Position numbers and translations under genes: made by a program. Shown here one piece after another: positions 1 to 64,000 of a stretch of 64,000 bases of DNA. The stretch's first letter is position 1. Every line of letters begins with the position of its first letter. The DNA lies in the NCBI GenBank assembly GCA_029001845.1, contig JAREWP010000055.1, positions 1-64,000 on the forward strand. The letters run 5' to 3'. The notes beneath the pieces were generated by a model that was given only the letters and a program-made list of their open reading frames with translations, ran no database searches and had not been told where the DNA came from. The stretch is from Candidatus Magnetocorallium paracelense. GTDB taxonomy: Bacteria; Nitrospirota; Thermodesulfovibrionia; Thermodesulfovibrionales; Magnetobacteriaceae.

Positions 1-1
1 A

Positions 2-218
2 GTGTTGTTTTCAGATATGGAAATCGAAGTGTTAAAAGCTTATGCGGGAAAAAAAACTCAGTCCACCTGATTCATTAGGTTTGGCAGTGACAATAGTGGC
101 GAAGATGGGTGGATACCTTGGCCGTGCAAATGACCCTCCTCCGGGTCATCAGATAATATGGCGGGGTTATGCCACATTACAACTCTTGTGCGAAGGATAC
201 GCGCTCAGGGGTGGGTAG
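2..218 (+). pseudogene. IS4-family transposase C-terminal remnant, frameshifted
   Basis: The left edge cuts this gene. Frame 2 reads a tail containing EIEVLKAYAGKK and then hits a stop near base 68. The next frame continues with SPPDSLGLAV, VAKMGGYLGR, NDPPPG and IIWRGY and stops at 216-218. The GGYLGR...DPPPG...WRG series is the usual C-terminus of Tn5/IS4-type DDE transposases. The shift lies near the run of seven A at 50-56. The gene is therefore decayed unless this is a sequencing error. Confidence 0.72.
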
Positions 219-426
219 GCTACCGAGGAGTGATTTATGGGTAAAGGGCAGCCCTTGCCCGACTAGAGGCGATCAGACTTTGACAATAACTGCACCATCT
301 TATCATTTTTCTCTCCTCAAATGAGCCTGATCACTCTTTAAATTTGCTTGACATTAAGTATATCAAAACTTTTAAAAAATTGACATCACCATTTTTATTG
401 ATATTCTATTGCGACAATCTTTATTT
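219..426. other. Non-coding flank of the IS4 remnant
   Basis: No ORF is supported here. A short hairpin (GGGCA/TGCCC near 248-262) follows the transposase stop. GATCAGAC near 270 and CTGATCAC near 327 form an imperfect inverted pair that may belong to the insertion-sequence end. I could not define the IS terminus. Confidence 0.3.
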
Positions 427-600
427 GTAACTGTTTACAGCAATCTGAAATCAAAGATCGGTTGAAGGGTAAAAGGGTATTTTTTTATTGAATTTCATGG
501 GCATAGTTGTCATTTTCACCCTTTTCTGAGTTCTTAAGGCGATAAATAAGTCAAATTTCTTTAAACAGACCGCCGATCCCTGAACTCTGTGAACAGTTAC
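427..600. mobile_element. 174-bp miniature inverted-repeat element, family GTAACTGTT, copy 1
   Basis: The ends are inverted: GTAACTGTTTACAG at the left, and CTGTGAACAGTTAC at the right (reverse complement GTAACTGTTCACAG). The reverse complement aligns along its whole length with 4480-4648, including the internal GGTCTGTTTAAAGA and ATTCAATAAAAAA. It has no coding capacity, so it is probably a non-autonomous MITE. A diverged third copy may lie at 14047-14207. Confidence 0.7.
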
Positions 601-682
601 CTCTATTTTTAAGGAGTTGACCGGCAACGACTCAGTCAGGCAGGTTGAAAAAAGAAAACATTCTCTTTTACTTTCCCTATGC

Positions 683-688
683 TATAAT
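683..688 (+). promoter_or_regulatory. TATAAT -10 box abutting a start codon
   Basis: A perfect TATAAT ends five bases before the ATG at 694. No Shine-Dalgarno motif lies between them and there is no good -35 at 17 bases. If it is used, the transcript would start at or just after the ATG and be leaderless. Confidence 0.35.
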
Positions 689-693
689 AGATC

Positions 694-1248
694 ATGTCAG
701 TGATAACGATACCCAAACCATTGAGAGATAAACTCGGTGAAGAGGCGACCGACGCCTTTGTTGAGATAGTAAAGGAGGTAGACCTTTCCGCCAGGCAGGA
801 AGCCATACTCATAGCAGAGGAAAGACTTGAAAGACGGCTTGCAGAAGAAATCGGCAAGGTTAATGAACGTATTACATTTGAAGCCGGCAAGCTGAATGAG
901 CGGATTACAGGTCTCGAAGGGAAAATTACCGGTATCGAAGAGAAAATTACAGGTCTCGAAGGGAATATTACTGGTATCGAAGAGAAAATTATAGGTCTCG
1001 AAGGAAAAATTATAGGTCTCGAAGAGAAAATTACAGGTATCCAGGGAAAAATTACTGGTATCGAAGGGAAAATTACAGGAATCCAGGGAAAAATTACTGG
1101 TATCGAAGGGAAAATTACAGGAATCGAGGGAAAAATTACTGGTATCGAAGGGAAAATCAATACCCTTGAATTGCGCCTTACCGTCAAGTTAGGCGCTGTT
1201 GTCGCTGTCGGTATTACTGTCGTGTCAGTGCTTGTTAAGCTTCTGTAA
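694..1248 (+). CDS. Membrane-anchored coiled-coil protein with heptad repeats
   Basis: This is a 184-residue protein of unknown function. The N-terminus (MSVITIPKPLRDKLGEEATD) resembles small DUF1640-like or LA_3696-like coiled-coil proteins; that match is from memory. Residues about 70-153 are twelve near-identical heptads of the type ITGIEGK, encoded by 21-bp tandem repeats. Isoleucine and leucine at fixed spacing predict a long parallel coiled coil. A hydrophobic C-terminal helix (about 164-184) should anchor it in the membrane. No Shine-Dalgarno site precedes the ATG, and a TATAAT sits directly upstream. The gene stands alone between a repeat element and the msbA-like gene. Confidence 0.8.
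   Translation: MSVITIPKPLRDKLGEEATDAFVEIVKEVDLSARQEAILIAEERLERRLAEEIGKVNERITFEAGKLNERITGLEGKITGIEEKITGLEGNITGIEEKIIGLEGKIIGLEEKITGIQGKITGIEGKITGIQGKITGIEGKITGIEGKITGIEGKINTLELRLTVKLGAVVAVGITVVSVLVKLL
904..1155 (+). repeat. Twelve 21-bp tandem repeats inside the coiled-coil gene
   Basis: Units read roughly ATTACAGGTATCGAAGGGAAA, with variants GGTCTC/GGTATC and GAAGGG/GAAGAG/CAGGGA. Each unit encodes one heptad. Alternating unit types (GIQGK, GIEGK) suggest block duplication. Gain or loss of a unit keeps the frame, so length polymorphism is tolerated. Confidence 0.9.
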
Positions 1249-1536
1249 CCCTCCACTTAAATTATCCATAACTAAAAAATATTTCACCACAGCTCTCACC
1301 ACGCCAACGCATCGGATTTTTTTGATTTATCGCCTAAAATAACTTTACATCAAGACTTAGAGATATCGTTCCGGTGCTGAAAATGCAATAGTTCCGGCAA
1401 GCGATCCATAATAATTAACTTGGAGTTATGTTAGAATATGGGCGTTTATGAAATTGTTGCTGCTCCTGTTTGTGGAAGTTTTTATACAAGAAAAAAAGCA
1501 TGAGCTTTTTGAGTTCGATACCCTGAACTTGTCAGG

Positions 1537-3309
1537 ATGTCCGGTGATAGATCGTTGAAAGATTTGACTAGTGTAAAAAAAATTTGGGAAATCGCAAAAC
1601 CCTATCGATCGAGAATCTTTTACGGCATTATTTTTAGCCTTATGGTTTCCGGAATATCGGGACTTATCGCGTGGCTGGTCAAACCGGTTCTGGATATCAT
1701 TTTTGTAGAAAAACAGTATAAGTATTTAAAAATCCTGCCCCCTGCCATTATTCTCTTATATTTTGTAAAGGGATTATTGTCCTTTTCTCAGACCTATTTA
1801 ATGCAATCTGCAGGAATGAAAATAGTACGTGACTTGAGAAACAGGCTATACCATACAATTCTTTACCTTCAGGTAAATTATTTTCATAAAGAGTCGTCTG
1901 GAGTGCTTGTTTCGAGACTGATCAACGACATCGAGATCGTAAAACATGCCGTTCCGAAAATCCTCTCCAATGTCTCTATACAGCTACCTACGATTGTCGT
2001 GCTTACCGGCGTGGCTGTCTACAGAAGATGGGATATTGCTGTTCTTACTTTTGTATTGATGCCTTTTATCGCTTTTTGGACGCGTAAACTGGGGAAAATG
2101 AGCAAAGTTAAGATGAAGCGGGCGCTTTATACAATCTCTATTTTAGCGCAACGGGTTAATGAAGCTGTTCAGGGTATAAAGATTATAAAGGTCTTTAATC
2201 AGGAGGGAGAAAGAGAGAGGATATTTGGCAGAGAGAATCAGCAATACTATCGCCAAATGATCAAAGTCGTCAGATTGAAGGAAGGCGCCAAGCTTGTGAC
2301 CGATATAGTAACAGGTCTTGCCATTGCAGGCGTATTGTGGTACGGGAGCAGCCTTGTAGTGAAAGGCGTTATTACGACGGGCGACTTTTTTTCTGTTTTA
2401 ACGGCGATTTTTATGCTCTTTGTACCTGTAAAGAAGCTGGGCGAAGCATATACAAAGCTCCAGGAAGTTATGGCCGCCATCGAAAGGATTTTCCAGGTCT
2501 TTGAGACGCCAACGGAACAGGACGGTACGATTAAGATAGTGGAATTTAATAAAAAGATAAGATTTAACGGTGTCTCTTTTATTTATCCGGGTACGGAACG
2601 AACTGTATTGAAGGATATAAATATAGAAATCGGCGCCGGCGAGATACTGGCCCTTGTTGGAGAAAGCGGCGCAGGGAAAAGCACGCTCGTCGACCTGATA
2701 CCGAGATTTTATCATCCTGTAAAGGGAAGTATAGAGATAGACGGAATCGATATAGAGAACATGGAACTGAAGTCATTGAGGTCGCTTGTCGGTATCGTCA
2801 GTCAGGATGTCGTTCTCTTTAACGATACATTGCGAGAGAATATCGCCTTTGGGCAAAACGACGCTCCCTTGGAAATAATTAAAGACGCCGCCAGGCAGGC
2901 GCATGCCTCCGATTTTATTGAGAGTCTGCCAGAGGGGTACGATACGATAATCGGCGAAAGAGGCGTTAAGCTTTCCGGCGGTCAAAGGCAGAGGATAGCC
3001 ATTGCCAGAGCGATCCTAAATAATCCTCCCATTCTTATTCTCGATGAGGCTACTTCTTCTCTTGACGCTGTTTCCGAATCTTTGGTGCAACAGGCCTTAG
3101 AGGTTTTAATGAAAAGCAGAACAACCATTATCATTGCACACAGGCTTTCGACAATTCTCAATGCAAACAGGATTATGGTACTGGACAGAGGTGAAATTAC
3201 AGACTCCGGCACACATGAAGAACTTATGAAAAAATGCCCTGTTTATATAAAACTCTATGATACTTTTAGTGCAACTGACAATACATCCGGTGATAGTCAG
3301 GACCTTTAA
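1537..3309 (+). CDS. msbA: MsbA-type lipid flippase, ABC transporter (fused TM and ATPase)
   Basis: This is a 590-residue half-transporter predicted to flip lipid A-core or another glycolipid across the inner membrane as a homodimer. The exporter transmembrane domain (six helices) spans about 25-310, and the nucleotide-binding domain spans 335-575. Visible motifs are Walker A GESGAGKST (375-383), Q-loop Q423, signature LSGGQ (479-483), Walker B ILILDEA (about 499-505) and the H-loop IIIAHR (about 534-539). Length is typical of MsbA. It is followed 12 bases later by a heptosyltransferase-like gene, which supports a lipopolysaccharide role, although other glycolipid or peptide substrates of this exporter class cannot be excluded. 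Confidence 0.88.
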   Translation: MSGDRSLKDLTSVKKIWEIAKPYRSRIFYGIIFSLMVSGISGLIAWLVKPVLDIIFVEKQYKYLKILPPAIILLYFVKGLLSFSQTYLMQSAGMKIVRDLRNRLYHTILYLQVNYFHKESSGVLVSRLINDIEIVKHAVPKILSNVSIQLPTIVVLTGVAVYRRWDIAVLTFVLMPFIAFWTRKLGKMSKVKMKRALYTISILAQRVNEAVQGIKIIKVFNQEGERERIFGRENQQYYRQMIKVVRLKEGAKLVTDIVTGLAIAGVLWYGSSLVVKGVITTGDFFSVLTAIFMLFVPVKKLGEAYTKLQEVMAAIERIFQVFETPTEQDGTIKIVEFNKKIRFNGVSFIYPGTERTVLKDINIEIGAGEILALVGESGAGKSTLVDLIPRFYHPVKGSIEIDGIDIENMELKSLRSLVGIVSQDVVLFNDTLRENIAFGQNDAPLEIIKDAARQAHASDFIESLPEGYDTIIGERGVKLSGGQRQRIAIARAILNNPPILILDEATSSLDAVSESLVQQALEVLMKSRTTIIIAHRLSTILNANRIMVLDRGEITDSGTHEELMKKCPVYIKLYDTFSATDNTSGDSQDL

Positions 3310-3321
3310 TGCGGACTGCCC

Positions 3322-4470
3322 ATGAAGACTAAATATAAATCGTTTTTTTTATCGGCAAAGCTTTACAAAAGAAAAACAGGAAAGCCTTTAAGTGATTTTA
3401 ACCCCTCCGGTCATAACGATTACAACCGTATTCTTGTGCTTTCTACGACGGCGATAGGGGACACACTTTTCTCTACACCCGCCATAAAAGCATTGCGAGA
3501 GGCATATCCGTCGGCAATGATTAAACTTATGGTCCGCGACCGCCTCTGCGCTCTTTTTAAAAGCAATCCACACATTAACGGTATCATACCTTTTAGAAAG
3601 GGATGGATAGGGCTCTACAGAATGCTAAAGGAGATCGAACCGGAAAATTTCGATATGGCAGTTGTGCTCCATACCTCCGATCCTTTGCCGGTCGTGGCCT
3701 CTGTATTATCGGGTATTCCTTATGTAGTGGGGAAATGCCTCCAAAGGGAGTTCGATTTTCTTTACTCCAAAAAGGTGGTTCCCAATCCGAAGGACCATAC
3801 GATAGAGAGACGCCTCACCGTTGTCAGAGAAATCATCCCTTATAGTGAAAAATTCTCTTGCCGTATGATATTACCCATCGACAGTAATAAAACAGAGGAT
3901 ATCTGGAAAAATGTATCCTTAAAAACCGGTATACCAATAGAAAAAAATGTCAATATCCGTTTAATAGGCTTTCAGCCCGGTGCGAATGAACGATTCAGAA
4001 TGTGGCCCGCCGAGAATTTTATCTCACTTGGGAAAAGGATTCTGGAACGAGACAGCAATTCCGTTATCTTAATCTTCGGTTCACCTAAGGAACGGAGTCT
4101 GGGAAAGGCCATAAAAAGAGGCATAAACAATAAAGAGAGAGTATATTCGCTCTGCGGTAAAACATCGATTACCGAATTCCCGCATATTTTAAAGAAACTG
4201 GATTTTCTCGTTACCAATGACACAGGCACCTTACACATCGCCATTGCCTTGGAGACACCAACAGTTTCATTGTTTGTGGGCTCGCACTCCGACAGAAACG
4301 GCCCTTACCAGGATAGAGATATTCATATAGTTATAGAAAAGGAAAGACCCTGTAAAGAGGATATTTGCAGTAAAAAAAATCGACCCTGTAAGCTGGCGTG
4401 CATGGCCTTGATTACTGTAGACGAGGTTGCCGGGAAAATTCAAAATATATACGAGACTTTAGGATGGTAA
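3322..4470 (+). CDS. Glycosyltransferase family 9 (heptosyltransferase-like)
   Basis: This 382-residue GT-B enzyme resembles WaaC/WaaF/WaaQ, which add heptose from ADP-heptose to the lipopolysaccharide inner core in the cytoplasm. The N-terminal domain carries STTAIGDTLFSTP (41-53), the typical GT9 opening. The C-terminal domain has the donor-site segments FQPGANERFRMWP (217-229) and NDTGTLHIA (299-307), then FVGSHSDRNGP. The C-terminal cysteines (PCKEDIC, PCKLAC) are common in this family. It is probably cotranscribed with the upstream flippase. Which heptose it adds cannot be told from sequence. Confidence 0.88.
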   Translation: MKTKYKSFFLSAKLYKRKTGKPLSDFNPSGHNDYNRILVLSTTAIGDTLFSTPAIKALREAYPSAMIKLMVRDRLCALFKSNPHINGIIPFRKGWIGLYRMLKEIEPENFDMAVVLHTSDPLPVVASVLSGIPYVVGKCLQREFDFLYSKKVVPNPKDHTIERRLTVVREIIPYSEKFSCRMILPIDSNKTEDIWKNVSLKTGIPIEKNVNIRLIGFQPGANERFRMWPAENFISLGKRILERDSNSVILIFGSPKERSLGKAIKRGINNKERVYSLCGKTSITEFPHILKKLDFLVTNDTGTLHIAIALETPTVSLFVGSHSDRNGPYQDRDIHIVIEKERPCKEDICSKKNRPCKLACMALITVDEVAGKIQNIYETLGW

Positions 4471-4479
4471 TTCTTTTTA

Positions 4480-4648
4480 TAACGGTTCACAGTATTCAGG
4501 GATCGGTGGTCTGTTTAAAGAGATTTGCTTTTTTTCATAGTAAGAACTCCGAAAAAGGTAAAAATGCTAATTATGCTCATGGAATTCAATAAAAAAGTCT
4601 CTTTTTCCTTTAACCGGCCTCTGACCTCAGATCACAGTGAACAGTTAC
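4480..4648. mobile_element. Miniature inverted-repeat element, family GTAACTGTT, copy 2
   Basis: This full-length relative of 427-600 is in the opposite orientation. Shared blocks include TTCAGGGATCGG, GGTCTGTTTAAAGA and GGAATTCAATAAAAAA, with the GAACAGTTAC end. It sits between the convergent heptosyltransferase and KpsS-like genes, ten bases after the former's stop. Confidence 0.72.
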
Positions 4649-4667
4649 TCCCCTTTTTCCCTCCATA

Positions 4668-6032
4668 TCATTTTGTCCATACACCCGGATGGGCGGGATG
4701 CTTTTGTGCGTAGTTCAGAATGCCTTCTATCTTTGATGCAATCGTTCGGAAACCTTCAGTTGAAATGCTTTTTCTGCCGATCCCGGGACATTCGATTTCA
4801 AAATGAAGTTTTAGCAGAGAAATCAGCTTATGAACAGCATCTTTGTCCACACCTTTATGAAGCGCCGATTTTAAACTATCCGTTACACTTTCTAAAGAAG
4901 ATACCGGAACACCCAATCCGGGCTGAATGTAAAAAACAGGGGCGAAAGCAACGACAGGTTTGTATTTAAGCAATGCCTCAAAACCGGTAAGGGAGTTGAA
5001 GGTAATAACGAGAGCAGCCTTTTCAAGCAATAAATCCAGGGGGTAATTCGTCAGATAGGAATGCTTGGGTGATCTCTTTTTAAAGAGAGGACTTATCACC
5101 TGCGGGCGGTTCGGGTGCTCTTTGATTACCAGGTGAAAGGAGTCGGAGAGAGTGCTGTTGAGCCTGCCTACGGCGTCGGTTACAAGTAAGGCTAAATGTT
5201 CCATATCTTTTATACCCAGGGGATTTTCCACATGACCGCAAATCTCGTTTCCCTGAAGGGTTAAGAGAATGAAAGGGTCGGGAATTAAGACTTCCATGTC
5301 AGGTTTTTTCTTACGAGAACTTCTCTTTTTCGCTCTGTGCAGCCATTGAGCAGTTATTGTTCTTGCCGGTTTTTTATCGGGATGATTTCTCAACCAGAAA
5401 GGATTCATCTGGTATCTGAGTTTTTGCCATAAAGACAGTAGTTTAAAGGGAGTTTTAAAGGGATGTTGTTCAAGAAAGATGTCGTCAATCGGGAGAGGTG
5501 AAATAATCTCTCTCTTTTTCGCATTTAAAAGACGTTCCGACCAGATTGACGGTGACGAAATATCCAGTCTTTCAAGGCTCATTGTCATTGTTTCGCCTCT
5601 GAAAAAACCTGTACTCAAATAACAAACAGGGATATTCTTTATTATCGCGACTTCCGTGATACAGGATACATCGGGATAGGGATGATCTATTGTAACAGCC
5701 AGATCGATTTTGTGTTCCTCTACAAAAGCGGTCATATGCGTTAAATAGGTATAACATAACTTCTCTAATCGGGCCTTTTCTTCACGATCCCTGTATGTAT
5801 AATAATGAATTGTCGATTCCAGGAGTTTTTTGTTTGAATACTCTCCAGGTAGAGAACCGGTATTGTCGATTTTTAAATTATAGAGTTGCGTAAAATTTTC
5901 TCCCTGCGCAGCTAAAAACAGGCCGGCCATAGGATCGGAAGTGAGTAGGTGGATGTTATGAAATTTTCCGAGGTATCTGGCCAAAGAGAGGTCAAACTTC
6001 TTTTTATGGACTATATAAAGAATATTAGCCAA
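4668..6032 (-). CDS. KpsS/LipB-like capsule polysaccharide transferase
   Basis: This 454-residue cytosolic protein has no signal peptide. The segment VITFNSLTGFEALLKYKPVV (about residue 355) matches the conserved NS..G.EAL..GKPV pattern of the KpsS/KpsC/LipB capsule family, which transfers Kdo to a lipid acceptor. FHLVIKEHPN just before it is also typical. A Lys/Arg-rich insert (HRAKKRSSRKKK) lies mid-protein. It follows the O-antigen ligase gene by 17 bases in the same direction, so both probably act on one surface polysaccharide. The acceptor is unknown. Confidence 0.7.
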   Translation of the reverse strand: MANILYIVHKKKFDLSLARYLGKFHNIHLLTSDPMAGLFLAAQGENFTQLYNLKIDNTGSLPGEYSNKKLLESTIHYYTYRDREEKARLEKLCYTYLTHMTAFVEEHKIDLAVTIDHPYPDVSCITEVAIIKNIPVCYLSTGFFRGETMTMSLERLDISSPSIWSERLLNAKKREIISPLPIDDIFLEQHPFKTPFKLLSLWQKLRYQMNPFWLRNHPDKKPARTITAQWLHRAKKRSSRKKKPDMEVLIPDPFILLTLQGNEICGHVENPLGIKDMEHLALLVTDAVGRLNSTLSDSFHLVIKEHPNRPQVISPLFKKRSPKHSYLTNYPLDLLLEKAALVITFNSLTGFEALLKYKPVVAFAPVFYIQPGLGVPVSSLESVTDSLKSALHKGVDKDAVHKLISLLKLHFEIECPGIGRKSISTEGFRTIASKIEGILNYAQKHPAHPGVWTK

Positions 6033-6049
6033 AGCAAGTACCCTCTAAG

Positions 6050-7468
6050 TCAGGGGCCGGTCTCTTGTTTTTCTTTTTCCTGAATAAGCCACAGAGACGT
6101 CGCCAATCCCATGACAATCCAATAGGTGAGCTCTGTACTGTAACGAAAGGCGTCATCGATTTGCATTCTGAGCCAAAAACCGGCCAGATAGAGAATGGAG
6201 GCAGTAAAAAAAAATTTATCTGCACTGTTGTCTGCTCTTTTCAAGCCTTTCAAAACGATTTTAAACTGCATGAAAATAAGAAAGAGGAGAGCAAAAGCGC
6301 CTTGTAAACCGGCCTGAACCGCAATGTTCAGTAATATGTTATGTCCGTGAGTGAGATCCCACGGCCTCTTTTCATTTAACTCATTTTCCACATTTTTCAT
6401 ATTTTTTCTGCCGTATCCGACGCCAGCAAAAGGCTTTTTCTTAAGGTAGTCAAGAAAGTATTTTTGTATTACAATTCTCCCCTGAGCGCTGTCAAAACGA
6501 TTTTTAATAGAAAAGTCCAGCTGAATAACTTTTGTCCAGTCCTCGTGAAGCAAAAAGGATTTAAAAGATGTAAAAAGAGCGAGCATTGTAGATATGGTTA
6601 TGATAATTACGATTGCAGTTAAAGCTTTTTTTCTGTGCTCCGTAAAAAAAAAGAGATGTGTGAAAAGAACAAAAGTGACAGCAATCAAACCTGCTCTCTG
6701 GTTGGAGGCAAATAGAAAAAAGAAATTTATAAAGAAATAGGGTACTAAAAAAAAATACCATTTTTTTTCTTTAATAAAAAACATCGACGTATAGATAAAA
6801 GTCAGAATCAGGAATAAATATGTACTTGTATGTTGCATTCCTATGCTGAGAAACTCCCTGTGTAATATAGAGAGAACAAATTCGGAAAGAACAAAATTTT
6901 TGGAATATAATTGAAAGGTGAGAACAAAGATCGCTAAAATATTTCCGATAAAAAAGAGGGAAAAAAGAAGGGCCAGTTTCTTTCTGGAAGAGAGGCTGTC
7001 CAGGATTACAATAAACAATATAACATGGGCGAGAAATTTGGTGATCATTCTGTAAAATGAATAATAGGGATCGTAACCTGTAATCATTGAAATGAATAGG
7101 GTTATGGAAAATATAACTATCGCCGGCAGCATGGGATTCGACGGTATTTTAAAATCTCTGTTTACGACCTTCTGCGTTAACCATCCGCAAATGACTAAAA
7201 GAAGTCCTGCTGTCTGAATCGAGTTGGTGTGATTTAATGGCAAAAAGAGTATGATGGCGGCAAAACCGAGAAAAATCATTTTATCGGTGATCAGGAAACG
7301 ATCGTTGTCATTATTTCGATCGGACAATAAAATAGATTTCATTAATCGCCTGCGGGGAAAAACTAATAAAAATGCGATATACGAAAAGGTATTGGTAAAA
7401 ATATTTTGTATAAGGAATAGTGCTGTTAAAGATAAGTAAGAATAGCACATAAAAGCAGGGAATTGCAA
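6050..7468 (-). CDS. O-antigen ligase family membrane protein (WaaL/Wzy_C)
   Basis: A polytopic inner-membrane protein with about ten to twelve hydrophobic segments. The large periplasmic loop carries NQRAGL, GVGYGRKN and THGHNILLN, the arrangement seen in Wzy_C ligases that move polysaccharide from undecaprenyl-PP to lipid A-core or protein. The longest frame gives 472 residues. The ATG at 7342 (residue 43, MKSILLSDRNN) is an equally likely start. It lies upstream of the KpsS-like gene in one operon. Ligase and polymerase members share this fold, so polymerase remains possible. Confidence 0.78.
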   Translation of the reverse strand: MQFPAFMCYSYLSLTALFLIQNIFTNTFSYIAFLLVFPRRRLMKSILLSDRNNDNDRFLITDKMIFLGFAAIILFLPLNHTNSIQTAGLLLVICGWLTQKVVNRDFKIPSNPMLPAIVIFSITLFISMITGYDPYYSFYRMITKFLAHVILFIVILDSLSSRKKLALLFSLFFIGNILAIFVLTFQLYSKNFVLSEFVLSILHREFLSIGMQHTSTYLFLILTFIYTSMFFIKEKKWYFFLVPYFFINFFFLFASNQRAGLIAVTFVLFTHLFFFTEHRKKALTAIVIIITISTMLALFTSFKSFLLHEDWTKVIQLDFSIKNRFDSAQGRIVIQKYFLDYLKKKPFAGVGYGRKNMKNVENELNEKRPWDLTHGHNILLNIAVQAGLQGAFALLFLIFMQFKIVLKGLKRADNSADKFFFTASILYLAGFWLRMQIDDAFRYSTELTYWIVMGLATSLWLIQEKEKQETGP

Positions 7469-7570
7469 TATATGATGAGTGTCTTGTAATTTAGGCGGTG
7501 AAATTTGTACAATGGAAAAAACTGAAAATCATTGTAATAAACAAATGCTTTATTCAAACGAGCTGACAGT

Positions 7571-7878
7571 ATGGTTATCAAACAAATCCCGTCATTTGAC
7601 CCTAATCCATCTCTCAAAGCCGCCCATGATTTACTTCAGGAAATCGGAATTGAAAATTTTGCATTGATTGGAAGAGTTGCAACATGGGTTTTCCTGCCCA
7701 CAGATCGTCAGCAGTTTACTAAAGATGTTGACTTGGCCGTTTTGACCGGAGACCTGACGAAAATTGAAGAAGCTCTTAAACAAAAGGGATTGAAAACTTA
7801 CCCTTTACCGATCGGGGGGGAGCTGTAAGAGATGTCGATTTGGTGGTGGATTTTATTGATAACGGAAGCTTTACCTAA
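7571..7878 (+). pseudogene. Nucleotidyltransferase (AbiEii-like) fragment, frameshifted and truncated
   Basis: Residues 1-85 contain ALIGRVATWVFLPTDRQQFT and KDVDLAVLT, the start of a minimal nucleotidyltransferase fold with its metal-binding Asp pair. A run of seven G at 7814-7820 breaks the frame and leads to an immediate stop. In another frame the protein continues AVRDVDLVVDFIDNGSFT until a TAA at 7876-7878. That stop lies in the end of a dispersed repeat (7874-7916), so the repeat appears to have cut the gene short. It is probably non-functional. Confidence 0.65.
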
Positions 7879-7916
7879 TAGTCTTCAACCTTCAGTCTAT
7901 ACACCTAAGTAGTTAC
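7874..7916. repeat. Half copy of the GTAACTACTTAGG repeat family
   Basis: The reverse complement begins GTAACTACTTAGGTGTATAG and continues through a GGTTGAAGACTATTAGG end. It matches the left end of the full element at 38816-38963 and the fragment at 59544-59640. It abuts the truncated nucleotidyltransferase. Confidence 0.7.
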
Positions 7917-7944
7917 AAACAGAGTATAAAAGGAGGTAAGTATC

Positions 7945-8130
7945 ATGCCATATGTAAATGTAAAAGTCGCAGGCGCCTTAACAAAGGCGCAGAAAGAAAA
8001 TTTATCCAAAGGTATTACCGATGTGATTGAAAAAGTTACTGCTAAGCCTCCCTCTTATACTTATATAGTAATAGAGGAAGTAGACAGAGAAAACTGGGCG
8101 ATTGGCGGAACATTGCTGGCTGACAGATAA
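7945..8130 (+). CDS. 4-oxalocrotonate tautomerase family protein
   Basis: 61 residues, the standard size of a small tautomerase-superfamily subunit. It begins M-PYVNVKVAG, so removal of Met exposes the catalytic N-terminal proline. The middle (LTKAQKENLSKGITDVI) and the end (IVIEEVDRENWAIGG) match the family, including the conserved W-x-x-GG. The subunits normally assemble as hexamers and isomerise 2-oxo acids, but the substrate here is unknown. A strong Shine-Dalgarno AAAGGAGGT lies eight bases before the ATG. No degradation-pathway genes are nearby. Confidence 0.9.
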   Translation: MPYVNVKVAGALTKAQKENLSKGITDVIEKVTAKPPSYTYIVIEEVDRENWAIGGTLLADR

Positions 8131-8256
8131 ACTTTATCAGGAAAGCAGGTGGTGTAAAAAAATGTAATGCCGGAGTAGTAAAAAACAAAAAAAGCCAAAA
8201 AAGGCTGTTTAATCGCTGATTAACCGGGAATTTTCGTAAAAGACAAAAACTATTTA

Positions 8257-8286
8257 TGGACATATTTGATTAGCGAATTTTATAAT
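8257..8286 (+). promoter_or_regulatory. Sigma-70 type promoter for the phosphatase operon
   Basis: TGGACA at 8257-8262 and TATAAT at 8281-8286 are separated by 18 bases. Transcription would start near 8293. That argues against the ATG at 8291 and for the start at 8381. Confidence 0.5.
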
Positions 8287-8380
8287 TTATATGCAACCTC
8301 AAGATATAAGGGATCGGACGCTCTTGCAAAATTATTTCCATTTCTTTTCCGAAACTCTTATGCCATATATCAAGGGAAAA

Positions 8381-9181
8381 ATGGATATAGACGTTAGCGG
8401 CTTAACCGATAAGGGATTAAGAAGAGATAAAAACGAAGATTTTTTCCATATCGATAAAGATATAGGTTTGTTTGTCGTTGCAGACGGAATCGGTGGGCAC
8501 AGATCGGGAGAGGTAGCCAGTAAGATGGCAGTAGAAGGGCTCTGTGATTATATCGATAATATCGATAACCGCCTCTATTCGACAGAGGCGCAAAAAAAAT
8601 ATTCCGAAACTACTAACAAAATCAGCACAGCCATCATGTTTGCGAATGATATCGTGTACCGTTCGTCTCTAAACAAGCCGGATTTAAAAGGTATGGGCAC
8701 GACACTTACTGTGGGTTTGTTGCAGAATGAAAGGCTTAGCATAGCACATGTAGGCGACAGCAGACTCTACTTAATCAGAGCAAATTGCATGGAACAGTTA
8801 ACGGACGATCATACAATCGTTCACGAACAACTCAAAAGTGGATTAATAACAAAGGATGAGGCAGCTAAATCGAAAATGAAAAGCGTTTTAACCAGAGCGG
8901 TTGGGACTTCACCGGAAGTGAAAGTTTCCATGGATGAGTTAGCGGTATCTAATGGAGACATTATTCTGCTCTGCACAGACGGGCTGACCTCTATGTTGTC
9001 GGATGATGAAATTTATTCTACAATTATCACCGGTCGGGAACCTCAATCCACATGTTCCAGGTTGGTGGAAATGGCTATTAAAAACGGCGGCAACGATAAC
9101 ATTACCGTAATTTTAATCTATCTTTATAAAAAAAGCATTTTTTCTTTTTTATATAAACTATTAAATAAAATAAGGAGGTAA
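8381..9181 (+). CDS. PP2C-family Ser/Thr protein phosphatase
   Basis: A PPM-type metal-dependent phosphatase that removes phosphate from Ser/Thr proteins. Motifs, numbered from this start, are TDKGLRRDKNED (9-20), VVADGIGGH (32-40), and further on HVGDSRLYL, LTRAVGT, LLCTDGL and GGNDNIT. Together these provide the aspartates of the metal site. An ATG at 8291 would add 30 residues, but the promoter ends there. The ATG at 8381 has AAGGGA upstream and starts just before the domain. The C-terminus is basic and hydrophobic. It stands three bases before the FHA gene and is very likely the partner of the kinase at 10254. Confidence 0.88.
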   Translation: MDIDVSGLTDKGLRRDKNEDFFHIDKDIGLFVVADGIGGHRSGEVASKMAVEGLCDYIDNIDNRLYSTEAQKKYSETTNKISTAIMFANDIVYRSSLNKPDLKGMGTTLTVGLLQNERLSIAHVGDSRLYLIRANCMEQLTDDHTIVHEQLKSGLITKDEAAKSKMKSVLTRAVGTSPEVKVSMDELAVSNGDIILLCTDGLTSMLSDDEIYSTIITGREPQSTCSRLVEMAIKNGGNDNITVILIYLYKKSIFSFLYKLLNKIRR

Positions 9182-9184
9182 AGC

Positions 9185-9898
9185 ATGTCTTCCATTGTCC
9201 TTAAATTTAAAGACGCCGTGTTAAAAACTTTACCACTGGACAAAAACATCATAACCATTGGAAGAAAAGGCAACAATGATATAAGTATCGACAATCTCGC
9301 AGTATCCGGTATGCACGCCAGAATTATCAGGGAGAATGACAAGTTTTTAATCGAAGACCTTAACAGTCTCAATGGTACGTTTATCAACGGGCAAAAGATC
9401 ACAAAGAAAGAACTTGCCAATAACGACGAGGTTTTGATTGGCAAGCATACTCTCCATTTTCTGTCTGACGAGGACGACAGCGACGCAGGCAAGGCGACTA
9501 AAAAATATTCAATGGATGAAACTATTATTATCGACCCGAAACTTCAGGAGAATATTGTAAGTAAAATGTCCGAAACAGGGGGAACCGTCGAAAAAAAGGA
9601 TGTATTGGGAGGGATTTTTGTAATCAGAGGATCCTCCAATAAAAAGGAATATATTCTTAATGACAGAATAACTACCATAGGTAAAGAGGAGAGCGCGCAG
9701 ATAAAACTGAAAGGTTTGTTTGCACCAAAAGTATCGGCTCTTATAAACAGAAAAAAAGAGGGATATTTTATAACACCATCGGGCAAAGGCAAAACCCCTA
9801 CCGTTAACAGCAGAGAAATATTCGGCAGATACGAATTAAAAGACGGTGATATTATCGAAATAGGAAATCTTACAATGCAGTTTTTTGTTAAAGAGTAA
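9185..9898 (+). CDS. Tandem FHA-domain phosphothreonine-binding protein
   Basis: 237 residues. The first FHA domain (about 5-95) has the canonical ITIGRKGNNDI, S41-x-x-H44 and NSLNGTFINGQ residues that read phosphothreonine. The second (about 150-236) keeps the fold (TTIGKEE, ELKDGDIIEIG) but lacks the Ser..His pair, so it probably does not bind phosphopeptide. Between them lies YSMDETIIIDP, a Thr after acidic residues that could be a kinase target. The strong site AAGGAGGT precedes the ATG. The context is a phosphatase upstream and a Ser/Thr kinase downstream, so it probably relays or tethers that phospho-signalling. Confidence 0.88.
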   Translation: MSSIVLKFKDAVLKTLPLDKNIITIGRKGNNDISIDNLAVSGMHARIIRENDKFLIEDLNSLNGTFINGQKITKKELANNDEVLIGKHTLHFLSDEDDSDAGKATKKYSMDETIIIDPKLQENIVSKMSETGGTVEKKDVLGGIFVIRGSSNKKEYILNDRITTIGKEESAQIKLKGLFAPKVSALINRKKEGYFITPSGKGKTPTVNSREIFGRYELKDGDIIEIGNLTMQFFVKE

Positions 9899-10253
9899 GG
9901 TGAATGCTTCAGGTTTCAGGCGAATGGTATAATTTAAACCGGACAATATTTTTCGCGCCCCTTAGGCGCCAGATCTAAAATAAGTTGCACAGCTTTTCCC
10001 GAATACATGTTCAAGCCAATCTTATCCCTATCGCCTGGAAGCTGAATTCGGATACATATTCAGCCCCAAGAGAGTATAAAGCTTGTTTTTTATCTTAAAA
10101 GCGAAAAAAACATTCATTCCGTTGAAAACCGGAATCCGGGCTTTTTGAACGACAGCACATGAACCCATCCCGTCTTTCGGCTTTCCGGATACGCCTTTTG
10201 CCGGAATGACGGCTGTGATTCAACGATGAGTCCGGTAACTGTTATTAAACAAA
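9899..10253. other. Intergenic region with ATTCCGGC...GCCGGAATGACG-type repeat
   Basis: No gene seen. Near 10115-10215, ATTCATTCCGTTG...CCGGAATCC and CTTTCCGGATACG...GCCGGAATGACG belong to the widespread class of inverted GGAATGAC repeats. A short relative occurs at 33350-33376 (GGATTCCGGCTTTTGCCG). The inverted pair could fold in RNA between the FHA and kinase genes. Confidence 0.4.
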
Positions 10254-11603
10254 ATGAAAATAGGCAGGTATGAAATAATCGGAGAGCTGGGCAAAGGGGC
10301 GATGGGTATTGTCTACAAGGCTCAGGACAACATAATAGACCGCATTGTAGCAATCAAGACGATAAATCTCGATAAAAAGTTAATTAAATCGGACAGAAGT
10401 TCGATGATAAACAGATTTTATCAGGAAGCTCGTATTGCCGGCAGGCTTACACATCCCAACATTGCCACGATTTTCGATGTCGGTACTCACAACGACACAA
10501 ACTATATTGTTATGGAATTTGTAGAGGGCATTCCAATGGAGTTGGCGATTGAGGGGAAAAAACCCATAACTCTTCACGATAAGCTCAGACTGGTGATACT
10601 TACCGCAAATGTCCTGCACTATGCCCATCAGAGGGGAGTAATTCATCGAGATGTGAAGCCCGCCAATATAATGCTGCTCAAACACAGCCAGATAAAAGTG
10701 ATGGACTTCGGCATAGCGAAGATAGTTTCCCATGAGGAACTCTCCAAAACTGCGGTGGGAACGATACTGGGCACTCCCTTTTATATGTCTCCTGAACAGA
10801 TAGCGGACAATCCGCTTGACAGACAGACAGATGTATTCTCTCTCGGGGTGCTGACTTATGAATTTATTACAGGCAAAAAGCCTTTTATTGCCGATAATTT
10901 GCCGTCATTAATAGAAAAGATAAATAAACACGACCCCTTTCCTCCACATAAAGTCAATAACCATATTCCCGAGAGAATAAGCACTACCGTTATGAAAGCA
11001 CTGGAAAAAAAGAAAGAAAAGAGGTATGCGACTGCCGCAGATTTCGCAGATGCAATCGAAATCTCGCTCAATCATACCGAAATGAAGACAACTCAGGATA
11101 TTGGAGGCGAGGCCAAAGGCTATAACAAACAGACACTTATAGGCTCTTTAAAAGAGAATTACACTTTTTTCTCAGATTTTACTGACGACGAGATACAAAC
11201 GATTTTCAAGATAAGTAATAAAGAAGTTTACAGCGCCGGAGACGAGATATTTGAAGAGGGTACTGTGGGCTCTAAAATGTATATTATCATAAACGGAACT
11301 GTAAGCATACTCAAAGAATTTAAAAAAAACGAATATTCTCTGCTCAACACGTTAAATGCCGGTGACTGTTTCGGTGAGATGGCGATAATGGATTCCTCTC
11401 CGAGGTTCGCTACTGCAAAGGCCACTACAGACTGCATACTTATTGCTATAAACGAAGTAATACTTAGATACTCGGAACCAAAACTTTGTTTGAAGCTCTA
11501 CAAAAATCTGGCTTCCATACTTTTGGAAAAGCTGAAAAAAAGTGATACCTCGGCGAATACCCTGATGGATAAACTAAAAAAAATAAAGGAGATTTGCTCA
11601 TGA
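10254..11603 (+). CDS. Ser/Thr protein kinase with C-terminal cyclic-nucleotide-binding domain
   Basis: 449 residues. The Hanks-type kinase domain (about 6-270) has every catalytic element: GKGAMGIVYKA (13-23), VAIK with Lys35, HRDVKPAN (131-138), DFG (151-153) and GTPFYMSPEQ. A cAMP/cGMP-binding fold follows at about 310-430, with AGDEIFEEG, the phosphate-binding FGEMAI and SSPRFATA, so ligand binding is plausible. There is no transmembrane helix, unlike PknB. The order is the reverse of eukaryotic PKG. The ATG has no clear Shine-Dalgarno site. The stop overlaps the next gene (ATGA). Confidence 0.9.
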   Translation: MKIGRYEIIGELGKGAMGIVYKAQDNIIDRIVAIKTINLDKKLIKSDRSSMINRFYQEARIAGRLTHPNIATIFDVGTHNDTNYIVMEFVEGIPMELAIEGKKPITLHDKLRLVILTANVLHYAHQRGVIHRDVKPANIMLLKHSQIKVMDFGIAKIVSHEELSKTAVGTILGTPFYMSPEQIADNPLDRQTDVFSLGVLTYEFITGKKPFIADNLPSLIEKINKHDPFPPHKVNNHIPERISTTVMKALEKKKEKRYATAADFADAIEISLNHTEMKTTQDIGGEAKGYNKQTLIGSLKENYTFFSDFTDDEIQTIFKISNKEVYSAGDEIFEEGTVGSKMYIIINGTVSILKEFKKNEYSLLNTLNAGDCFGEMAIMDSSPRFATAKATTDCILIAINEVILRYSEPKLCLKLYKNLASILLEKLKKSDTSANTLMDKLKKIKEICS

Positions 11604-11875
11604 CTAACACTGTTGATAAAGAAAGTATCGATTTCAAAGAGATAAAGACACTGGCCAAAAAATATTCCCGTGAGGAGATTGAGGGCTGTATTTCTCAACA
11701 AATCGAATCGGGCTCGAATGAGTGTACTCTTTCCGGGCCTGTAGAAAAAGTTATTAATGAACTGTCAAAAGCAGAATTTGTCAGAAGGATGGTGGACGAA
11801 GGCAGTTCGTTGTCAGATGCAGTTCGTGATCTGGCTAAAAGAATCAGAACCGTTCAGCAGGGATTCGACTCTTAA
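11600..11875 (+). CDS. Small conserved protein coupled to the kinase gene
   Basis: 91 residues, largely charged and helical, starting MTNTVDKESIDFKEIKTLAK. Phrases such as YSREEIEGCISQQIESGSN and SLSDAVRDLAKRIR recall short uncharacterised proteins of deltaproteobacteria, but I cannot name the family. The start at 11600 is chosen because AGGAG precedes it and its ATGA overlaps the kinase stop. This tight coupling suggests a regulator, adaptor or substrate of the kinase. Confidence 0.75.
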   Translation: MTNTVDKESIDFKEIKTLAKKYSREEIEGCISQQIESGSNECTLSGPVEKVINELSKAEFVRRMVDEGSSLSDAVRDLAKRIRTVQQGFDS

Positions 11876-11877
11876 AT

Positions 11878-13989
11878 CTACCTCGGCGCGGCGTCCGGAA
11901 GACCGCCGTCTACAGGAATCGTCGCCCCTGTTGTAGGACTCTGCCTGGTGGCGAAATAGAGAACGGCTGAAGCAACATGGCCGGCTGTAATTTTCGCCTT
12001 CAGAAGATTTCTTTTTCTGTAATACTCCTCAAGTCCCTTTTCATCCAGCCCTCTTGCACGCATTCTGCCGGGACCTACTTCTTTCCACAGACCGGATTTT
12101 ACATTACCTTCTGAAAAAACCGCATCAGGGGAGACCATATTTACACGCACTCCCTGTGAAGCCAACTCAAGGGAAGCAATGCGCGCCAATTGATGAGAAG
12201 CGGCTTTGGTGGCGCTGTAAGCTCCGAAACCTGCGCCGGGGGCAAAGACGTTCTTGGTGGAAATCAACACGATATCTCCGCCAATACCCTGTGTTTCGAA
12301 TATCCGCGCCGATTCGGACAACACAAAGAGAGTACCTTCTACATTGACTCTTTCCAGTCTTCTAAATGCCTCAACATCCATCTCCGCCAGGGTGGATACA
12401 TGGGCGACGCCCGCGTTAATGACAACAAGGTCTACGCCTCCCCATTTCATGATTATTTCGTTAAATCCGTTTTTTACTGAAGCGCTGTCTGTCACGTCCA
12501 TGGGGAGCGCCATCACCCGGTCACCATATTCGTCCTGTAGAGTATTGCAAAGTCTGTCTAAATTCTCTCCCGGCAGGTCTGAGGCTGCTACGTGACAACC
12601 GGTCTCAAGTAGTTTCGTGCAGAGACCAGAGCCTATCGCCCCTGCTGCTCCGGTGACAACGGCAACCCTGGAAGTCATATATTCGTTTATTGTCTTGGAG
12701 AGCTTTGCATGTTGATAGGTTCTGTACTCCATCCCGAAGAGATCGTTTTCTTCAAGTCCTTTGTAAGTACCTATGGATGAAGCATTTATTTTAACCAAGA
12801 TATTTTGCTCCGTAATATCGCTTATCATAACGGATGCGGAAATGTTTTTACCGGAGCAAATCGCTCCCAGACCGGGAACAAGGATTACTCTTGGAAAAGA
12901 GTCGAAAAGAGTAATACCGCCTTCTTTGGAGGAAGAACATCTATTAATATATAATTCGTACTCCCTATGATACTTCGACAGGGCTGCGGACAAGTGTTTT
13001 TTCATCTTCTCGTGATCGTTGAAATCCATACCTTCTAAAAAGAGGGGGAACGGCTTTGTCCGAATCAGATAGTCTGTTGTGATAGGAGGTGTCATGGCCA
13101 GTTCCTCCCCCTTTGAAGAATCTACAAAATCCAGGACAACTCTGTTTATTAAAGGTCTCAGAATAACAGGCTCAATATACCCCTCCTTTTCACGGGATTT
13201 GTCAGAGAGCAGACCTCTTAAAACAGGCGCTATTGTTCTGTATCTCTTAAAAGCTGTGGATTCGTCGGTATGATGTAGGACCGTTATCGGATATTTCGAA
13301 TTTTTTTTAATATATAATTCGGCTTTTGTGACGATTTCGATACTCTTTTCATAAGATTCACGGGCCGTATCGCCCCATGTAATAAGGCCGTGGTGCTTAA
13401 GTATAATTGCTTTCGGGCGACCTTCCTTTTCTGTCAACACATTAAGTACGGCTTTTGCGAGCTTGAATCCGGGCTTGATATACTCAAGCACGGCAATATC
13501 TTCGCTTAGAGCCTCTTTAAGAATTTTGTCGGCATCCAACTGATTGGTCAGTGAAAGAACAGCCTCCGGGTGGGTGTGATCGATAAATTTATCTGGAATA
13601 AAGGCATGAACAAGTGTCTCAAGAGAGGGTGTTGCAGAAGAGGAATCAAACATGTGCGTCCTGAATTCATTTATCATTTCTTTGTCTGAAAGATCCGGCA
13701 GGTTCTTAAGCTTCCTGAGATAAGAGAGATCGAGGCCTGTAAATCCGTCAAACTCAATCTCGGCCATATCGTAGCCCGAAGCTTTAATAAAGATTGCAGG
13801 GACGGATTCGCCGAGAATATTTGTATATTCTCTTTTTACGGATGTGTTTCCTCCACCGTGGAGGACAAGCTCTCTGTCGCCCCCCAGCAGTCTGGAGGTG
13901 TATATTCTCAGAGCGATATCCTCTCCGGCATACCCGGAATATCTTTCGATAAATTCTAATGCTCTGTCATCGGACCATCTGTTTTCCAT
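11878..13989 (-). CDS. Bifunctional class II aldolase / short-chain dehydrogenase
   Basis: 703 residues, the length of the known RhaD/RhaE-like fusions. The N-terminal aldolase/adducin half has HGGGNTSVK (44-52), and HTH (138-140) and HH (199-200) as likely zinc ligands. The C-terminal Rossmann half (about 440-700) has TGAAGAIG (446-453) for NAD(P) and the YSATK catalytic Tyr-Lys pair. Such fusions cleave a sugar phosphate and oxidise the lactaldehyde or a similar product. The substrate cannot be told here. It is a lone gene convergent with the kinase cassette, two bases from its end, with no sugar-utilisation genes nearby. Confidence 0.88.
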   Translation of the reverse strand: MENRWSDDRALEFIERYSGYAGEDIALRIYTSRLLGGDRELVLHGGGNTSVKREYTNILGESVPAIFIKASGYDMAEIEFDGFTGLDLSYLRKLKNLPDLSDKEMINEFRTHMFDSSSATPSLETLVHAFIPDKFIDHTHPEAVLSLTNQLDADKILKEALSEDIAVLEYIKPGFKLAKAVLNVLTEKEGRPKAIILKHHGLITWGDTARESYEKSIEIVTKAELYIKKNSKYPITVLHHTDESTAFKRYRTIAPVLRGLLSDKSREKEGYIEPVILRPLINRVVLDFVDSSKGEELAMTPPITTDYLIRTKPFPLFLEGMDFNDHEKMKKHLSAALSKYHREYELYINRCSSSKEGGITLFDSFPRVILVPGLGAICSGKNISASVMISDITEQNILVKINASSIGTYKGLEENDLFGMEYRTYQHAKLSKTINEYMTSRVAVVTGAAGAIGSGLCTKLLETGCHVAASDLPGENLDRLCNTLQDEYGDRVMALPMDVTDSASVKNGFNEIIMKWGGVDLVVINAGVAHVSTLAEMDVEAFRRLERVNVEGTLFVLSESARIFETQGIGGDIVLISTKNVFAPGAGFGAYSATKAASHQLARIASLELASQGVRVNMVSPDAVFSEGNVKSGLWKEVGPGRMRARGLDEKGLEEYYRKRNLLKAKITAGHVASAVLYFATRQSPTTGATIPVDGGLPDAAPR

Positions 13990-14340
13990 TATACAGGCTA
14001 TTTTAAAAGAGTTTTGCTAAAAAAGCAATGATTAAAAAAATTAGGCAACAGTTCACAGGGGTCGGAGATCGGAGGCCGGTTTTATATGACAGAGCCTTTC
14101 TCCAATCAAAATAACCGGATTTATGAGTAATGATAGCCTTTCAGACAATGGATGAAGAAATTATAACAGTAACTGACCTCTGATCCCTACCCCCCCCCGT
14201 GAACTTTTACAAAATTGGTTGTTTCGAGTTATTTATAAAAAAGGATTATTTATGCAGATTTGTATTGCATTATCTGTATTTTTATGTAACAATACAGATA
14301 GGACCATCTGACTAAACCGGAAGATTTGGGAGGATTTTAA
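13990..14340. other. Intergenic region with diverged GTAACTGTT-type repeat and small hairpin
   Basis: AACAGTTCACAGGGGTCGG (near 14047) and CCCCCGTGAACTTTT (near 14200) look like decayed ends of the element at 427-600. A hairpin CTGTATT/AATACAG with a ten-base loop lies at 14274-14297, just before a tiny membrane gene, and may act in its leader or promoter. Confidence 0.35.
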
Positions 14341-14341
14341 G

Positions 14342-14422
14342 ATGGAGATTCTACTTGCCGCTACATTATTTACACTTACAATAGGCGGTTTTATAATTGC
14401 TGCGGAAAAAATTTTTAAATAG
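14342..14422 (+). CDS. 26-residue single-pass membrane peptide
   Basis: The ORF encodes MEILLAATLFTLTIG followed by GFIIAAEKIFK. This is a short acidic start, about 18 hydrophobic residues and a basic tail. GGGAGG lies eight bases before the ATG, well placed as a ribosome-binding site. The size and layout are like accessory peptides such as KdpF or CydX, but neither partner complex is nearby, so no function is assigned. It may regulate or stabilise a membrane protein. Confidence 0.5.
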   Translation: MEILLAATLFTLTIGGFIIAAEKIFK

Positions 14423-14430
14423 AATTTTTT

Positions 14431-15321
14431 CTAAGTCACCTCAACCGTCAGCCCTTCACGGGCCAAATAAAGCTTCATGTCTCCAAGTTTGTCCGAATAC
14501 TCGCTGAGCTTCTCTTTATAAATTTTTTCAAGAGCCTCATCGCTTCTGGTTGGTTCGTGATGAGTAAAATAGAGGTTGCTAACGCCTGCCTTTAGCGCCA
14601 TATGAATACTTGTGTCGAATGTTCCGTGACCCCACCCCTTTTTCGATGGATATTCCTCTGTTGTATATGCCGAATCGGCTATTAATACATCGACGCCTTT
14701 GATAAAATCAATGATGTTTTGGTTTTTTTGAGCAATCAGTTCCTCGTATTCCTCGTAAAAGTCGTCTTCCGGCTCATATATATTATAGGGTTTTTCGTGA
14801 TCTCCCGTAAAAAAAACGCTTTTACCGTCAGATTCGATTTTATAACCATAATTAAGTACGGGATGATTCATTAATATTGGGGTTACACTAAAGGGGCCGA
14901 CATTTATTGTCTGCCTTTCAAAAATATTATTGTATTTTATATCCGCCATTAATTCCGTAACCCGTACAGGGAAATAGCAGTACTCCATCTGACGGCTTAA
15001 TATCTCTTCAATATTTTTTTGAAACACCGGATCAAAAGCTCCGTAAATAGTTATACTGTTATTCGGTATAAACATTTGTGTGAAAAAGGGAAGCCCCTGA
15101 ATGTGATCCCAGTGGGTGTGTGAAATGAACAGTGAGCAAGTAACAGGCATAATAGACAGCATTTGTTGAGCAAGTGGGAAGATACCTGTTCCTGCATCCA
15201 ATATTATTCTCTCTTTTTCTTCGGAATAAATCTCTATACAGGATGTATTTCCGCCATATTTAGCGGTTTTTTGTCCCGGAGAAGCTATTGAGCCCCGTAC
15301 GCCCCAAAATTTAATTTTCAT
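14431..15321 (-). CDS. Metallo-beta-lactamase-fold hydrolase
   Basis: 296 residues. It opens with KFWGVRGSIASPG and GGNTSCIEI, the signature of the MBL branch related to RNase Z and to phosphodiesterase-like proteins. HTHWDH (68-73) supplies three metal ligands, with TGDHE and later His/Asp residues completing a two-metal site. No RNA-binding arm is obvious. Proteins of this branch often sit with signalling domains, and here the gene lies six bases after an HDOD gene in the same operon. Cyclic-nucleotide or other phosphodiester hydrolysis is a reasonable guess, not shown. Confidence 0.85.
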   Translation of the reverse strand: MKIKFWGVRGSIASPGQKTAKYGGNTSCIEIYSEEKERIILDAGTGIFPLAQQMLSIMPVTCSLFISHTHWDHIQGLPFFTQMFIPNNSITIYGAFDPVFQKNIEEILSRQMEYCYFPVRVTELMADIKYNNIFERQTINVGPFSVTPILMNHPVLNYGYKIESDGKSVFFTGDHEKPYNIYEPEDDFYEEYEELIAQKNQNIIDFIKGVDVLIADSAYTTEEYPSKKGWGHGTFDTSIHMALKAGVSNLYFTHHEPTRSDEALEKIYKEKLSEYSDKLGDMKLYLAREGLTVEVT

Positions 15322-15327
15322 GTTCAG

Positions 15328-16191
15328 TTATACCTTTATAATCGTCATTGCATTTTCAAGCTCTTCATTAACATTTCCCAAAGATTCAATAATTTCAGGA
15401 AGCTCCATGCCGAAACGATTAATTATATCCTCAGGAAGATTTTCAACCAGGTTGTCTCCTCCGTAACCTATCTCCATGCTTTTACATATCTGATTGGCAA
15501 CGAAGATAGAATCCTGTAAAAGCGAAGATGTTTCGTCAATGTTATCGGCAGTATGGTGAGAGTCAATGCATTGTATGAGCTTATCAGGTAATTGCCATTT
15601 ATTTCCAAGCATTGAGCCGAGCGCCGTATGATCGACTCCAAATAAGTCCTTTTCGGCATTGTGCAGCGAAATGACTTCATTCCTTGCGTTTGTCATTGCG
15701 TCTCTGAAGGTTTCCGGTAAGAAATGAGCGAAAACTATTTTGCCGATATCATGGACCAGGCCGGCAATGAAAAAATCCGTCAGTTCGGTAGCCTTTACTC
15801 CCATTTTTTTAGCGAGGAGTTTAGATATCGTAGCTGTGGCGACTGAATGGAGCAGAAAATCGTTCATATTGAGCCCTGCTTTATTCTTTTTTGGCAAAGT
15901 CCCGATTGCGGCTACGCTTAGGGCCAGATTTTTAATTGTATTAAGACCTACATATACAAGGGCGTGGTGAATTGAGGTAATTTCCCGAGACAGACCAAAG
16001 TAAGGAGAATTGACAAGTTTCAAAATTTTCACTGTCAGCACCGGATCGTGTTCCATGACTTTTACCAGCTCCTTTGCATCTGTGTTTATATTGGAAGCAA
16101 GCTCAACCACACGATGCACGCTGCCGGGAAAAGCGGGCATTTGCTCTACAAGCTCTATTAAGTCACTTTTGTCAATCCGTCTGTCTGTCAT
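15328..16191 (-). CDS. HDOD-domain signalling protein
   Basis: 287 residues with one HDOD domain across most of its length. PAFPGSVHRVVELA near the start, VKILKLVNSPYFGL, and a central GLVHDIGKIVFAHF are characteristic. The HD pair (HDIGK) is present, but other metal ligands of true HD-GYP enzymes are not evident. HDOD proteins usually act as regulatory scaffolds in two-component or motility control. It is the first gene of a two-gene operon with the MBL-fold protein. Confidence 0.88.
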   Translation of the reverse strand: MTDRRIDKSDLIELVEQMPAFPGSVHRVVELASNINTDAKELVKVMEHDPVLTVKILKLVNSPYFGLSREITSIHHALVYVGLNTIKNLALSVAAIGTLPKKNKAGLNMNDFLLHSVATATISKLLAKKMGVKATELTDFFIAGLVHDIGKIVFAHFLPETFRDAMTNARNEVISLHNAEKDLFGVDHTALGSMLGNKWQLPDKLIQCIDSHHTADNIDETSSLLQDSIFVANQICKSMEIGYGGDNLVENLPEDIINRFGMELPEIIESLGNVNEELENAMTIIKV

Positions 16192-16385
16192 AATATTTCT
16201 CTAATATACTGTTTTCTCTGACATCTTTCGTAATTGTCTCTCTGAAAGCTATCGTTTACAGGTTGAAGAGCAGCAGAATATACTATAGGTGGAAAATAAA
16301 TAGAGAATTACCATAAACTTTCGGCAAACAATGGCGCATTCTCTATTAAATTATCAAAGCAATGGCGAATTTGTCAATAACAGAT
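16192..16385. other. Intergenic upstream region of the HDOD operon
   Basis: No gene seen. It must hold the promoter of the leftward HDOD operon. CAATGGCG occurs twice (near 16330 and 16361). The rest of the interval up to 17708 is taken up by repeats listed separately. Confidence 0.3.
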
Positions 16386-16519
16386 CAATGTCATTCACTT
16401 AAGGAGCAAAGCACCATCCGCCTTCAGCGGCTAAACTCGAAGGCTCCGCTTCGCTGCGCCTTCTTAAATTTGACCCGCTTCCGTCGGAAGGTGCTTCACC
16501 CCTTAAGTTAATGGTATTG
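16386..16519. mobile_element. 134-bp palindromic repeat, copy 1
   Basis: The outer arms CAATGTCATTCACTTAAGG and CCTTAAGTTAATGGTATTG are near-perfect inverse complements. Inside lie GAAGGCTCCGCTTCG paired with CTGCGCCTTC and smaller CCGCCTTCAGCGG and CCGCTTCCGTCGG hairpins, giving a cloverleaf-like fold. Further good copies are at 16866, 17302 and (inverted) 21465. Confidence 0.85.
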
Positions 16520-16530
16520 AATAACAGATC

Positions 16531-16647
16531 AGTATTATTAACATAAGGCGTGAGACTCCCGTCAACTGAGTCGGATTATGTCAGAAAGGTGAAGAAGCGC
16601 GGAACCTTCGAGTGTAGTCAGTGAAGGTGTGAAGTGCCTAATATCAT
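16531..16647. repeat. Diverged inverted copy of the 134-bp palindrome
   Basis: TTAACATAAGGCGTGAG, GGAACCTTCGAGTGTAGTC and GTGAAGGTGTGAAGTGCC align with the reverse complement of the family, but with many substitutions. The inner hairpin is largely lost. It lies 12 bases from copy 1. Confidence 0.5.
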
Positions 16648-16752
16648 AAATTACCGGCATGGAATGACAAGCGAATGTATCAGGCGATTATTGTAAAAGA
16701 TAGTGTAAAGAGAAAATTTGACCGTTTCTGTTACTGAATGTAGCCAGGAGGA

Positions 16753-16783
16753 CGTCCCGAAAAGTAAAATACTTTTCGGGACG
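16753..16783. repeat. Perfect 14-bp hairpin
   Basis: CGTCCCGAAAAGTA and TACTTTTCGGGACG are separated by AAA. A second hairpin, GGGAATG/CATTCCC, follows at 16800-16824. No T-run follows the first, so it is not a typical terminator. Confidence 0.75.
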
Positions 16784-16865
16784 CCTCAGGATGGTGACAG
16801 GGAATGAGTTGAAAACCCATTCCCATCCTTAGTTTCTCATAGACAGATGAGTGTAAATTCCATTT

Positions 16866-16999
16866 CAATGTCATTAACTTAAGGAGTAAAGCGCCTCCCG
16901 CCTTCAGCGGCTAAACTCGAAGGCTCCGCTTCGCTGCGCCTTCTCAAACATGACCCGCTTCAGTCGGAAAGCGCTTCACCCCTTAAGTTAATGGTATAG
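16866..16999. mobile_element. 134-bp palindromic repeat, copy 2
   Basis: Same orientation and length as copy 1, with a few substitutions (GTAAAGCGCC for GCAAAGCACC, balanced by GGAAAGCGCTTC on the other arm). That compensating change keeps the stem paired. It is flanked by TTCAATG and ATAGAATTTCATT. Confidence 0.85.
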
Positions 17000-17301
17000 A
17001 ATTTCATTTTGCATTTTGATGCGAAAATCGATTCCCGGCAAAGAGACAGAAGTATTCTCTTCATCTTACTTATCGGATCGAAAGGATACTTAGCTTTAAT
17101 TGTTTTCGATAAAAATTTTACACATGATCCTTGATAAACTAACTATGTATTGTTTTTATTATGATGTATTCGTAAGGATTTTTCCGTCACCATGCTGACA
17201 ATCTGAATTCTATAGTTACAATATTGGGGTTTCTTCAGGATTAAGTGGTAATGTTTTAGCGAATCATCTCCTGTCTGCCTTTCGTTGTCAGATGTATATC
17301 T

Positions 17302-17433
17302 ATGTCATTAACCAAAGATGCAAAGCACCATCCGCCTTCAGCGGCTAAACTCGAAGGCTCCGCTTCGCTGCGCCTTCTCAAACATGACCCGCTTCCGTCG
17401 GAAGTCGCTTCACCCCTTAAGTGAATGGCATTG
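17302..17433. mobile_element. 134-bp palindromic repeat, copy 3
   Basis: Same orientation as copies 1 and 2. The left outer arm has drifted (ACCAAAGATG for ACTTAAGG) while the right arm CCCCTTAAGTGAATGGCATTG is intact. The inner hairpin is unchanged. Confidence 0.82.
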
Positions 17434-17460
17434 ATCTGTATATGATTATTTAAAATCAAA

Positions 17461-17488
17461 AAACGGGCATTGATACAAACTCCCGTTT
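17461..17488 (-). terminator. Possible leftward terminator
   Basis: AAACGGG and CCCGTTT flank a 14-base loop. Read on the minus strand the second arm runs into TTTTTTGATTTT. No leftward gene ends here, so its role is unclear. Confidence 0.25.
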
Positions 17489-17708
17489 AAAAGAATCGAT
17501 ATTTTTAAAGCTAGCTCAAATTTATTTATTTAATCTAGATGGAGCAAAATGTTGGTAACGACTTCAATCCTCCATCTGCTCGGTAATTATTTTTATGAGA
17601 TCAAGTGTTCAGAGCCTGTTGTAATGCCGCCTTTTTTGATTGCGGGGATATATAAATATAAATTATAATAATGAACTATATTTCTACATTTAATCAGGAG
17701 GTATCAAA

Positions 17709-18149
17709 ATGAAAATTATCGGATCAGGTTCATTTCTATTGCTATGTTTAATCGGTGTTCTTATCTTCAACCCATCTTACCTGTCTGCAGAAACAGTAGA
17801 AGCTGTATGCGGAAAGGAGATTTTGGACAGTGACGACGATAATTACAGAGAAGAGGCTTGTGTCATATGCATACTTCAAAGCAAAATAACGGGTATACTT
17901 ATAAATGATCTGACGGAAGATAATTTTTATATGACCGATGCCTATATAGGAAAAGCGAAAATCACCTCCACTGTTACCAATAAAGATTGTGACGGCTGTT
18001 ATGAGATTTGCTTTAAGCCTGTCACTTACTCCTGGTATGAAGGATACGATTATGAGTTTAACTTCTTATTGAAAAATATACCTGACAACGCCTTTGCCAT
18101 TAACGGAACACTTGCGGGGGCCTTTAACGTTAATATATCGGTCCGTTGA
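17709..18149 (+). CDS. Secreted cysteine-containing protein, unknown function
   Basis: 146 residues with a clear Sec signal peptide (basic KII start, hydrophobic LLLCLIGVLIF, probable cleavage after SYLSA). The mature part has six or so cysteines (AVCGKE, EEACVICI, NKDCDGCYEICF) that could form disulfides in the periplasm or outside the cell. The rest is polar and beta-like. I do not recognise the family. AGGAGGT lies seven bases before the ATG. The gene stands alone between two repeat clusters. Confidence 0.78.
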   Translation: MKIIGSGSFLLLCLIGVLIFNPSYLSAETVEAVCGKEILDSDDDNYREEACVICILQSKITGILINDLTEDNFYMTDAYIGKAKITSTVTNKDCDGCYEICFKPVTYSWYEGYDYEFNFLLKNIPDNAFAINGTLAGAFNVNISVR

Positions 18150-18314
18150 CTTTGAATATGAACTTCTCAGGAGTCAGAATTAAAGTGTCAAATAATGATT
18201 TTACTCCGAAAATAAAAACAACAATGAACAATAGCGAACGATATATGCTTTACATAAACAAACGTGTCAAATACTGAAAAATTCCTGAATACGACTGCTT
18301 CTATACTAATAATA

Positions 18315-18474
18315 TTTTCATGCTTTGTGGTGGCCCGGAGGGCCATGGGCGTTTGCTCCGTAAATAGACTCATGCGAACCGGAAGGAGCAGCAATGTCCT
18401 GCTGAAACAAGCTGAAACTCGCAGACTCAAACACCACCTTGTTTCATCAGGACATCACTGCTCCTTCTTAACCA
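18315..18474. repeat. Covarying-hairpin repeat unit 1
   Basis: The unit begins TTTTCATGCTTTGTGGTG, has CCCGGAGGGCCATGG and CTCCGTAAATAGAC, then a long hairpin whose arms (about 18382-18411 and 18438-18468) read GAAGGAGCAGC...ACAAG and CTTGTTT...GCTCCTTC. The 26-base loop has CTGAAACTCGCAGACTC. It is followed head-to-tail by unit 2. Confidence 0.85.
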
Positions 18475-18632
18475 TTTTCATGCTTTGTGGTGACCCGGAG
18501 GGCCATGGACGTTTGTCCCGAAAATAGACGAAAGCGAACCGGAAGCAGCAGCAATGTCCCGCCAAAACAAGCTGAAACTCGTAAACTCAAACACCACCTT
18601 GTTTTGGCAGGACATCACTGCTACTTCTGACA
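18475..18632. repeat. Covarying-hairpin repeat unit 2
   Basis: Same layout as the unit before it, but with the other hairpin subtype: arms GAAGCAGC...CGCCAAAACAAG and CTTGTTTTGGCAGG...TGCTACTTC, loop CTCGTAAACTC. Confidence 0.85.
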
Positions 18633-18714
18633 ATTTTCATGTTTTGTGGTGAACCTGCGGTTTATGGACGTTTGTTCCGAAAATTGACTAATGCGTACCG
18701 GAAGGAGGAGCATC
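18633..18714. repeat. Covarying-hairpin repeat, partial unit 3 (no hairpin)
   Basis: It carries the leading part only (TTTTCATGTTTTGTGGTG to GCGTACCGGAAGGAGGAGC) and stops where the hairpin would begin. It ends 28 bases before the next start codon. Confidence 0.75.
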
Positions 18715-18741
18715 TAATTTTACTTATTTGTGAGGTGTGGA

Positions 18742-18921
18742 ATGGCGACATTGCCCGATGGAACGGAAATTGATATGCCGAGGGAACCGAGGCTTTTAAA
18801 GCATAACGATGAATTGTATGTAGTCGGTAAAGGGTGGCTTGTTCCGATTAAGGAAGAGGAGGAGTTCGAGAAGGTAAAAGAGAGGATTTTGAGCGATCGC
18901 TCCTGCATGTTGGAACCATAA
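18742..18921 (+). CDS. Small hypothetical protein
   Basis: 59 residues starting MATLPDGTEIDMPREPRLLK, ending in a charged helix (EEEEFEKVKERIL) and a cysteine. There is no signal peptide or known motif. An upstream ATG at 18730 would add four residues, but GAGGTG better fits the start chosen. It lies 17 bases before the exchanger gene and may be cotranscribed. Confidence 0.6.
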   Translation: MATLPDGTEIDMPREPRLLKHNDELYVVGKGWLVPIKEEEEFEKVKERILSDRSCMLEP

Positions 18922-18937
18922 GGCCGGTTAAGAAAAG

Positions 18938-19933
18938 TTGACAGAATCGCTGGATATTGATCGATTTTTCATAAAGCTTGAAAATCTCGGCCCCCTAGAG
19001 TCGCTTGCCATATTTATCGTTGCTACTGTCCTTATGATTTACAGACTTGGAGCCATGGAGAAAAAGGGCTTTGAAGGGACAGTGCTCGGTACTTTAATAA
19101 TGCCCTATTGCTCAGGTTTTTCCAATCTGAGTTTTGCCTATATTATGGGAAGCTCCGGCGAGAGCGGAGCCATCGTCTTTGAAAACTGCATAGTCAACAA
19201 TGTAACCAACCTTACCCTGTTGATAGGACTGCCTTCAGCCATCTGGGCAGCCGATCTCTTCCCGAAAAAAGAGAGTAAAGGAGGAAGGAGTGCTGATGGA
19301 CAAATGGCCCGTTTATCGTTACTCCTTACCCTGACAGCAGTACTCTTTTTCACCTCTGTTCTGTGGGCTCTCGGAAGCGACGGTACAATAGATTTTTCCG
19401 ACGGCTTTGTACTTATCGCTCTTTTTTTGTTCTGGCAGGTTTTTCATCTCTTTGAAGTACTCAAAAACAATGTAAGGCAAAACAGGTCACTCCACAAAAC
19501 ATTAATCATAGATTTTCTTTTGGTCATTGCAAGCGCTTATATGATTTATGTAAGCATCGAATCTCTTGTTGACTGGATCCCGAAAGAGGGGGATGGGTTT
19601 TTCAATTTCAAGAGGCTTGGATGGTTAAGCGGTTTGCTTATGGTCCTTCCAAACGCCTTGCTGGCTATTTACTACTCCGCAGTTGGCAGGCCGGACATTG
19701 TTTACTCCTCTCAGGTTGGGGACGGACACATATGCATACCGATGTGCATAGGCATTTTCGCCCTTTTGGGGAGTTTGGAACTACCGCCCGGTTTCAGCCT
19801 TGCTCTATGGATCATTATAGGTGTGTCTCTGATACACTTCCTCTCTATTGCGTTTCTGGGCAGGTTGCCAAGAGTCCCGGCACTCATATTTACATTCAGT
19901 TATTTTTTCTTTATGTATAAGGGATTTTTTTGA
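18938..19933 (+). CDS. Divergent Na+/Ca2+ exchanger-like membrane protein
   Basis: 331 residues with about ten hydrophobic segments. The two inverted halves of a CaCA-type antiporter are visible. The first half has GTVLGTLIMPYCSGFSNLSF with GAIVFENCIVNNVTN. The second has LSGLLMVLPNALLAIYYSAV with VYSSQVGDGHICIP. The usual acidic GxxxPE residue is not evident in the first repeat (MPYCS), and the second repeat has LPNA instead. Ion specificity is therefore doubtful. Translation probably starts at TTG 18938, since no early ATG exists. Confidence 0.65.
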   Translation: MTESLDIDRFFIKLENLGPLESLAIFIVATVLMIYRLGAMEKKGFEGTVLGTLIMPYCSGFSNLSFAYIMGSSGESGAIVFENCIVNNVTNLTLLIGLPSAIWAADLFPKKESKGGRSADGQMARLSLLLTLTAVLFFTSVLWALGSDGTIDFSDGFVLIALFLFWQVFHLFEVLKNNVRQNRSLHKTLIIDFLLVIASAYMIYVSIESLVDWIPKEGDGFFNFKRLGWLSGLLMVLPNALLAIYYSAVGRPDIVYSSQVGDGHICIPMCIGIFALLGSLELPPGFSLALWIIIGVSLIHFLSIAFLGRLPRVPALIFTFSYFFFMYKGFF

Positions 19934-20244
19934 AAAAATGTCTGCAAGTCTGTTTTCAGGACATCGGGTTTTTTGCTCCGAAGAAAAACATTGATCAATC
20001 GATTCATACCAGATTAGTAGAAAAAAAACGGTGATATTTTGATTACTAAATGATTAATTTTCGTAACTGCTCAGGTTATTCGGAATCTCCTTACTCATTA
20101 TTTATGAACGCTGTTACACAATTCTTATCTTCCTTTTTAATGCAACCTCCTATAATTACCGATTTTGATGACAATAATTGTTTTCTTATATATGGCATTA
20201 TAATTGCTTATAAAAAATGAGAGTGCGATTCAGGAGGTGAAATA
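19934..20244. other. Intergenic region with promoter-like TATAAT for the cNMP gene
   Basis: TATAAT at 20199-20204 is preceded by TTGTTT at 20178-20183 (15-base spacer), a weak sigma-70 match 41 bases before the ATG at 20245. The rest is AT-rich with no gene seen. Confidence 0.35.
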
Positions 20245-20658
20245 ATGAGAAATATTATTGCACAGGAGAAATATTCAGAGGGGGAGGTTATTTTTAAAGA
20301 GGGGTCTTTTGGTGAGGCCACTTATATGATACTTTCCGGTGAGGTTATCATTTCGGTCACTGTGAGAGGTTCGAGAATTAAGTTTGGAAAATTAAAGAGA
20401 GGTGATATTCTGGGACAAATAAGCCTGGTCGATAAGCAGGCCAGATCTGCGACGGCCGTGGCTGTCGGCGATGTAGAGCTTGGCATTATCGATAAAGATT
20501 TTTTGGAAAATGAAATCAATAAAACATCCCGAGATTTCCGGTTAATCCTTAACGCTATGTCCGACCGCCTACGCGAAACGACAAACCAGCTAATCGGCAT
20601 GACTTCAAAGTACCAAAGCCTGAAAAGCAGGGTAGAGCAGTGTAATAATCAAATATAG
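20245..20658 (+). CDS. Stand-alone cyclic-nucleotide-binding-fold protein
   Basis: 137 residues. The beta-roll of the CRP/cNMP family covers about 8-105, with YSEGEVIFKEGSFG and MILSGEVIIS. The phosphate-binding cassette reads LGQISLVDKQARSATA: the conserved FGE Glu that holds the ribose is Gln, while the Arg is kept, so nucleotide binding is uncertain. The C-terminus is a short helix with no DNA-binding motif. AGGAGGT precedes the ATG. It may act in trans with the kinase signalling proteins in this region. Confidence 0.8.
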   Translation: MRNIIAQEKYSEGEVIFKEGSFGEATYMILSGEVIISVTVRGSRIKFGKLKRGDILGQISLVDKQARSATAVAVGDVELGIIDKDFLENEINKTSRDFRLILNAMSDRLRETTNQLIGMTSKYQSLKSRVEQCNNQI

Positions 20659-20671
20659 GCATGTAAGGTGG

Positions 20672-20958
20672 GGCAACATGCATAAAACTTTAGCGTGTAA
20701 CGATTCAGTTTGTCGCTAAATACATGGGTGGCATGGATAAACTTGTTTAGACCTGCCCGTTTCGCTTTCGATATACAGCAACCGTTACAGGGACAAACAA
20801 GTTTGTCCATGCCACCCGAGCAGATACGTCGATTAATGCTCTTCGCTGAATAATTACCTTTACGTTTTATAGTAGCCAACACTCCCAAGTCATTTGATTT
20901 TTTGCTTCCGCCTAAATACTTGAGTAGTTCCAATATGTTTTAACTTATGCATGTTGCC
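20672..20958. repeat. 287-bp nested inverted repeat
   Basis: The outer arms GGCAACATGCATAA and TTATGCATGTTGCC are perfect 14-mers. A second pair, GGGTGGCATGGATAAACTTG (20726) and CAAGTTTGTCCATGCCACCC (ending 20817), has one mismatch. A right half of the GTAACTACTTAGG family (20880-20932, TGAGTAGTT end) sits inside. It contains no gene and looks like elements inserted into one another. Confidence 0.7.
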
Positions 20959-21201
20959 TTGTGCCTCAAAATGTGTTTGGTGACCGCTTGCCGGGTTAGG
21001 TGTAAGTGCAAACTCCACAGTACTTTAATGTGTCTATGTTGACAAAAATTGTCAGCGAATAACTCACAGAACTTGCTTGTCTTTTTGTCCTTCTTCTGCG
21101 TTGCTCTTCAGTTACATGGCCGGCTATGCGCTTTCTTCGCGCCTTTGAACAGAAATAAAAATACTAACAATTTGTATAACTTATTTATGGACAGCGCCTA
21201 A
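20959..21201. other. Non-coding spacer between inverted repeats
   Basis: No ORF with coding character. GGTGACCGCTTGCCGGGTTAG near 20980 recurs in altered form near 33485 (GGTGACTGCTTACCGGGTCAG), so part of this stretch is itself a dispersed repeat. Confidence 0.35.
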
Positions 21202-21303
21202 TTCTACTTTGTCACATTATGATTGGGAAGCGACCATGGACAGGTGAGACGCCTGTCCTTATATTGATAAACGTCGCTTTTTGAGTAATGTGGCAAAGTA
21301 GAA
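21202..21303. repeat. 102-bp hairpin element
   Basis: TTCTACTTTGTCACATTA (21202-21219) pairs with TAATGTGGCAAAGTAGAA (21286-21303) with one mismatch. Inside, AAGCGAC/GTCGCTT and GGACAGG/CCTGTCC also pair. It is a compound stem without coding potential, of the MITE or REP kind. Confidence 0.75.
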
Positions 21304-21464
21304 CTGAATGAGAGGATTTTAGCTGTTTAGATGATTTTTTATTGTTTTTACTTTGTGAAAAAAATGTGTAAGCCTTTTCAGGCTAATTTTAATATCTACC
21401 GAGAATTGTTGCCTGAGAAGTTACCAAATTCTCGTTATTTGGGTTATAATTTATTGCTGTGAAA

Positions 21465-21598
21465 CAATACCATTCACTTAAGGGGTGAAGCGACTTCCGA
21501 CGGAAGCGGGTCATGTTTGAGAAGGCGCAGCGAAGCGGAGCCTTCGAGTTTAGCCGCTGAAGGCGGATGGTGCTTTGCTCCTTAAGTGAATGACATTG
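21465..21598. mobile_element. 134-bp palindromic repeat, copy 4 (inverted)
   Basis: Reverse orientation relative to the copies at 16386-17433, almost identical to copy 1 and full length. It lies just upstream of the second kinase gene. Confidence 0.85.
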
Positions 21599-21661
21599 TG
21601 CTGTGAAAGTGAAATATTTAAATCCTTGTGAGACATTGTAGAATTATAGGAAGTATAATTT

Positions 21662-22813
21662 ATGAAGGAATCGCTTCAAAAAAGGTTCGAAATAAAAAAG
21701 CTCATTGGAGAAGGCGCGTATACAAAGGTATATGAGGCTGTGGACAGGGAGTTTAATGCTCCATGTGCACTAAAGATATTTATAAACAACAGAACTTTTC
21801 TTGAAAACGAAGAGTCTGAAGTACGTTTTTCAAGAGAGATCGAACTTCTGAAGTCCATTAACTCCGATTATATAGTCAATATTATGGAAAACGGTGAGTC
21901 CGAGGAGGCTGATTTATGGTACACGATGGAGTTGAAAGAGGGGTCTTTGCGCGATCTTTTACTGGCAGAAGAAATTGACTCCGAAGGGATGAAGTTTTCC
22001 ATTGCAATTCAGTGCCTGTTATGCCTGGAGTTTATACACGAAAACGACATAATCCACAGAGATATAAAACCTGAAAATTTTCTCTTTATCTTTGACCGGG
22101 AAAGGGGTGAATTTAACATCTATCTCTCTGACTTCGGATATTCCAAACCCTTACACCTTCAATCCTCTCTTACAAGGGCCGGAATAGGATCGGTGCTCTA
22201 CGTGTCTCCCGAGGCGGCATATACAAAGGGAAAGGTAACGAGGAAATCGGACATATTTTCAATGGGTAAGGTTTTGTATGAAATATTTACGAATGTCCCT
22301 TTTGGGGATATACGCGATATCAGGAGTAACAACAGCTGCCCTCCATGGTTGTTTTCTCTTTGCTCCACTGCTGCTCACAACAGCCCTACAAAGAGATATG
22401 ACAATATATTTGGTTTGGCGTACGTCTTTATATATAATTCGTTTAATTCATTAAATAAAGAATCCGAGATAATCGGCATAATCGAAACGTCGTTGCGTGT
22501 AAAAGCGTCTCGAAGCCTTTCGGAAGTTTTGGAGGAGAATCTGGGAAAACCGTTAAACCTGACGGATATCCTGATTATTTGCGCCTTTCCTCATATAAAA
22601 GATAATGACCTTTTGGGGCAATATGCAGGATATCTGAACAGGGTGATAAGGAAATTCGATGAGGCGACTGAGAAGCCCTTTCTGAAAATATTTTCCGAAT
22701 CGATCGTGAATGGGGATTTCGGGCATATCAGGTTTGACAGAGAGGATTTTGCGAAAAGAGCGAAACGACTTCGTTCGTTTGCTTTCTCTGCACTTGAGAA
22801 GTTTCTCTTTTAA
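21662..22813 (+). CDS. Ser/Thr protein kinase, soluble, with orphan C-terminal domain
   Basis: 383 residues. The kinase domain (about 9-255) has GEGAYTKVYEA (16-26), Lys38, HRDIKPEN (132-139), SDFG (156-159) and a VSPEAA segment in place of the usual APE motif, so it should be active. The C-terminal 120 residues (SEIIGIIETSLRVKASRSL onward) form an alpha-helical domain I do not recognise. No membrane helix. It is separate from the phosphatase/FHA cassette but may share its phosphatase. The palindromic repeat lies 63 bases upstream, and TATAAT overlaps the leader. Confidence 0.87.
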   Translation: MKESLQKRFEIKKLIGEGAYTKVYEAVDREFNAPCALKIFINNRTFLENEESEVRFSREIELLKSINSDYIVNIMENGESEEADLWYTMELKEGSLRDLLLAEEIDSEGMKFSIAIQCLLCLEFIHENDIIHRDIKPENFLFIFDRERGEFNIYLSDFGYSKPLHLQSSLTRAGIGSVLYVSPEAAYTKGKVTRKSDIFSMGKVLYEIFTNVPFGDIRDIRSNNSCPPWLFSLCSTAAHNSPTKRYDNIFGLAYVFIYNSFNSLNKESEIIGIIETSLRVKASRSLSEVLEENLGKPLNLTDILIICAFPHIKDNDLLGQYAGYLNRVIRKFDEATEKPFLKIFSESIVNGDFGHIRFDREDFAKRAKRLRSFAFSALEKFLF

Positions 22814-22816
22814 TGT

Positions 22817-23230
22817 TTAATGCCATAAAACGTCATCGTTTTTGACATACTCCATATCTACTCTCTCATCTATCTGATCAATCTTGCTTTCAATGCTCTG
22901 CATTCTTCCTTCTATTTCTTTATTCCTTGTCTCCATCTTTTTAATAGCTTCCTGTAACTCGTCATTGATTTTTTTAAGGTCATCTTGAAGAGTTTTAATT
23001 TTTTCAACAGTATTGTATATTTGCGACAATAGTTCAGATATTGATTCGGCGTCGTTTACACTTTCCATAGCCTTTGCAGAAGGATTTACAGCGAGAACGA
23101 TTTCTCCAGTTCCCGTATCCACAACAGCGAGAAACTGTTTGTCTCCGTATTCAATATTTTTGACATATAAATCGCCGGCATGTATTTTTTTTAATTCTTC
23201 TATAACAGCGATTGTTTTATTTTTACTCAT
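22817..23230 (-). CDS. Hypothetical protein with coiled-coil tail
   Basis: 137 residues. The N-terminal half (LYVKNIEYGDKQFLAVVDT) looks like a small beta-rich domain. The second half is a heptad helix (KIKTLQDDLKKINDELQEAI). No family recognised. The start overlaps the stop of the upstream phosphatase gene by four bases (ATGA), so translation is coupled. It is convergent with the kinase, with three bases between them. Confidence 0.72.
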   Translation of the reverse strand: MSKNKTIAVIEELKKIHAGDLYVKNIEYGDKQFLAVVDTGTGEIVLAVNPSAKAMESVNDAESISELLSQIYNTVEKIKTLQDDLKKINDELQEAIKKMETRNKEIEGRMQSIESKIDQIDERVDMEYVKNDDVLWH

Positions 23231-23871
23231 ACTAAACCTCTTATGATTGTTATGCTTTTCCTGATATCGTTAATTATGTAATCGGCATCTTTCAGGTTCT
23301 CTATAGGTCTGTATCCGTAGGTTACCCCAATAGTAATAATTTCGGCTGCCATGCCGGACAGGATGTCGTAGTTGCTGTCGCCTATTATAACAGTTTCGTC
23401 CGGATTTGCACCGAGAAGCTCCATTGCTCTGTTTACGGGCATTGGTGATGGTTTGTGCTCGGGAGTGCTGTCTCCTCCAAGGATCAGCTCGAAGAAATGC
23501 GCCATATTCAGCCCTTTCAGGAGTCTTTGGGATAGTTCTTCCCGTTTATTGGATACAACGGCCTTTTTGTAATTATTAAGGGATGTAAGTGTCTCCATTA
23601 CACCTTGATAGGGAGTCGAAAAATCATGGATATGATTGGAGTAGTAAGCGAGAAACCGTTCTTTCACTTCAGGAGCTCTGTCGATATGTCGGGGCCCGAT
23701 AATCTTTTCCATTAACTTTGTAATACCCTCTCCCACCAGTTTGATTACATCGTCGGCCTCCAGTTCGGGCAGGCCCAATGGTTCTAAAGAATGATTAATG
23801 GCATTGGTGATATCGAGTTTTGTATCTATAAGCGTTCCGTCGAGATCGAATAAAATTAGTTTTATGGCCAT
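23227..23871 (-). CDS. gph: HAD-superfamily phosphatase, phosphoglycolate phosphatase-like
   Basis: 214 residues with all HAD motifs: FDLDGTLID (8-16, nucleophile Asp9), VVSNK (motif II), a Lys in TPEHKPSP and IIGDSNYDI (motifs III and IV). The alpha-helical cap between motifs I and II and the total length fit the Gph/PpaX group, which dephosphorylates 2-phosphoglycolate or pyrophosphate. Specificity within the group is not certain. It is flanked by two small genes in the same direction. Confidence 0.85.
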   Translation of the reverse strand: MAIKLILFDLDGTLIDTKLDITNAINHSLEPLGLPELEADDVIKLVGEGITKLMEKIIGPRHIDRAPEVKERFLAYYSNHIHDFSTPYQGVMETLTSLNNYKKAVVSNKREELSQRLLKGLNMAHFFELILGGDSTPEHKPSPMPVNRAMELLGANPDETVIIGDSNYDILSGMAAEIITIGVTYGYRPIENLKDADYIINDIRKSITIIRGLV

Positions 23872-23886
23872 GATCGGTTTCGGGGT

Positions 23887-24120
23887 TTACTTATTTTTCA
23901 TAAGCCTTTCATATTTTTCCGTCCCTACACACTCCTTTGCCGACGGACACCAATCCAGGCAGGTGGTCTTCATCTCTCTTGCTATCGATTTTTCGCAGGA
24001 CTCGCATTTTATCTCGGTCTCGTCGGACCATATCTCATTGGAATGTTCGCAAAAAATACATACCAGATGTTCAGGAAAAGGCGACTTGATTTCCGCGCTT
24101 CCGGGGCAGCTGTCTTTCAT
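23887..24120 (-). CDS. Small Cys-rich zinc-ribbon-like protein
   Basis: 77 residues with nine cysteines. VCIFCEHSNEIW and IKCESCEK form two CxxC knuckles like a rubredoxin or zinc ribbon, followed by CLDWCPSAKEC. The opening MKDSCPGS and the closing WCPSAKECVG are a pattern I recall from short proteins of anaerobic deltaproteobacteria. The metal and role are unknown. It lies 15 bases upstream of the phosphatase gene and is probably the first gene of that operon. Confidence 0.75.
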   Translation of the reverse strand: MKDSCPGSAEIKSPFPEHLVCIFCEHSNEIWSDETEIKCESCEKSIAREMKTTCLDWCPSAKECVGTEKYERLMKNK

Positions 24121-24247
24121 AAGTATTTTTCTGTCCTTTTCATGTTGTTAACTGCAACAAATCCAATCGTCAATCGAAAACAGACAATCCTAAACGCTAC
24201 ATTACCACAGAGTAAAAGCCGGTGTCAAACCGGTCGTGTAATGAAGA

Positions 24248-25540
24248 TCACCTGTTTTCTATAGTGTTTCTGAACTTGTGAATCAGTTTATCCTTAATTC
24301 TCTGTATATCTATGTCATATATATCGGAAGGGAAAAGGAGTTCTCCGACACCAGAGTCGACGAATCTTCTGATTTCATATTCGCCGTGAGAGATGTTGCG
24401 TTGATAGAGATAATTTAAATAGGTCTCATTGGTAAGAATAATGAATTCAACTCTCATTCCTCCCATTTTAGCGAAAAATTTGAACATCCTTGTCCCTGAA
24501 GAACTTCCGGCGTTTGTCGTAATAAAAGGACTTCCGTCCAGAGTGTCCGAAATGTCCTCCAGCGTCATAAATGTTCCGTACTTTGTTGCGCTCTCGGTCA
24601 GATGTCTTTGGAAAAGTTTTACATCCTTTAACGAATCAAGCACGCCCATCAGGCCCAATTCGTCGTCAACAGCTACGGCCGGGTTGTTTTGGCCTTTTCT
24701 GATTAGTTTCAGAACCTTTGCTTCAGGCGATTTTTTCCTGACAGTTACATAAATCGGAATTTTTCTTCCATTTATATGAAAGCTTCTTCTTTTCAGAGCA
24801 GTTAGTTTTTGGTTTTCTCCTGGTGCGACGTCGGAGATACCGAAATTGTCTAATGTCCGAATGTCTGTACATGCAAATGATTCATAGTCGTGAGTACTGA
24901 GCAGATGAACGGTCTCGTACTCTCCTATTTTTAGTTCAGGGCTCCATACATGGTCGTTTAAAAAATCCAGAAACATCGAGAATTTATTCTCTATGTCAGT
25001 CTCCCGCTCTCTCTGGTCAATAGATCCTGCTATAGTCATTAATACCAGTTTTCTTTTAGCGTCGAATCTGGTTTTTTTATGATATCTGTCATTGAAAAGA
25101 ATCAACAGAAGGTCTATGGGATTATTGATAGGCTCGATTTCATTCGTGATCTCAATGTAGGAAGGATAATCGGAGAGTAATCCGTTTTTCAAATAATCTA
25201 TAACACTGTCAGCGGTTTGGGCATAGCTGTTTATTTTAAACATAATCTCGCTGTGAGTGCCATGGATGCCGAACATATTACCGAGAAGTTCATAGGCCCG
25301 TATGGTTACTTGTTTCCTGCGGGTCTTATCGTTTATAAGAGATTGTATTTCCGAAAAGGAGCTTATTCCCAGAACGTCGAAAATTTGATTTCTCATGGCA
25401 CGATATCTGGTCGTCATTTTGCTCTTTTTCAGATCGTTTACCAGTTTCTTCGAGGACTTGGAAAAGAGCTCGAATTTTGCTGCACTGTTGAATATTCTAA
25501 ATGGGCCGTTTTGATTCAGTATCGAGAAATCACCGTTCAT
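24248..25540 (-). CDS. Large hypothetical protein, possible RelA/SpoT-like nucleotidyltransferase
   Basis: 430 residues, soluble, no signal peptide. The C-terminal third contains KIPIYVTVRKKSPEAKVLKL, VAVDDELGLMGVLDSLKDVK and MRVEFIILTNETYLNYLYQR. This order (basic strand, acidic DxxGL, then a glycine stretch and VE.. strand) faintly recalls the RelA/SpoT synthetase fold, but key residues are not clearly conserved. The N-terminal 200 residues are helical and unrecognised. It is a single gene. Function unknown. Confidence 0.65.
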   Translation of the reverse strand: MNGDFSILNQNGPFRIFNSAAKFELFSKSSKKLVNDLKKSKMTTRYRAMRNQIFDVLGISSFSEIQSLINDKTRRKQVTIRAYELLGNMFGIHGTHSEIMFKINSYAQTADSVIDYLKNGLLSDYPSYIEITNEIEPINNPIDLLLILFNDRYHKKTRFDAKRKLVLMTIAGSIDQRERETDIENKFSMFLDFLNDHVWSPELKIGEYETVHLLSTHDYESFACTDIRTLDNFGISDVAPGENQKLTALKRRSFHINGRKIPIYVTVRKKSPEAKVLKLIRKGQNNPAVAVDDELGLMGVLDSLKDVKLFQRHLTESATKYGTFMTLEDISDTLDGSPFITTNAGSSSGTRMFKFFAKMGGMRVEFIILTNETYLNYLYQRNISHGEYEIRRFVDSGVGELLFPSDIYDIDIQRIKDKLIHKFRNTIENR

Positions 25541-25770
25541 TGTGATTTGGTCAGTCCTTCCATAGAAAGTGCTCTGTCAGGGTTGCTTTATGAAACAGAG
25601 TCGATCACGTTGCTGTTTAGTTTAACAATTTTCACCTAAAAAATTCCCTGGCGAACATGGAAGAATAGTCGCTTGCATTATTCTGAAATCTATCGAAGGC
25701 GCTAATTTCATTGATTTTACAATTTGACCATGGTAAGATAACTATAGTAATAATAAGGAAGGAAATAATA

Positions 25771-25998
25771 GTGAAAATAACGGCAGGCGAATTTAAAGCA
25801 AGATGCCTTAAATTAATGGGAAACGTTTCTAAGTATCACGAAGAAATAATCATTACAAAGCATGGCAAACCTGTTGCCAAATTATGCCCTGTAAACGAAG
25901 CACCTGAAAAGAGTCTGTCAGGTTACATGAAGGATATGGTTACAATACACGGAGATATAATAAATCCAATCGACGAACATTGGACTGTAGATGAATGA
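25771..25998 (+). CDS. Antitoxin, Phd/VapB family
   Basis: 75 residues from a GTG start. MKITAGEFKARCLKLMGN and IIITKHGKPVAKLCP are the Phd/YefM DNA-binding pattern. Later residues (GYMKDMVTIHGD) should wrap the toxin. The GTG at 25771 is preferred over an ATG at 25711, because the family begins there and GGAAGG precedes it. It overlaps the toxin gene by eight bases and would autoregulate the pair. Confidence 0.85.
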   Translation: MKITAGEFKARCLKLMGNVSKYHEEIIITKHGKPVAKLCPVNEAPEKSLSGYMKDMVTIHGDIINPIDEHWTVDE

Positions 25999-26419
25999 GA
26001 AGAATGAAATCGTACTTTTAGATACACACATTTGGATATGGCTAATAAATGGAAACAAAAAATCAATTAGTGCCAAATGTCAGTCATTTTTAAAAAACGC
26101 TGTTATTTATTCAAATATTAAAGTTTCCGCAATTTCGGTTTGGGAAGTGGGTATGCTTGAGGCGAAGGGAAGATTACATTTTTCAATTGATTCTTTGAGT
26201 TGGGTGAATCAGGCTCTTAACGCTCCCGGTATTTCATTGGCTCCGATTACTCCTGAAATTGCAATAAAAAGCAGTCGTCTGCCCGGAGTTTTTCACGGTG
26301 ACCCGGTAGATCGGATTATTGTTTCAACGGCAAGAGAATTGAATGCAACTTTAATCACTAAGGACACGAACATAATAAACTACGCCGGCAAGGATTACAT
26401 AAAAGTTTTAAAGGGATGA
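25991..26419 (+). CDS. Toxin, PIN-domain ribonuclease (VapC family)
   Basis: 142 residues. The PIN acidic residues are present: Asp11 (LLDTHIWIW), Glu52 (SVWEVG), Asp104/Asp107 (GDPVDRII) and Asp125 (ITKDTNI). VapC proteins cleave tRNA or rRNA when not held by the antitoxin. It is encoded directly after its antitoxin and seven bases before queC. Confidence 0.88.
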   Translation: MNEKNEIVLLDTHIWIWLINGNKKSISAKCQSFLKNAVIYSNIKVSAISVWEVGMLEAKGRLHFSIDSLSWVNQALNAPGISLAPITPEIAIKSSRLPGVFHGDPVDRIIVSTARELNATLITKDTNIINYAGKDYIKVLKG

Positions 26420-26426
26420 TTCATTA

Positions 26427-27143
26427 ATGAGCAGTGTTGGTGATGAATCGTCCTTTCATCAAGAGGGGGCGTTGATTTTGATGAGTGGGGGGCAGGATTC
26501 CACAACCTCTCTGGCATGGGCGCTGAAGAATTTCTCTGAAGTTTCGGCGATCTGCTTTTTTTATAATCAAAAACATTCCGGAGAAATTGAGATCGCTGAA
26601 AAGATATGCAATCGGTTTAATATTCCGATTAAAATTCAGGATATCTCCTTTCTTAAGGATCTTGTTATTTCCAACCTCTTTAAAGGCAGAGGAAATGTTA
26701 ATGAAGGTCATGAATTAAATAGTCAGGTTCCGGCAGGTTTTGTGCCGTACAGAAATTTGATTTTTCTCACTCTCGCTGCAGCATGGGCCGGCACTCTGAA
26801 AGTCAGGCATCTGGTAACAGGAGTCTGCGAGACGGACTATTCCGGTTATGCGGACTGCCGAGATGTTTTTATAAAATCCGTACAGTCTACCTTAAATCTG
26901 GCCACCGATTTCAGCGATCTGAATATTATAATCCATACGCCTTTAATGTGGCTTTCGAAATCGGAAACTTTCCGGTTGGCCGAGGACCTGGGTTGCCTGG
27001 ATATCGTTCTTAAAGAGACGATGACGTGCTATAACGGGGACGAAACCATGAACAGTTACGGAAAGGGATGCGGCCGGTGTCCCTCTTGTATATTGAGAAA
27101 AAAGGGGTACGAGGAGTATCGGAGTAAACGCTCACACTCTTAA
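26427..27143 (+). CDS. queC: 7-cyano-7-deazaguanine (preQ0) synthase
   Basis: 238 residues. An adenine-nucleotide alpha-hydrolase that turns 7-carboxy-7-deazaguanine into preQ0 with ATP and ammonia, for queuosine in tRNA. The PP-loop SGGQDS is at 20-25. VPYRNLIFLTLAA is conserved, and the zinc site is Cys201, Cys215, Cys218 and Cys221 (GCGRCPSC). The N-terminus carries about 12 extra residues before the core. It lies directly after the VapBC pair and upstream of queF, separated by a repeat cluster. queD and queE are not in the window. Confidence 0.92.
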   Translation: MSSVGDESSFHQEGALILMSGGQDSTTSLAWALKNFSEVSAICFFYNQKHSGEIEIAEKICNRFNIPIKIQDISFLKDLVISNLFKGRGNVNEGHELNSQVPAGFVPYRNLIFLTLAAAWAGTLKVRHLVTGVCETDYSGYADCRDVFIKSVQSTLNLATDFSDLNIIIHTPLMWLSKSETFRLAEDLGCLDIVLKETMTCYNGDETMNSYGKGCGRCPSCILRKKGYEEYRSKRSHS

Positions 27144-27148
27144 TCTTA

Positions 27149-27321
27149 CTCCCAAAATAGACGAATGCGAACCGGAAGCAGCAGCAATGTCCCGCCAAAA
27201 CAAGCTGAAACTCGTAAACTCAAACACCACCTTGTTTTGGCGGAACATCACTGCTGCTTCTTAATATTTTTATGCTTTGTGGTGGCCCGGAGGGCCATGG
27301 GCGTTTGCTCCGAAAATAGAC
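27149..27321. repeat. Covarying-hairpin repeat unit 4
   Basis: The hairpin (arms about 27174-27203 and 27233-27262) is of the GCCAAAACAAG subtype, followed by a fresh leading part (TATGCTTTGTGGTGGCCCGG to AAAATAGAC). The hairpin here precedes the leader, so the unit starts mid-repeat, six bases after the queC stop. Confidence 0.82.
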
Positions 27322-27332
27322 AACCACAAAGA

Positions 27333-27434
27333 ATGTAGGGGCAGACCTGCGTGTCTGCCCCGGCGATGGCTAACGAACAACCGCACCGGAGTACCTGCAC
27401 GCGGCCGGGGTGAACACACAGGTTCGCCCCTACC
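27333..27434. repeat. GGGGCAGACC-type inverted repeat inserted in the hairpin family
   Basis: TGTAGGGGCAGACC at the left and GGTTCGCCCCTAC at the right are inverse complements with one mismatch. GGGGCAGAC/GTCTGCCCC also forms an internal hairpin. GTAGGGGC-type elements like this are common between genes in many bacteria. It splits one hairpin-family unit. Confidence 0.65.
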
Positions 27435-27449
27435 AACAATCATGAATAA

Positions 27450-27505
27450 TTTTCATGCTTTGTGGTAATCCGGAGGATCATGGACGTTTACTCTGAATTG
27501 TGTAC
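27450..27505. repeat. Covarying-hairpin repeat, leading part only
   Basis: TTTTCATGCTTTGTGGTAATCCGGAGGATCATGGACG, ending at CTCTGAATTG, 30 bases before the queF start. It lacks the hairpin, like the partial units at 18633 and 44870. Confidence 0.7.
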
Positions 27506-27534
27506 GGTTTCTTCGATTGAGAAGTAGGATTAAG

Positions 27535-28356
27535 ATGATGGCCACAGGCTTTTTAAAAAAAATGCAGGATTATCCTGCTCGTTATTCTCCTGAATTTCTT
27601 TTCTCTATTCCCAGGGACGAAAACAGGAAACGTTTGGAAAGGGGAACGCTTGAGTTTACAGGCTACGATATATGGAATGCCTATGAAGTCAGTTGGCTCA
27701 ACAAGAAGGGAAAACCGGAGGTCAGAATGATGCAGTTGGTTTACTCCTGTAATTCGAAGTTTATTGTAGAGTCAAAGTCCCTGAAGCTCTATCTTTTCGG
27801 TTTTTCGATGACTATATTTCATAGTGAAGAGGATGTTCTGAAATGTATTGAATCGGACTTATCAGCGATTTTGGATACACCATTTATGGAAGTATCCTTT
27901 TTTCGGCCTGAACACCACCCCGATTACACAACCTTTCCGAATGAATACGAGATCGATTATCTTGATATCGAGACCGATATTTATCTGCCCGATGTGAGAG
28001 TGTTAAAGAGGCAATATTGTTCAAAACACAAACAATTCGCTTTTTCCCATCTGCTGAAAACCAACTGCCCCATTACGAATCAACCAGATTGGGGGACTGT
28101 TTATATTGAGCAATGTTCGGACTATCATCTTAATGAAGAATCTTTATTAAGATACATTATTTCCTTCCGAAATCATTCCGGTTTTCATGAGGATTGCTGT
28201 GAAAAAATATTTAGTGATCTCTTCATCTTCCTTTCCCCGGAACGGTTGATAGTAAAATGCTTTTTTACAAGAAGGGGCGGCATCGAGATCAATCCCTGTC
28301 GTTTTTACGGTGTCGAAGCGGACAATGATTACGGATATCATATGTGGAGGCAGTGA
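27535..28356 (+). CDS. queF: NADPH-dependent 7-cyano-7-deazaguanine reductase, long type
   Basis: 273 residues, the two-domain (E. coli-like) form that reduces preQ0 to preQ1. Numbered from this start, ESKSLKLYL is at 79-87, the catalytic Cys is about 178 in NCPITNQPDW with Asp185, and His/Glu in FHEDC about 218-219. TRRGGIEINP is near the end. ATG 27535 follows AGTAGGA closely; a TTG 18 bases earlier is possible. It acts directly after QueC in the pathway. Confidence 0.92.
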   Translation: MMATGFLKKMQDYPARYSPEFLFSIPRDENRKRLERGTLEFTGYDIWNAYEVSWLNKKGKPEVRMMQLVYSCNSKFIVESKSLKLYLFGFSMTIFHSEEDVLKCIESDLSAILDTPFMEVSFFRPEHHPDYTTFPNEYEIDYLDIETDIYLPDVRVLKRQYCSKHKQFAFSHLLKTNCPITNQPDWGTVYIEQCSDYHLNEESLLRYIISFRNHSGFHEDCCEKIFSDLFIFLSPERLIVKCFFTRRGGIEINPCRFYGVEADNDYGYHMWRQ

Positions 28357-28379
28357 CTACTGACTGTGGTCGGTAATAG

Positions 28380-29909
28380 ATGTGGGACATGGTAAGCTTA
28401 AAACCAATGAGAGTACTTGTCTATTTCTCCCTTTTTTGCTTTGCTTTCGTTCTCCGGTTTCCATATTTCTTTTATTATGTAATCGATTGGGATGAGAGCA
28501 CTTATATTATTATGGCCCAGGAACTCCTCAACGGAAACCTTCCTTATATAAACCTCTATGAATTTAAACCTCCAGTCGCATTTTTGTTTTATGGAGTGTT
28601 TATTTATTTATTTGGAAAAACTATTCTTGCCGTCAGAATAGGTGGACTTATTTGTATTTTTCTGGCTGCCTGCTTCATTTATGAAACAGGCAGGAATATG
28701 TATCACAAAAGGGCCGCCCTGTGGGGTTCTCTTTTTTTCATAATTTTTTCCATGACTCTTGATCCGGGAAGTTTAGGTGCTACCCAAACGGAGCACTTTG
28801 CTTTATTGCCGATCAGCTGCATGCTGTTTTTGCTGTTAGCCCGAAAAAGGACGGATGTAAATATCTTTTTAATTGGCTTTTCATTGAGCATAGGAGTTTT
28901 AATTAGATCTAATTTGGCTTATCTCGTTCTAGGGGTTAGCCTTATTATAATTGTAGAGACATTTATAAAGGAAAAAAACAGACTAATAAAGACATTTTTA
29001 ATTTTTGGGGCCGGTCTTTTCTTGTTACCTCTATCGATAGCGTGTATTTACGTCTATCAAGGATATTTAGATGTGTTAATTAAGGCTACTATTATAGCTC
29101 CGCTGGCATTTGCATCGGAATACGATTACAGTATGTCCCAACGTTTTTCAAATTTTTTCTCGTTGATCGTGAAAAGTTTTTATTCCGAAAATTTTCTGAT
29201 ATGGATTACCGTTATTTGCGGTCTGTGCATCGGCTCTCTTAAAAAATTTAAGGAGTATAGAAAACTTATATGGTTTCTTGTGTTTCTTTTTATTTCAGTT
29301 AGTTTATCTATCGTTCAAACCGGTCATACATATTACCACTACTTAATCCAACTGATTCCTTTTATGGTTTTACTGACGGCCTTTTTTTTATCTTTTTTGT
29401 TTAACAAGAAAATTTGGGGTATCAGTGTTATATTGGTCTTGCTTCTTTTGTATCCTTTAAAGCCTGTGATAGCCAGTTACAGTGCAATGCTTCGAAGCGA
29501 TTATGGTTTAAGGCTATATCAGTATGATAATGGAAATCAGGTCATTGACTATTTAAATAGAAAAGGGGTTAGCGGAAAATATCTCTTTTTCCTGCAATAC
29601 CATATCGGATACTGGCTAACGGGGGCTAAACTACCTACAAAGTTTGTCCATCCATCCAATATTGTTCGTATTAGTTATCTTCATTCAATGGGGGATCATA
29701 ATGCAACTCCCGAGAGAGAGTTAAAAGGGATTTTCAGCAAGGAACCTGCTTTTATTATAGTACCTCAATATATATGGTATTTCGATTTGAACTGCCAGAG
29801 ATGTTTTCATATTCTGCAAATGGAATTAGAAGATAACTATACTGTCGATAAGATTATTGGACGTACTATTATTTTCGAACGAAGAAAAGGTGACAACGGA
29901 CTTTTATAA
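28380..29909 (+). CDS. GT-C membrane glycosyltransferase 1 (family 39-like)
   Basis: 509 residues with about eleven hydrophobic helices. The first outer loop holds DWDESTYIIMAQELLNG (Asp38-Glu39 as likely catalytic acid/metal pair) and LYEFKPPVAFLF, as in ArnT/PMT-type enzymes that use a polyprenyl-phosphate sugar at the outer face. The C-terminus is a short periplasmic domain. It is the first of twelve such genes. It lies 23 bases after queF but probably starts a new functional block. Sugar and acceptor are unknown. Confidence 0.82.
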   Translation: MWDMVSLKPMRVLVYFSLFCFAFVLRFPYFFYYVIDWDESTYIIMAQELLNGNLPYINLYEFKPPVAFLFYGVFIYLFGKTILAVRIGGLICIFLAACFIYETGRNMYHKRAALWGSLFFIIFSMTLDPGSLGATQTEHFALLPISCMLFLLLARKRTDVNIFLIGFSLSIGVLIRSNLAYLVLGVSLIIIVETFIKEKNRLIKTFLIFGAGLFLLPLSIACIYVYQGYLDVLIKATIIAPLAFASEYDYSMSQRFSNFFSLIVKSFYSENFLIWITVICGLCIGSLKKFKEYRKLIWFLVFLFISVSLSIVQTGHTYYHYLIQLIPFMVLLTAFFLSFLFNKKIWGISVILVLLLLYPLKPVIASYSAMLRSDYGLRLYQYDNGNQVIDYLNRKGVSGKYLFFLQYHIGYWLTGAKLPTKFVHPSNIVRISYLHSMGDHNATPERELKGIFSKEPAFIIVPQYIWYFDLNCQRCFHILQMELEDNYTVDKIIGRTIIFERRKGDNGLL

Positions 29910-30019
29910 GTTTGAAAGAGAATAGTAAAAAAAGAAGTAAAAATCAATTTATTTTGTTTTTATTTCTGGTTCACTTCCTTTAAATCAGCCTACCTTTACA
30001 GTCACATAAAAATCTTTGT

Positions 30020-31693
30020 TTAAGGTTCTACGCCCGGCAGTTTCCATTTTTTATTCAGATAATATCTGCTTTTCCATTTCTCCGGTTGTTTCCCCGTAAA
30101 AACATAATATTCGCCAATCATTGTTTGCTTAAATTTATAACAGTAAGAAGAACTCATAAACCGCTTGAGTTGAATATCGTTTTTATGTAGTATTAAAGCG
30201 GCTTTATCTCCGGCATTTACATATTCGTCGTAGAGTATGTCTCTGTAACCGCCGGGTGATAAACCATGGGTGGAAGCAATCATTTGCTCATTACTTTCAA
30301 AGAGCAATCGCCATTTTAAAAAATAGGTTGCTCTCACTCTTGAAATTCCTTCTTTTTTAAGATATTCCATTATTCCGGTAAGTGTTTTACAGGATGTGGG
30401 GACGTTAACAACATCTTTTTCGTTAATTAAAACATCGTCATTAACGGAGCAGGGGCGGATATAGGAGACATGATTAAAAACTCCGAAACATACTAATAAT
30501 AACAGTACACAAACTCCGCCGGTTCTATGTAATATATTGTGGTTTATTATTAATGTATTTAAACCATACCCGATCAGTATCGCCAGTAAGGGATAGAGAG
30601 GCAGGAAATACCTAGGGCTTCTTTGAGTCCCCTTTGAAATTACACTGAAAATGAAAAAAATAACAATAAATAACAGAATTATGGATATTATATTAAGGGC
30701 ATTATTGTTTAAAAAATTTTTTTCTCTGTTGAATCTGTTTTTAGTAATCAGAAGAATATAAGGCAATGTGTTAAAAAATAAGTATATTGTGAGTCCAAGG
30801 TAAATTATATACTCCAAATAGGCTTTGCCGGGAATGTCCGTTATGTATTGATCTGCATTTCTTCCAAAAAAAAATGCAGGTAAGTAGTTGAAGACTATCT
30901 TTAGGGGGGTATCTTTAAAAAGAAGCAAGATGTTTTCGCCTCTTTGATTGAGGATGTAATGAATATTAAGAAAGTCGTTTGTCAGATTATAGTAAATAAC
31001 AGGCAAAAGGCCTGTTATACATCCTGCAATAATTAATGAAATCTTTTTAAGAGACCAGAACTTTTTTTTCCAATAAAAAGAGGCGATAAATAATGTAGTT
31101 AAAAGAGGAACGATTAATTCCATATTATAATAGGCGAAACCGCTTGTAAAGCCTAATAGAAGATAGTGAGACCTGTTGTTGTGTTCTTTCTTTATGATCT
31201 CCGTGAAAATATGTAGTATGATAATCGATAGAAAAAGGACGATAATGTATCCGCCCCTCATTTTAAAATGCCATTCAATAAGGGGAGTCGCCGAGGCGAG
31301 AATTATGGATGAGAAGATGGCTGTTTTTTTATTAAAATGAATAAGACAAAATTTATATGTCACGATAATAGTTGCTAACGAGAAAAATAAAGCTATGGAT
31401 TTAAAGGTTAATGACGATACGCCAAAAAGCAGGAATGGTATAACAGCTAAATATGCCTCTATCGCTCCGCCTCCTCCATAGGGCTGGCTTAAGAAGAAAA
31501 TCGGGAAATAGTCCATCATAATAATATGCTTCGCCATAATTCCGACAACAGCCTCGTCGCCGTCTACATGGGATTGCGAAGTTAAAAGGACAGAGAGATA
31601 GAGAAGAAATGATATAGAGACAATAATAAATAAGGGTGAAATTTTGTTGAAGCGAAGATAAGTTAAAAAACTATCGGATTTTTTGAGTAACAT
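30020..31693 (-). CDS. GT-C membrane glycosyltransferase 2
   Basis: 557 residues, polytopic. VDGDEAVVGIMAKHI (Asp46-Glu47) lies in the first loop, followed by LSQPYGGGGAIEAYL, the pattern of family-39-like enzymes whose acceptor loop is glycine-rich. The C-terminal 120 residues (TSCKTLTGIMEYLKKEG onward) form a soluble periplasmic domain. It is the last gene of the leftward block 30020-38801 and converges on the gene before it. Confidence 0.82.
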   Translation of the reverse strand: MLLKKSDSFLTYLRFNKISPLFIIVSISFLLYLSVLLTSQSHVDGDEAVVGIMAKHIIMMDYFPIFFLSQPYGGGGAIEAYLAVIPFLLFGVSSLTFKSIALFFSLATIIVTYKFCLIHFNKKTAIFSSIILASATPLIEWHFKMRGGYIIVLFLSIIILHIFTEIIKKEHNNRSHYLLLGFTSGFAYYNMELIVPLLTTLFIASFYWKKKFWSLKKISLIIAGCITGLLPVIYYNLTNDFLNIHYILNQRGENILLLFKDTPLKIVFNYLPAFFFGRNADQYITDIPGKAYLEYIIYLGLTIYLFFNTLPYILLITKNRFNREKNFLNNNALNIISIILLFIVIFFIFSVISKGTQRSPRYFLPLYPLLAILIGYGLNTLIINHNILHRTGGVCVLLLLVCFGVFNHVSYIRPCSVNDDVLINEKDVVNVPTSCKTLTGIMEYLKKEGISRVRATYFLKWRLLFESNEQMIASTHGLSPGGYRDILYDEYVNAGDKAALILHKNDIQLKRFMSSSYCYKFKQTMIGEYYVFTGKQPEKWKSRYYLNKKWKLPGVEP

Positions 31694-31787
31694 TTTTATG
31701 GTTCTATGCAGTAAAAGTAAGTCCTAAAAGTCTTCCAGGCTAAGCCATCACAGGCAGTGATTTTCATTTATGTGTATTTACAGGCGA

Positions 31788-33332
31788 CTAAGGCGCTTTT
31801 ATAAAGACTCTGAAATGATCGTCATAGGAAGGGTCTCTTTTATATGCCATAGATCCTATTCGGATGATTGTGTCCTCAGAGGGAGTCACGGGTTCTCCGC
31901 GTATAAGGTTTACTCCATTATAGAAAATTAAAGCACTTTTCTCTTTTGTACTCTCCCGTAAATTATTTATTTGGCTGTAAACATGAATTTTAAATCTCCC
32001 TGATTGTAAGTCATAGACCTTTAAGGGAGTAATTATGGATAGATCTCCTATTATTACATTTACCCCCTTTGCCGTCAATTCATTATACAGTCTGTCGAAT
32101 CTTACCCAGCTGTTACTGGTTTCTGAGAGTCTGCTGCCTACATTATAAACGCTCAGAGAGCCGCCTGTTCTGATGAATGTGTGAAAATAATTGGTTGTCA
32201 GATAAAAGAGGTTCAGAACGATCACGGATGTCAATATGAAGTGTCCGGTTTTTCGGACAAAGCCGTTCTTATTATTAATCAGGGGAACTGCAAGAGAGAC
32301 CAGCAAAAGAGGATAGAGATAGAGGGGTATAAGAAAATAGTGCGGTGCAAAATTAGCAGCAATGAGCATTATAAAAACAATCAGGAATAAGGGAAAGAGA
32401 ATTGTCATCTTCTCGTTATCAGTAAGTTTGTTTTTTCGTAATGACCAGATTCTGGCGGCGGCAATTAAAAGAGTGGCTATCGTTATATAGGGTATTACAT
32501 TATAAGTGATTTGCCCCACGTGCCTTTGATAAAAAATGACGCCGTTTAAAGCGTTGTTTAACAGGGCCGGAATATTGGGGATATCCGATATCATGGCTCT
32601 GAATGAACCTTCAGATGCCTTTTCAGACCACAAGGCGATATCGTCTGTAAAGAGAAGCTGGTAAATCCTGATTCCCATTCCCCCTGAAAAACCGACTCCC
32701 ATCATCCATATAACAGGCTTTTTCGCAGGGTTAAAACGATAGGCAATTGAGGAAGACAATAACAGAGCCGCCGGTATGGTGAGACCGATTATATGATTAT
32801 ATGTTAGAAGGCCAATAAAAAAGCCGCCGGTAAAAGCAAAGAATATACCGAAAAAGAGACTTCCGCTATAATAGACCCTCACGGATTTTGCCATAAACAG
32901 AAATCCCGTTAAGGAGAGAAAAAGATTAAGAGCCTGAATTTCCGCTGCGAATCTCGACAACATCACAAAGGCGGGAAAAGTACATAATAATAAACCTGCG
33001 TAGCGATACATTCCACCGGAGGGATGGAAGTGTTTGAACAGGATCATCGCCAGAATAACGGATAATGTATTAAATACCGCTGACGTTAAGCGCATCACCT
33101 CTATTTTGTAACCAAATATCTCGAATAGCGGCCACATGAGATAATGATAAAGAGCACCAACATAGGGCGCCATGCCGCTTAAAGGTCTCAGCCCTCTGTC
33201 GATCATCCATGATTTAAGAATCGTAAGGGCTTCGTCGTAATGCAGTCCGACTACTTTGTCAGGATATATGGTAAGGAGCGTTATTGAAATTATTATAATG
33301 CAGAAATCGGGGATAAATTTTTTAAATTTCAT
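31788..33332 (-). CDS. GT-C membrane glycosyltransferase 3
   Basis: 514 residues. The N-terminal loop has LHYDEALTILKSWMI (Asp33-Glu34). The C-terminal NYFHTFIRTGGSLSVYNVG matches NYFYTFKKNGGSLLSYKAG in the gene at 41062, and the YDEAL/GDEAL loops also correspond, so these two are paralogues on opposite strands. About eleven membrane helices precede a periplasmic tail. 94 bases separate it from the next gene in its operon. Confidence 0.82.
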   Translation of the reverse strand: MKFKKFIPDFCIIIISITLLTIYPDKVVGLHYDEALTILKSWMIDRGLRPLSGMAPYVGALYHYLMWPLFEIFGYKIEVMRLTSAVFNTLSVILAMILFKHFHPSGGMYRYAGLLLCTFPAFVMLSRFAAEIQALNLFLSLTGFLFMAKSVRVYYSGSLFFGIFFAFTGGFFIGLLTYNHIIGLTIPAALLLSSSIAYRFNPAKKPVIWMMGVGFSGGMGIRIYQLLFTDDIALWSEKASEGSFRAMISDIPNIPALLNNALNGVIFYQRHVGQITYNVIPYITIATLLIAAARIWSLRKNKLTDNEKMTILFPLFLIVFIMLIAANFAPHYFLIPLYLYPLLLVSLAVPLINNKNGFVRKTGHFILTSVIVLNLFYLTTNYFHTFIRTGGSLSVYNVGSRLSETSNSWVRFDRLYNELTAKGVNVIIGDLSIITPLKVYDLQSGRFKIHVYSQINNLRESTKEKSALIFYNGVNLIRGEPVTPSEDTIIRIGSMAYKRDPSYDDHFRVFIKAP

Positions 33333-33349
33333 TTTTTGTCGTTAAAAAA

Positions 33350-33510
33350 ACCGGATTCCGGCTTTTGCCGAAATGATGTAAGGTAAAGACAAACAAAGTC
33401 GATAAAGTGTTTCTCTTCTATTTAAACTGATGAGCAGGATATCTTCAATTCTTTGCTTCTGCCTTCAGTTTAAATTCCTTTTTGGTGACTGCTTACCGGG
33501 TCAGGTGTTG
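33350..33510. other. Intergenic repeats between glycosyltransferase genes
   Basis: CCGGATTCCGGCTTTTGCCG is a GGAATGAC-type hairpin related to that near 10115. TTTGCTTCTGCCTTCAG recalls the GTAACTACTTAGG family, and GGTGACTGCTTACCGGGTC recalls 20980. No gene seen. Confidence 0.4.
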
Positions 33511-35316
33511 TCAGTGTAATTTTTCCAGCTCCTCCGCTTTTTTCAAATCCTTTTTCGCCATTTGGGCTTTTCCTGACTTTTGGTAAGCAATGCCGCGGTT
33601 CTTAAACAGAATCGCAGTTTGCGGAGAGTGGGCGATCGCCTTGGAGTAGTCCGCTATTGCTTTATCATATCTCCCTGACATCTCATAGGCAATACCCCGG
33701 CTGTTATAGGACATTGCTTTGTTAGGATCGATTTTTATGGCGTATGAGCAATCTTTGATCGCATCTCCATATCTTTTTATTGAAACATAGAGGCCGCATC
33801 TGTTTATAAGCGCGTCGGAATAGAGAGGATTCAATTCGATTGCTTTATTTAAATCGCTCATAGCAAGTCGGAACTGTCCGGTTTCGATAAAGACAACTGC
33901 TCGATTATTATAAACATCCGCTGCACGGGGCGACAACTTAACCGCTGTGTTTAAATCTCCGATAGCTTTTGTATAATTGCCTGATTCGATATAGGCGTTT
34001 CCGCGATTGTTATATCCTGCGGAAACATCGTTAAAGAGTGTCAGTTCGTGTGTCCATAAAGTTAAAGAGTTTTGCCAAAGGGAAACTTGTTGTTTTGAGA
34101 TGATTGATAAAGTTGCAAGGATTACAAGAGCGATCGTTATTTCAAGAAACCTTTGAAGTCCGGCTTTGTCGATTCCGGTAAAGTATTTGGAAAAAAGGGA
34201 ATGGCTTCCCCATGTTAACATGATAAAGAGCCCGATTAACGGGATATAAGTATAGCGGTCCGCCATCGAGTGAACACCTACCTGCACCAGGCCGATCACC
34301 GGCACAAGAGTTCCAAGGTACCACAGCCAACCGGTCAACAGGTAAGGGTGCTTTTTTCTCATGATCACTGCTACAGAACTGACCAAAACAAGCAATCCAC
34401 CCGCTCCTGCTCCCTGCCAAAAATTGATGCTCTCTCCGGGATGTGGATAAAATACGGCAAGGTCTAAGGGCCAAAACATTTTGCCAATATACGCTACATA
34501 GGAAACAGCACCGTTCGTTATCCTTACCCACAGGGGGTACGAATCCAGGGAAGCCACAGCCCCTCCCCATTTCTGAGCGAAAAAAGCGGTTATACTAGAT
34601 ATAATGGTAAGTATAAAAAGAGGTGTTTTTTCTATAATTAATTTTCGCGAAGATTCTCTTTGGAAACGCTCTGTAGGCCAGTAGTCAAGGAGTAAAAGTA
34701 TAAAGGGCAGTGTTACCAGCATGGGTTTGGACATGAGTCCCAATGCATAGAAAAACATAACGGAAATATACTTCAATTTTAAGGAATTGTCTTTAACAGG
34801 GAGGGGCAGGCTCTTTGTGTAGCTTACATAAGCACTAATCGTGAGCATAAAAAACAGGGTGCTCAGAACATCCTTACGTTCGGACACCCATGCAACTGAT
34901 TCCACATGAAGGGGGTGAAGACCGAAAAGAGCGGCTACAAAGGCGCTTTGCCACAAGGCGCCGGTCATCTGTTTTAATATAAGAAACAACAATATTGTAT
35001 TGGCCAGATGGAGGAGAAGAGAGGAAATATGGTGCTTGCCGGGATCCATGCCAAAGATCGTTGTGTCAGCCATATGGGAGAGCCAGGTGAGGGGGTGCCA
35101 GAAATTACCGTATGTCGTCGTAAAGGCCCATAGGATGTTGCTTTTTGTCAGACCGTACCTGACAAAAGGATTTTTCGTTACATAGACATCGTCATCGTAG
35201 TTGACAAAATCGAAATTATGTACCTGCCAATAAACGGCAAGGATTATTATAGTTAAAGAGATTATTACTAAATAGTTTATTTTTGAATGAAACATGGAAA
35301 TCAGGTTATTTTTCAT
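33511..35316 (-). CDS. GT-C membrane glycosyltransferase 4 with TPR tail (TMTC-like)
   Basis: 601 residues. The membrane domain (about 1-420) begins with FVNYDDDVYVTKNPFV and has FWHPLTWLSHM and GLHPLHVESVAWVSERKD, the hallmark of bacterial relatives of the animal TMTC O-mannosyltransferases. Five TPR repeats follow (e.g. YNNRGNAYIESGNYTKAIGD), facing the periplasm, presumably to bind protein acceptors. Its start codon lies within a copy of the TTTTCATGCTTTGT repeat read on the other strand (35308-35343). Gap to the upstream gene is 21 bases. Confidence 0.86.
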   Translation of the reverse strand: MKNNLISMFHSKINYLVIISLTIIILAVYWQVHNFDFVNYDDDVYVTKNPFVRYGLTKSNILWAFTTTYGNFWHPLTWLSHMADTTIFGMDPGKHHISSLLLHLANTILLFLILKQMTGALWQSAFVAALFGLHPLHVESVAWVSERKDVLSTLFFMLTISAYVSYTKSLPLPVKDNSLKLKYISVMFFYALGLMSKPMLVTLPFILLLLDYWPTERFQRESSRKLIIEKTPLFILTIISSITAFFAQKWGGAVASLDSYPLWVRITNGAVSYVAYIGKMFWPLDLAVFYPHPGESINFWQGAGAGGLLVLVSSVAVIMRKKHPYLLTGWLWYLGTLVPVIGLVQVGVHSMADRYTYIPLIGLFIMLTWGSHSLFSKYFTGIDKAGLQRFLEITIALVILATLSIISKQQVSLWQNSLTLWTHELTLFNDVSAGYNNRGNAYIESGNYTKAIGDLNTAVKLSPRAADVYNNRAVVFIETGQFRLAMSDLNKAIELNPLYSDALINRCGLYVSIKRYGDAIKDCSYAIKIDPNKAMSYNSRGIAYEMSGRYDKAIADYSKAIAHSPQTAILFKNRGIAYQKSGKAQMAKKDLKKAEELEKLH

Positions 35317-35343
35317 GCTTTGTTGTGACCAGGAGGATCAAGG
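35308..35343. repeat. Covarying-hairpin repeat, leading part across a gene junction
   Basis: TTTTTCATGCTTTGTTGTGACCAGGAGGATCAAGGG. The CAT at 35314-35316 is the start codon of the leftward TPR glycosyltransferase, and the right end overlaps the stop of the gene upstream. Read leftward it supplies CTCCTGGTC before ATGAAA, which could serve as the leader. Confidence 0.65.
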
Positions 35344-36975
35344 GTGATTTCTGTAAAAATCTTTGTCAATGAATTTATCATAAACACCAATATTCATTAG
35401 CACAATGGTTTTAAGCCTCAGGGGATCGAAAATATTTCCTCGTATAATCAGATCCAGCTTATCGTAAAAAAGAGCAAGTTTTTTATCTTTAATGAAGTTT
35501 GTCCCTGTTCGAATGGATTTGACGTAACCATCAGGGACAGCCCGATCAAAATGACCGACACGCCAATCAGGATTGCGTTTCATCGGGATTCTTGCAAGTA
35601 AAGGATCGGCGAGTGCCGGAGGATCGATAAAGTGAACTTTATATCCGGCCTTATATCCATAATAACCGATATTACCGAATACTGCGATTTGTCTGTTTGT
35701 GTATTCGGGCCGTTCCTGTTCGTTGTCAAACGTAAATCTAATCTTACCTTTGCGATATAAACCAAAATGTTCTTCCCAATGCCCTCTTTCGTCAGCGATC
35801 CCGTGGTTATTGATTTGTCCGTCCCCGGCATTGTCATAACGGAGCGCCGCCAGAAGAGTTGGTGAAGGAACAAGAAAGGCAATGACTGTGACCAGGGCGA
35901 TGGCAATGCTTATGTTCCTGACTTTACTTACATCTAAAATATTCACTACACAAAATACAGCAAAAAGAAAGGGCGTACTAAAAAAACGTCCGCTCATGAA
36001 ATCTCCGCCAATCCAGAGAATATAAATCAGATATAAAAGAATACCGATAGAAATCGGAAAAAGACTTCTCTGCCTTGAAAAAAAAGATAATCCAATGCCA
36101 AGGAAAATTACAATTGATGTCAAAAGGTCTCTTTGAAAGCCGTCTATGAAGTAACTGACTCCCTGACTGACCAGATCGAAACGTGGAATACCGGCCCCTA
36201 ATTTTGCATATGCCGTATTTGGAAAGGGAAAACCATAATAAAGTATAGAAAAAATCTCCCATATTATTAATGGAAGAAAGCATATGATTATCGACCATGC
36301 GCCTTTTTTAAATTTGGTTTTTTTAAAATTTAATAACAGCGTTGGAAGGAATAATAAAAGAGTGTCCAAACGGTTCAATGCCGCTGCGCATGCCAGGAGA
36401 GAGAGAGTTGTAAATTTTTTATCAACCCTTTTATCGCTTATAACGGCGGCAAAGAAAATCGCTGCAATCAGATGGGAAAGGCTGTTCTCCAGTCCGGAAG
36501 TAGAGTAGTCGACAAAAGCTTTAGAGAGAGATAGAGTTAACAGACCTAAAGCAGCCGATTGGGGAGCAGGGGCGATTTTTAAACAAAAAACAACCAGTAC
36601 CGTTAGAGATAAAAAAAGATTCAGAAGAATGCTTAATAGAAACAATTCATCTGAAAATATATATCCAAAAGATAAGAAGAAAAACCAAAGCGGATGGGTA
36701 TATGCCTGCACCCGATAACCGGCGTTAAAATTTGGGCCGATGCTTTGGTGTAAATTCTCAACCACTCGAAAAGTAATAAAGGCGTCTTCACTTACCCATG
36801 CACTCATAAAAATAATTATGAAAACAAAAAACAGTGTAAGTAAGGGATATCCCCAAGCTGTGTTTTTTTTGTTAAGAAATTTTTGATTTTCGGTTGCAAG
36901 CGGCATGGGTTGTTTTTTATCGAACTCAATGACGAAAAATTTATAGAAATCAGATGTTTTGAAAAAAACGAGCAT
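35338..36975 (-). CDS. GT-C membrane glycosyltransferase 5 (AftB/ZomB-like)
   Basis: 545 residues. The loop SEDAFITFRVVENLHQ (Glu-Asp pair), then YRVQAYTHPLWFFFLS, is typical of the arabinofuranosyltransferase/ZomB-like branch rather than ArnT. DYSTSGLENSLSHL is a second conserved patch. About eleven helices and a periplasmic tail. The longest start is 36975; the ATG at 36906 (MPLATENQ) is an alternative. It is a paralogue of the next gene. Confidence 0.8.
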   Translation of the reverse strand: MLVFFKTSDFYKFFVIEFDKKQPMPLATENQKFLNKKNTAWGYPLLTLFFVFIIIFMSAWVSEDAFITFRVVENLHQSIGPNFNAGYRVQAYTHPLWFFFLSFGYIFSDELFLLSILLNLFLSLTVLVVFCLKIAPAPQSAALGLLTLSLSKAFVDYSTSGLENSLSHLIAAIFFAAVISDKRVDKKFTTLSLLACAAALNRLDTLLLFLPTLLLNFKKTKFKKGAWSIIICFLPLIIWEIFSILYYGFPFPNTAYAKLGAGIPRFDLVSQGVSYFIDGFQRDLLTSIVIFLGIGLSFFSRQRSLFPISIGILLYLIYILWIGGDFMSGRFFSTPFLFAVFCVVNILDVSKVRNISIAIALVTVIAFLVPSPTLLAALRYDNAGDGQINNHGIADERGHWEEHFGLYRKGKIRFTFDNEQERPEYTNRQIAVFGNIGYYGYKAGYKVHFIDPPALADPLLARIPMKRNPDWRVGHFDRAVPDGYVKSIRTGTNFIKDKKLALFYDKLDLIIRGNIFDPLRLKTIVLMNIGVYDKFIDKDFYRNHP

Positions 36976-37004
36976 AACAGGATAAATTGTGAAAATGCAA
37001 GATT

Positions 37005-38801
37005 TTACTGATATCCTTTTTCTACAATAGATAACCAGGGATTTCCTGCTTGCTGCAAAGTTCCTCTATCCAGGTTTTGCCTCCAATATTGTTCGACATT
37101 CCTGATATCTTCTTCAGTCAACGGATTCTGTCTTTTTAGTATGCGAAGTTTTGCCGTCTCCTTGTCAACCACAACGTTCGGTATAAAACTTTCTACATAT
37201 CCCTCAGGCGGACGACGACTGTGAGCCATAAGGCGTTTCTGTTGTAAGCGTGTTTCATTTCTTGCAATGATGTAATCATTCAGTCCCAGCACATCGACAA
37301 TATTGACATTTGGTAATGTCCAGGACGGCACGCCGACACAATATTCGGCATACACCGGGAATTCACGGGCCGGAAGAGTCATGCCTCTTTTACGTGAAGG
37401 GTAATTCTCCACCTGCGTTTGCCAGAAGACTTTGTGTTCCTGGTGGCGCATTCCGACATGATGTTCAATCAGCCAGGACTGCGCACTGTCGAACATGGCG
37501 GCGTACCAACGAAAAGGCGCCGGCCAGACAGAGGAGATCGGAACTATCATTACATGTGTTTCTTCTCTTGTATTCAGGTCCTTTGTCAACATCCAGTGGG
37601 ACCACTGAACCGGCATTGAAAGAGCGACAAATAAGAATATTGCCAGGAAATACAGGTGTATCTTTAATTTCAGCTTGTTTAACGCCCAAATTAAACCGAT
37701 AAAGATTAACGGTATTATATGGCTATACACTCTGAATTCAAAATGATCACCACCAACAATGATCGTATAATATCCCAGATGAGCAAAGATCGCTGTCACT
37801 GTGAGTATTTGAACACCATGATCGGCGACTATTTCTTTTAGTAAAGCTTTTCGACTATGCTTTACCGACTGAGTGGCATATCGTCTCCATTCATCAGTCA
37901 GAGCCATTCCAAGGGCCAGGCAGAATAATGTAACAGGTAGCCAGAGAGCATACTCCAGCATGAAGCTGAAAGCATATAGGACACCACTTTCAGGCCACAT
38001 GGCTATGACCTTTGCATAATAGGTATTGGGAAGCCATTCTCCATAAAAAGAAAGCCGCCATGTCAGATGGATGACGATCGGACTAAGAGGAATCAGGCAG
38101 GAGAGAAGAAGTTTTATTGTTGCTTTTCTGTCGATGGTTAGCCATATTTCGATGCCTGCCATGGCTAAAAGGGCGGCACAGAAAAGCAATCCGTCAGGAC
38201 GGGTCAGGTACAGAAATGAAGAGATCGCAGAAGCCATACCTATACGCAGCCACGCCTTCGAAATCATGAGAAGAGCACATACCCAGGAAATAAGGAAAAA
38301 ATTAAACATTGCAGTTTCCAGCCCGGAACTCGTCCAGGTCAGATATGTACGGTTCAGAAGTATGTAGGTAATAAAAAAAGTGACGATAACAAATCTATAC
38401 TTGTTCTTCCATTTATCTTTGTGAAAATAAATGACAGTCCATGAAGATAGAAAAAACGTTCCATAGGAAAAAACGAGAGATATTATGTTGGCGCTTTCAG
38501 TGGGATCTTTACCGGTAACTCTCCATACGATATCAAGAAGAATCACCCATAAAAAACTTGTATAGCCCTCAACCGCTATAAAGGGCTGTGGATTCCAGAC
38601 ATATCCATGACCCATTATGCTGTTGCTTACATATCTGAATGCAATAAAAGCATCATCCGTTAAAAACCAAAAGAGTTTCCATCCGTAATAAAGGCCTGTA
38701 GCGGCGATGACAACGAGCAGAGTAAAGGCTGTTGTTTCCACAATAGAAAAGTTCTTCCCGTTAAGGTTGGCTTTTGCTTGTTTGTATATTAAAGTGAACA
38801 T
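37005..38801 (-). CDS. GT-C membrane glycosyltransferase 6 (AftB/ZomB-like)
   Basis: 598 residues. LTDDAFIAFRYVSNSIMGHG, then VEGYTSFLWVILLDI and TSSGLETAMFNFFLI, match the same three patches as the gene just downstream, showing a tandem duplication with divergence. The periplasmic C-terminus (PAREFPVYAEYCVGVPSW, VNIVDVLGLNDYIIARN) is longer and resembles that of other ZomB-like proteins. It is the first gene of the leftward block. Confidence 0.82.
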   Translation of the reverse strand: MFTLIYKQAKANLNGKNFSIVETTAFTLLVVIAATGLYYGWKLFWFLTDDAFIAFRYVSNSIMGHGYVWNPQPFIAVEGYTSFLWVILLDIVWRVTGKDPTESANIISLVFSYGTFFLSSWTVIYFHKDKWKNKYRFVIVTFFITYILLNRTYLTWTSSGLETAMFNFFLISWVCALLMISKAWLRIGMASAISSFLYLTRPDGLLFCAALLAMAGIEIWLTIDRKATIKLLLSCLIPLSPIVIHLTWRLSFYGEWLPNTYYAKVIAMWPESGVLYAFSFMLEYALWLPVTLFCLALGMALTDEWRRYATQSVKHSRKALLKEIVADHGVQILTVTAIFAHLGYYTIIVGGDHFEFRVYSHIIPLIFIGLIWALNKLKLKIHLYFLAIFLFVALSMPVQWSHWMLTKDLNTREETHVMIVPISSVWPAPFRWYAAMFDSAQSWLIEHHVGMRHQEHKVFWQTQVENYPSRKRGMTLPAREFPVYAEYCVGVPSWTLPNVNIVDVLGLNDYIIARNETRLQQKRLMAHSRRPPEGYVESFIPNVVVDKETAKLRILKRQNPLTEEDIRNVEQYWRQNLDRGTLQQAGNPWLSIVEKGYQ

Positions 38802-38815
38802 ATTAAAAGTTTTTA

Positions 38816-38963
38816 GTAACTACTTAGGCGTATAGACTAAAGGCTGAAGACTATTAGGAAAAATGTGCGTTACCAATAAAAATTTAAAGCTTTTTTATTA
38901 GCTAATGTACTCAAGTCATTTGATTTTTTGCTTCAGCCTTCAGCCTAATAACTGAGTAGTTAC
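38816..38963. mobile_element. 148-bp inverted-repeat element, family GTAACTACTTAGG (full copy)
   Basis: Left end GTAACTACTTAGG, right end ACTGAGTAGTTAC. AAGGCTGAAGAC near the left mirrors TTCAGCCTTCAGCC near the right. No coding sequence. Fragments lie at 7874, 20880 and 59544. It sits in the divergent promoter region between two glycosyltransferase blocks. Confidence 0.72.
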
Positions 38964-39162
38964 AGTTTTTATTTCATATACCCGGATAGTTGCAGAAATT
39001 GCTGTTCCAAAAAAATGAGCATAACAGGATAATTAGGGAAAATGCAATATATCGGGACTTTATGGGATAGTGGGATCTTTCGATTAAAGAGCGAGTTAAA
39101 AATAAGATAGTTTTTGTTAGAAAAATAATAAATAAAAAGATAGCAGGATAAATCCGGCATAA
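38964..39162. other. Intergenic stretch with a copy of a gene 5' end
   Basis: GAGCATAACAGGATAA...GAAAATGCAA near 39015-39043 resembles 36970-36999, the start region of the leftward glycosyltransferase at 36975. It includes a matching ATGCTC start on the minus strand, but the frame closes after 17 codons. This may be the relic of a duplicated gene. Confidence 0.4.
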
Positions 39163-39212
39163 CCCGCTTTCATTGGTCGGAAGGTGCTTCACCCCTGAAG
39201 TTAATGACATTG
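39163..39212. repeat. Half copy of the 134-bp palindrome
   Basis: GGTCGGAAGGTGCTTCACCCCTGAAGTTAATGACATTGAA corresponds to the right arm of the family. The left arm and centre are absent. Confidence 0.7.
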
Positions 39213-39325
39213 AATATAAACATACATACTCTTAAGAATTATAAATGTCATAAGGGGTGTGAGAATCCGCTTGTTAACTTGCATTTTCGTCATTTGTCCT
39301 GTTATTCTTAGGTCGCTCCGAAAAA

Positions 39326-41065
39326 GTGATATTTTATAGTTGGCGTCATCGGTTAGTGAATAGATATTTGAAAGTTCCTCTTTCTTACCCACAGCTTTGG
39401 CATGCCATTCTTCCAATATTGTTGGCTTTTAGTTGGGCGGCGATGCTTCTTTTCATACCATTATTACCCCGCGAAATTCTAACGTCCTGTTTATGGTTTA
39501 CAACTCCTTTTTGGGATATTCCTCTTTGGGGTCGATTTCTATTGGGCGGCCTTTGTTGTGTTATATCGTTCCAAAGCATAAACCTGCAGATATGGTCCCT
39601 GTTAGACAAAATAGTATCTTTTTTAAGCGGACATGGTGCAAAAACGAAAACAGTTTATGGCGTAACGGCTATTACGGCTTTTGCGACATTCTGGCTACTG
39701 AGATGCAGGAATTATACTTTGGGAGACAGCGTTTCCATTGTCCAATATCTTACCTGGGATGTCCATGTCAATAACTTTTATGTAACTTATGACGAGATAT
39801 GGACACATTTTGTTCACTCTCTGGCCTATAAATTCCTTCATGTTTTATTCGACTGGTCTGTAGACAAAGCATACGCCCTGGTCAGTTCTTTATGCGGAAT
39901 TGCTGCTCTTATGATTATTATTCGTTTTTGGAGGAACAACACAAGGGAGTTTTCAAAACAAACAGCAGGCATTTCTTTCTGTCTGAGTATGGGAGCCACT
40001 CAACTTTTTTTTGGTTATCTTGAAAATTACTCTATTGTTGTAAGCATCATTCTTCTATATATCCTGCTTGCTCAATTGACTCTTGAAAACCGACTTCACC
40101 CGGCCTGGCCTGCTTTGGCGCTCTCAACAGGTATTTGTTTTCATGTATTGGCAGGCTGGTTACTGCCGTCTCTGCTTTATCTGTGGTTTGCAGGAATTCG
40201 CTTGAAATCGACTCGACAAAATATAAAAGATTTAATCCTTATAACTCTCGCCATCGTCGCGCCGATTGGCAGTACTTTTATTTTCTTTTTCTTTATCGGC
40301 GTCTCTCCGACTGAGATTAAAAACACCCACCTCTGGGCGCTAAAATTTATTTTTCTTTTGGATGAGTCATATGGAGGCTTTCAATATAAAATGTTTTCAT
40401 TATCTCACCTTGGCGCGGTCATAAATCAAGTCATGATCTCGGGGTTACCCGGTGTTCTCACCATTTTCGTTTTATTTCTTAAAAGAAAGCGAATAGGAAT
40501 TGAGGATAAATTTTTACAGTTTCTTATTGTTTCAGTGTTCTTTTTACAGATTTTTGCTGCTACCTGGAATCCTGATTTGGGTGCTTATAAAGATTGGGAT
40601 CTTTTTGCTGTCACAGGAATCGGTTATACGATTCTGGGCTCTTATTTGTTTATCAAGAATCTTAACAACGATGAAGTCCGCAGGTGGGGACTTGTGATTG
40701 CCGCCATATCGTTTACATTAAGCGGTTCATGGGTTGTGGGGAATTCGCTGGCTGCCGATTTGCACGATATCACATATGATACAACTATATCGCATAACAA
40801 GTCTCATCAACATTTGGGAGGTATGTTCGCCGAACAACAAAAATACCGGGAAGCAACGCGGCATTATAAAGAGGCAGTAAGAATAGACCCGAAAGATTCG
40901 ATATCCTATGCAAATCTCGGCCAGACTCTCAGGATGGAAGGTAAGAGAAATGAGGCCATTGAAAATTTTCAAAAATATCTTACACTGGAACCGGAAGGGG
41001 AAGCTGCGGAATTGGTGCGGCAAATAATGGAAAACATGCAAAAGGAAGAGAGAGAAAAAACATGA
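39326..41065 (+). CDS. GT-C membrane glycosyltransferase 7 with short TPR tail
   Basis: 579 residues. About twelve helices. The outer loop reads NYTLGDSVSIVQYLTWD and later VTYDEIWTHFVHSLAYK, in place of the usual DE loop. The C-terminus carries two TPR units (HLGGMFAEQQKYREATRHY and YANLGQTLRMEGKRNEAIEN). Its stop overlaps the next start (ATGA), so the two are translationally coupled. Confidence 0.8.
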   Translation: MIFYSWRHRLVNRYLKVPLSYPQLWHAILPILLAFSWAAMLLFIPLLPREILTSCLWFTTPFWDIPLWGRFLLGGLCCVISFQSINLQIWSLLDKIVSFLSGHGAKTKTVYGVTAITAFATFWLLRCRNYTLGDSVSIVQYLTWDVHVNNFYVTYDEIWTHFVHSLAYKFLHVLFDWSVDKAYALVSSLCGIAALMIIIRFWRNNTREFSKQTAGISFCLSMGATQLFFGYLENYSIVVSIILLYILLAQLTLENRLHPAWPALALSTGICFHVLAGWLLPSLLYLWFAGIRLKSTRQNIKDLILITLAIVAPIGSTFIFFFFIGVSPTEIKNTHLWALKFIFLLDESYGGFQYKMFSLSHLGAVINQVMISGLPGVLTIFVLFLKRKRIGIEDKFLQFLIVSVFFLQIFAATWNPDLGAYKDWDLFAVTGIGYTILGSYLFIKNLNNDEVRRWGLVIAAISFTLSGSWVVGNSLAADLHDITYDTTISHNKSHQHLGGMFAEQQKYREATRHYKEAVRIDPKDSISYANLGQTLRMEGKRNEAIENFQKYLTLEPEGEAAELVRQIMENMQKEEREKT

Positions 41066-42564
41066 TATCGGAAAGAAGATTTCCTGCTTTTTTATTGGTC
41101 TCTTTGGCAGCAACTCTTTCTGTGTTGAGGTTTATATATCTGGGGAGTATTCCGGGATTGCATGGCGATGAAGCACTTTATGGAATTAAGACATATATGA
41201 TGATGCAGGGACATCATCTTGCACCTTCATTGTTTTTGGAGTGGACAGGGGGATTTAATGCATATACAGGGCCTCTGATAACTTATGTACGTATCCCTTT
41301 ATTTTACTTTTTAGGCGCCAATATTTTTTCATTGAGACTGCCTGTTGTAATTTTCAGTCTTTTCTCGGCCTATTTTATTTACAGGCTCCTTTATGAAACT
41401 TACAACAGAAGAACCGGTATTATCGGGGTGCTTTTGTTTCTTTGCATGCCCTGGTCTGTTATATATTCCAGGTTTGCAGACGAGACGCATACAACATTGC
41501 TTTTTTTTGCTTTGGGCGGATTGTATTTCTGGTTAAAACCTTCCTTTCATCATAAAATTCTGGCTGCTCTTTTTTTAGGCTTAGGTGTTTTTAACCATAT
41601 CGTTTTTCTTTTTGTTCCGCTCTCCTTTGGTTTGTATTTTTTTGTAAGTAACGGATTCAGACTGAGTGTCGAGAAGAAGTTCATCGCACCCCTCTTACTC
41701 TTTTTGGTTTTATTATCTTTAAGGATATCAGTCGTTCTAATGGCGGGCGCCTTTGATTCAGGTGAAGGGATTAATTTTTTATTTCACAGATTGCATCAGG
41801 GAAGAGAAACAGACCTCTTCAATAAAATCCCGATAAGTGTGACTTATTTTGCAGATTTGCTGGATGGCGATGTTTTTTATAAAAGAACGACAGGGGATTT
41901 ATCGTTTTTTGTCGTTCCCGTTAATTCGATTTTATTTGCCCTGTCATTGGTGTTTATATGTTTCAGGTACAGGTATTCAACCATTTACAAACCGGCGGAT
42001 CGTATGTTTTTTTGGATATTTGTCATTCATTACATACTGATTGTCATCTTTATTCATCAACTATCCGCCAGATATTTCCTTGTCTCTTTGACGCTTTCTT
42101 CCATTTTGATTTCCATTTTTCTCGGCACTGCGAAAATGCCCGGTGGAATCAGAATCGTCGTTGTCTTTGTATTGCTCTTTGTAAATTGTTTTTATATTGG
42201 ATACAACTACTTTTACACATTTAAAAAAAACGGGGGAAGCCTGTTATCCTATAAAGCCGGCGATTTTGTTGAAGACAGCCTTGGTTTTACCGATTCGGTT
42301 ACTCTTTATAATTATTTAAAGAAGCAGGGTATTGTAAATCTCCGGACAGCCGATGAATCTTTGGCGTGGATACTCAGATTCCTGGATATTAAAGAGAGGA
42401 TATTGCACATTAAAACCGGAACAAAAAATAAAATAGAGAGCAATATTTACTTTATATCATATAAAAAATATGGTCATAAGACAGACGACCTCGCTATTGG
42501 TTCTTCAATTAAGCGACTAAACACGCCTTTGAGAAATTACGATATAATGTTTTTAGGGCAATAG
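41062..42564 (+). CDS. GT-C membrane glycosyltransferase 8
   Basis: 500 residues. PGLHGDEALYGIKTYMM holds the Asp-Glu pair in the first loop, and SRFADETHTTLLFFALGG resembles family-39 enzymes. It is a paralogue of the leftward gene at 31788, sharing the GGSL..Y..G segment near the end. The ATGA overlap with the TPR-bearing gene before it suggests they act as a pair. Confidence 0.82.
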   Translation: MISERRFPAFLLVSLAATLSVLRFIYLGSIPGLHGDEALYGIKTYMMMQGHHLAPSLFLEWTGGFNAYTGPLITYVRIPLFYFLGANIFSLRLPVVIFSLFSAYFIYRLLYETYNRRTGIIGVLLFLCMPWSVIYSRFADETHTTLLFFALGGLYFWLKPSFHHKILAALFLGLGVFNHIVFLFVPLSFGLYFFVSNGFRLSVEKKFIAPLLLFLVLLSLRISVVLMAGAFDSGEGINFLFHRLHQGRETDLFNKIPISVTYFADLLDGDVFYKRTTGDLSFFVVPVNSILFALSLVFICFRYRYSTIYKPADRMFFWIFVIHYILIVIFIHQLSARYFLVSLTLSSILISIFLGTAKMPGGIRIVVVFVLLFVNCFYIGYNYFYTFKKNGGSLLSYKAGDFVEDSLGFTDSVTLYNYLKKQGIVNLRTADESLAWILRFLDIKERILHIKTGTKNKIESNIYFISYKKYGHKTDDLAIGSSIKRLNTPLRNYDIMFLGQ

Positions 42565-42609
42565 CCCAACCCGGCTGCCTTTTATGTTCTTATAACAGAC
42601 AGTTTTCAG

Positions 42610-44541
42610 ATGAAAGAATTTTTTAATTACAGAATAACCCACATTTTTTTGGTGTTAGCAATCGGACTTATTGCCTACGCAAACTCAATGAATGGTCCTT
42701 TTGTGATAGATGATACAAGAAATATCGTCGAGAATCCATTGGTCAGAGACCTGAACTATTTTATCAATCTTTCAGAGGCAAAAACTGTTTGCCACAATGC
42801 AGATTCTCATATAACTTTGTATACCGCTTTCAAGTCAAGGTATATCGGGTATTTGAGTTTTGCTTTGAATTACTTTTTGCACGGATTAGAAGTTAAGGGG
42901 TATCATATTATTAACATTATCGTTCATCTGTCAAACGCCCTGTTAGTCTATTTTTTAGTACTTCTTACATTCAGTACCCCCTTTCTTGTTTCTTTATCGC
43001 ATAGATATTCCGCCGATGCTGCTCTATTTACGGCATTGATTTTTGTTGCCCATCCTCTCCAGACACAGGCAGTTACCTATATTGTTCAGAGATTCGCCTC
43101 TCTTACAACGGTGTTTTATCTGCTGTCGATCGTGTTTTATGTGAGGTGGAGACTTGGGAAAGCAGGTATAAAGGAGTTCGGAAAAGAGAGAGGAAGGGTA
43201 GTAAAGCGGCCTTTCAGTTATTTATTGTCTCTGCTTTGCGTTATTGCGGCGATGAAGACAAAGGAGATCGCCTTTACTTTGCCTTTAATCATTATGTTAT
43301 ATGAGTTTGTTTTTTTTGAATTGGATTTTAAGAAAAATTTTGTCTGGTTGATCCCTTATTTGTTAACACTTTTGGTTATCCCATTGACTCTTTTTGTCAT
43401 CGATCCCCCTGCCGGGAGCGCTGAAACGAAGATGAGAGTCGCTACCGATATTTCGCGCGCCGATTACCTGATGACCGAATTCAGGGTTATTGTTACTTAC
43501 ATAAGGCTTCTTTTTCTTCCTGTAAATCAAAGATTTTGGTATTACTATCCCATTTATAATAATTTTTTCGATCCAAATGTCTTTTTCTCTTTCCTCTTCA
43601 TTATATTTGCAGCAGGTGCGAGTTTTTTTCTTTTTCTCCGTTATCGATTTTCTCACCCCTACTTAAGAGCAATCTTTTTTGGGATTTTCTTTTTTTTTAT
43701 CGCATTATCGGTGGAGTCCGGTATTGTCCCTATTGCCGACGTTATTTTCGAGCACAGGGTTTATCTCCCTTCAAGCGGTTTTTTTATCGCTTTTACAGTA
43801 GTGGTGTTTTCGATAGGGAGGCGAAAAGAGGTCGTTGTTTGTCTGAGTTCTATTATACTTATACTGACTTTATTAACTATTCAGAGAAATAAGGTCTGGA
43901 GCAGCGAAATATCGCTATGGGAGTATGAAGTTTCGTTGAATCCCTACGATGGGAAACTTCATAATGATTTGGGTAATGCCTATCTTCGTGAAGGGAGAGT
44001 CGATGAAGCGATCAAGGAGCTCAAAGAAGCGATAAGACTCGATCCGGAACATGTGGATGCATACTATAATCTGGGCTCTCTTTACGCTTCTCAGGGTATG
44101 GCGAAAGAGGCCTTCAGAGAGTTCGGATTTGCAATCGAAATAAAGCCTGATCATTTCAAGTCTCATCAAAATCTTGGCGTACTTTTAATGCGCAGCGGAA
44201 GACTCGAAGAGGCGGCAACCGAGTTTCGTCTGGCCCTTGCATTTAAAGACAATAATCCGGAACCTTTCAAAAAGAGTCCCAATATCGCGTTGATTCATTA
44301 TAACCTGGGTGTCGTGTTAAAAAAATTGAATCGTTTCGATGAGGCGGTCAGAGAATTTCAGACTGCGTTGAGTATTCATCCGGATCATGCAAAGTCTCAC
44401 TATTCTTTGGGAACGGCGTATGCTCTTTTGCAGAGATATGACGAAGCGATTTTTGAGATAGAAGAAGCCCTGAGGCTGGCGCCTGAAAATGAGGCTTTCA
44501 GGCAGGAGTTACAGAGGTTGACACATTTGCTCCGTAAATAG
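42610..44541 (+). CDS. GT-C membrane glycosyltransferase 9 with TPR tail (TMTC-like)
   Basis: 643 residues. The membrane domain starts NGPFVIDDTRNIVENPLV (Asp-Asp pair) and has SRYIGYLSFALNYFLHG and FVAHPLQTQAVTYIVQR, as in bacterial TMTC relatives. Five or six TPR units follow (e.g. LHNDLGNAYLREGRVDEAIK). The last codons (LLRK stop) come from the dispersed repeat that begins at 44523, so the natural C-terminus may once have been different. Confidence 0.86.
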   Translation: MKEFFNYRITHIFLVLAIGLIAYANSMNGPFVIDDTRNIVENPLVRDLNYFINLSEAKTVCHNADSHITLYTAFKSRYIGYLSFALNYFLHGLEVKGYHIINIIVHLSNALLVYFLVLLTFSTPFLVSLSHRYSADAALFTALIFVAHPLQTQAVTYIVQRFASLTTVFYLLSIVFYVRWRLGKAGIKEFGKERGRVVKRPFSYLLSLLCVIAAMKTKEIAFTLPLIIMLYEFVFFELDFKKNFVWLIPYLLTLLVIPLTLFVIDPPAGSAETKMRVATDISRADYLMTEFRVIVTYIRLLFLPVNQRFWYYYPIYNNFFDPNVFFSFLFIIFAAGASFFLFLRYRFSHPYLRAIFFGIFFFFIALSVESGIVPIADVIFEHRVYLPSSGFFIAFTVVVFSIGRRKEVVVCLSSIILILTLLTIQRNKVWSSEISLWEYEVSLNPYDGKLHNDLGNAYLREGRVDEAIKELKEAIRLDPEHVDAYYNLGSLYASQGMAKEAFREFGFAIEIKPDHFKSHQNLGVLLMRSGRLEEAATEFRLALAFKDNNPEPFKKSPNIALIHYNLGVVLKKLNRFDEAVREFQTALSIHPDHAKSHYSLGTAYALLQRYDEAIFEIEEALRLAPENEAFRQELQRLTHLLRK

Positions 44542-44645
44542 ACTAATGCGAACCGGAAGCAGCAGTAATGTCCTGCCAAAACAAGCTGAAACTCGTAAAC
44601 TCAAACACCACCTTGTTTTGGCAGGACATTACTGCTGCTTCTAAC
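44523..44645. repeat. Covarying-hairpin repeat unit 5
   Basis: It begins at the gene end (GCTCCGTAAATAG). The hairpin at about 44553-44642 has arms GAAGCAGCAGTAATG...ACAAG and CTTGT...CATTACTGCTGCTTC that are perfectly complementary over 30 bp, around a 26-base loop. Other copies have CAATG/CATCA mismatches where this has TAATG/CATTA. Confidence 0.85.
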
Positions 44646-44791
44646 GATTTTCATGCTTTGTGGTGACTGGGAGATTTACTCCGAAAATAACCGGCATCGT
44701 GCCGGAATGAGCAGCAATGTCCTGCTGAAACAAGCTGAAACTCGCAGACTCAAACACCACCTTGTTTCATCAGGACATCACTGCTCATTCT
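44646..44791. repeat. Covarying-hairpin repeat unit 6
   Basis: Leader TTTTCATGCTTTGTGGTGACTGGG, shortened, then a hairpin of the CTGCTGAAACAAG subtype (about 44700-44788) with arms GAATGAGC and GCTCATTC. Confidence 0.84.
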
Positions 44792-44912
44792 GACAATTTT
44801 CATGCTTTGTGGTGAACCGGAGGTTCATGGGCGTTTATCCCGAAAATAGACGAATGCTGCTTCTATACATTATTCATGCTTTGTAGTGACTCGGGGGAGC
44901 ATGGACTTAATT
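44792..44912. repeat. Covarying-hairpin repeat, two leading parts without hairpin
   Basis: TTTTCATGCTTTGTGGTGAACC to AAAATAGACGAATGCTGC, then TTCATGCTTTGTAGTGACTCGG to GGACTTAATTCCG. It ends 14 bases before the next gene and probably forms its 5' leader. Confidence 0.72.
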
Positions 44913-44925
44913 CCGTAGTGTTTAT

Positions 44926-46824
44926 ATGCAAAAAGAGATAAAAATTCAAGTCACCAGATTATCGATAATTGCGCTTCTTTTATTGTTTTACGCCTCCTTC
45001 CTTTACACGAAAATTGATTTTATTACCGACGACTTAGGCAGGCATATTACAAACGGCAGGATTGTATTAGAGGACAGAGGGGTTTTGTTTACAAATTTCT
45101 ACTCCTCTTCCAACTACGATTTTCGTTTTATCAACCATCATTGGCTGTCAGGCACGATTTTTTATGTTCTATATCTGGCAGGCGGTTTCAAGCTTATTGT
45201 ACTATTTAAAATTGTTATCATGTCCATTACTTTTCTGATCGTTTTTAATCTCTCTTTAAGGCGATCGTCGTTTTTTGTTGTGTCTGCACTGTCTGTCCCA
45301 TTCATAATTATACTCTCTCAAAGATCGGACGCCAGGCCGGAGATGTTTTCCTATCTCTTTATCGTTTTATTCCTCTATATATTGTTCGACTTCGAAAAAG
45401 GAGTTTCAAAGAAGATTTTTGTCCTGCCTCCTTTGCAACTTTTATGGGTGAACATACATATCTTTTTTTTTATGGGACCCTTTTTACTTTTGCTTTTCTT
45501 TATCCATAGTCTGATTCGAAAAAAGAGGGAGTCGGCAGTGATGTTGTTAAAGGCAGGTGGTTTGATGGCCGTCGTTTTGCCGATTAATCCCAATTTTATC
45601 GAAGGGGCGTTACACCCGCTCAACATTCTTGGAGAATATGGATATGAGGTAATTGAAAATGTTTCGCCATTTATCGTGAATAACCATATAGTAAGTATTT
45701 CGATAAAGACATACATAATAATGCTGCTCTTTTTTATTATTTCTTTCTTATTCGCCTTAAGACGGCAGAATTTCGTTACAACGACGCTTTCTCTTTTTGT
45801 TGTCCTTTCGAGTATTCTTATGCTTAGAAATCTGGCTCTCTTTGCTTTGATCGCATTGCCTTTTATGTGCGAAAATCTTTCCCTGCTGACTCCCCGAAAG
45901 AAGATCGTTTTCCTCTCCATCATGCTTTTGCCGCTTATCTTTGTTTTCCAAAAATCTCCCACAATAGTGAGAGAGTCCGGGGCAGGGATAAAAGATCAAT
46001 CACCGGGGGCTGCCCGGTTTTTCGAGGAAAACAAGATTTCGGGAAATGTCTTTAATAATTATGATATCGGCGGTTATATAATTTTTAACCACTTTCCCGG
46101 TGTCAGACCTTTTGTTGATAACAGGCCTGAAGCATATCCCTCTTATTTTTTTAAAGACACCTATATCCCAATGCAGAGAGACGATATGAAATGGCGCGCA
46201 ATGGTGGAAAAATTCGATTTTACATCCATATATTTCAGTTCCGGGGAAAATACGGATTTTGGAAGAGGTTTTATAAAGAGGCGTCTCAACGACAACGATT
46301 GGGGGCTTGTTTATGCTGACAGATTCGCCATGATTTTTGTCAGAAGAGACGCTTATCCGGAATTATTCGAAAGAAGGATCACTGTTGCAAATGCAGAGGA
46401 TACATTGTCCCGTCTTTTAAAGTCATCGGATATGCAGGATGTTTTGGCCGCTGCCGAACTGTCGGAACGCCTTGGAAGAGCAGATATCGCCGTAAAAACC
46501 TATGAGCATATTCTCTCTGTCGAACCTGACAATGTAAGAGCTCTTTTTTCGCTGGCTTCCGTTTTTTCGACAACCCGCTCTCGGGGGCTTTTAGAGAAAT
46601 CTGCAGAGTATTACAGCAAGGCAATATCTTCCGGATATGACATACCGATGATTTTCAATCTTATGGGGAAGGTTTATTTCGATCTGAATGAGTACGAAAA
46701 AGCAAAAAACGCATGGCTTTCGGCATTGATGAGAAATCCTTTTGACAGTACGGCAGGTAATTACTATAAGCAGTTTAAAAAGCTGGACAGAAAGCATAAT
46801 TTGACCGGGAGTAGAGGTGATTAA
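44926..46824 (+). CDS. GT-C membrane glycosyltransferase 10 with TPR tail
   Basis: 632 residues. FITDDLGRHITNGRIVLED supplies an Asp pair in the first loop, followed by INHHWLSGTIFYVLY. The periplasmic part has ARFFEENKISGNVFNNYDIG and PFVDNRPEAYP, a segment seen in other bacterial PMT-like proteins. About three TPR units close the protein. It overlaps the next gene by eight bases. No Shine-Dalgarno site is evident; a dispersed repeat abuts the start. Confidence 0.82.
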   Translation: MQKEIKIQVTRLSIIALLLLFYASFLYTKIDFITDDLGRHITNGRIVLEDRGVLFTNFYSSSNYDFRFINHHWLSGTIFYVLYLAGGFKLIVLFKIVIMSITFLIVFNLSLRRSSFFVVSALSVPFIIILSQRSDARPEMFSYLFIVLFLYILFDFEKGVSKKIFVLPPLQLLWVNIHIFFFMGPFLLLLFFIHSLIRKKRESAVMLLKAGGLMAVVLPINPNFIEGALHPLNILGEYGYEVIENVSPFIVNNHIVSISIKTYIIMLLFFIISFLFALRRQNFVTTTLSLFVVLSSILMLRNLALFALIALPFMCENLSLLTPRKKIVFLSIMLLPLIFVFQKSPTIVRESGAGIKDQSPGAARFFEENKISGNVFNNYDIGGYIIFNHFPGVRPFVDNRPEAYPSYFFKDTYIPMQRDDMKWRAMVEKFDFTSIYFSSGENTDFGRGFIKRRLNDNDWGLVYADRFAMIFVRRDAYPELFERRITVANAEDTLSRLLKSSDMQDVLAAAELSERLGRADIAVKTYEHILSVEPDNVRALFSLASVFSTTRSRGLLEKSAEYYSKAISSGYDIPMIFNLMGKVYFDLNEYEKAKNAWLSALMRNPFDSTAGNYYKQFKKLDRKHNLTGSRGD

Positions 46825-48616
46825 AAGAGAAACTTTGTTGGATTGCTTTGTTTTTATTGTAATAGGGGGAAGTTTTTTTTATCTCCTCTCTGCGACGTGG
46901 TTAAAGTGGGGAGATCTCGTTGTCGATACAGGGCGGGAATTATGGCTTCCGGCTCAATTGCTCAAGGGGAAGGTTTTATATAGAGACCTTTTTTATGAAT
47001 ACGGTCCTTTGCCCCCCTATGTTATCTCTCTTTTGTATAAAGTATTTGGTGTTCATATTAACACTATCGTTGGTTGCGGAATTGTATTAACGATTTTCAT
47101 AAGCCTGTATCTATATAAGCTTTCTCTCTGTTTTCTGGGCAAGTTGGAGTCCGGCCTGGTCGTTGTCACATTTCTTTTTGCCTTTGCCTTTGGATATTAT
47201 TTTTATGCAGGTATTTTTAATACAATCTTACCATATAGTTTTGCTTCTGTTTTTTTTCTTCTTTTCGCTATTACTGCCCTCTACTTTTTCGTTTTATTTA
47301 TAAAAAAAGGGGAAAGGTATTATCTCTTGCTCTGGGTGTTCTCTTGTACTGCAATGCTTTTATGCAGGATCGAGTTGTCTTTTTTATTATGGGGAGTTTT
47401 TTTAGTAGTTGCAATTATATTGGTTTTATTTAGAAGAGATTTGGGGGCAGGTCCGGCGGAGGTTACCCTTTTATTCCCTGTTTTAGCGGCCTTCCTGATT
47501 TATGCTCTCTTTTTAGTTTCCACCTCATCTTGGGAAGGATTTTATGAATCGACGATTCATCATATCCTTTCGGTGCAGAAAAATTCTTTTAATGATGCCG
47601 TTTCAGGTATGGACAATATTGGCGGAAACACTTTATTAATGGTGAAATCTTTGATTCTTCATCTGTTTTATATTTCCATAGCAGCAGGGGGAGTCATACT
47701 GACCGGACGTTTCAGGATAAACAGAGCAGGTCGGTTTTTTTGTTATCTCCTGACATTTTGCGCATTATCAGGGTTCTGGTTTCATGTCGGTTATAGTGGA
47801 GAAGATCATATTCAATACCGTCTTCTTCCGGTTATTATATTGTCAGGTGCAGTCAGTACAACTGTCGCTTTGTCAAAAAGAGTGGGGGACGATAAAAAGA
47901 ACATAACGCTTTTGTCTGTTTTTCTCGTTGCTCTGGTTTTACTATTACGCAATTTTTTTTATTCTTCGCCACACAGTGTTTATGGATTCTATTTACTGGC
48001 AGTACCACTAATGGTATATTATGTATTTTTATTAAGGCTTACCTCAGAAGCGTTTCGTTTCATTTCTCCGAATTTTTCGGCGTCTGCTTTTTCGGGTATA
48101 TTGATTGTTTTCTTTTTATTACTGATTATTCCTCATTGGAGAATATCTTCAAATCATTATAAACAGCGCATGGCGTCGATAGTTACCGAAAGAGGAACTC
48201 TTTTCTTCATGCACGATCTCAGAACCGTACGGCTTTTTGAAGCTATCGATTTTTTGTCAAAACATGTCAGGCCTGAAGAGAGCATGGTTGTGATTCCCGA
48301 GGGGGTTGGCGTCAATTTTTTTACCGGCCGTGAGAATCCGTGCGGTTACTACAACTTTACCCCGACTGTCGTCGATGTTATTGGAGAGGAGAAGATTGTT
48401 CATGAATTTAGTGAAAAGAGGCCGGACTATATTGTTATAGTTCAACGAAGGACAACAGAGTATGGTTATCCTTCATTTGGTGTCGATTATGGTAATAAAA
48501 TCAATGACTGGATTAAAGAAAAGTATGGCCTGAATAAGATTATAGGGAGTTATCCCTTTACCAGAGACGACGATTATGGAATTGCCGTTTATAAAAGAAG
48601 GCCGGAACGGCTTTGA
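46817..48616 (+). CDS. GT-C membrane glycosyltransferase 11
   Basis: 599 residues from a GTG start with GAGG just upstream inside the previous gene. VVDTGRELWLPAQLLKGKV and RDLFYEYGPLPPYVISLLYK match GT-C enzymes with a D..RE loop. About twelve helices. The periplasmic tail has SKHVRPEESMVVIPEG and RRTTEYGYPSFGVDYG, both common in this family. Translational coupling suggests it works with the TPR-bearing gene before it. Confidence 0.82.
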   Translation: MIKRETLLDCFVFIVIGGSFFYLLSATWLKWGDLVVDTGRELWLPAQLLKGKVLYRDLFYEYGPLPPYVISLLYKVFGVHINTIVGCGIVLTIFISLYLYKLSLCFLGKLESGLVVVTFLFAFAFGYYFYAGIFNTILPYSFASVFFLLFAITALYFFVLFIKKGERYYLLLWVFSCTAMLLCRIELSFLLWGVFLVVAIILVLFRRDLGAGPAEVTLLFPVLAAFLIYALFLVSTSSWEGFYESTIHHILSVQKNSFNDAVSGMDNIGGNTLLMVKSLILHLFYISIAAGGVILTGRFRINRAGRFFCYLLTFCALSGFWFHVGYSGEDHIQYRLLPVIILSGAVSTTVALSKRVGDDKKNITLLSVFLVALVLLLRNFFYSSPHSVYGFYLLAVPLMVYYVFLLRLTSEAFRFISPNFSASAFSGILIVFFLLLIIPHWRISSNHYKQRMASIVTERGTLFFMHDLRTVRLFEAIDFLSKHVRPEESMVVIPEGVGVNFFTGRENPCGYYNFTPTVVDVIGEEKIVHEFSEKRPDYIVIVQRRTTEYGYPSFGVDYGNKINDWIKEKYGLNKIIGSYPFTRDDDYGIAVYKRRPERL

Positions 48617-48671
48617 ACCATATATATATGTTTGCAGTAATCTTTGGTTTTAGGTCAGTTAAGAAAGAGTA

Positions 48672-50675
48672 ATGGATCGGTACAAAGAAAAGAGTGACAA
48701 GACGAGAAGGAAGTATAGGGTTTTAGCTGTTTTTTTTCTTATTATCCTGCCGTTGGCGGTGTTTTGGGAAGTGAGCGGGTTCGAGTTCCTTTCCTGGGAT
48801 GACGGGGCTAATATTTATGATAATCCTCGTTTCGATCCGGTCACATTAGATAGCATTCTGCTTTTCTGGAAACAGCCCTTTTTAAGTCTATATATACCGG
48901 TGACCTATACCCTGTGGTCTGTGCTTGCCTGGATTTCTCATTACTTTATCTTGCCGGGAGACAGTGAAAAGATAAGTCCTCTTCTTTTTCATATGGCAAA
49001 TCTGTATATTCATATACTCAATGGTATTATCGTTTTTTCCATTTTAAATATATTGAGAGCAAGGACTGAAGATAGTGCGGAAGTTACAGTCTGTACCTTT
49101 ACATATAAATTGGCTCCCTGCCTGGGGGCGTTGTTTTTTCTGGTCCATCCAATCCAGGTTGAAGCGGTTTGCTGGATTACTGGGATGAAAGATCTCCTGT
49201 GCGGTCTTTTTTCTTTATTCGCTGTCAGGCAATATCTTGTTTACGCCGGTTTGCACTCTTACACTGAAAGAAGGGGTACTGTGCGCACCGGGTCTTTTTA
49301 TTATTGTTCGGCATTATTTAGTTTTGTTTTAGCCCTGTTGTCAAAGCCGGGGGCGGTAGTCATCCCTATATTACTTTTTATACTGGATAAGTGGATTTTA
49401 AAAAGGTCCTTAAAGGAGATTATTCTTTCATTAACAATGTGGTTTGTTTTATGCCTGCCGGCAGTAATAATTACTAAGATATCTCAACCGAACTTTACTT
49501 TGGATTTTGTACCTCCTCTATTGGAAAGGCCATTTGTCGCCGGAGACGCTGTTGCGTTTTATCTCTGTAAATTGTTTTTACCCTTTCATTTGGGCCCGGA
49601 TTACGGTCGTTCTCCCGAATATCTCCTGACTCAATGGTGGGCCCGCCTTTCCTGGCTTTTTCCGGCGGGTGTTGCGTTTTTTCTGTTTTTTTTTAAAAAG
49701 TATCGCCATCTCCTGGTCTCTTTCTGGATATTTACTGTCGGCATTCTTCCTGTGCTTGGCTTTGTGCCTTTCGGATTTCAAAATTTTTCGACTGTAGCAG
49801 ATCGTTATCTCTATTTATCGATGCTCGGGCCGGCAATAGCCATTTCGAGAGGTACGGCACGAAGCGCCGGAAAGAATGTTTTTATCCTTTTCATAGTCGT
49901 TATTTCAATAATGGGGTTTGTCAGCCGAAATCAGGCAGAGTACTGGCGAAGCTCATTTGCTCTTTTCAAGCATGCCGTTGTCGTGAATCCCGACAGCCCC
50001 GTGGCTTATAATAATGTAGGTTTTGCTTTGTATGAGCAGGGCAAATCTGATGAGGCGCTTTCCTATTATCTAAAAGCCCTGGAGCTCGATCCCGGTTATG
50101 CAGATGTCTGTTATAATCTCGGAGTGCTATATATGGATAATGGCTTACTCGATAAAGCCATTGTCTATTACAGGAAGTCTATTGTGTTGAAAGAGGACTT
50201 TACCGAGGCATTTAACAATATAGGTGCGACCTTGGCCAGGCAGGGCGCTTTTGAAGAGGCGATTTCATACTATCGCAAAGCTATTCTTATTGAACCGGAT
50301 TTTGCAAATGCTCATTTTAATCTGGGCTATGCTCTCTCAAAGAGAGGGCGGGCCGAAGAGGCGGTCGTTCATTATTCTGCGGCGATTCGTTATAATCCGG
50401 GATATGGTGACGCCTACAATAATCTTGGCATTATTTTAGTCTCCCGCGGCATGCTCGATGAGGCTGTTTTGAATTATACAAAAGCAATTAGTATCGACCC
50501 CTCTTATACCAGGGCCTATAATAATCTGGCGAATGCGTTGATGAAACTGGGGAGGCGCAAGGAGGCGATAAAGCACTATCGGGAAGCACTTCGTTTGGAC
50601 CCCGATAACAACGCCATCAGGAACAATCTGGAAATCGCTCTTCGAAATTACGGAAAGAATACTTCCATTAAATAA
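48672..50675 (+). CDS. GT-C membrane glycosyltransferase 12 with long TPR tail (TMTC-like)
   Basis: 667 residues. FLSWDDGANIYDNPRFDP and FLVHPIQVEAVCWITGMKD define the TMTC-like membrane half. About six TPR units fill 440-660 (e.g. YNNVGFALYEQGKSDEALSY and YNNLGIILVSRGMLDEAVLN), close to the O-GlcNAc-transferase type. It is the last glycosyltransferase before the secreted protein gene and the longest of the set. Confidence 0.86.
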   Translation: MDRYKEKSDKTRRKYRVLAVFFLIILPLAVFWEVSGFEFLSWDDGANIYDNPRFDPVTLDSILLFWKQPFLSLYIPVTYTLWSVLAWISHYFILPGDSEKISPLLFHMANLYIHILNGIIVFSILNILRARTEDSAEVTVCTFTYKLAPCLGALFFLVHPIQVEAVCWITGMKDLLCGLFSLFAVRQYLVYAGLHSYTERRGTVRTGSFYYCSALFSFVLALLSKPGAVVIPILLFILDKWILKRSLKEIILSLTMWFVLCLPAVIITKISQPNFTLDFVPPLLERPFVAGDAVAFYLCKLFLPFHLGPDYGRSPEYLLTQWWARLSWLFPAGVAFFLFFFKKYRHLLVSFWIFTVGILPVLGFVPFGFQNFSTVADRYLYLSMLGPAIAISRGTARSAGKNVFILFIVVISIMGFVSRNQAEYWRSSFALFKHAVVVNPDSPVAYNNVGFALYEQGKSDEALSYYLKALELDPGYADVCYNLGVLYMDNGLLDKAIVYYRKSIVLKEDFTEAFNNIGATLARQGAFEEAISYYRKAILIEPDFANAHFNLGYALSKRGRAEEAVVHYSAAIRYNPGYGDAYNNLGIILVSRGMLDEAVLNYTKAISIDPSYTRAYNNLANALMKLGRRKEAIKHYREALRLDPDNNAIRNNLEIALRNYGKNTSIK

Positions 50676-51048
50676 TGTCAGCAATGTATCTCAAAGCACA
50701 TACTTTCGTACAACAGCTGTTGTAAGATAGACACATGACGGTTGGAAAAACTCATGTCAGATAAGGATGTTCTTTATATGACTGATGCCGGCATGTTAGT
50801 TGCATATATATACTGGTCAGGTTGGCCGAAAATAACAGTTTCACAACCTTATACGAAGTGGATTTTCAATGCTTTTGATCAATTATCGACAGGCTGTTCA
50901 GGCGCCTGATAAATTAAAGAAAGGAGGAGGAAGAGGGAACGCCGACACTGAACTCTGTTGTGATATTAATACAATAAATGTATTTTTTTTGCCACAATCG
51001 GAGAGCTGAGTAATTAGAAAATAATAATAATAATTTCCCTGACGATGC
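50676..51048. other. Intergenic region ahead of the secreted protein promoter
   Basis: No gene seen. ACAACAGCTGTTGTA at about 50710 is a palindrome. CGCCGACACTGAACTCTGTT near 50941 resembles one end of the element at 427-600. The stretch probably separates the glycosyltransferase mRNA from the strong promoter at 51049. Confidence 0.35.
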
Positions 51049-51077
51049 TTGACAAAAACAAATCTTTCAATTATAAT
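51049..51077 (+). promoter_or_regulatory. Consensus sigma-70 promoter
   Basis: TTGACA (51049-51054) and TATAAT (51072-51077) are both perfect, with a 17-base spacer. This is the strongest promoter match I found in the window. Start of transcription near 51084 gives a leader of about 230 bases before the secreted protein ATG. Confidence 0.85.
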
Positions 51078-51083
51078 ACTCAC

Positions 51084-51313
51084 AAATTTCATATTTTATG
51101 GCCGGCTGGTTACATAGTTTAAAAAACATACCTAATAAAATGAGGATTAATATGTATAAATACCCAGCCATCATAGCACATAATATAAAAGGGGGTGAGA
51201 GGCACAAAGATATACGGTGAATATATCCTGCATTCGGATGTTAAATCCGAAAACGAGCACTTTACTCTATTAAATTAAGTGTTTTTTTATTTAAACTGAA
51301 AGAAAAGGAGGTT
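51084..51313 (+). promoter_or_regulatory. Long 5' leader with a possible 40-codon upstream ORF
   Basis: An ORF from ATG 51098 (MAGWLHSLKNIPNKMR...) has in-frame ATGs at 51140 and 51152, the last after a GAGG, and stops at 51220. A hairpin TTCGGAT/ATCCGAA (about 51235-51252) and a poly-T stretch near 51283 follow. No known riboswitch was recognised. Long leaders are common on abundant surface-protein mRNAs. Confidence 0.4.
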
Positions 51314-52966
51314 TTGATGAGTAAGTATTTTAAGTTATTTTTCTTCGTGACATTAATTGCCGTTCTTACTGCGGGAACCGCAGGAGCGGCCTCTGTCAAG
51401 GTTTATGCCGGCGGTAGCGATACATCAAGTGGTGTAAGCACCTATTTACTGGCAAACGAGGCTTATAAGAGCGGTTCTTCCATTGGCGTTTCTGACAATT
51501 CCAGCACAATTCACCCTCTGGCAATGGTTACTCCCAACGCCAATAACCCTCAGTCATTGAAATTCTGCTTTGCAGACAGCAAAGGCGGTTTTGAAAATGC
51601 ATCAACCGGGTATACCTATTATATGGCGGTATGGAAAGACACAACGGGAACAACAAGCGCAGAATACACTGCCGACAACACGGTAGAGACAGGCGAGCTT
51701 CTTCCGGTTGTAAGCAGCGCAACAACTAACCTTCCTGTTGGAGTATCGTCCGTATCGAGCGGTTGTATTAATTTCGATACCGGGTCGGGTAAATCCCTTC
51801 AGTACAATCTGACAGGTCAAATTTCCGGAGGAAGCCTGTCGAACATTACTACATCCGATAAAGTTATTGTAATGCACATTACAGGCGATACCTCTACCGG
51901 TGCAACCATAGGACTGCCGAGCACTTTATTTACTACCGCAAACGTAGGTTTTAACTGGTATGTGGCATCCGGCCAGACTTCGAGCGATGTGCTTACAATG
52001 CAGATAATCGAGAACAGCTCTCAGACCTACACATCGACTTTTGCCGAGTTTATGAATCAGTATGTAGCCGGTGTTAAGCCTCTGGCTGACGCTAAAATCG
52101 ACGTAGACGCCAGCAGAATGAAGTTTACAAACAATGCGACAACCGATACCGTAACAGTCACGATCGCTGACAGAAACGGTCTTGCCACTACCGGCACGCC
52201 TTGGTATGACGGTTCAAGCTACCTGGACAGATTTCTTCTGACAACGTCACAGAATGCCGGCTCCGTTTCGGATGTAATAGTTGACCTCGAAGCCTCCAAT
52301 CAGGCGGTTTCCAAGATGATGAGCGGTTCGACAACTCTTACATATGATTCTTCAAACAGCAGATGGCGTATAACAAGTGACGTTTCAGTGGGTGGCAGTG
52401 CATCGGATATCTCCTTTACTGCAACTGTAGATACCACAAACGTTATTGACACAAGAAGCTTTATGGCCACCGTAAATTCCAGCGCAGCAGCCGGCTATAC
52501 TTCATACAGCTATCTGTCGAGCGGGTCTGCAGGTTCATGGACAATAAACGCTTACCAGGGAATTATTCCTTACATTCTAACACTGGACGGCTACGAGACT
52601 TTCTGTATGGTAGCTAATAATTCCGGCGGAACAGTTGATGTTATACTTGACCTCATCGGTTCCGAGGGCACGGTTTCAGGACTCACCAATCTTGATCTCG
52701 GTGAGATCGCTGACGATAAGCTTGCTTACGTTCAGTTCGACGGAACAGATATTACCCTTATGAACGGCACCACTGCCGGTACAGCAGTCGACATATCGGG
52801 CATGGGTAGTGACGCAGTAAGGTATGCAGGTAAAGTTACCGTTACAGGCGACCAGGATAACATCTGGACGTCATGTATACAGAAGCAGGGTACTACTTCA
52901 GTTGATAAGAGAATCGTACCTGTTTTAACTAACAGAACAAGCACCGGCGTTGACTGGGGTAACTAA
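51314..52966 (+). CDS. Secreted Ser/Thr/Gly-rich surface protein, S-layer candidate
   Basis: 550 residues. A Sec signal peptide (KYFKLFFFVTLIAVLTAGTAG, cut near AGA/ASV) is followed by a mature chain rich in Ser, Thr, Gly, Asn and Val and poor in Lys and Arg, with four Cys. Alternating beta-type stretches (TDTVTVTIADRNG, DISFTATVDTTNV) suggest immunoglobulin-like folds. No SLH, TAT or anchor motif is visible, and I recognise no family. Strong signals (consensus promoter, AAAGGAGG eight bases before ATG, perfect terminator) point to high expression. The twelve glycosyltransferases next door could modify its many Ser/Thr. The S-layer role is inferred. Confidence 0.75.
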   Translation: MMSKYFKLFFFVTLIAVLTAGTAGAASVKVYAGGSDTSSGVSTYLLANEAYKSGSSIGVSDNSSTIHPLAMVTPNANNPQSLKFCFADSKGGFENASTGYTYYMAVWKDTTGTTSAEYTADNTVETGELLPVVSSATTNLPVGVSSVSSGCINFDTGSGKSLQYNLTGQISGGSLSNITTSDKVIVMHITGDTSTGATIGLPSTLFTTANVGFNWYVASGQTSSDVLTMQIIENSSQTYTSTFAEFMNQYVAGVKPLADAKIDVDASRMKFTNNATTDTVTVTIADRNGLATTGTPWYDGSSYLDRFLLTTSQNAGSVSDVIVDLEASNQAVSKMMSGSTTLTYDSSNSRWRITSDVSVGGSASDISFTATVDTTNVIDTRSFMATVNSSAAAGYTSYSYLSSGSAGSWTINAYQGIIPYILTLDGYETFCMVANNSGGTVDVILDLIGSEGTVSGLTNLDLGEIADDKLAYVQFDGTDITLMNGTTAGTAVDISGMGSDAVRYAGKVTVTGDQDNIWTSCIQKQGTTSVDKRIVPVLTNRTSTGVDWGN

Positions 52967-53005
52967 AAGTTAGTAACCTGTTAAATCGCTAACTTAATCA
53001 ATAAT

Positions 53006-53043
53006 AAAGAAAGGCGGGTTTCTTACCCGCCTTTCTTTTTTCT
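53006..53043. terminator. Strong rho-independent terminator, probably bidirectional
   Basis: AAAGAAAGGCGGGT and ACCCGCCTTTCTTT form a perfect 14-bp stem with a five-base loop, then TTTTC on the plus strand. The minus strand also has T-rich sequence after the stem, serving the leftward DUF4912 gene. Confidence 0.92.
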
Positions 53044-53107
53044 GTTGATATTAGTTTTTTTATGTCTCGCAGCTTTTCAGGCGAAATGCTTAATTTGACA
53101 TTATCCG

Positions 53108-53662
53108 TTACCGGTACCCAACACTCCCTGATACTCCTCTCTTTCTATTTAGAACTCTATCTTTAATCGATTTTTCCATAGCAATACTCTCAATGTCGGA
53201 AGATTTATCGTTTTTTGTCAACCACAACTCCCGATCTTGTGTTACCAAACTTGCTTTACCGTGGCGGATTTGTTTTTTTTCTGTCTCAATAAACGATAAA
53301 AGGGGCTTATTGTTTAAAATATCCGTCAGCACAGCCTTTAAGGGTATAAAGTCGGTATGGTATTCAATATACCGGGTTCCTGTTTTTTTTGTTACTTGAA
53401 AAGATTGTATCTCTCTCTCATTTTTACCGTCCGTAATTGAAACTCTTATTGCCAGGTTTCCTGAATCGATAGCAATCTTCTCCGTTTCCAGCAGTGAGTC
53501 TGTGATTTCCCAGTAAATAAATAATCTCTTCTTGTTTACATGAAGTGCTATAATTTTGTCTACGTTATATCCTTCAGGTAGTTTATATTCCTCGGGCAGG
53601 ATGTATTTTTTGAAGGGGCAGCTCTCCTGCCAACTCTTTCGCATCTCTTTTCTTTGTAACAT
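53108..53662 (-). CDS. DUF4912-domain protein
   Basis: 184 residues. VDKIIALHVNKKRLFIYWEI is the conserved opening of DUF4912 (often L..RDP..L..YWE). It runs into a beta-rich domain (NLAIRVSITDG and TGTRYIEYHTDFI) and a basic tail. Members frequently lie beside glycogen or maltodextrin enzymes, as here with glycogen synthase 280 bases away on the other strand. Function is unknown; a carbohydrate-binding or regulatory role is likely. The ATG at 53644 (MRKSW) is an alternative start. Confidence 0.78.
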   Translation of the reverse strand: MLQRKEMRKSWQESCPFKKYILPEEYKLPEGYNVDKIIALHVNKKRLFIYWEITDSLLETEKIAIDSGNLAIRVSITDGKNEREIQSFQVTKKTGTRYIEYHTDFIPLKAVLTDILNNKPLLSFIETEKKQIRHGKASLVTQDRELWLTKNDKSSDIESIAMEKSIKDRVLNRKRGVSGSVGYR

Positions 53663-53866
53663 AGGGCGCTTCTCTTTTTTTTACTGTTAAATATAGACTT
53701 CTTTTTTATGTTTACTAAGGTTAAAGAACTTGGTAACTTTTTTTATTATATCAGAAATCATAGAATGTTTTTTTTTGGCTATTTGTGTTAAATTAGATGC
53801 TAATCGAGACAGTTGCCGAATGTTTTAACTTGAAAATAAAACCTAGCTGTCATCTGTCGTGCATAC

Positions 53867-53889
53867 GCTAAGCATTATCAATGCTTAGC
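53867..53889. promoter_or_regulatory. Perfect 10-bp inverted repeat upstream of glgA
   Basis: GCTAAGCATT and AATGCTTAGC flank ATC, 54 bases before the ATG. There is no T-run, so it reads as an operator or leader hairpin rather than a terminator. Confidence 0.45.
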
Positions 53890-53942
53890 ATTAAATTTAA
53901 AACTCACTTTAAAGATAAGTAAATTATAAGGAGATAAATATA

Positions 53943-55415
53943 ATGTATATCGTTATGGTTGCTACCGAATGCGCTCCTGTTGCAAAAGTCGGCGGCCTTG
54001 CCGATGTTGTATACGGCCTGAGTCGCGAGCTTGAGGTCAGGGGCAATTCAGTTGAAATTATATTACCGAAATATGACTGCATGTGGTATGACCAGATATA
54101 TGGGCTTCATGAAGCTATGAACGATCTCTGGGTGCCGTGGTATGATTCCTGGATACACTGTACAGTACTTTTTGGCTTTGTACACGGCAGGAAATGTTTT
54201 TTTATAGATGCTCATATGGACAATGCCTATTTTAACAGAGGAGTGTTTTACGGACATCATGACGATCATGAGCGTTTTACCTTCTTTTGCAGGGCTTCCC
54301 TGGAGTTCCTTTTTAAATCCGGAAAGCATCCCGAGATTATTCACTGTCACGATTGGCAAACAGGAATTTTACCTGTATTGCTCTACGATATATATCAGCA
54401 CTTGGGTATGACACATCCGAGAGTGTGTTATACTCTTCATAATCTTAAACATCAGGGGCTTGCCGGAGAATTCATACTCAACGGAACAGGCCTCCACAGG
54501 GCAGAGCATTATTTTCATCCCGATCGTCTTCAGGATAGTCAAAATCCATTTGCTTTGAACCTGATGAAAGGAGGCATCGTCTACTCAAACTTCGTTACAA
54601 CAGTATCTCCGAGATATGCCTGGGAAATACGTAACTCAGATATGGGGTATGGCTTGGGGCACACTCTTTATACTCATGGAGATAAATTCGGAGGCGTTTT
54701 AAACGGCATCGACTATGATGTCTGGAATCCTGAGATAGACAGGTATATACCTTTTAATTACAATATTGAAAGCCTGGATAATAAATTTAAAAATAAGGAG
54801 GCCCTCAGACACAGACTGCTATTGCGTGATGAGTATAAACCGATAATATGTGTCGTAAGTCGACTGGATCATCAAAAGGGAGTGGAGTTAATCAAACATG
54901 CATTGTTTTACGCCATTAATAATGGTTGTCAGTTCGTTTTGCTTGGGTCGAGTCCGGAACATGGTGTAAATGATCATTTTCTTAATCTTAAACATCAGTT
55001 GAACGATAATCAGGATTGTCATCTTGAAATAGGTTACAACGATGAACTTGCTCACTTAATTTTTGCAGGCGCCGATATGACTCTGATTCCCAGCCTTTTT
55101 GAGCCATGCGGCCTTACTCAGATGATCGCGATGAAATATGGCACCGTACCCATAGTCAGAGGCGTGGGAGGTTTAAGCGACACCGTATTCGACGCTAATA
55201 TATCGGAAAAGCCATACAGCGAACGTAACGGCTATGTCTTTTATAACTTCAGCACAAATGAACTCGAAGCTGCTATGATCAGCGCGATCGGTATGTGGTA
55301 TCATTATCCCAATTATTTCAAAGAACTCATGGAAAACGGAATGAGAGCCGATTATTCCTGGAATCATCCTGGTCAGAATTACCAGAATATATATGAATTT
55401 ATCAGAGAAAAGTAG
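53943..55415 (+). CDS. glgA: Glycogen synthase (ADP-glucose type, GT5)
   Basis: 490 residues, the family's usual length. It extends alpha-1,4-glucan from ADP-glucose. Residues 8-21 (TECAPVAKVGGLAD) include the KVGGLAD donor-binding motif. The N-terminal domain has HCHDWQTGILPV, and the C-terminal domain has VSRLDHQKGVELI, and PSLFEPCGLTQMIAMKYGTVPIVRGVGGL with the catalytic EPCGL. AAGGAGATAA precedes the start. The hairpin and the DUF4912 gene lie upstream. No other glycogen genes are in the window. Confidence 0.93.
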   Translation: MYIVMVATECAPVAKVGGLADVVYGLSRELEVRGNSVEIILPKYDCMWYDQIYGLHEAMNDLWVPWYDSWIHCTVLFGFVHGRKCFFIDAHMDNAYFNRGVFYGHHDDHERFTFFCRASLEFLFKSGKHPEIIHCHDWQTGILPVLLYDIYQHLGMTHPRVCYTLHNLKHQGLAGEFILNGTGLHRAEHYFHPDRLQDSQNPFALNLMKGGIVYSNFVTTVSPRYAWEIRNSDMGYGLGHTLYTHGDKFGGVLNGIDYDVWNPEIDRYIPFNYNIESLDNKFKNKEALRHRLLLRDEYKPIICVVSRLDHQKGVELIKHALFYAINNGCQFVLLGSSPEHGVNDHFLNLKHQLNDNQDCHLEIGYNDELAHLIFAGADMTLIPSLFEPCGLTQMIAMKYGTVPIVRGVGGLSDTVFDANISEKPYSERNGYVFYNFSTNELEAAMISAIGMWYHYPNYFKELMENGMRADYSWNHPGQNYQNIYEFIREK

Positions 55416-55502
55416 GCCACTGGCGCCGGTCTTTTCTTGCTTTAAACTAATTTTACTTAATAAGCGACTACATCCTGAATCGCCGGAAAAAGGTATTTAA
55501 CA

Positions 55503-55922
55503 ATGATAGAATTAAATCAGTGGTTTTTTGTATTACTTGCAAATTTTTTAATTCTTATATATGTCCTTAATATAATACTTTTTAAACCCCTTCTTGCGCT
55601 TTTTAAAGAGAGGGAGAAAATAATCGACGGCTCACTGAAAGCTGCAAAAGAGCTGGAGGAACAAAAGAATAAGGCTCTTGCAAATATGCAGGACGAGTTG
55701 GCTCGCGCTAATGCAAAAGCTACTTATATTTATGATGCTCTTAAGCAGGAAGGTTTGGAAAAGCAGAGAGAATCCCTGGAACGCTCTCATGAGGAGGCGA
55801 TGGAGGCAGTAGAGAGGGCGAGAGTGGAGATAGCCGGAGAAGCCGATAAGGCGCGACAGAGATTAAGACAAGAAATCGATCGATACAGCGAGTCTATTGT
55901 ACAGAAGCTCATAAATGTCTAG
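55503..55922 (+). CDS. atpX: ATP synthase Fo subunit b'
   Basis: 139 residues. One membrane helix at the N-terminus (WFFVLLANFLILIYVLNIIL), then KPLLALFKEREKIIDGSL and a long charged helix (AAKELEEQKNKALANMQ). This is the peripheral stalk arm paired with subunit b in bacteria that carry two b-type genes. It overlaps atpF by eight bases. It is the first gene of the cluster; the a and c subunits are not here. Confidence 0.88.
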   Translation: MIELNQWFFVLLANFLILIYVLNIILFKPLLALFKEREKIIDGSLKAAKELEEQKNKALANMQDELARANAKATYIYDALKQEGLEKQRESLERSHEEAMEAVERARVEIAGEADKARQRLRQEIDRYSESIVQKLINV

Positions 55923-56481
55923 AATAGTTATGCCTGTTTTCTTTCAAATTGCAATCATTTTAGTCAGTGTCTCGTCACTCTATGCTTCTGAAGGAAGCTC
56001 GAGCGGAGGAGCTCACTGGTTATGGCCTTTGTTTAATTTCGCCATTCTTGTTACTATTCTGATTTTCTTTTTAAAAAAGCCTATCCGAAATTATTTTAAT
56101 ACCCGCACCGAGCTTATGGAGAAATCCCTTAATGAAGCCAAAGAGGCAAAGGCCCTTGCGCAAAAAGCTCTGGACCAAATGGAAGAGAGAGTCAGGTTAA
56201 AAGACAGTGAAGTGAAAGGAATTATTGAAGCTGCCAGAGACGCCGGAGAGAGAGAGAAGGAGAGACTTATCAATGAAGGAAAAGCCATGAGTCTTAAAAT
56301 TAAAGATCAGGCAGAGGTGAATATATCTTTTGAACTTAAAAAAGCAAAAGATTCCCTTAAGGCGGAGGCTGTAGAAATCGCCCTTGAAATGGCTGAGAAA
56401 GAGCTTAAAAGCACCTTGACAGAAGAGCAGCAGGAGAAGCTTCTGGATGAGTCCGTTAAAAAGATAGCTTCTGCGAACTGA
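55915..56481 (+). CDS. atpF: ATP synthase Fo subunit b
   Basis: 188 residues. An N-terminal hydrophobic stretch resembling a signal peptide (FFQIAIILVSVSSLYA) precedes the true membrane anchor (WPLFNFAILVTILIFFLKKP). A long stalk helix rich in Lys and Glu follows. A signal-like extension on b is known in deltaproteobacteria. The start overlaps atpX, and atpH begins 13 bases after. Confidence 0.9.
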   Translation: MSRIVMPVFFQIAIILVSVSSLYASEGSSSGGAHWLWPLFNFAILVTILIFFLKKPIRNYFNTRTELMEKSLNEAKEAKALAQKALDQMEERVRLKDSEVKGIIEAARDAGEREKERLINEGKAMSLKIKDQAEVNISFELKKAKDSLKAEAVEIALEMAEKELKSTLTEEQQEKLLDESVKKIASAN

Positions 56482-56494
56482 AAGGAGAGAACGA

Positions 56495-57046
56495 TTGAAA
56501 AAGGATATCAGATCAATAAAGAGGTTAACAAGAAAGTATTTTCACTCTCTTAATATAAAAACTCTGGAAAAAACTCTGGAAGAACTAAATGTTTTCAACG
56601 ATCTGATAAATAGCGGCAAGGAGCTGAAATCCGTTTTGTGCAGTCCTCTTTTTGACATGAAAGACAAAGAAACGGCAGTGAATGTTTTTAAAGAGCGACT
56701 CGGTTTTTCGGAAGTAACTGAGAAATTTTTAAAGCAATTGATATTCCGCAGCGCAGTAACTCTCTTACCTGACGTAATAAATTCTTTAACCAATGTATAT
56801 CTTGAAGCGAAAAATATGGTCAGAGCTGTGGTTCTATCGCCTGTAAATATCGAGAGCGCATCAAAGGAAAGATTGAAAAAGTCTCTTTCAGGCATACTTG
56901 AGAAAGAGGTGGACCTGAATTACAGTATCGACCCGACTCTTATAGGCGGCATTGTTGTTAAAGCAGGCAGCATGATGTTTGATTCGAGTCTAAAGGGGCA
57001 GTTAAGACTGCTCAGAGACGAGATGTTGAAAGAAAGGATGAATTAG
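56495..57046 (+). CDS. atpH: ATP synthase F1 subunit delta
   Basis: 183 residues starting from TTG after AAAGGAGAG. Mostly helical. The end (SIDPTLIGGIVVKAGSMMFDSSLKGQLRLL) is the conserved delta C-terminal signature (D..LIGG...G....D.S....L..L). The subunit joins the b stalk to the alpha crown. Confidence 0.9.
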   Translation: MKKDIRSIKRLTRKYFHSLNIKTLEKTLEELNVFNDLINSGKELKSVLCSPLFDMKDKETAVNVFKERLGFSEVTEKFLKQLIFRSAVTLLPDVINSLTNVYLEAKNMVRAVVLSPVNIESASKERLKKSLSGILEKEVDLNYSIDPTLIGGIVVKAGSMMFDSSLKGQLRLLRDEMLKERMN

Positions 57047-57110
57047 CATTTATATATAAACTGCCAACCGTGAAGGGTTGTTAACGTTTAAAGTTCAACG
57101 GGGTGATTAA

Positions 57111-58619
57111 ATGGAAATCAATGTAGCTGAAATCGGAGATATCATTAAAGAGCAGATTACCGATTTCGAAAAAAAGGTAGATGTAAGCGAAGTCGGATCA
57201 GTACTGACTATAGGAGACGGTATTGCCGGCATATACGGCCTTGAAAGGGCTATGGCCGGCGAACTTCTTGAGTTTCCCAACTCTCTTTACGGTATGGCCC
57301 TTAATCTCGAGGAGGACAGTATAGGCGCCGTTTTGTTTGGGGAATCAAGTCTGGTGCATGAAGGAGACGTAGTTAAACGTACAGGCAGGATCATGGATGT
57401 ACCGGTCGGAGAGGAAATGCTTGGCCGTGTGGTTAATGCTATCGGGCAACCTATTGACGGAAAAGGGCCTGTAAATACTAAGGAGAGAAGGCCTGTGGAT
57501 ATTATTGCTCCCGGAATTGTCGACAGGCAACCTGTCAGAGAACCACTGCAGACAGGCCTTAAGGCCATAGACTCAATGATTCCGATTGGCAGAGGTCAGA
57601 GGGAACTTATCATAGGAGACAGACAGACAGGTAAGACCGCTATCGGTGTAGACGCCATTATTAACCAAAAAGAGTCCGATGTGTTTTGTATATACGTCGC
57701 CATAGGACAGAAGAGATCGAATGTCGTAAGGGTTTTAAAGACTCTCGAAGAGCATGGCGCTCTCAGTCATACAATAGTCGTTTCAGCTACAGCAAGCGAG
57801 CCTGCTCCTTTGCAGTATCTGGCGCCTTATACCGGATGCGCCATAGGGGAATTTTTTAGAGACAGGGGGCAACATGCCCTTATTATATACGACGACTTAA
57901 GCAAACAGGCTACTTCTTACAGGCAGCTCTCGCTTCTCCTCAGACGCCCGCCCGGAAGAGAGGCTTATCCGGGAGATGTTTTCTATCTTCATTCCAGACT
58001 CCTGGAAAGAGCGGCAAAGCTTTCAGACGAACATGGCGGAGGTTCTTTAACGGCGTTGCCTATAATCGAGACTCAGGCCGGTGATGTTTCCGCTTACATC
58101 CCTACCAACGTAATTTCTATTACAGACGGTCAGATATATCTTGAACCCGATCTTTTCTATGCCGGAATACGGCCTGCCGTCAATGTCGGCCTCTCAGTGA
58201 GCAGGGTGGGCGGTGCTGCTCAAACAACTGCCATGAAGCAGGTAGCAGGTACTTTGAGACTGGACCTTGCCCAATACCGTGAGCTTGCAGCCTTTGTTCA
58301 GTTTGGCTCCGACCTCGACAAGGCGACAATGGAACAGATCGAGAGGGGCAGGCATATGGTAGAGCTTTTAAAGCAGGGGCAGTTCGTTCCAATGCCTCTA
58401 AACGAGCAGATAGTTGTACTGTACGCAGGAGCAAACGGCTACGTCGACGACATACCTGTGGAAGAGCTAAGGGAGTTTGAAGCAAGGTTGCTCGATTTTT
58501 TTAAGACACAAAAACAGGATATAATGGATGAAATTAGTGACAAGAAGAAGCTTGATGAGAGCCTGAGAGCCAGATTTGACAGTGCAATAAAAGAATTTAA
58601 AGAAAAATTCAGGAATTAA
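57111..58619 (+). CDS. atpA: ATP synthase F1 subunit alpha
   Basis: 502 residues, standard length. Walker A GDRQTGKT at 169-176, then VYVAIGQK-type [12 protein letters not shown], and the RP...G.SVSRVGG stretch ([19 protein letters not shown]) with the arginine finger. Alpha carries the non-catalytic nucleotide sites. It follows atpH by 64 bases and precedes atpG by six. Confidence 0.96.
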
Positions 58620-58625
58620 GTAAAT

Positions 58626-59495
58626 ATGCCCAATCTTAAAGATATTAAAAACCGCATCGCTTCCATAAAAAACACAGGGAAGATCACCAGAGCCATGAAG
58701 ATGGTATCTGCATCCAAATTAAAAAGGGCGCAGCTGACAATGACCCAAACGAGACCATATGTTCGGGGAATAGACGCTATGACGACAAGCATCTTAAGAG
58801 GTGTCGAGAGGGAGTCTCATCCGCTTCTTTTGAAAAGAGAGGTAAATGCCGTTGAGGTGCTGGTAATCTCCAGCGATAAAGGCCTTTGCGGCGCCTATAA
58901 TACAAATATCCTTAAAGCCGCTGCTTCTTTTATCGAAGAATCGAAGAAAAAAGGATTGAATATTGGTGTCAACACAATAGGTAAAAAAGCTAAGGACTAC
59001 TTTTCAAGAAGGGGTATGTCTCCGAGATATTCCTGGACAGGATTTTCCAGAGATGTAATCTATGGAGAAATAGAGGAGATCGGCAGTAAAATAATAGAGG
59101 ACTATATAAATGGCGTTTTCGACGAGTTTTATCTTTTTTATAATGAATTCAAATCGGTTATGGTCCAAGAACCTTCTCAGGCGCGAGTACTTCCAATGTC
59201 AACGGATTTGGGGAGCGATGAGGGAAAAGAGGCCGGCAACGATTTTATTTACGAACCTTCAAAAGATACAATTCTTAACAGATTACTGCCGAAAAGTGTA
59301 ATTACACAGATATTCAGCGCTGTGACAGAGGCGAGAACCTCCGAGGAGGCGGCACGGATGGTGGCGATGGAAAACGCCACAAAAAACAGCAGTGAAATGA
59401 TCGATAAACTAACGTTGGAATATAATAAGGCAAGGCAGGCATCTATTACAGCTGAACTTATGGATATTGTCGGAGGCGCTGCTGCAATCGGTTAA
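58626..59495 (+). CDS. atpG: ATP synthase F1 subunit gamma
   Basis: 289 residues. The start PNLKDIKNRIASIKNTGKIT and SSDKGLCGAYNTN are conserved. The end has MENATKNSSEMIDKLTLEYNKARQASIT, the C-terminal rotor helix. It is the central shaft that turns inside the alpha/beta ring. 187 bases and a repeat fragment separate it from atpD, more than is usual inside this operon. Confidence 0.95.
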   Translation: MPNLKDIKNRIASIKNTGKITRAMKMVSASKLKRAQLTMTQTRPYVRGIDAMTTSILRGVERESHPLLLKREVNAVEVLVISSDKGLCGAYNTNILKAAASFIEESKKKGLNIGVNTIGKKAKDYFSRRGMSPRYSWTGFSRDVIYGEIEEIGSKIIEDYINGVFDEFYLFYNEFKSVMVQEPSQARVLPMSTDLGSDEGKEAGNDFIYEPSKDTILNRLLPKSVITQIFSAVTEARTSEEAARMVAMENATKNSSEMIDKLTLEYNKARQASITAELMDIVGGAAAIG

Positions 59496-59543
59496 CGGAT
59501 TGTTGCCTTCTGTTGCACCTTGGCAGGGACTTGTAAGAAAAAT

Positions 59544-59640
59544 AGTAACTACTTTAGGTGTACAGACTGAAGGCTGAAGACTATTAGGTAAGACATACGT
59601 TAACGATAAAACTTTTATTTTTTATTGCCCAATACTCACA
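59544..59640. repeat. Half copy of the GTAACTACTTAGG element inside the atp operon
   Basis: AGTAACTACTTTAGGTGTAC and GGCTGAAGACTATTAGG match the left half of 38816-38963. The right arm is missing. It lies between the atpG stop (59495) and the atpD start (59683). Confidence 0.7.
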
Positions 59641-59679
59641 GGTCACATTCAATTCTAATTTACGGATAATGGAGGTTAG

Positions 59680-61098
<1,419 letters not shown>

Positions 61099-61100
61099 TA

Positions 61101-61526
61101 ATGGAAAAGGTTTTAAAACTCAATATTGTTACACCCTATGGTCAGGTGATGGAAGATGAGGTAGATGAAGTCATATCGCCAGGGACAGAGGGGGAATTCG
61201 GAGTGCTTCCGGGCCATGTCCCTTTTGTTACTACATTAAATGTAGGTACTTTGACTTATAAAAAGGACGGACGCATAGGACGTGTGTTTATAAATTCCGG
61301 TTATGCGGAAGTCGATTACAACAGGGTGCTTATACTTTCCGACAGTGCTGAAAAGAGTGAAGATATAGATTTGGAAAGGGTGGAAGCCGCCAAAAAAAGG
61401 GCTGAGAGCAGACTGAATGAAGTTAGAGAGTTGAAAGATGCCGGCGGAAGCATTGATTTCGTCAGGGCCCGAGCCGCATTGACCAGATCTGTTATAAGAA
61501 TTAAAACTACGGAAAATAAGCGATAG
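61101..61526 (+). CDS. atpC: ATP synthase F1 subunit epsilon
   Basis: 141 residues from ATG 61101, two bases after the beta stop. MEKVLKLNIVTPYGQVMEDE and EGEFGVLPGHVPFVTTLNVG match the beta-sandwich domain. A C-terminal helix hairpin (RVEAAKKRAESRLNEVRE) is present. It links the shaft to the c ring and can inhibit hydrolysis. A TTG at 61086 is in frame but unlikely. Last gene of the cluster. Confidence 0.92.
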   Translation: MEKVLKLNIVTPYGQVMEDEVDEVISPGTEGEFGVLPGHVPFVTTLNVGTLTYKKDGRIGRVFINSGYAEVDYNRVLILSDSAEKSEDIDLERVEAAKKRAESRLNEVRELKDAGGSIDFVRARAALTRSVIRIKTTENKR

Positions 61527-61993
61527 CTTTAATGAACCTCCAATGCACCCATACCCATTATTAACCTCTTCTCTATCATCTCTTGACACGAAAGCCGAGA
61601 GGCCGCAGATTGCTGTATTCCATAAAAGTAATTTTTCCGATTTTGTATTATTAACTTCAGGAGAAGGGCGTAGAGTATTTGTGACAAGCTGCATTATGCA
61701 GCACGCATTTTGTAACATGTCACAAAATGCGTGCTGCAAAGTTTTCTCGCCTCTTTTTGTTTGTTAAGATAAGTTTCTTATAAATTCAGTATGTCAGCCT
61801 TTCTTTGATTCATTAATCTCTAAGTACGGATATTGCGTTGTTTCTGGCATAAATTTTGATATTATTATCTGGATTCACGATTAAACCAAAAAAAGCAGCC
61901 AACTGCACCTCTCTATTTATAATGAGCTGCAAGCAAACAGAGGCACTCCTGGCCGGTGTTGCCTGTTTATCTCTAAATGCTTTAAAATTCCTT
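61527..61993. other. Intergenic region downstream of the atp operon
   Basis: No gene is supported. It contains the hairpin at 61698-61737. Short reading frames on both strands here look random. Confidence 0.35.
61698..61737. terminator. Perfect 16-bp hairpin after the atp operon
   Basis: GCAGCACGCATTTTGT and ACAAAATGCGTGCTGC surround an eight-base loop. AAAGTTTTCTCGCC, not a clean T-run, follows. It may end atp transcription or protect the mRNA 3' end, or be another mobile hairpin. Confidence 0.45.
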
Positions 61994-62053
61994 AGCTGAT
62001 AGCTGATAGCTGATAGCTGATAGCTGATAGCTGATAGCTGATAGCTGATAGCT
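61994..62053. repeat. Eight tandem copies of the 7-mer AGCTGAT
   Basis: Units from 61994 to 62049, then AGCT and a T-run. The last unit is 37 bases from the ATG at 62086. The unit length is not a multiple of three and the array is non-coding, so slippage would change promoter or leader spacing. AGCTGATAGCTGAT strings recur near 63755. Confidence 0.95.
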
Positions 62054-62085
62054 TTTTTTGTGTTAAAAGTTTTCATCTAAATACT

Positions 62086-62553
62086 ATGGACGACTCTTTA
62101 GACACTTCTCAACAAAAGGTTTTTTTATCGGAGGATTATCTGATAGATTTTCAGGACGATTCCGAGCAGATATTTGTGAAAGCCGAGAATTTGCTTGTAA
62201 AAATCGAAAAAAAAGAGTGTGGGGAAGACGATTATGCAGAATTTACATACCTTATGAACAGGTTAAAGGGGGATGCTTTTGTCACAGGCATTGTATGGGT
62301 CTCGGAGCTGGCTTCATTGATGGACGATGTTTCAATGAAATTAAAAGATTTAGAGCATATCCGCTTACCCCACGTAGTAGAAGTCTATTTTAGATGTTTC
62401 GATGCAATAAGAACTCATGTACAAGGGCTGATTGAAGATAGAGTTGAAACTGACGACAAAGTTCTTAAGGATATGAAAACCATACATGTCGCTCTCAAGG
62501 CGGAAAGAAAAAGGATTGATCAAAAATCCATAGATGAAATGTTCGAAACATGA
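62086..62553 (+). CDS. HPt-like protein lacking the phospho-histidine
   Basis: 155 residues. SEDYLIDFQDDSEQIFVKAE starts a helical-bundle domain like the HPt domains of chemotaxis CheA and of phosphorelays. The usual H-x-x-K-G is NRLKGDAF: Asn58 stands for the histidine, while Lys61 and Gly62 remain. The rest (VSELASLMDDVSMKLKDLEH) keeps the pattern. It should therefore bind but not carry phosphate. Alone, with no response regulator beside it. Assignment rests on pattern only. Confidence 0.6.
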   Translation: MDDSLDTSQQKVFLSEDYLIDFQDDSEQIFVKAENLLVKIEKKECGEDDYAEFTYLMNRLKGDAFVTGIVWVSELASLMDDVSMKLKDLEHIRLPHVVEVYFRCFDAIRTHVQGLIEDRVETDDKVLKDMKTIHVALKAERKRIDQKSIDEMFET

Positions 62554-62623
62554 TTAGATCAAGCATAAAACGCAGGTACAAGACATTGGTTGATATATTG
62601 CGACTTCTTCATCCTTACCTGCA

Positions 62624-63640
62624 TTAACCGAGATTCAAGTATTTGAGGTCGATACTGTTTGGATCGCTTACGCCAAGTCCCATGGAAGCGGCTGTGTCCA
62701 GGTAATGAGCTTTGTCGATAACCGAGGGTAAGCTGTTTTCAACTCTTTTCTCTTCAATCAGAGACATACCGACAAGATCAACCGCCACGGGATCGAAACC
62801 CAGTATTAACATGTTATTGTTCCACTGTGGTTCAACGATCGGCCCACCATTAAAAGCGCCTTTGAGGGCGTCAAGGATAATTAGTGCGTTTTTATCTTTT
62901 ATCTCAGGCAGGCTATAGAGAAACGGTATTCCGGGATCGCAGTTATTTTTGTGGGCATTCGTGACATGGGGATCGAGCGACATATAATAGTCGTCAAGTG
63001 TCACGGCTCCATAGTAATTTTTCATACTAAGTGTAACTCCGGCGATACTGTGATCCTTTAGTACGGGGATATTAACAGTGTAATCGCACATCTTTGTCAG
63101 GATCGAACTCATATAATATGTGAGATCGTCGCCATATTCAAGAGGTCTGTTAAAGTCATAGCCTATACCGATAGAGTCCGTACCTAAATATCTCACTCCA
63201 TCGGATGTGTTGTTTAACGGATACCCCGATTGACTCAGTGAACTCTCTATGCGGTCCCATACAATAATATTGTTTTCTTCAAACAGATTGGTAAGACCTG
63301 ACGTAACACCTTCAACAACAGCGGAATGGGTCGGAAAGAGATTCGTTACGCAATTGATCTTAAGTCCCACTATGCTTCTACTTTCATAATTGGGAAAAAT
63401 CGATTTCCAGCCTGCTTTTAAACTATTGAAGCCTGTTAAAGCTTTGATGCCTTCATCGATCATATATTGAATGACATTTCCATTGATTTCCCCGTTTACA
63501 TTGAATACCTGCGAATGATATGAGATAACGACCCTTGGTTTTAAAAGAGACGCTCCTATCTCATAAGGTGTCGAAAGGATGACTCCTCCGGCTAAAAGAG
63601 ACATCCTTCCAACATCTTTTAAGAAATTCCGTCGATTCAT
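62624..63640 (-). CDS. Tat-exported DUF362-domain protein
   Basis: 338 residues. A twin-arginine start (MNRRNFLKDVGRMSLLAGGV) predicts Tat export, as for folded proteins with cofactors. DUF362 phrases follow: VGLKINCVTN, VNIPVLKDHSIAGVTLSMKNYYG and DPVAVDLVG. No 4Fe-4S cluster motif is visible. DUF362 proteins are of unknown activity. The upstream DNA (63646-63780) has an inverted AGCTGATGGCTGACTGC pair. No partner genes are evident. Confidence 0.85.
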   Translation of the reverse strand: MNRRNFLKDVGRMSLLAGGVILSTPYEIGASLLKPRVVISYHSQVFNVNGEINGNVIQYMIDEGIKALTGFNSLKAGWKSIFPNYESRSIVGLKINCVTNLFPTHSAVVEGVTSGLTNLFEENNIIVWDRIESSLSQSGYPLNNTSDGVRYLGTDSIGIGYDFNRPLEYGDDLTYYMSSILTKMCDYTVNIPVLKDHSIAGVTLSMKNYYGAVTLDDYYMSLDPHVTNAHKNNCDPGIPFLYSLPEIKDKNALIILDALKGAFNGGPIVEPQWNNNMLILGFDPVAVDLVGMSLIEEKRVENSLPSVIDKAHYLDTAASMGLGVSDPNSIDLKYLNLG

Positions 63641-63645
63641 AAAAA

Positions 63646-63780
63646 ATAGCAGTCAGCTATCAGCGGTCAGCCTTCATCTGAGGAAAGTGTTGATATTATG
63701 CCTTCACCTTATGGACGAATGTGTATTGAATTGTAAAATGTTGCAATTAAAAAGCTGATAGCTGATGGCTGACTGCTAAA
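63646..63780. repeat. 135-bp imperfect inverted repeat of the AGCTGAT type
   Basis: AGCAGTCAGCTATCAGCGG at the left and GCTGATGGCTGACTGCTAA at the right are imperfect inverse complements. It shares the AGCTGAT word with the 7-mer array at 61994. It is in the leader of the DUF362 gene. Confidence 0.65.
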
Positions 63781-63851
63781 TGCTTTTAGGTTGATTTTCA
63801 TAATCTGTGTAATCTGTGCTTAATACCTTGTTTAGTTCAGACTACACCACG

Positions 63852-64000
63852 TTAGGAGAAGCTATTTGTTTTCGATTGTAAATAATGCTTCGTCTTTAGA
63901 TGATAAAAACGGTGAATTAAAAATATAAGGCTCATAAACCATAATCCCAAAACACCGAATGATTTGGAAAGGGCTGTCGGTTGTTTTGAATCCTTCCAAT
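63852..64000 (-). CDS. C-terminal fragment of a membrane protein, cut by the window edge
   Basis: Read leftward from the edge, an open frame of 48 residues ends in TAA at 63852-63854. It has SKQPTALSKSFGVLGLW, a membrane-like FMSLIFLI and a basic tail (HRFYHLKTK). Its start lies outside the window. The hydrophobic helix and charge layout look real, but the fragment is too short to identify. Confidence 0.4.
   Translation of the reverse strand, partial: WKDSKQPTALSKSFGVLGLWFMSLIFLIHRFYHLKTKHYLQSKTNSFS

Follow-up and report, generated by a model that had tools for sequence, protein, structure and literature searches.

Closest described systems

In Pseudoalteromonas tunicata the S-layer protein Slr4 assembles into a square lattice and is encoded next to a T2SS operon (PMC7821379). 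The family has been published from Gammaproteobacteria, where slr4 is found beside T2SS genes (PMC7821379, PMC11094555). Kuenenia stuttgartiensis has a heavily O-glycosylated S-layer protein (PMC5088730), a precedent for an O-glycosylated S-layer in a Gram-negative-type cell and a precedent only, not an indication of kinship of the protein or the enzymes. In the literature searched we found no description of an S-layer in Magnetobacterium or of a cell coat for its family. The enzymes to which the present locus can be compared are the TMTC1-4 O-mannosyltransferases (GT105), with TPRs that lie in the ER lumen (PMC7801869), the PMT/ArnT-type GT-Cs (PF13231), the eukaryotic-type PMTs (GT39), and the arabinofuranosyltransferase AftB.

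A block of twelve polytopic genes

The window analyzed here, a stretch of 64,000 nt, includes twelve polytopic ORFs in a row between positions 28380 and 50675, each coding for 500-667 amino acids with 6-12 predicted TM segments. That the series is not interrupted by any unrelated gene, as stated in the first-pass annotation, was confirmed with the ORF list. The QueF gene (27517-28356) precedes the block and the gene for a secreted protein lies beyond the other end. One gene is on the + strand, the following five are on the − strand, and the last six are again on the + strand; because of these three orientation blocks the twelve ORFs cannot be one operon. On the same genome, just past the window, contig C36 (L090:1398-6345) has three further polytopic ORFs of 401, 592, and 545 amino acids without a Pfam match.

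The claim that all twelve are GT-C glycosyltransferases held for ten of them on the basis of Pfam, the AftB model, alignment, and fold, the support being weak for one (46817), and was not supported for ORFs 39326 and 44926. GTC1 (28380-29909, +), GTC2 (30020-31693, −), and GTC8 (41062-42564, +) are polytopic and match PMT_2 (PF13231) over the cut-off, with E 1.8e-12, 26.3 bits against a cut-off of 26.1, and E 4.5e-9, respectively. GTC3 (31788-33332, −) is akin to GTC8 (29% identity, phmmer E 4e-22), and GTC11 (46817-48616, +) is a polytopic protein with a weak PMT_2 match below the cut-off (PF13231 E 0.0086). Unlike the PMT/ArnT-type and eukaryotic-type PMT enzymes, no PF02366 PMT domain and no MIR domain were reported in the block, where the only PMT family found is PF13231. 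GTC5 (35338-36975, −) and GTC6 (37005-38801, −), 27% identical to each other, are AftB-like over the membrane domain, the latter more weakly (NF041481 E 2.8e-19 and 3.3e-7; for GTC5 also PDB 9dlf, E 2.4e-19). Their scores of 68.6 and 28.7 bits are far below the equivalog cut-off of 1050, and the context differs from that of actinobacterial arabinan. GTC7 (39326-41065, +) and GTC10 (44926-46824, +) are polytopic proteins with C-terminal TPRs that gave no family or profile match to GT-C, the hhalign probability of 44926 against the TPR GT-C profile being only 11%.

The remaining three, GTC4 (33511-35316, −), GTC9 (42610-44541, +), and GTC12 (48672-50675, +), share with TMTC1-4 a GT-C domain that has an Asp-Asp pair in its first outer loop and is followed C-terminally by TPRs. 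In the alignment of TPR GT-Cs D41 of this loop is invariant and D42 nearly so. They differ from the TMTC proteins in being bacterial, in that a Pfam search did not detect DUF1736 (PF08409) in any TPR member, and in the KE(T/Q)xxT motif, replaced here largely by SKP-type residues except in 42610. For the membrane domain of 33511 AlphaFold gave a confident model (pLDDT 85, pTM 0.89), which could be aligned structurally with Pmt2 (Z 20.2), oligosaccharyltransferases (Stt3, Z 16-20), and ArnT (Z 16.4), and the top Foldseek match of which was Pmt4 (E 5.5e-4). By our own reading of the model the number of helices is compatible with 11 membrane spans, and the TPRs would therefore sit in the periplasm.

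The block is a mixture of divergent subfamilies in which phmmer likeness was found only within GTC3/8 and GTC4/9/12. The members are too divergent for a recent tandem duplication, and this origin of the block was ruled out. The nearest relatives of GTC12 are paralogues in its own genome (42% identity, versus about 30-34% over the domain for the best matches in related genomes), and relatives of GTC9 adjoin a T2SS-module locus in other genera, as described below. A paralogue of GTC3, 64% identical, is located far from the block on contig C37 (L084:8500-10050) and points to a fairly recent duplication. A merged count puts the GT-C genes of the source genome, which is the sole one of its genus among those compared, at 48 or more; outside the block the largest cluster consists of three genes and the others are mostly single. 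GT-Cs are common across the whole bacterial family. From sequence comparison the twelve-gene block is, so far, apparently not known outside the source genome. Gene order adjoining glgA is not kept in relatives, and a single GT-C found near glgA in one of them (G012) looks like chance.

The Slr4-family secreted protein

The gene beyond the block (51317-52966, +) codes for a protein of 549 amino acids with a Sec-type signal-like N-terminus, which matches the Pfam family Slr4 (PF19526) over most of its length with 64.7 bits, the cut-off being 25 (E 1.2e-17). The description of this protein as S-layer-like, made previously from the letters of the DNA, was borne out by this match. It resembles P. 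tunicata Slr4 in the Pfam match, in being secreted, in size (reported as 59 kDa; PMC7821379), and in having a C-terminal module whose family is linked here to the T2SS. The differences are that the present protein comes from a member of the Nitrospirota, that a Pfam search of the window found no gsp gene adjoining this copy, that twelve polytopic, mostly GT-C genes adjoin it, and that in both of the genome's other intact copies the Slr4 part is joined to repeat domains.

The expression signals proposed for the gene were found with one correction. A sigma-70-type promoter, TTGACA-17-TATAAT (51049-51077, +), matches the consensus at 12/12 positions and is the sole perfect one in the window, where three with at most one mismatch were found and 0.68 were expected. 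A ribosome-binding site, AAAGGAGG, is present at 51304-51311 (+), and because of its location the ATG at 51317 is a more likely start than the TTG at 51314 that had been assigned. The intrinsic terminator 3' of the gene is strong, with a stem of 14 pairs (53006-53038, +) followed by a T-run. The leader between promoter and start codon is about 230 bases long (51084-51316); an Rfam search of leader and terminator gave nothing over the gathering score.

Ser and Thr make up 27% of the mature protein, which has a calculated pI of 4.2, and the full ORF ranks 2nd in Ser/Thr content among 210 sampled ORFs of its own genome. Modeling with AlphaFold from three sequences resulted in an unusable structure (pLDDT 32), comparison of the Slr4 profile with PDB chains produced nothing significant, the sole match being to a cadherin (E 0.63), and a search for Slr4 in plasmids gave no match.

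The Slr4 Pfam model finds three copies in the source genome, the other two being parts of longer proteins on contig C93. At this second locus (L063:9220-16811, L064:1937-5149) two proteins of more than 1000 amino acids carry an Slr4 domain at the C-terminus together with InlB B-repeats and repeats of the HISYYD type; a further, third copy there is broken. Beside these copies lies a gene of the exosortase family (TIGR04178, 46.9 bits versus 23), and in one copy the two halves are connected through VPFTDN-TM-KR, a stretch resembling a sorting signal. With the same Pfam model full-length Slr4 was absent from 79 close relatives and 295 other genomes of the phylum, and a scan of the relatives' contigs with the three own copies confirmed no relative.

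The C-terminal module and the T2SS

The C-terminal part of the Slr4 protein (52529-52966, +) is a module that also occurs in small secreted proteins linked to the T2SS in this bacterial family. A profile made from the own Slr4 copies gave weak matches in two relatives, restricted to the C-terminal part, and a search with an alignment to which these matches had been added detected the module in 18 of the 19 genomes of the family, which includes Ca. Magnetobacterium, with 1 to 48 copies in each. In a separate comparison the C-termini of the own Slr4 copies matched the alignment of the relatives' modules with an hhalign probability of 97.3% (E 2.4e-11). In the small module proteins the N-terminus is signal-like and cysteines are conserved, and the top three Ser/Thr contents among the 210 sampled own-genome ORFs all belong to module proteins. 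Runs of module-bearing secreted proteins, with up to 48 copies per genome and many with repeat regions, were observed at G002:C11 (L097:2708-19984) and at other loci of G002, G011, and G014.

The search for the own gspD in other genomes gave an orthologue in 15 relatives (41-46% identical as aligned here). Together with the own locus on contig C39 this makes 16 loci, 15 of them readable past gspD, the contig of G013 ending at this gene. At 13 of the 15 readable loci, in five genera (own C39, G004, G001, G007, G003, G009, G012, G018, G016, G002, G008, G011, and G014), the gene immediately after gspD is a module gene in the same orientation, in some cases with others behind it; G010 and G006 have no module gene at this position. 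The adjacency of gspD and module parallels the published slr4-T2SS neighborhood.

TPR GT-Cs beside module loci

The T2SS-module locus is flanked by TPR GT-Cs in three genera: at the own C39 locus (one TPR GT-C and one gene with a weak PMT_2 match), in all four genomes of genus g3 (two TPR GT-Cs each), and in two genomes of genus g2, namely G001, with the enzyme gene immediately upstream of gspM, and G007, with the enzyme gene on the opposite strand at a distance of about 2.4 kb from the module. Two genomes with T2SS and module, G016 (g4) and G004 (g5), have no GT-C nearby; in four g4 genomes the contig ends less than 1 kb from the modules. By our own calculation, for three of five readable genera at a GT-C coverage of about 4-5% (5 kb) the probability of chance would be about 1 in 1000, a value that applies to a locus picked after the arrangement had been seen in two genera. 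The enzymes of this locus are spread over three positions in the GT-C tree, one for own C39, one for g3 and G007, and one for G001, and this spread suggests that recruitment was repeated. A label test on the tree, in which unlabelled rows are ignored, gave three changes, two of them forced by well-supported branches, and did not show clustering.

In the source genome a TPR GT-C lies within 8 kb of four of four module loci (0.22 expected) and within 5 kb of three of four (0.15 expected), figures that correspond to three independent loci since two share one enzyme, one of the loci being the block itself. Across ten relatives there was no general enrichment: five of 79 module loci had a TPR GT-C within 5 kb versus about 3.7 expected, four of those five being one orthologous locus, in a count limited to the stronger module matches, which leaves aside roughly one fifth of them all. 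At one site away from the T2SS locus (G011:C20, L096:7906-12033) the genes of two module proteins have a TPR GT-C gene immediately behind them in the same orientation. The pairing of the block with Slr4 is not directly traceable in relatives because no full-length Slr4 homologue was found in the 295 other phylum genomes. On whether relatives keep such enzymes beside the homologue, the comparison was mixed: the module does lie beside TPR GT-Cs at the T2SS locus in three genera, and most module loci are not beside a GT-C.

Proposed function and alternatives

Taken together, the membrane genes, the Slr4 protein, and the recurrent adjacency of module, T2SS, and GT-C genes suggest a sugar-coated cell surface and do not prove it. 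Our best reading, to which we assign a probability of roughly 0.5, is that the GT-Cs of the block O-glycosylate a T2SS-exported, Slr4-type coat in the periplasm. The Slr4-type surface (S-layer-like) protein made from the 51317 gene would probably be exported by Sec into the periplasm. There the GT-Cs of the adjoining block, with active sites and C-terminal TPRs that should face this compartment, would move sugars from polyprenyl-phosphate donors onto the numerous Ser/Thr residues of this protein before it crosses the outer membrane. Crossing would probably take place via a T2SS with genes at another site of the genome, for example the one on contig C39, and would be followed by assembly. How the protein is exported, which donors and acceptors take part, and that the block enzymes act on this protein are our inferences, whereas the Slr4 homology, the GT-C fold of a TPR member, and the recurrent adjacency of the module to T2SS genes and TPR GT-Cs are shown. 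Different enzymes may add successive sugars, and the system may be dedicated to the Slr4 protein; against such dedication are the abundance of GT-Cs, the location of most of the relatives' module genes, which are not beside one, and the fact that the block is unknown elsewhere. Against the best reading itself are the separate promoter and terminator of the Slr4 gene, the absence of an adjoining T2SS gene in the window, the T2SS-module loci of G016 and G004 that have no GT-C nearby, the missing enrichment across the ten relatives, and the commonness of GT-Cs in the whole family.

A less probable alternative is that the GT-Cs modify LPS, capsule, or another envelope glycan, performing ArnT- or AftB-like work, with the Slr4 gene as a functionally unlinked neighbor. 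PMT_2 is a broad family that includes lipid-modifying enzymes, two members of the block (35338 and 37005) resemble AftB, which acts on polysaccharide, GT9, capsule-synthesis, and O-antigen-ligase genes are found at 3322-7468 of the same window, and the family-wide abundance of GT-Cs also fits such a role. Against this alternative, the twelve-gene block yielded no gene for a nucleotide-sugar enzyme, a flippase, or a polymerase, TPR GT-Cs recur in three genera next to module proteins that are linked to the T2SS, and every own module locus has one within 8 kb. That the block is instead a general periplasmic O-glycosylation set for many exported proteins, such as pseudopilins and module proteins, with Slr4 at most one of its substrates, would agree with the dispersed, mostly single GT-Cs of the genome, with the position of GT-Cs in relatives, where they border entire T2SS loci (in G001 immediately upstream of gspM), and with the location of most module genes away from GT-Cs, and we consider it unlikely given that the twelve genes beside one Slr4 gene are by far the largest cluster in the genome.

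Extended beyond this locus, the periplasmic O-glycosylation of an Slr4-type coat leads to a more tentative proposal, which we regard as possible rather than probable: that Nitrospirota of the Magnetobacterium family have a T2SS-exported, O-glycosylated Slr4 coat, and that their abundant TPR GT-Cs are its periplasmic O-glycosyltransferases, repeatedly recruited beside their substrates. If this is true, the Slr4 S-layer family, published from Gammaproteobacteria, would extend into the Nitrospirota, a cell coat would be proposed for a family with uncultured magnetotactic bacteria, and bacterial TPR GT-Cs, which have the same architecture as the human TMTC O-mannosyltransferases, would acquire a testable role.
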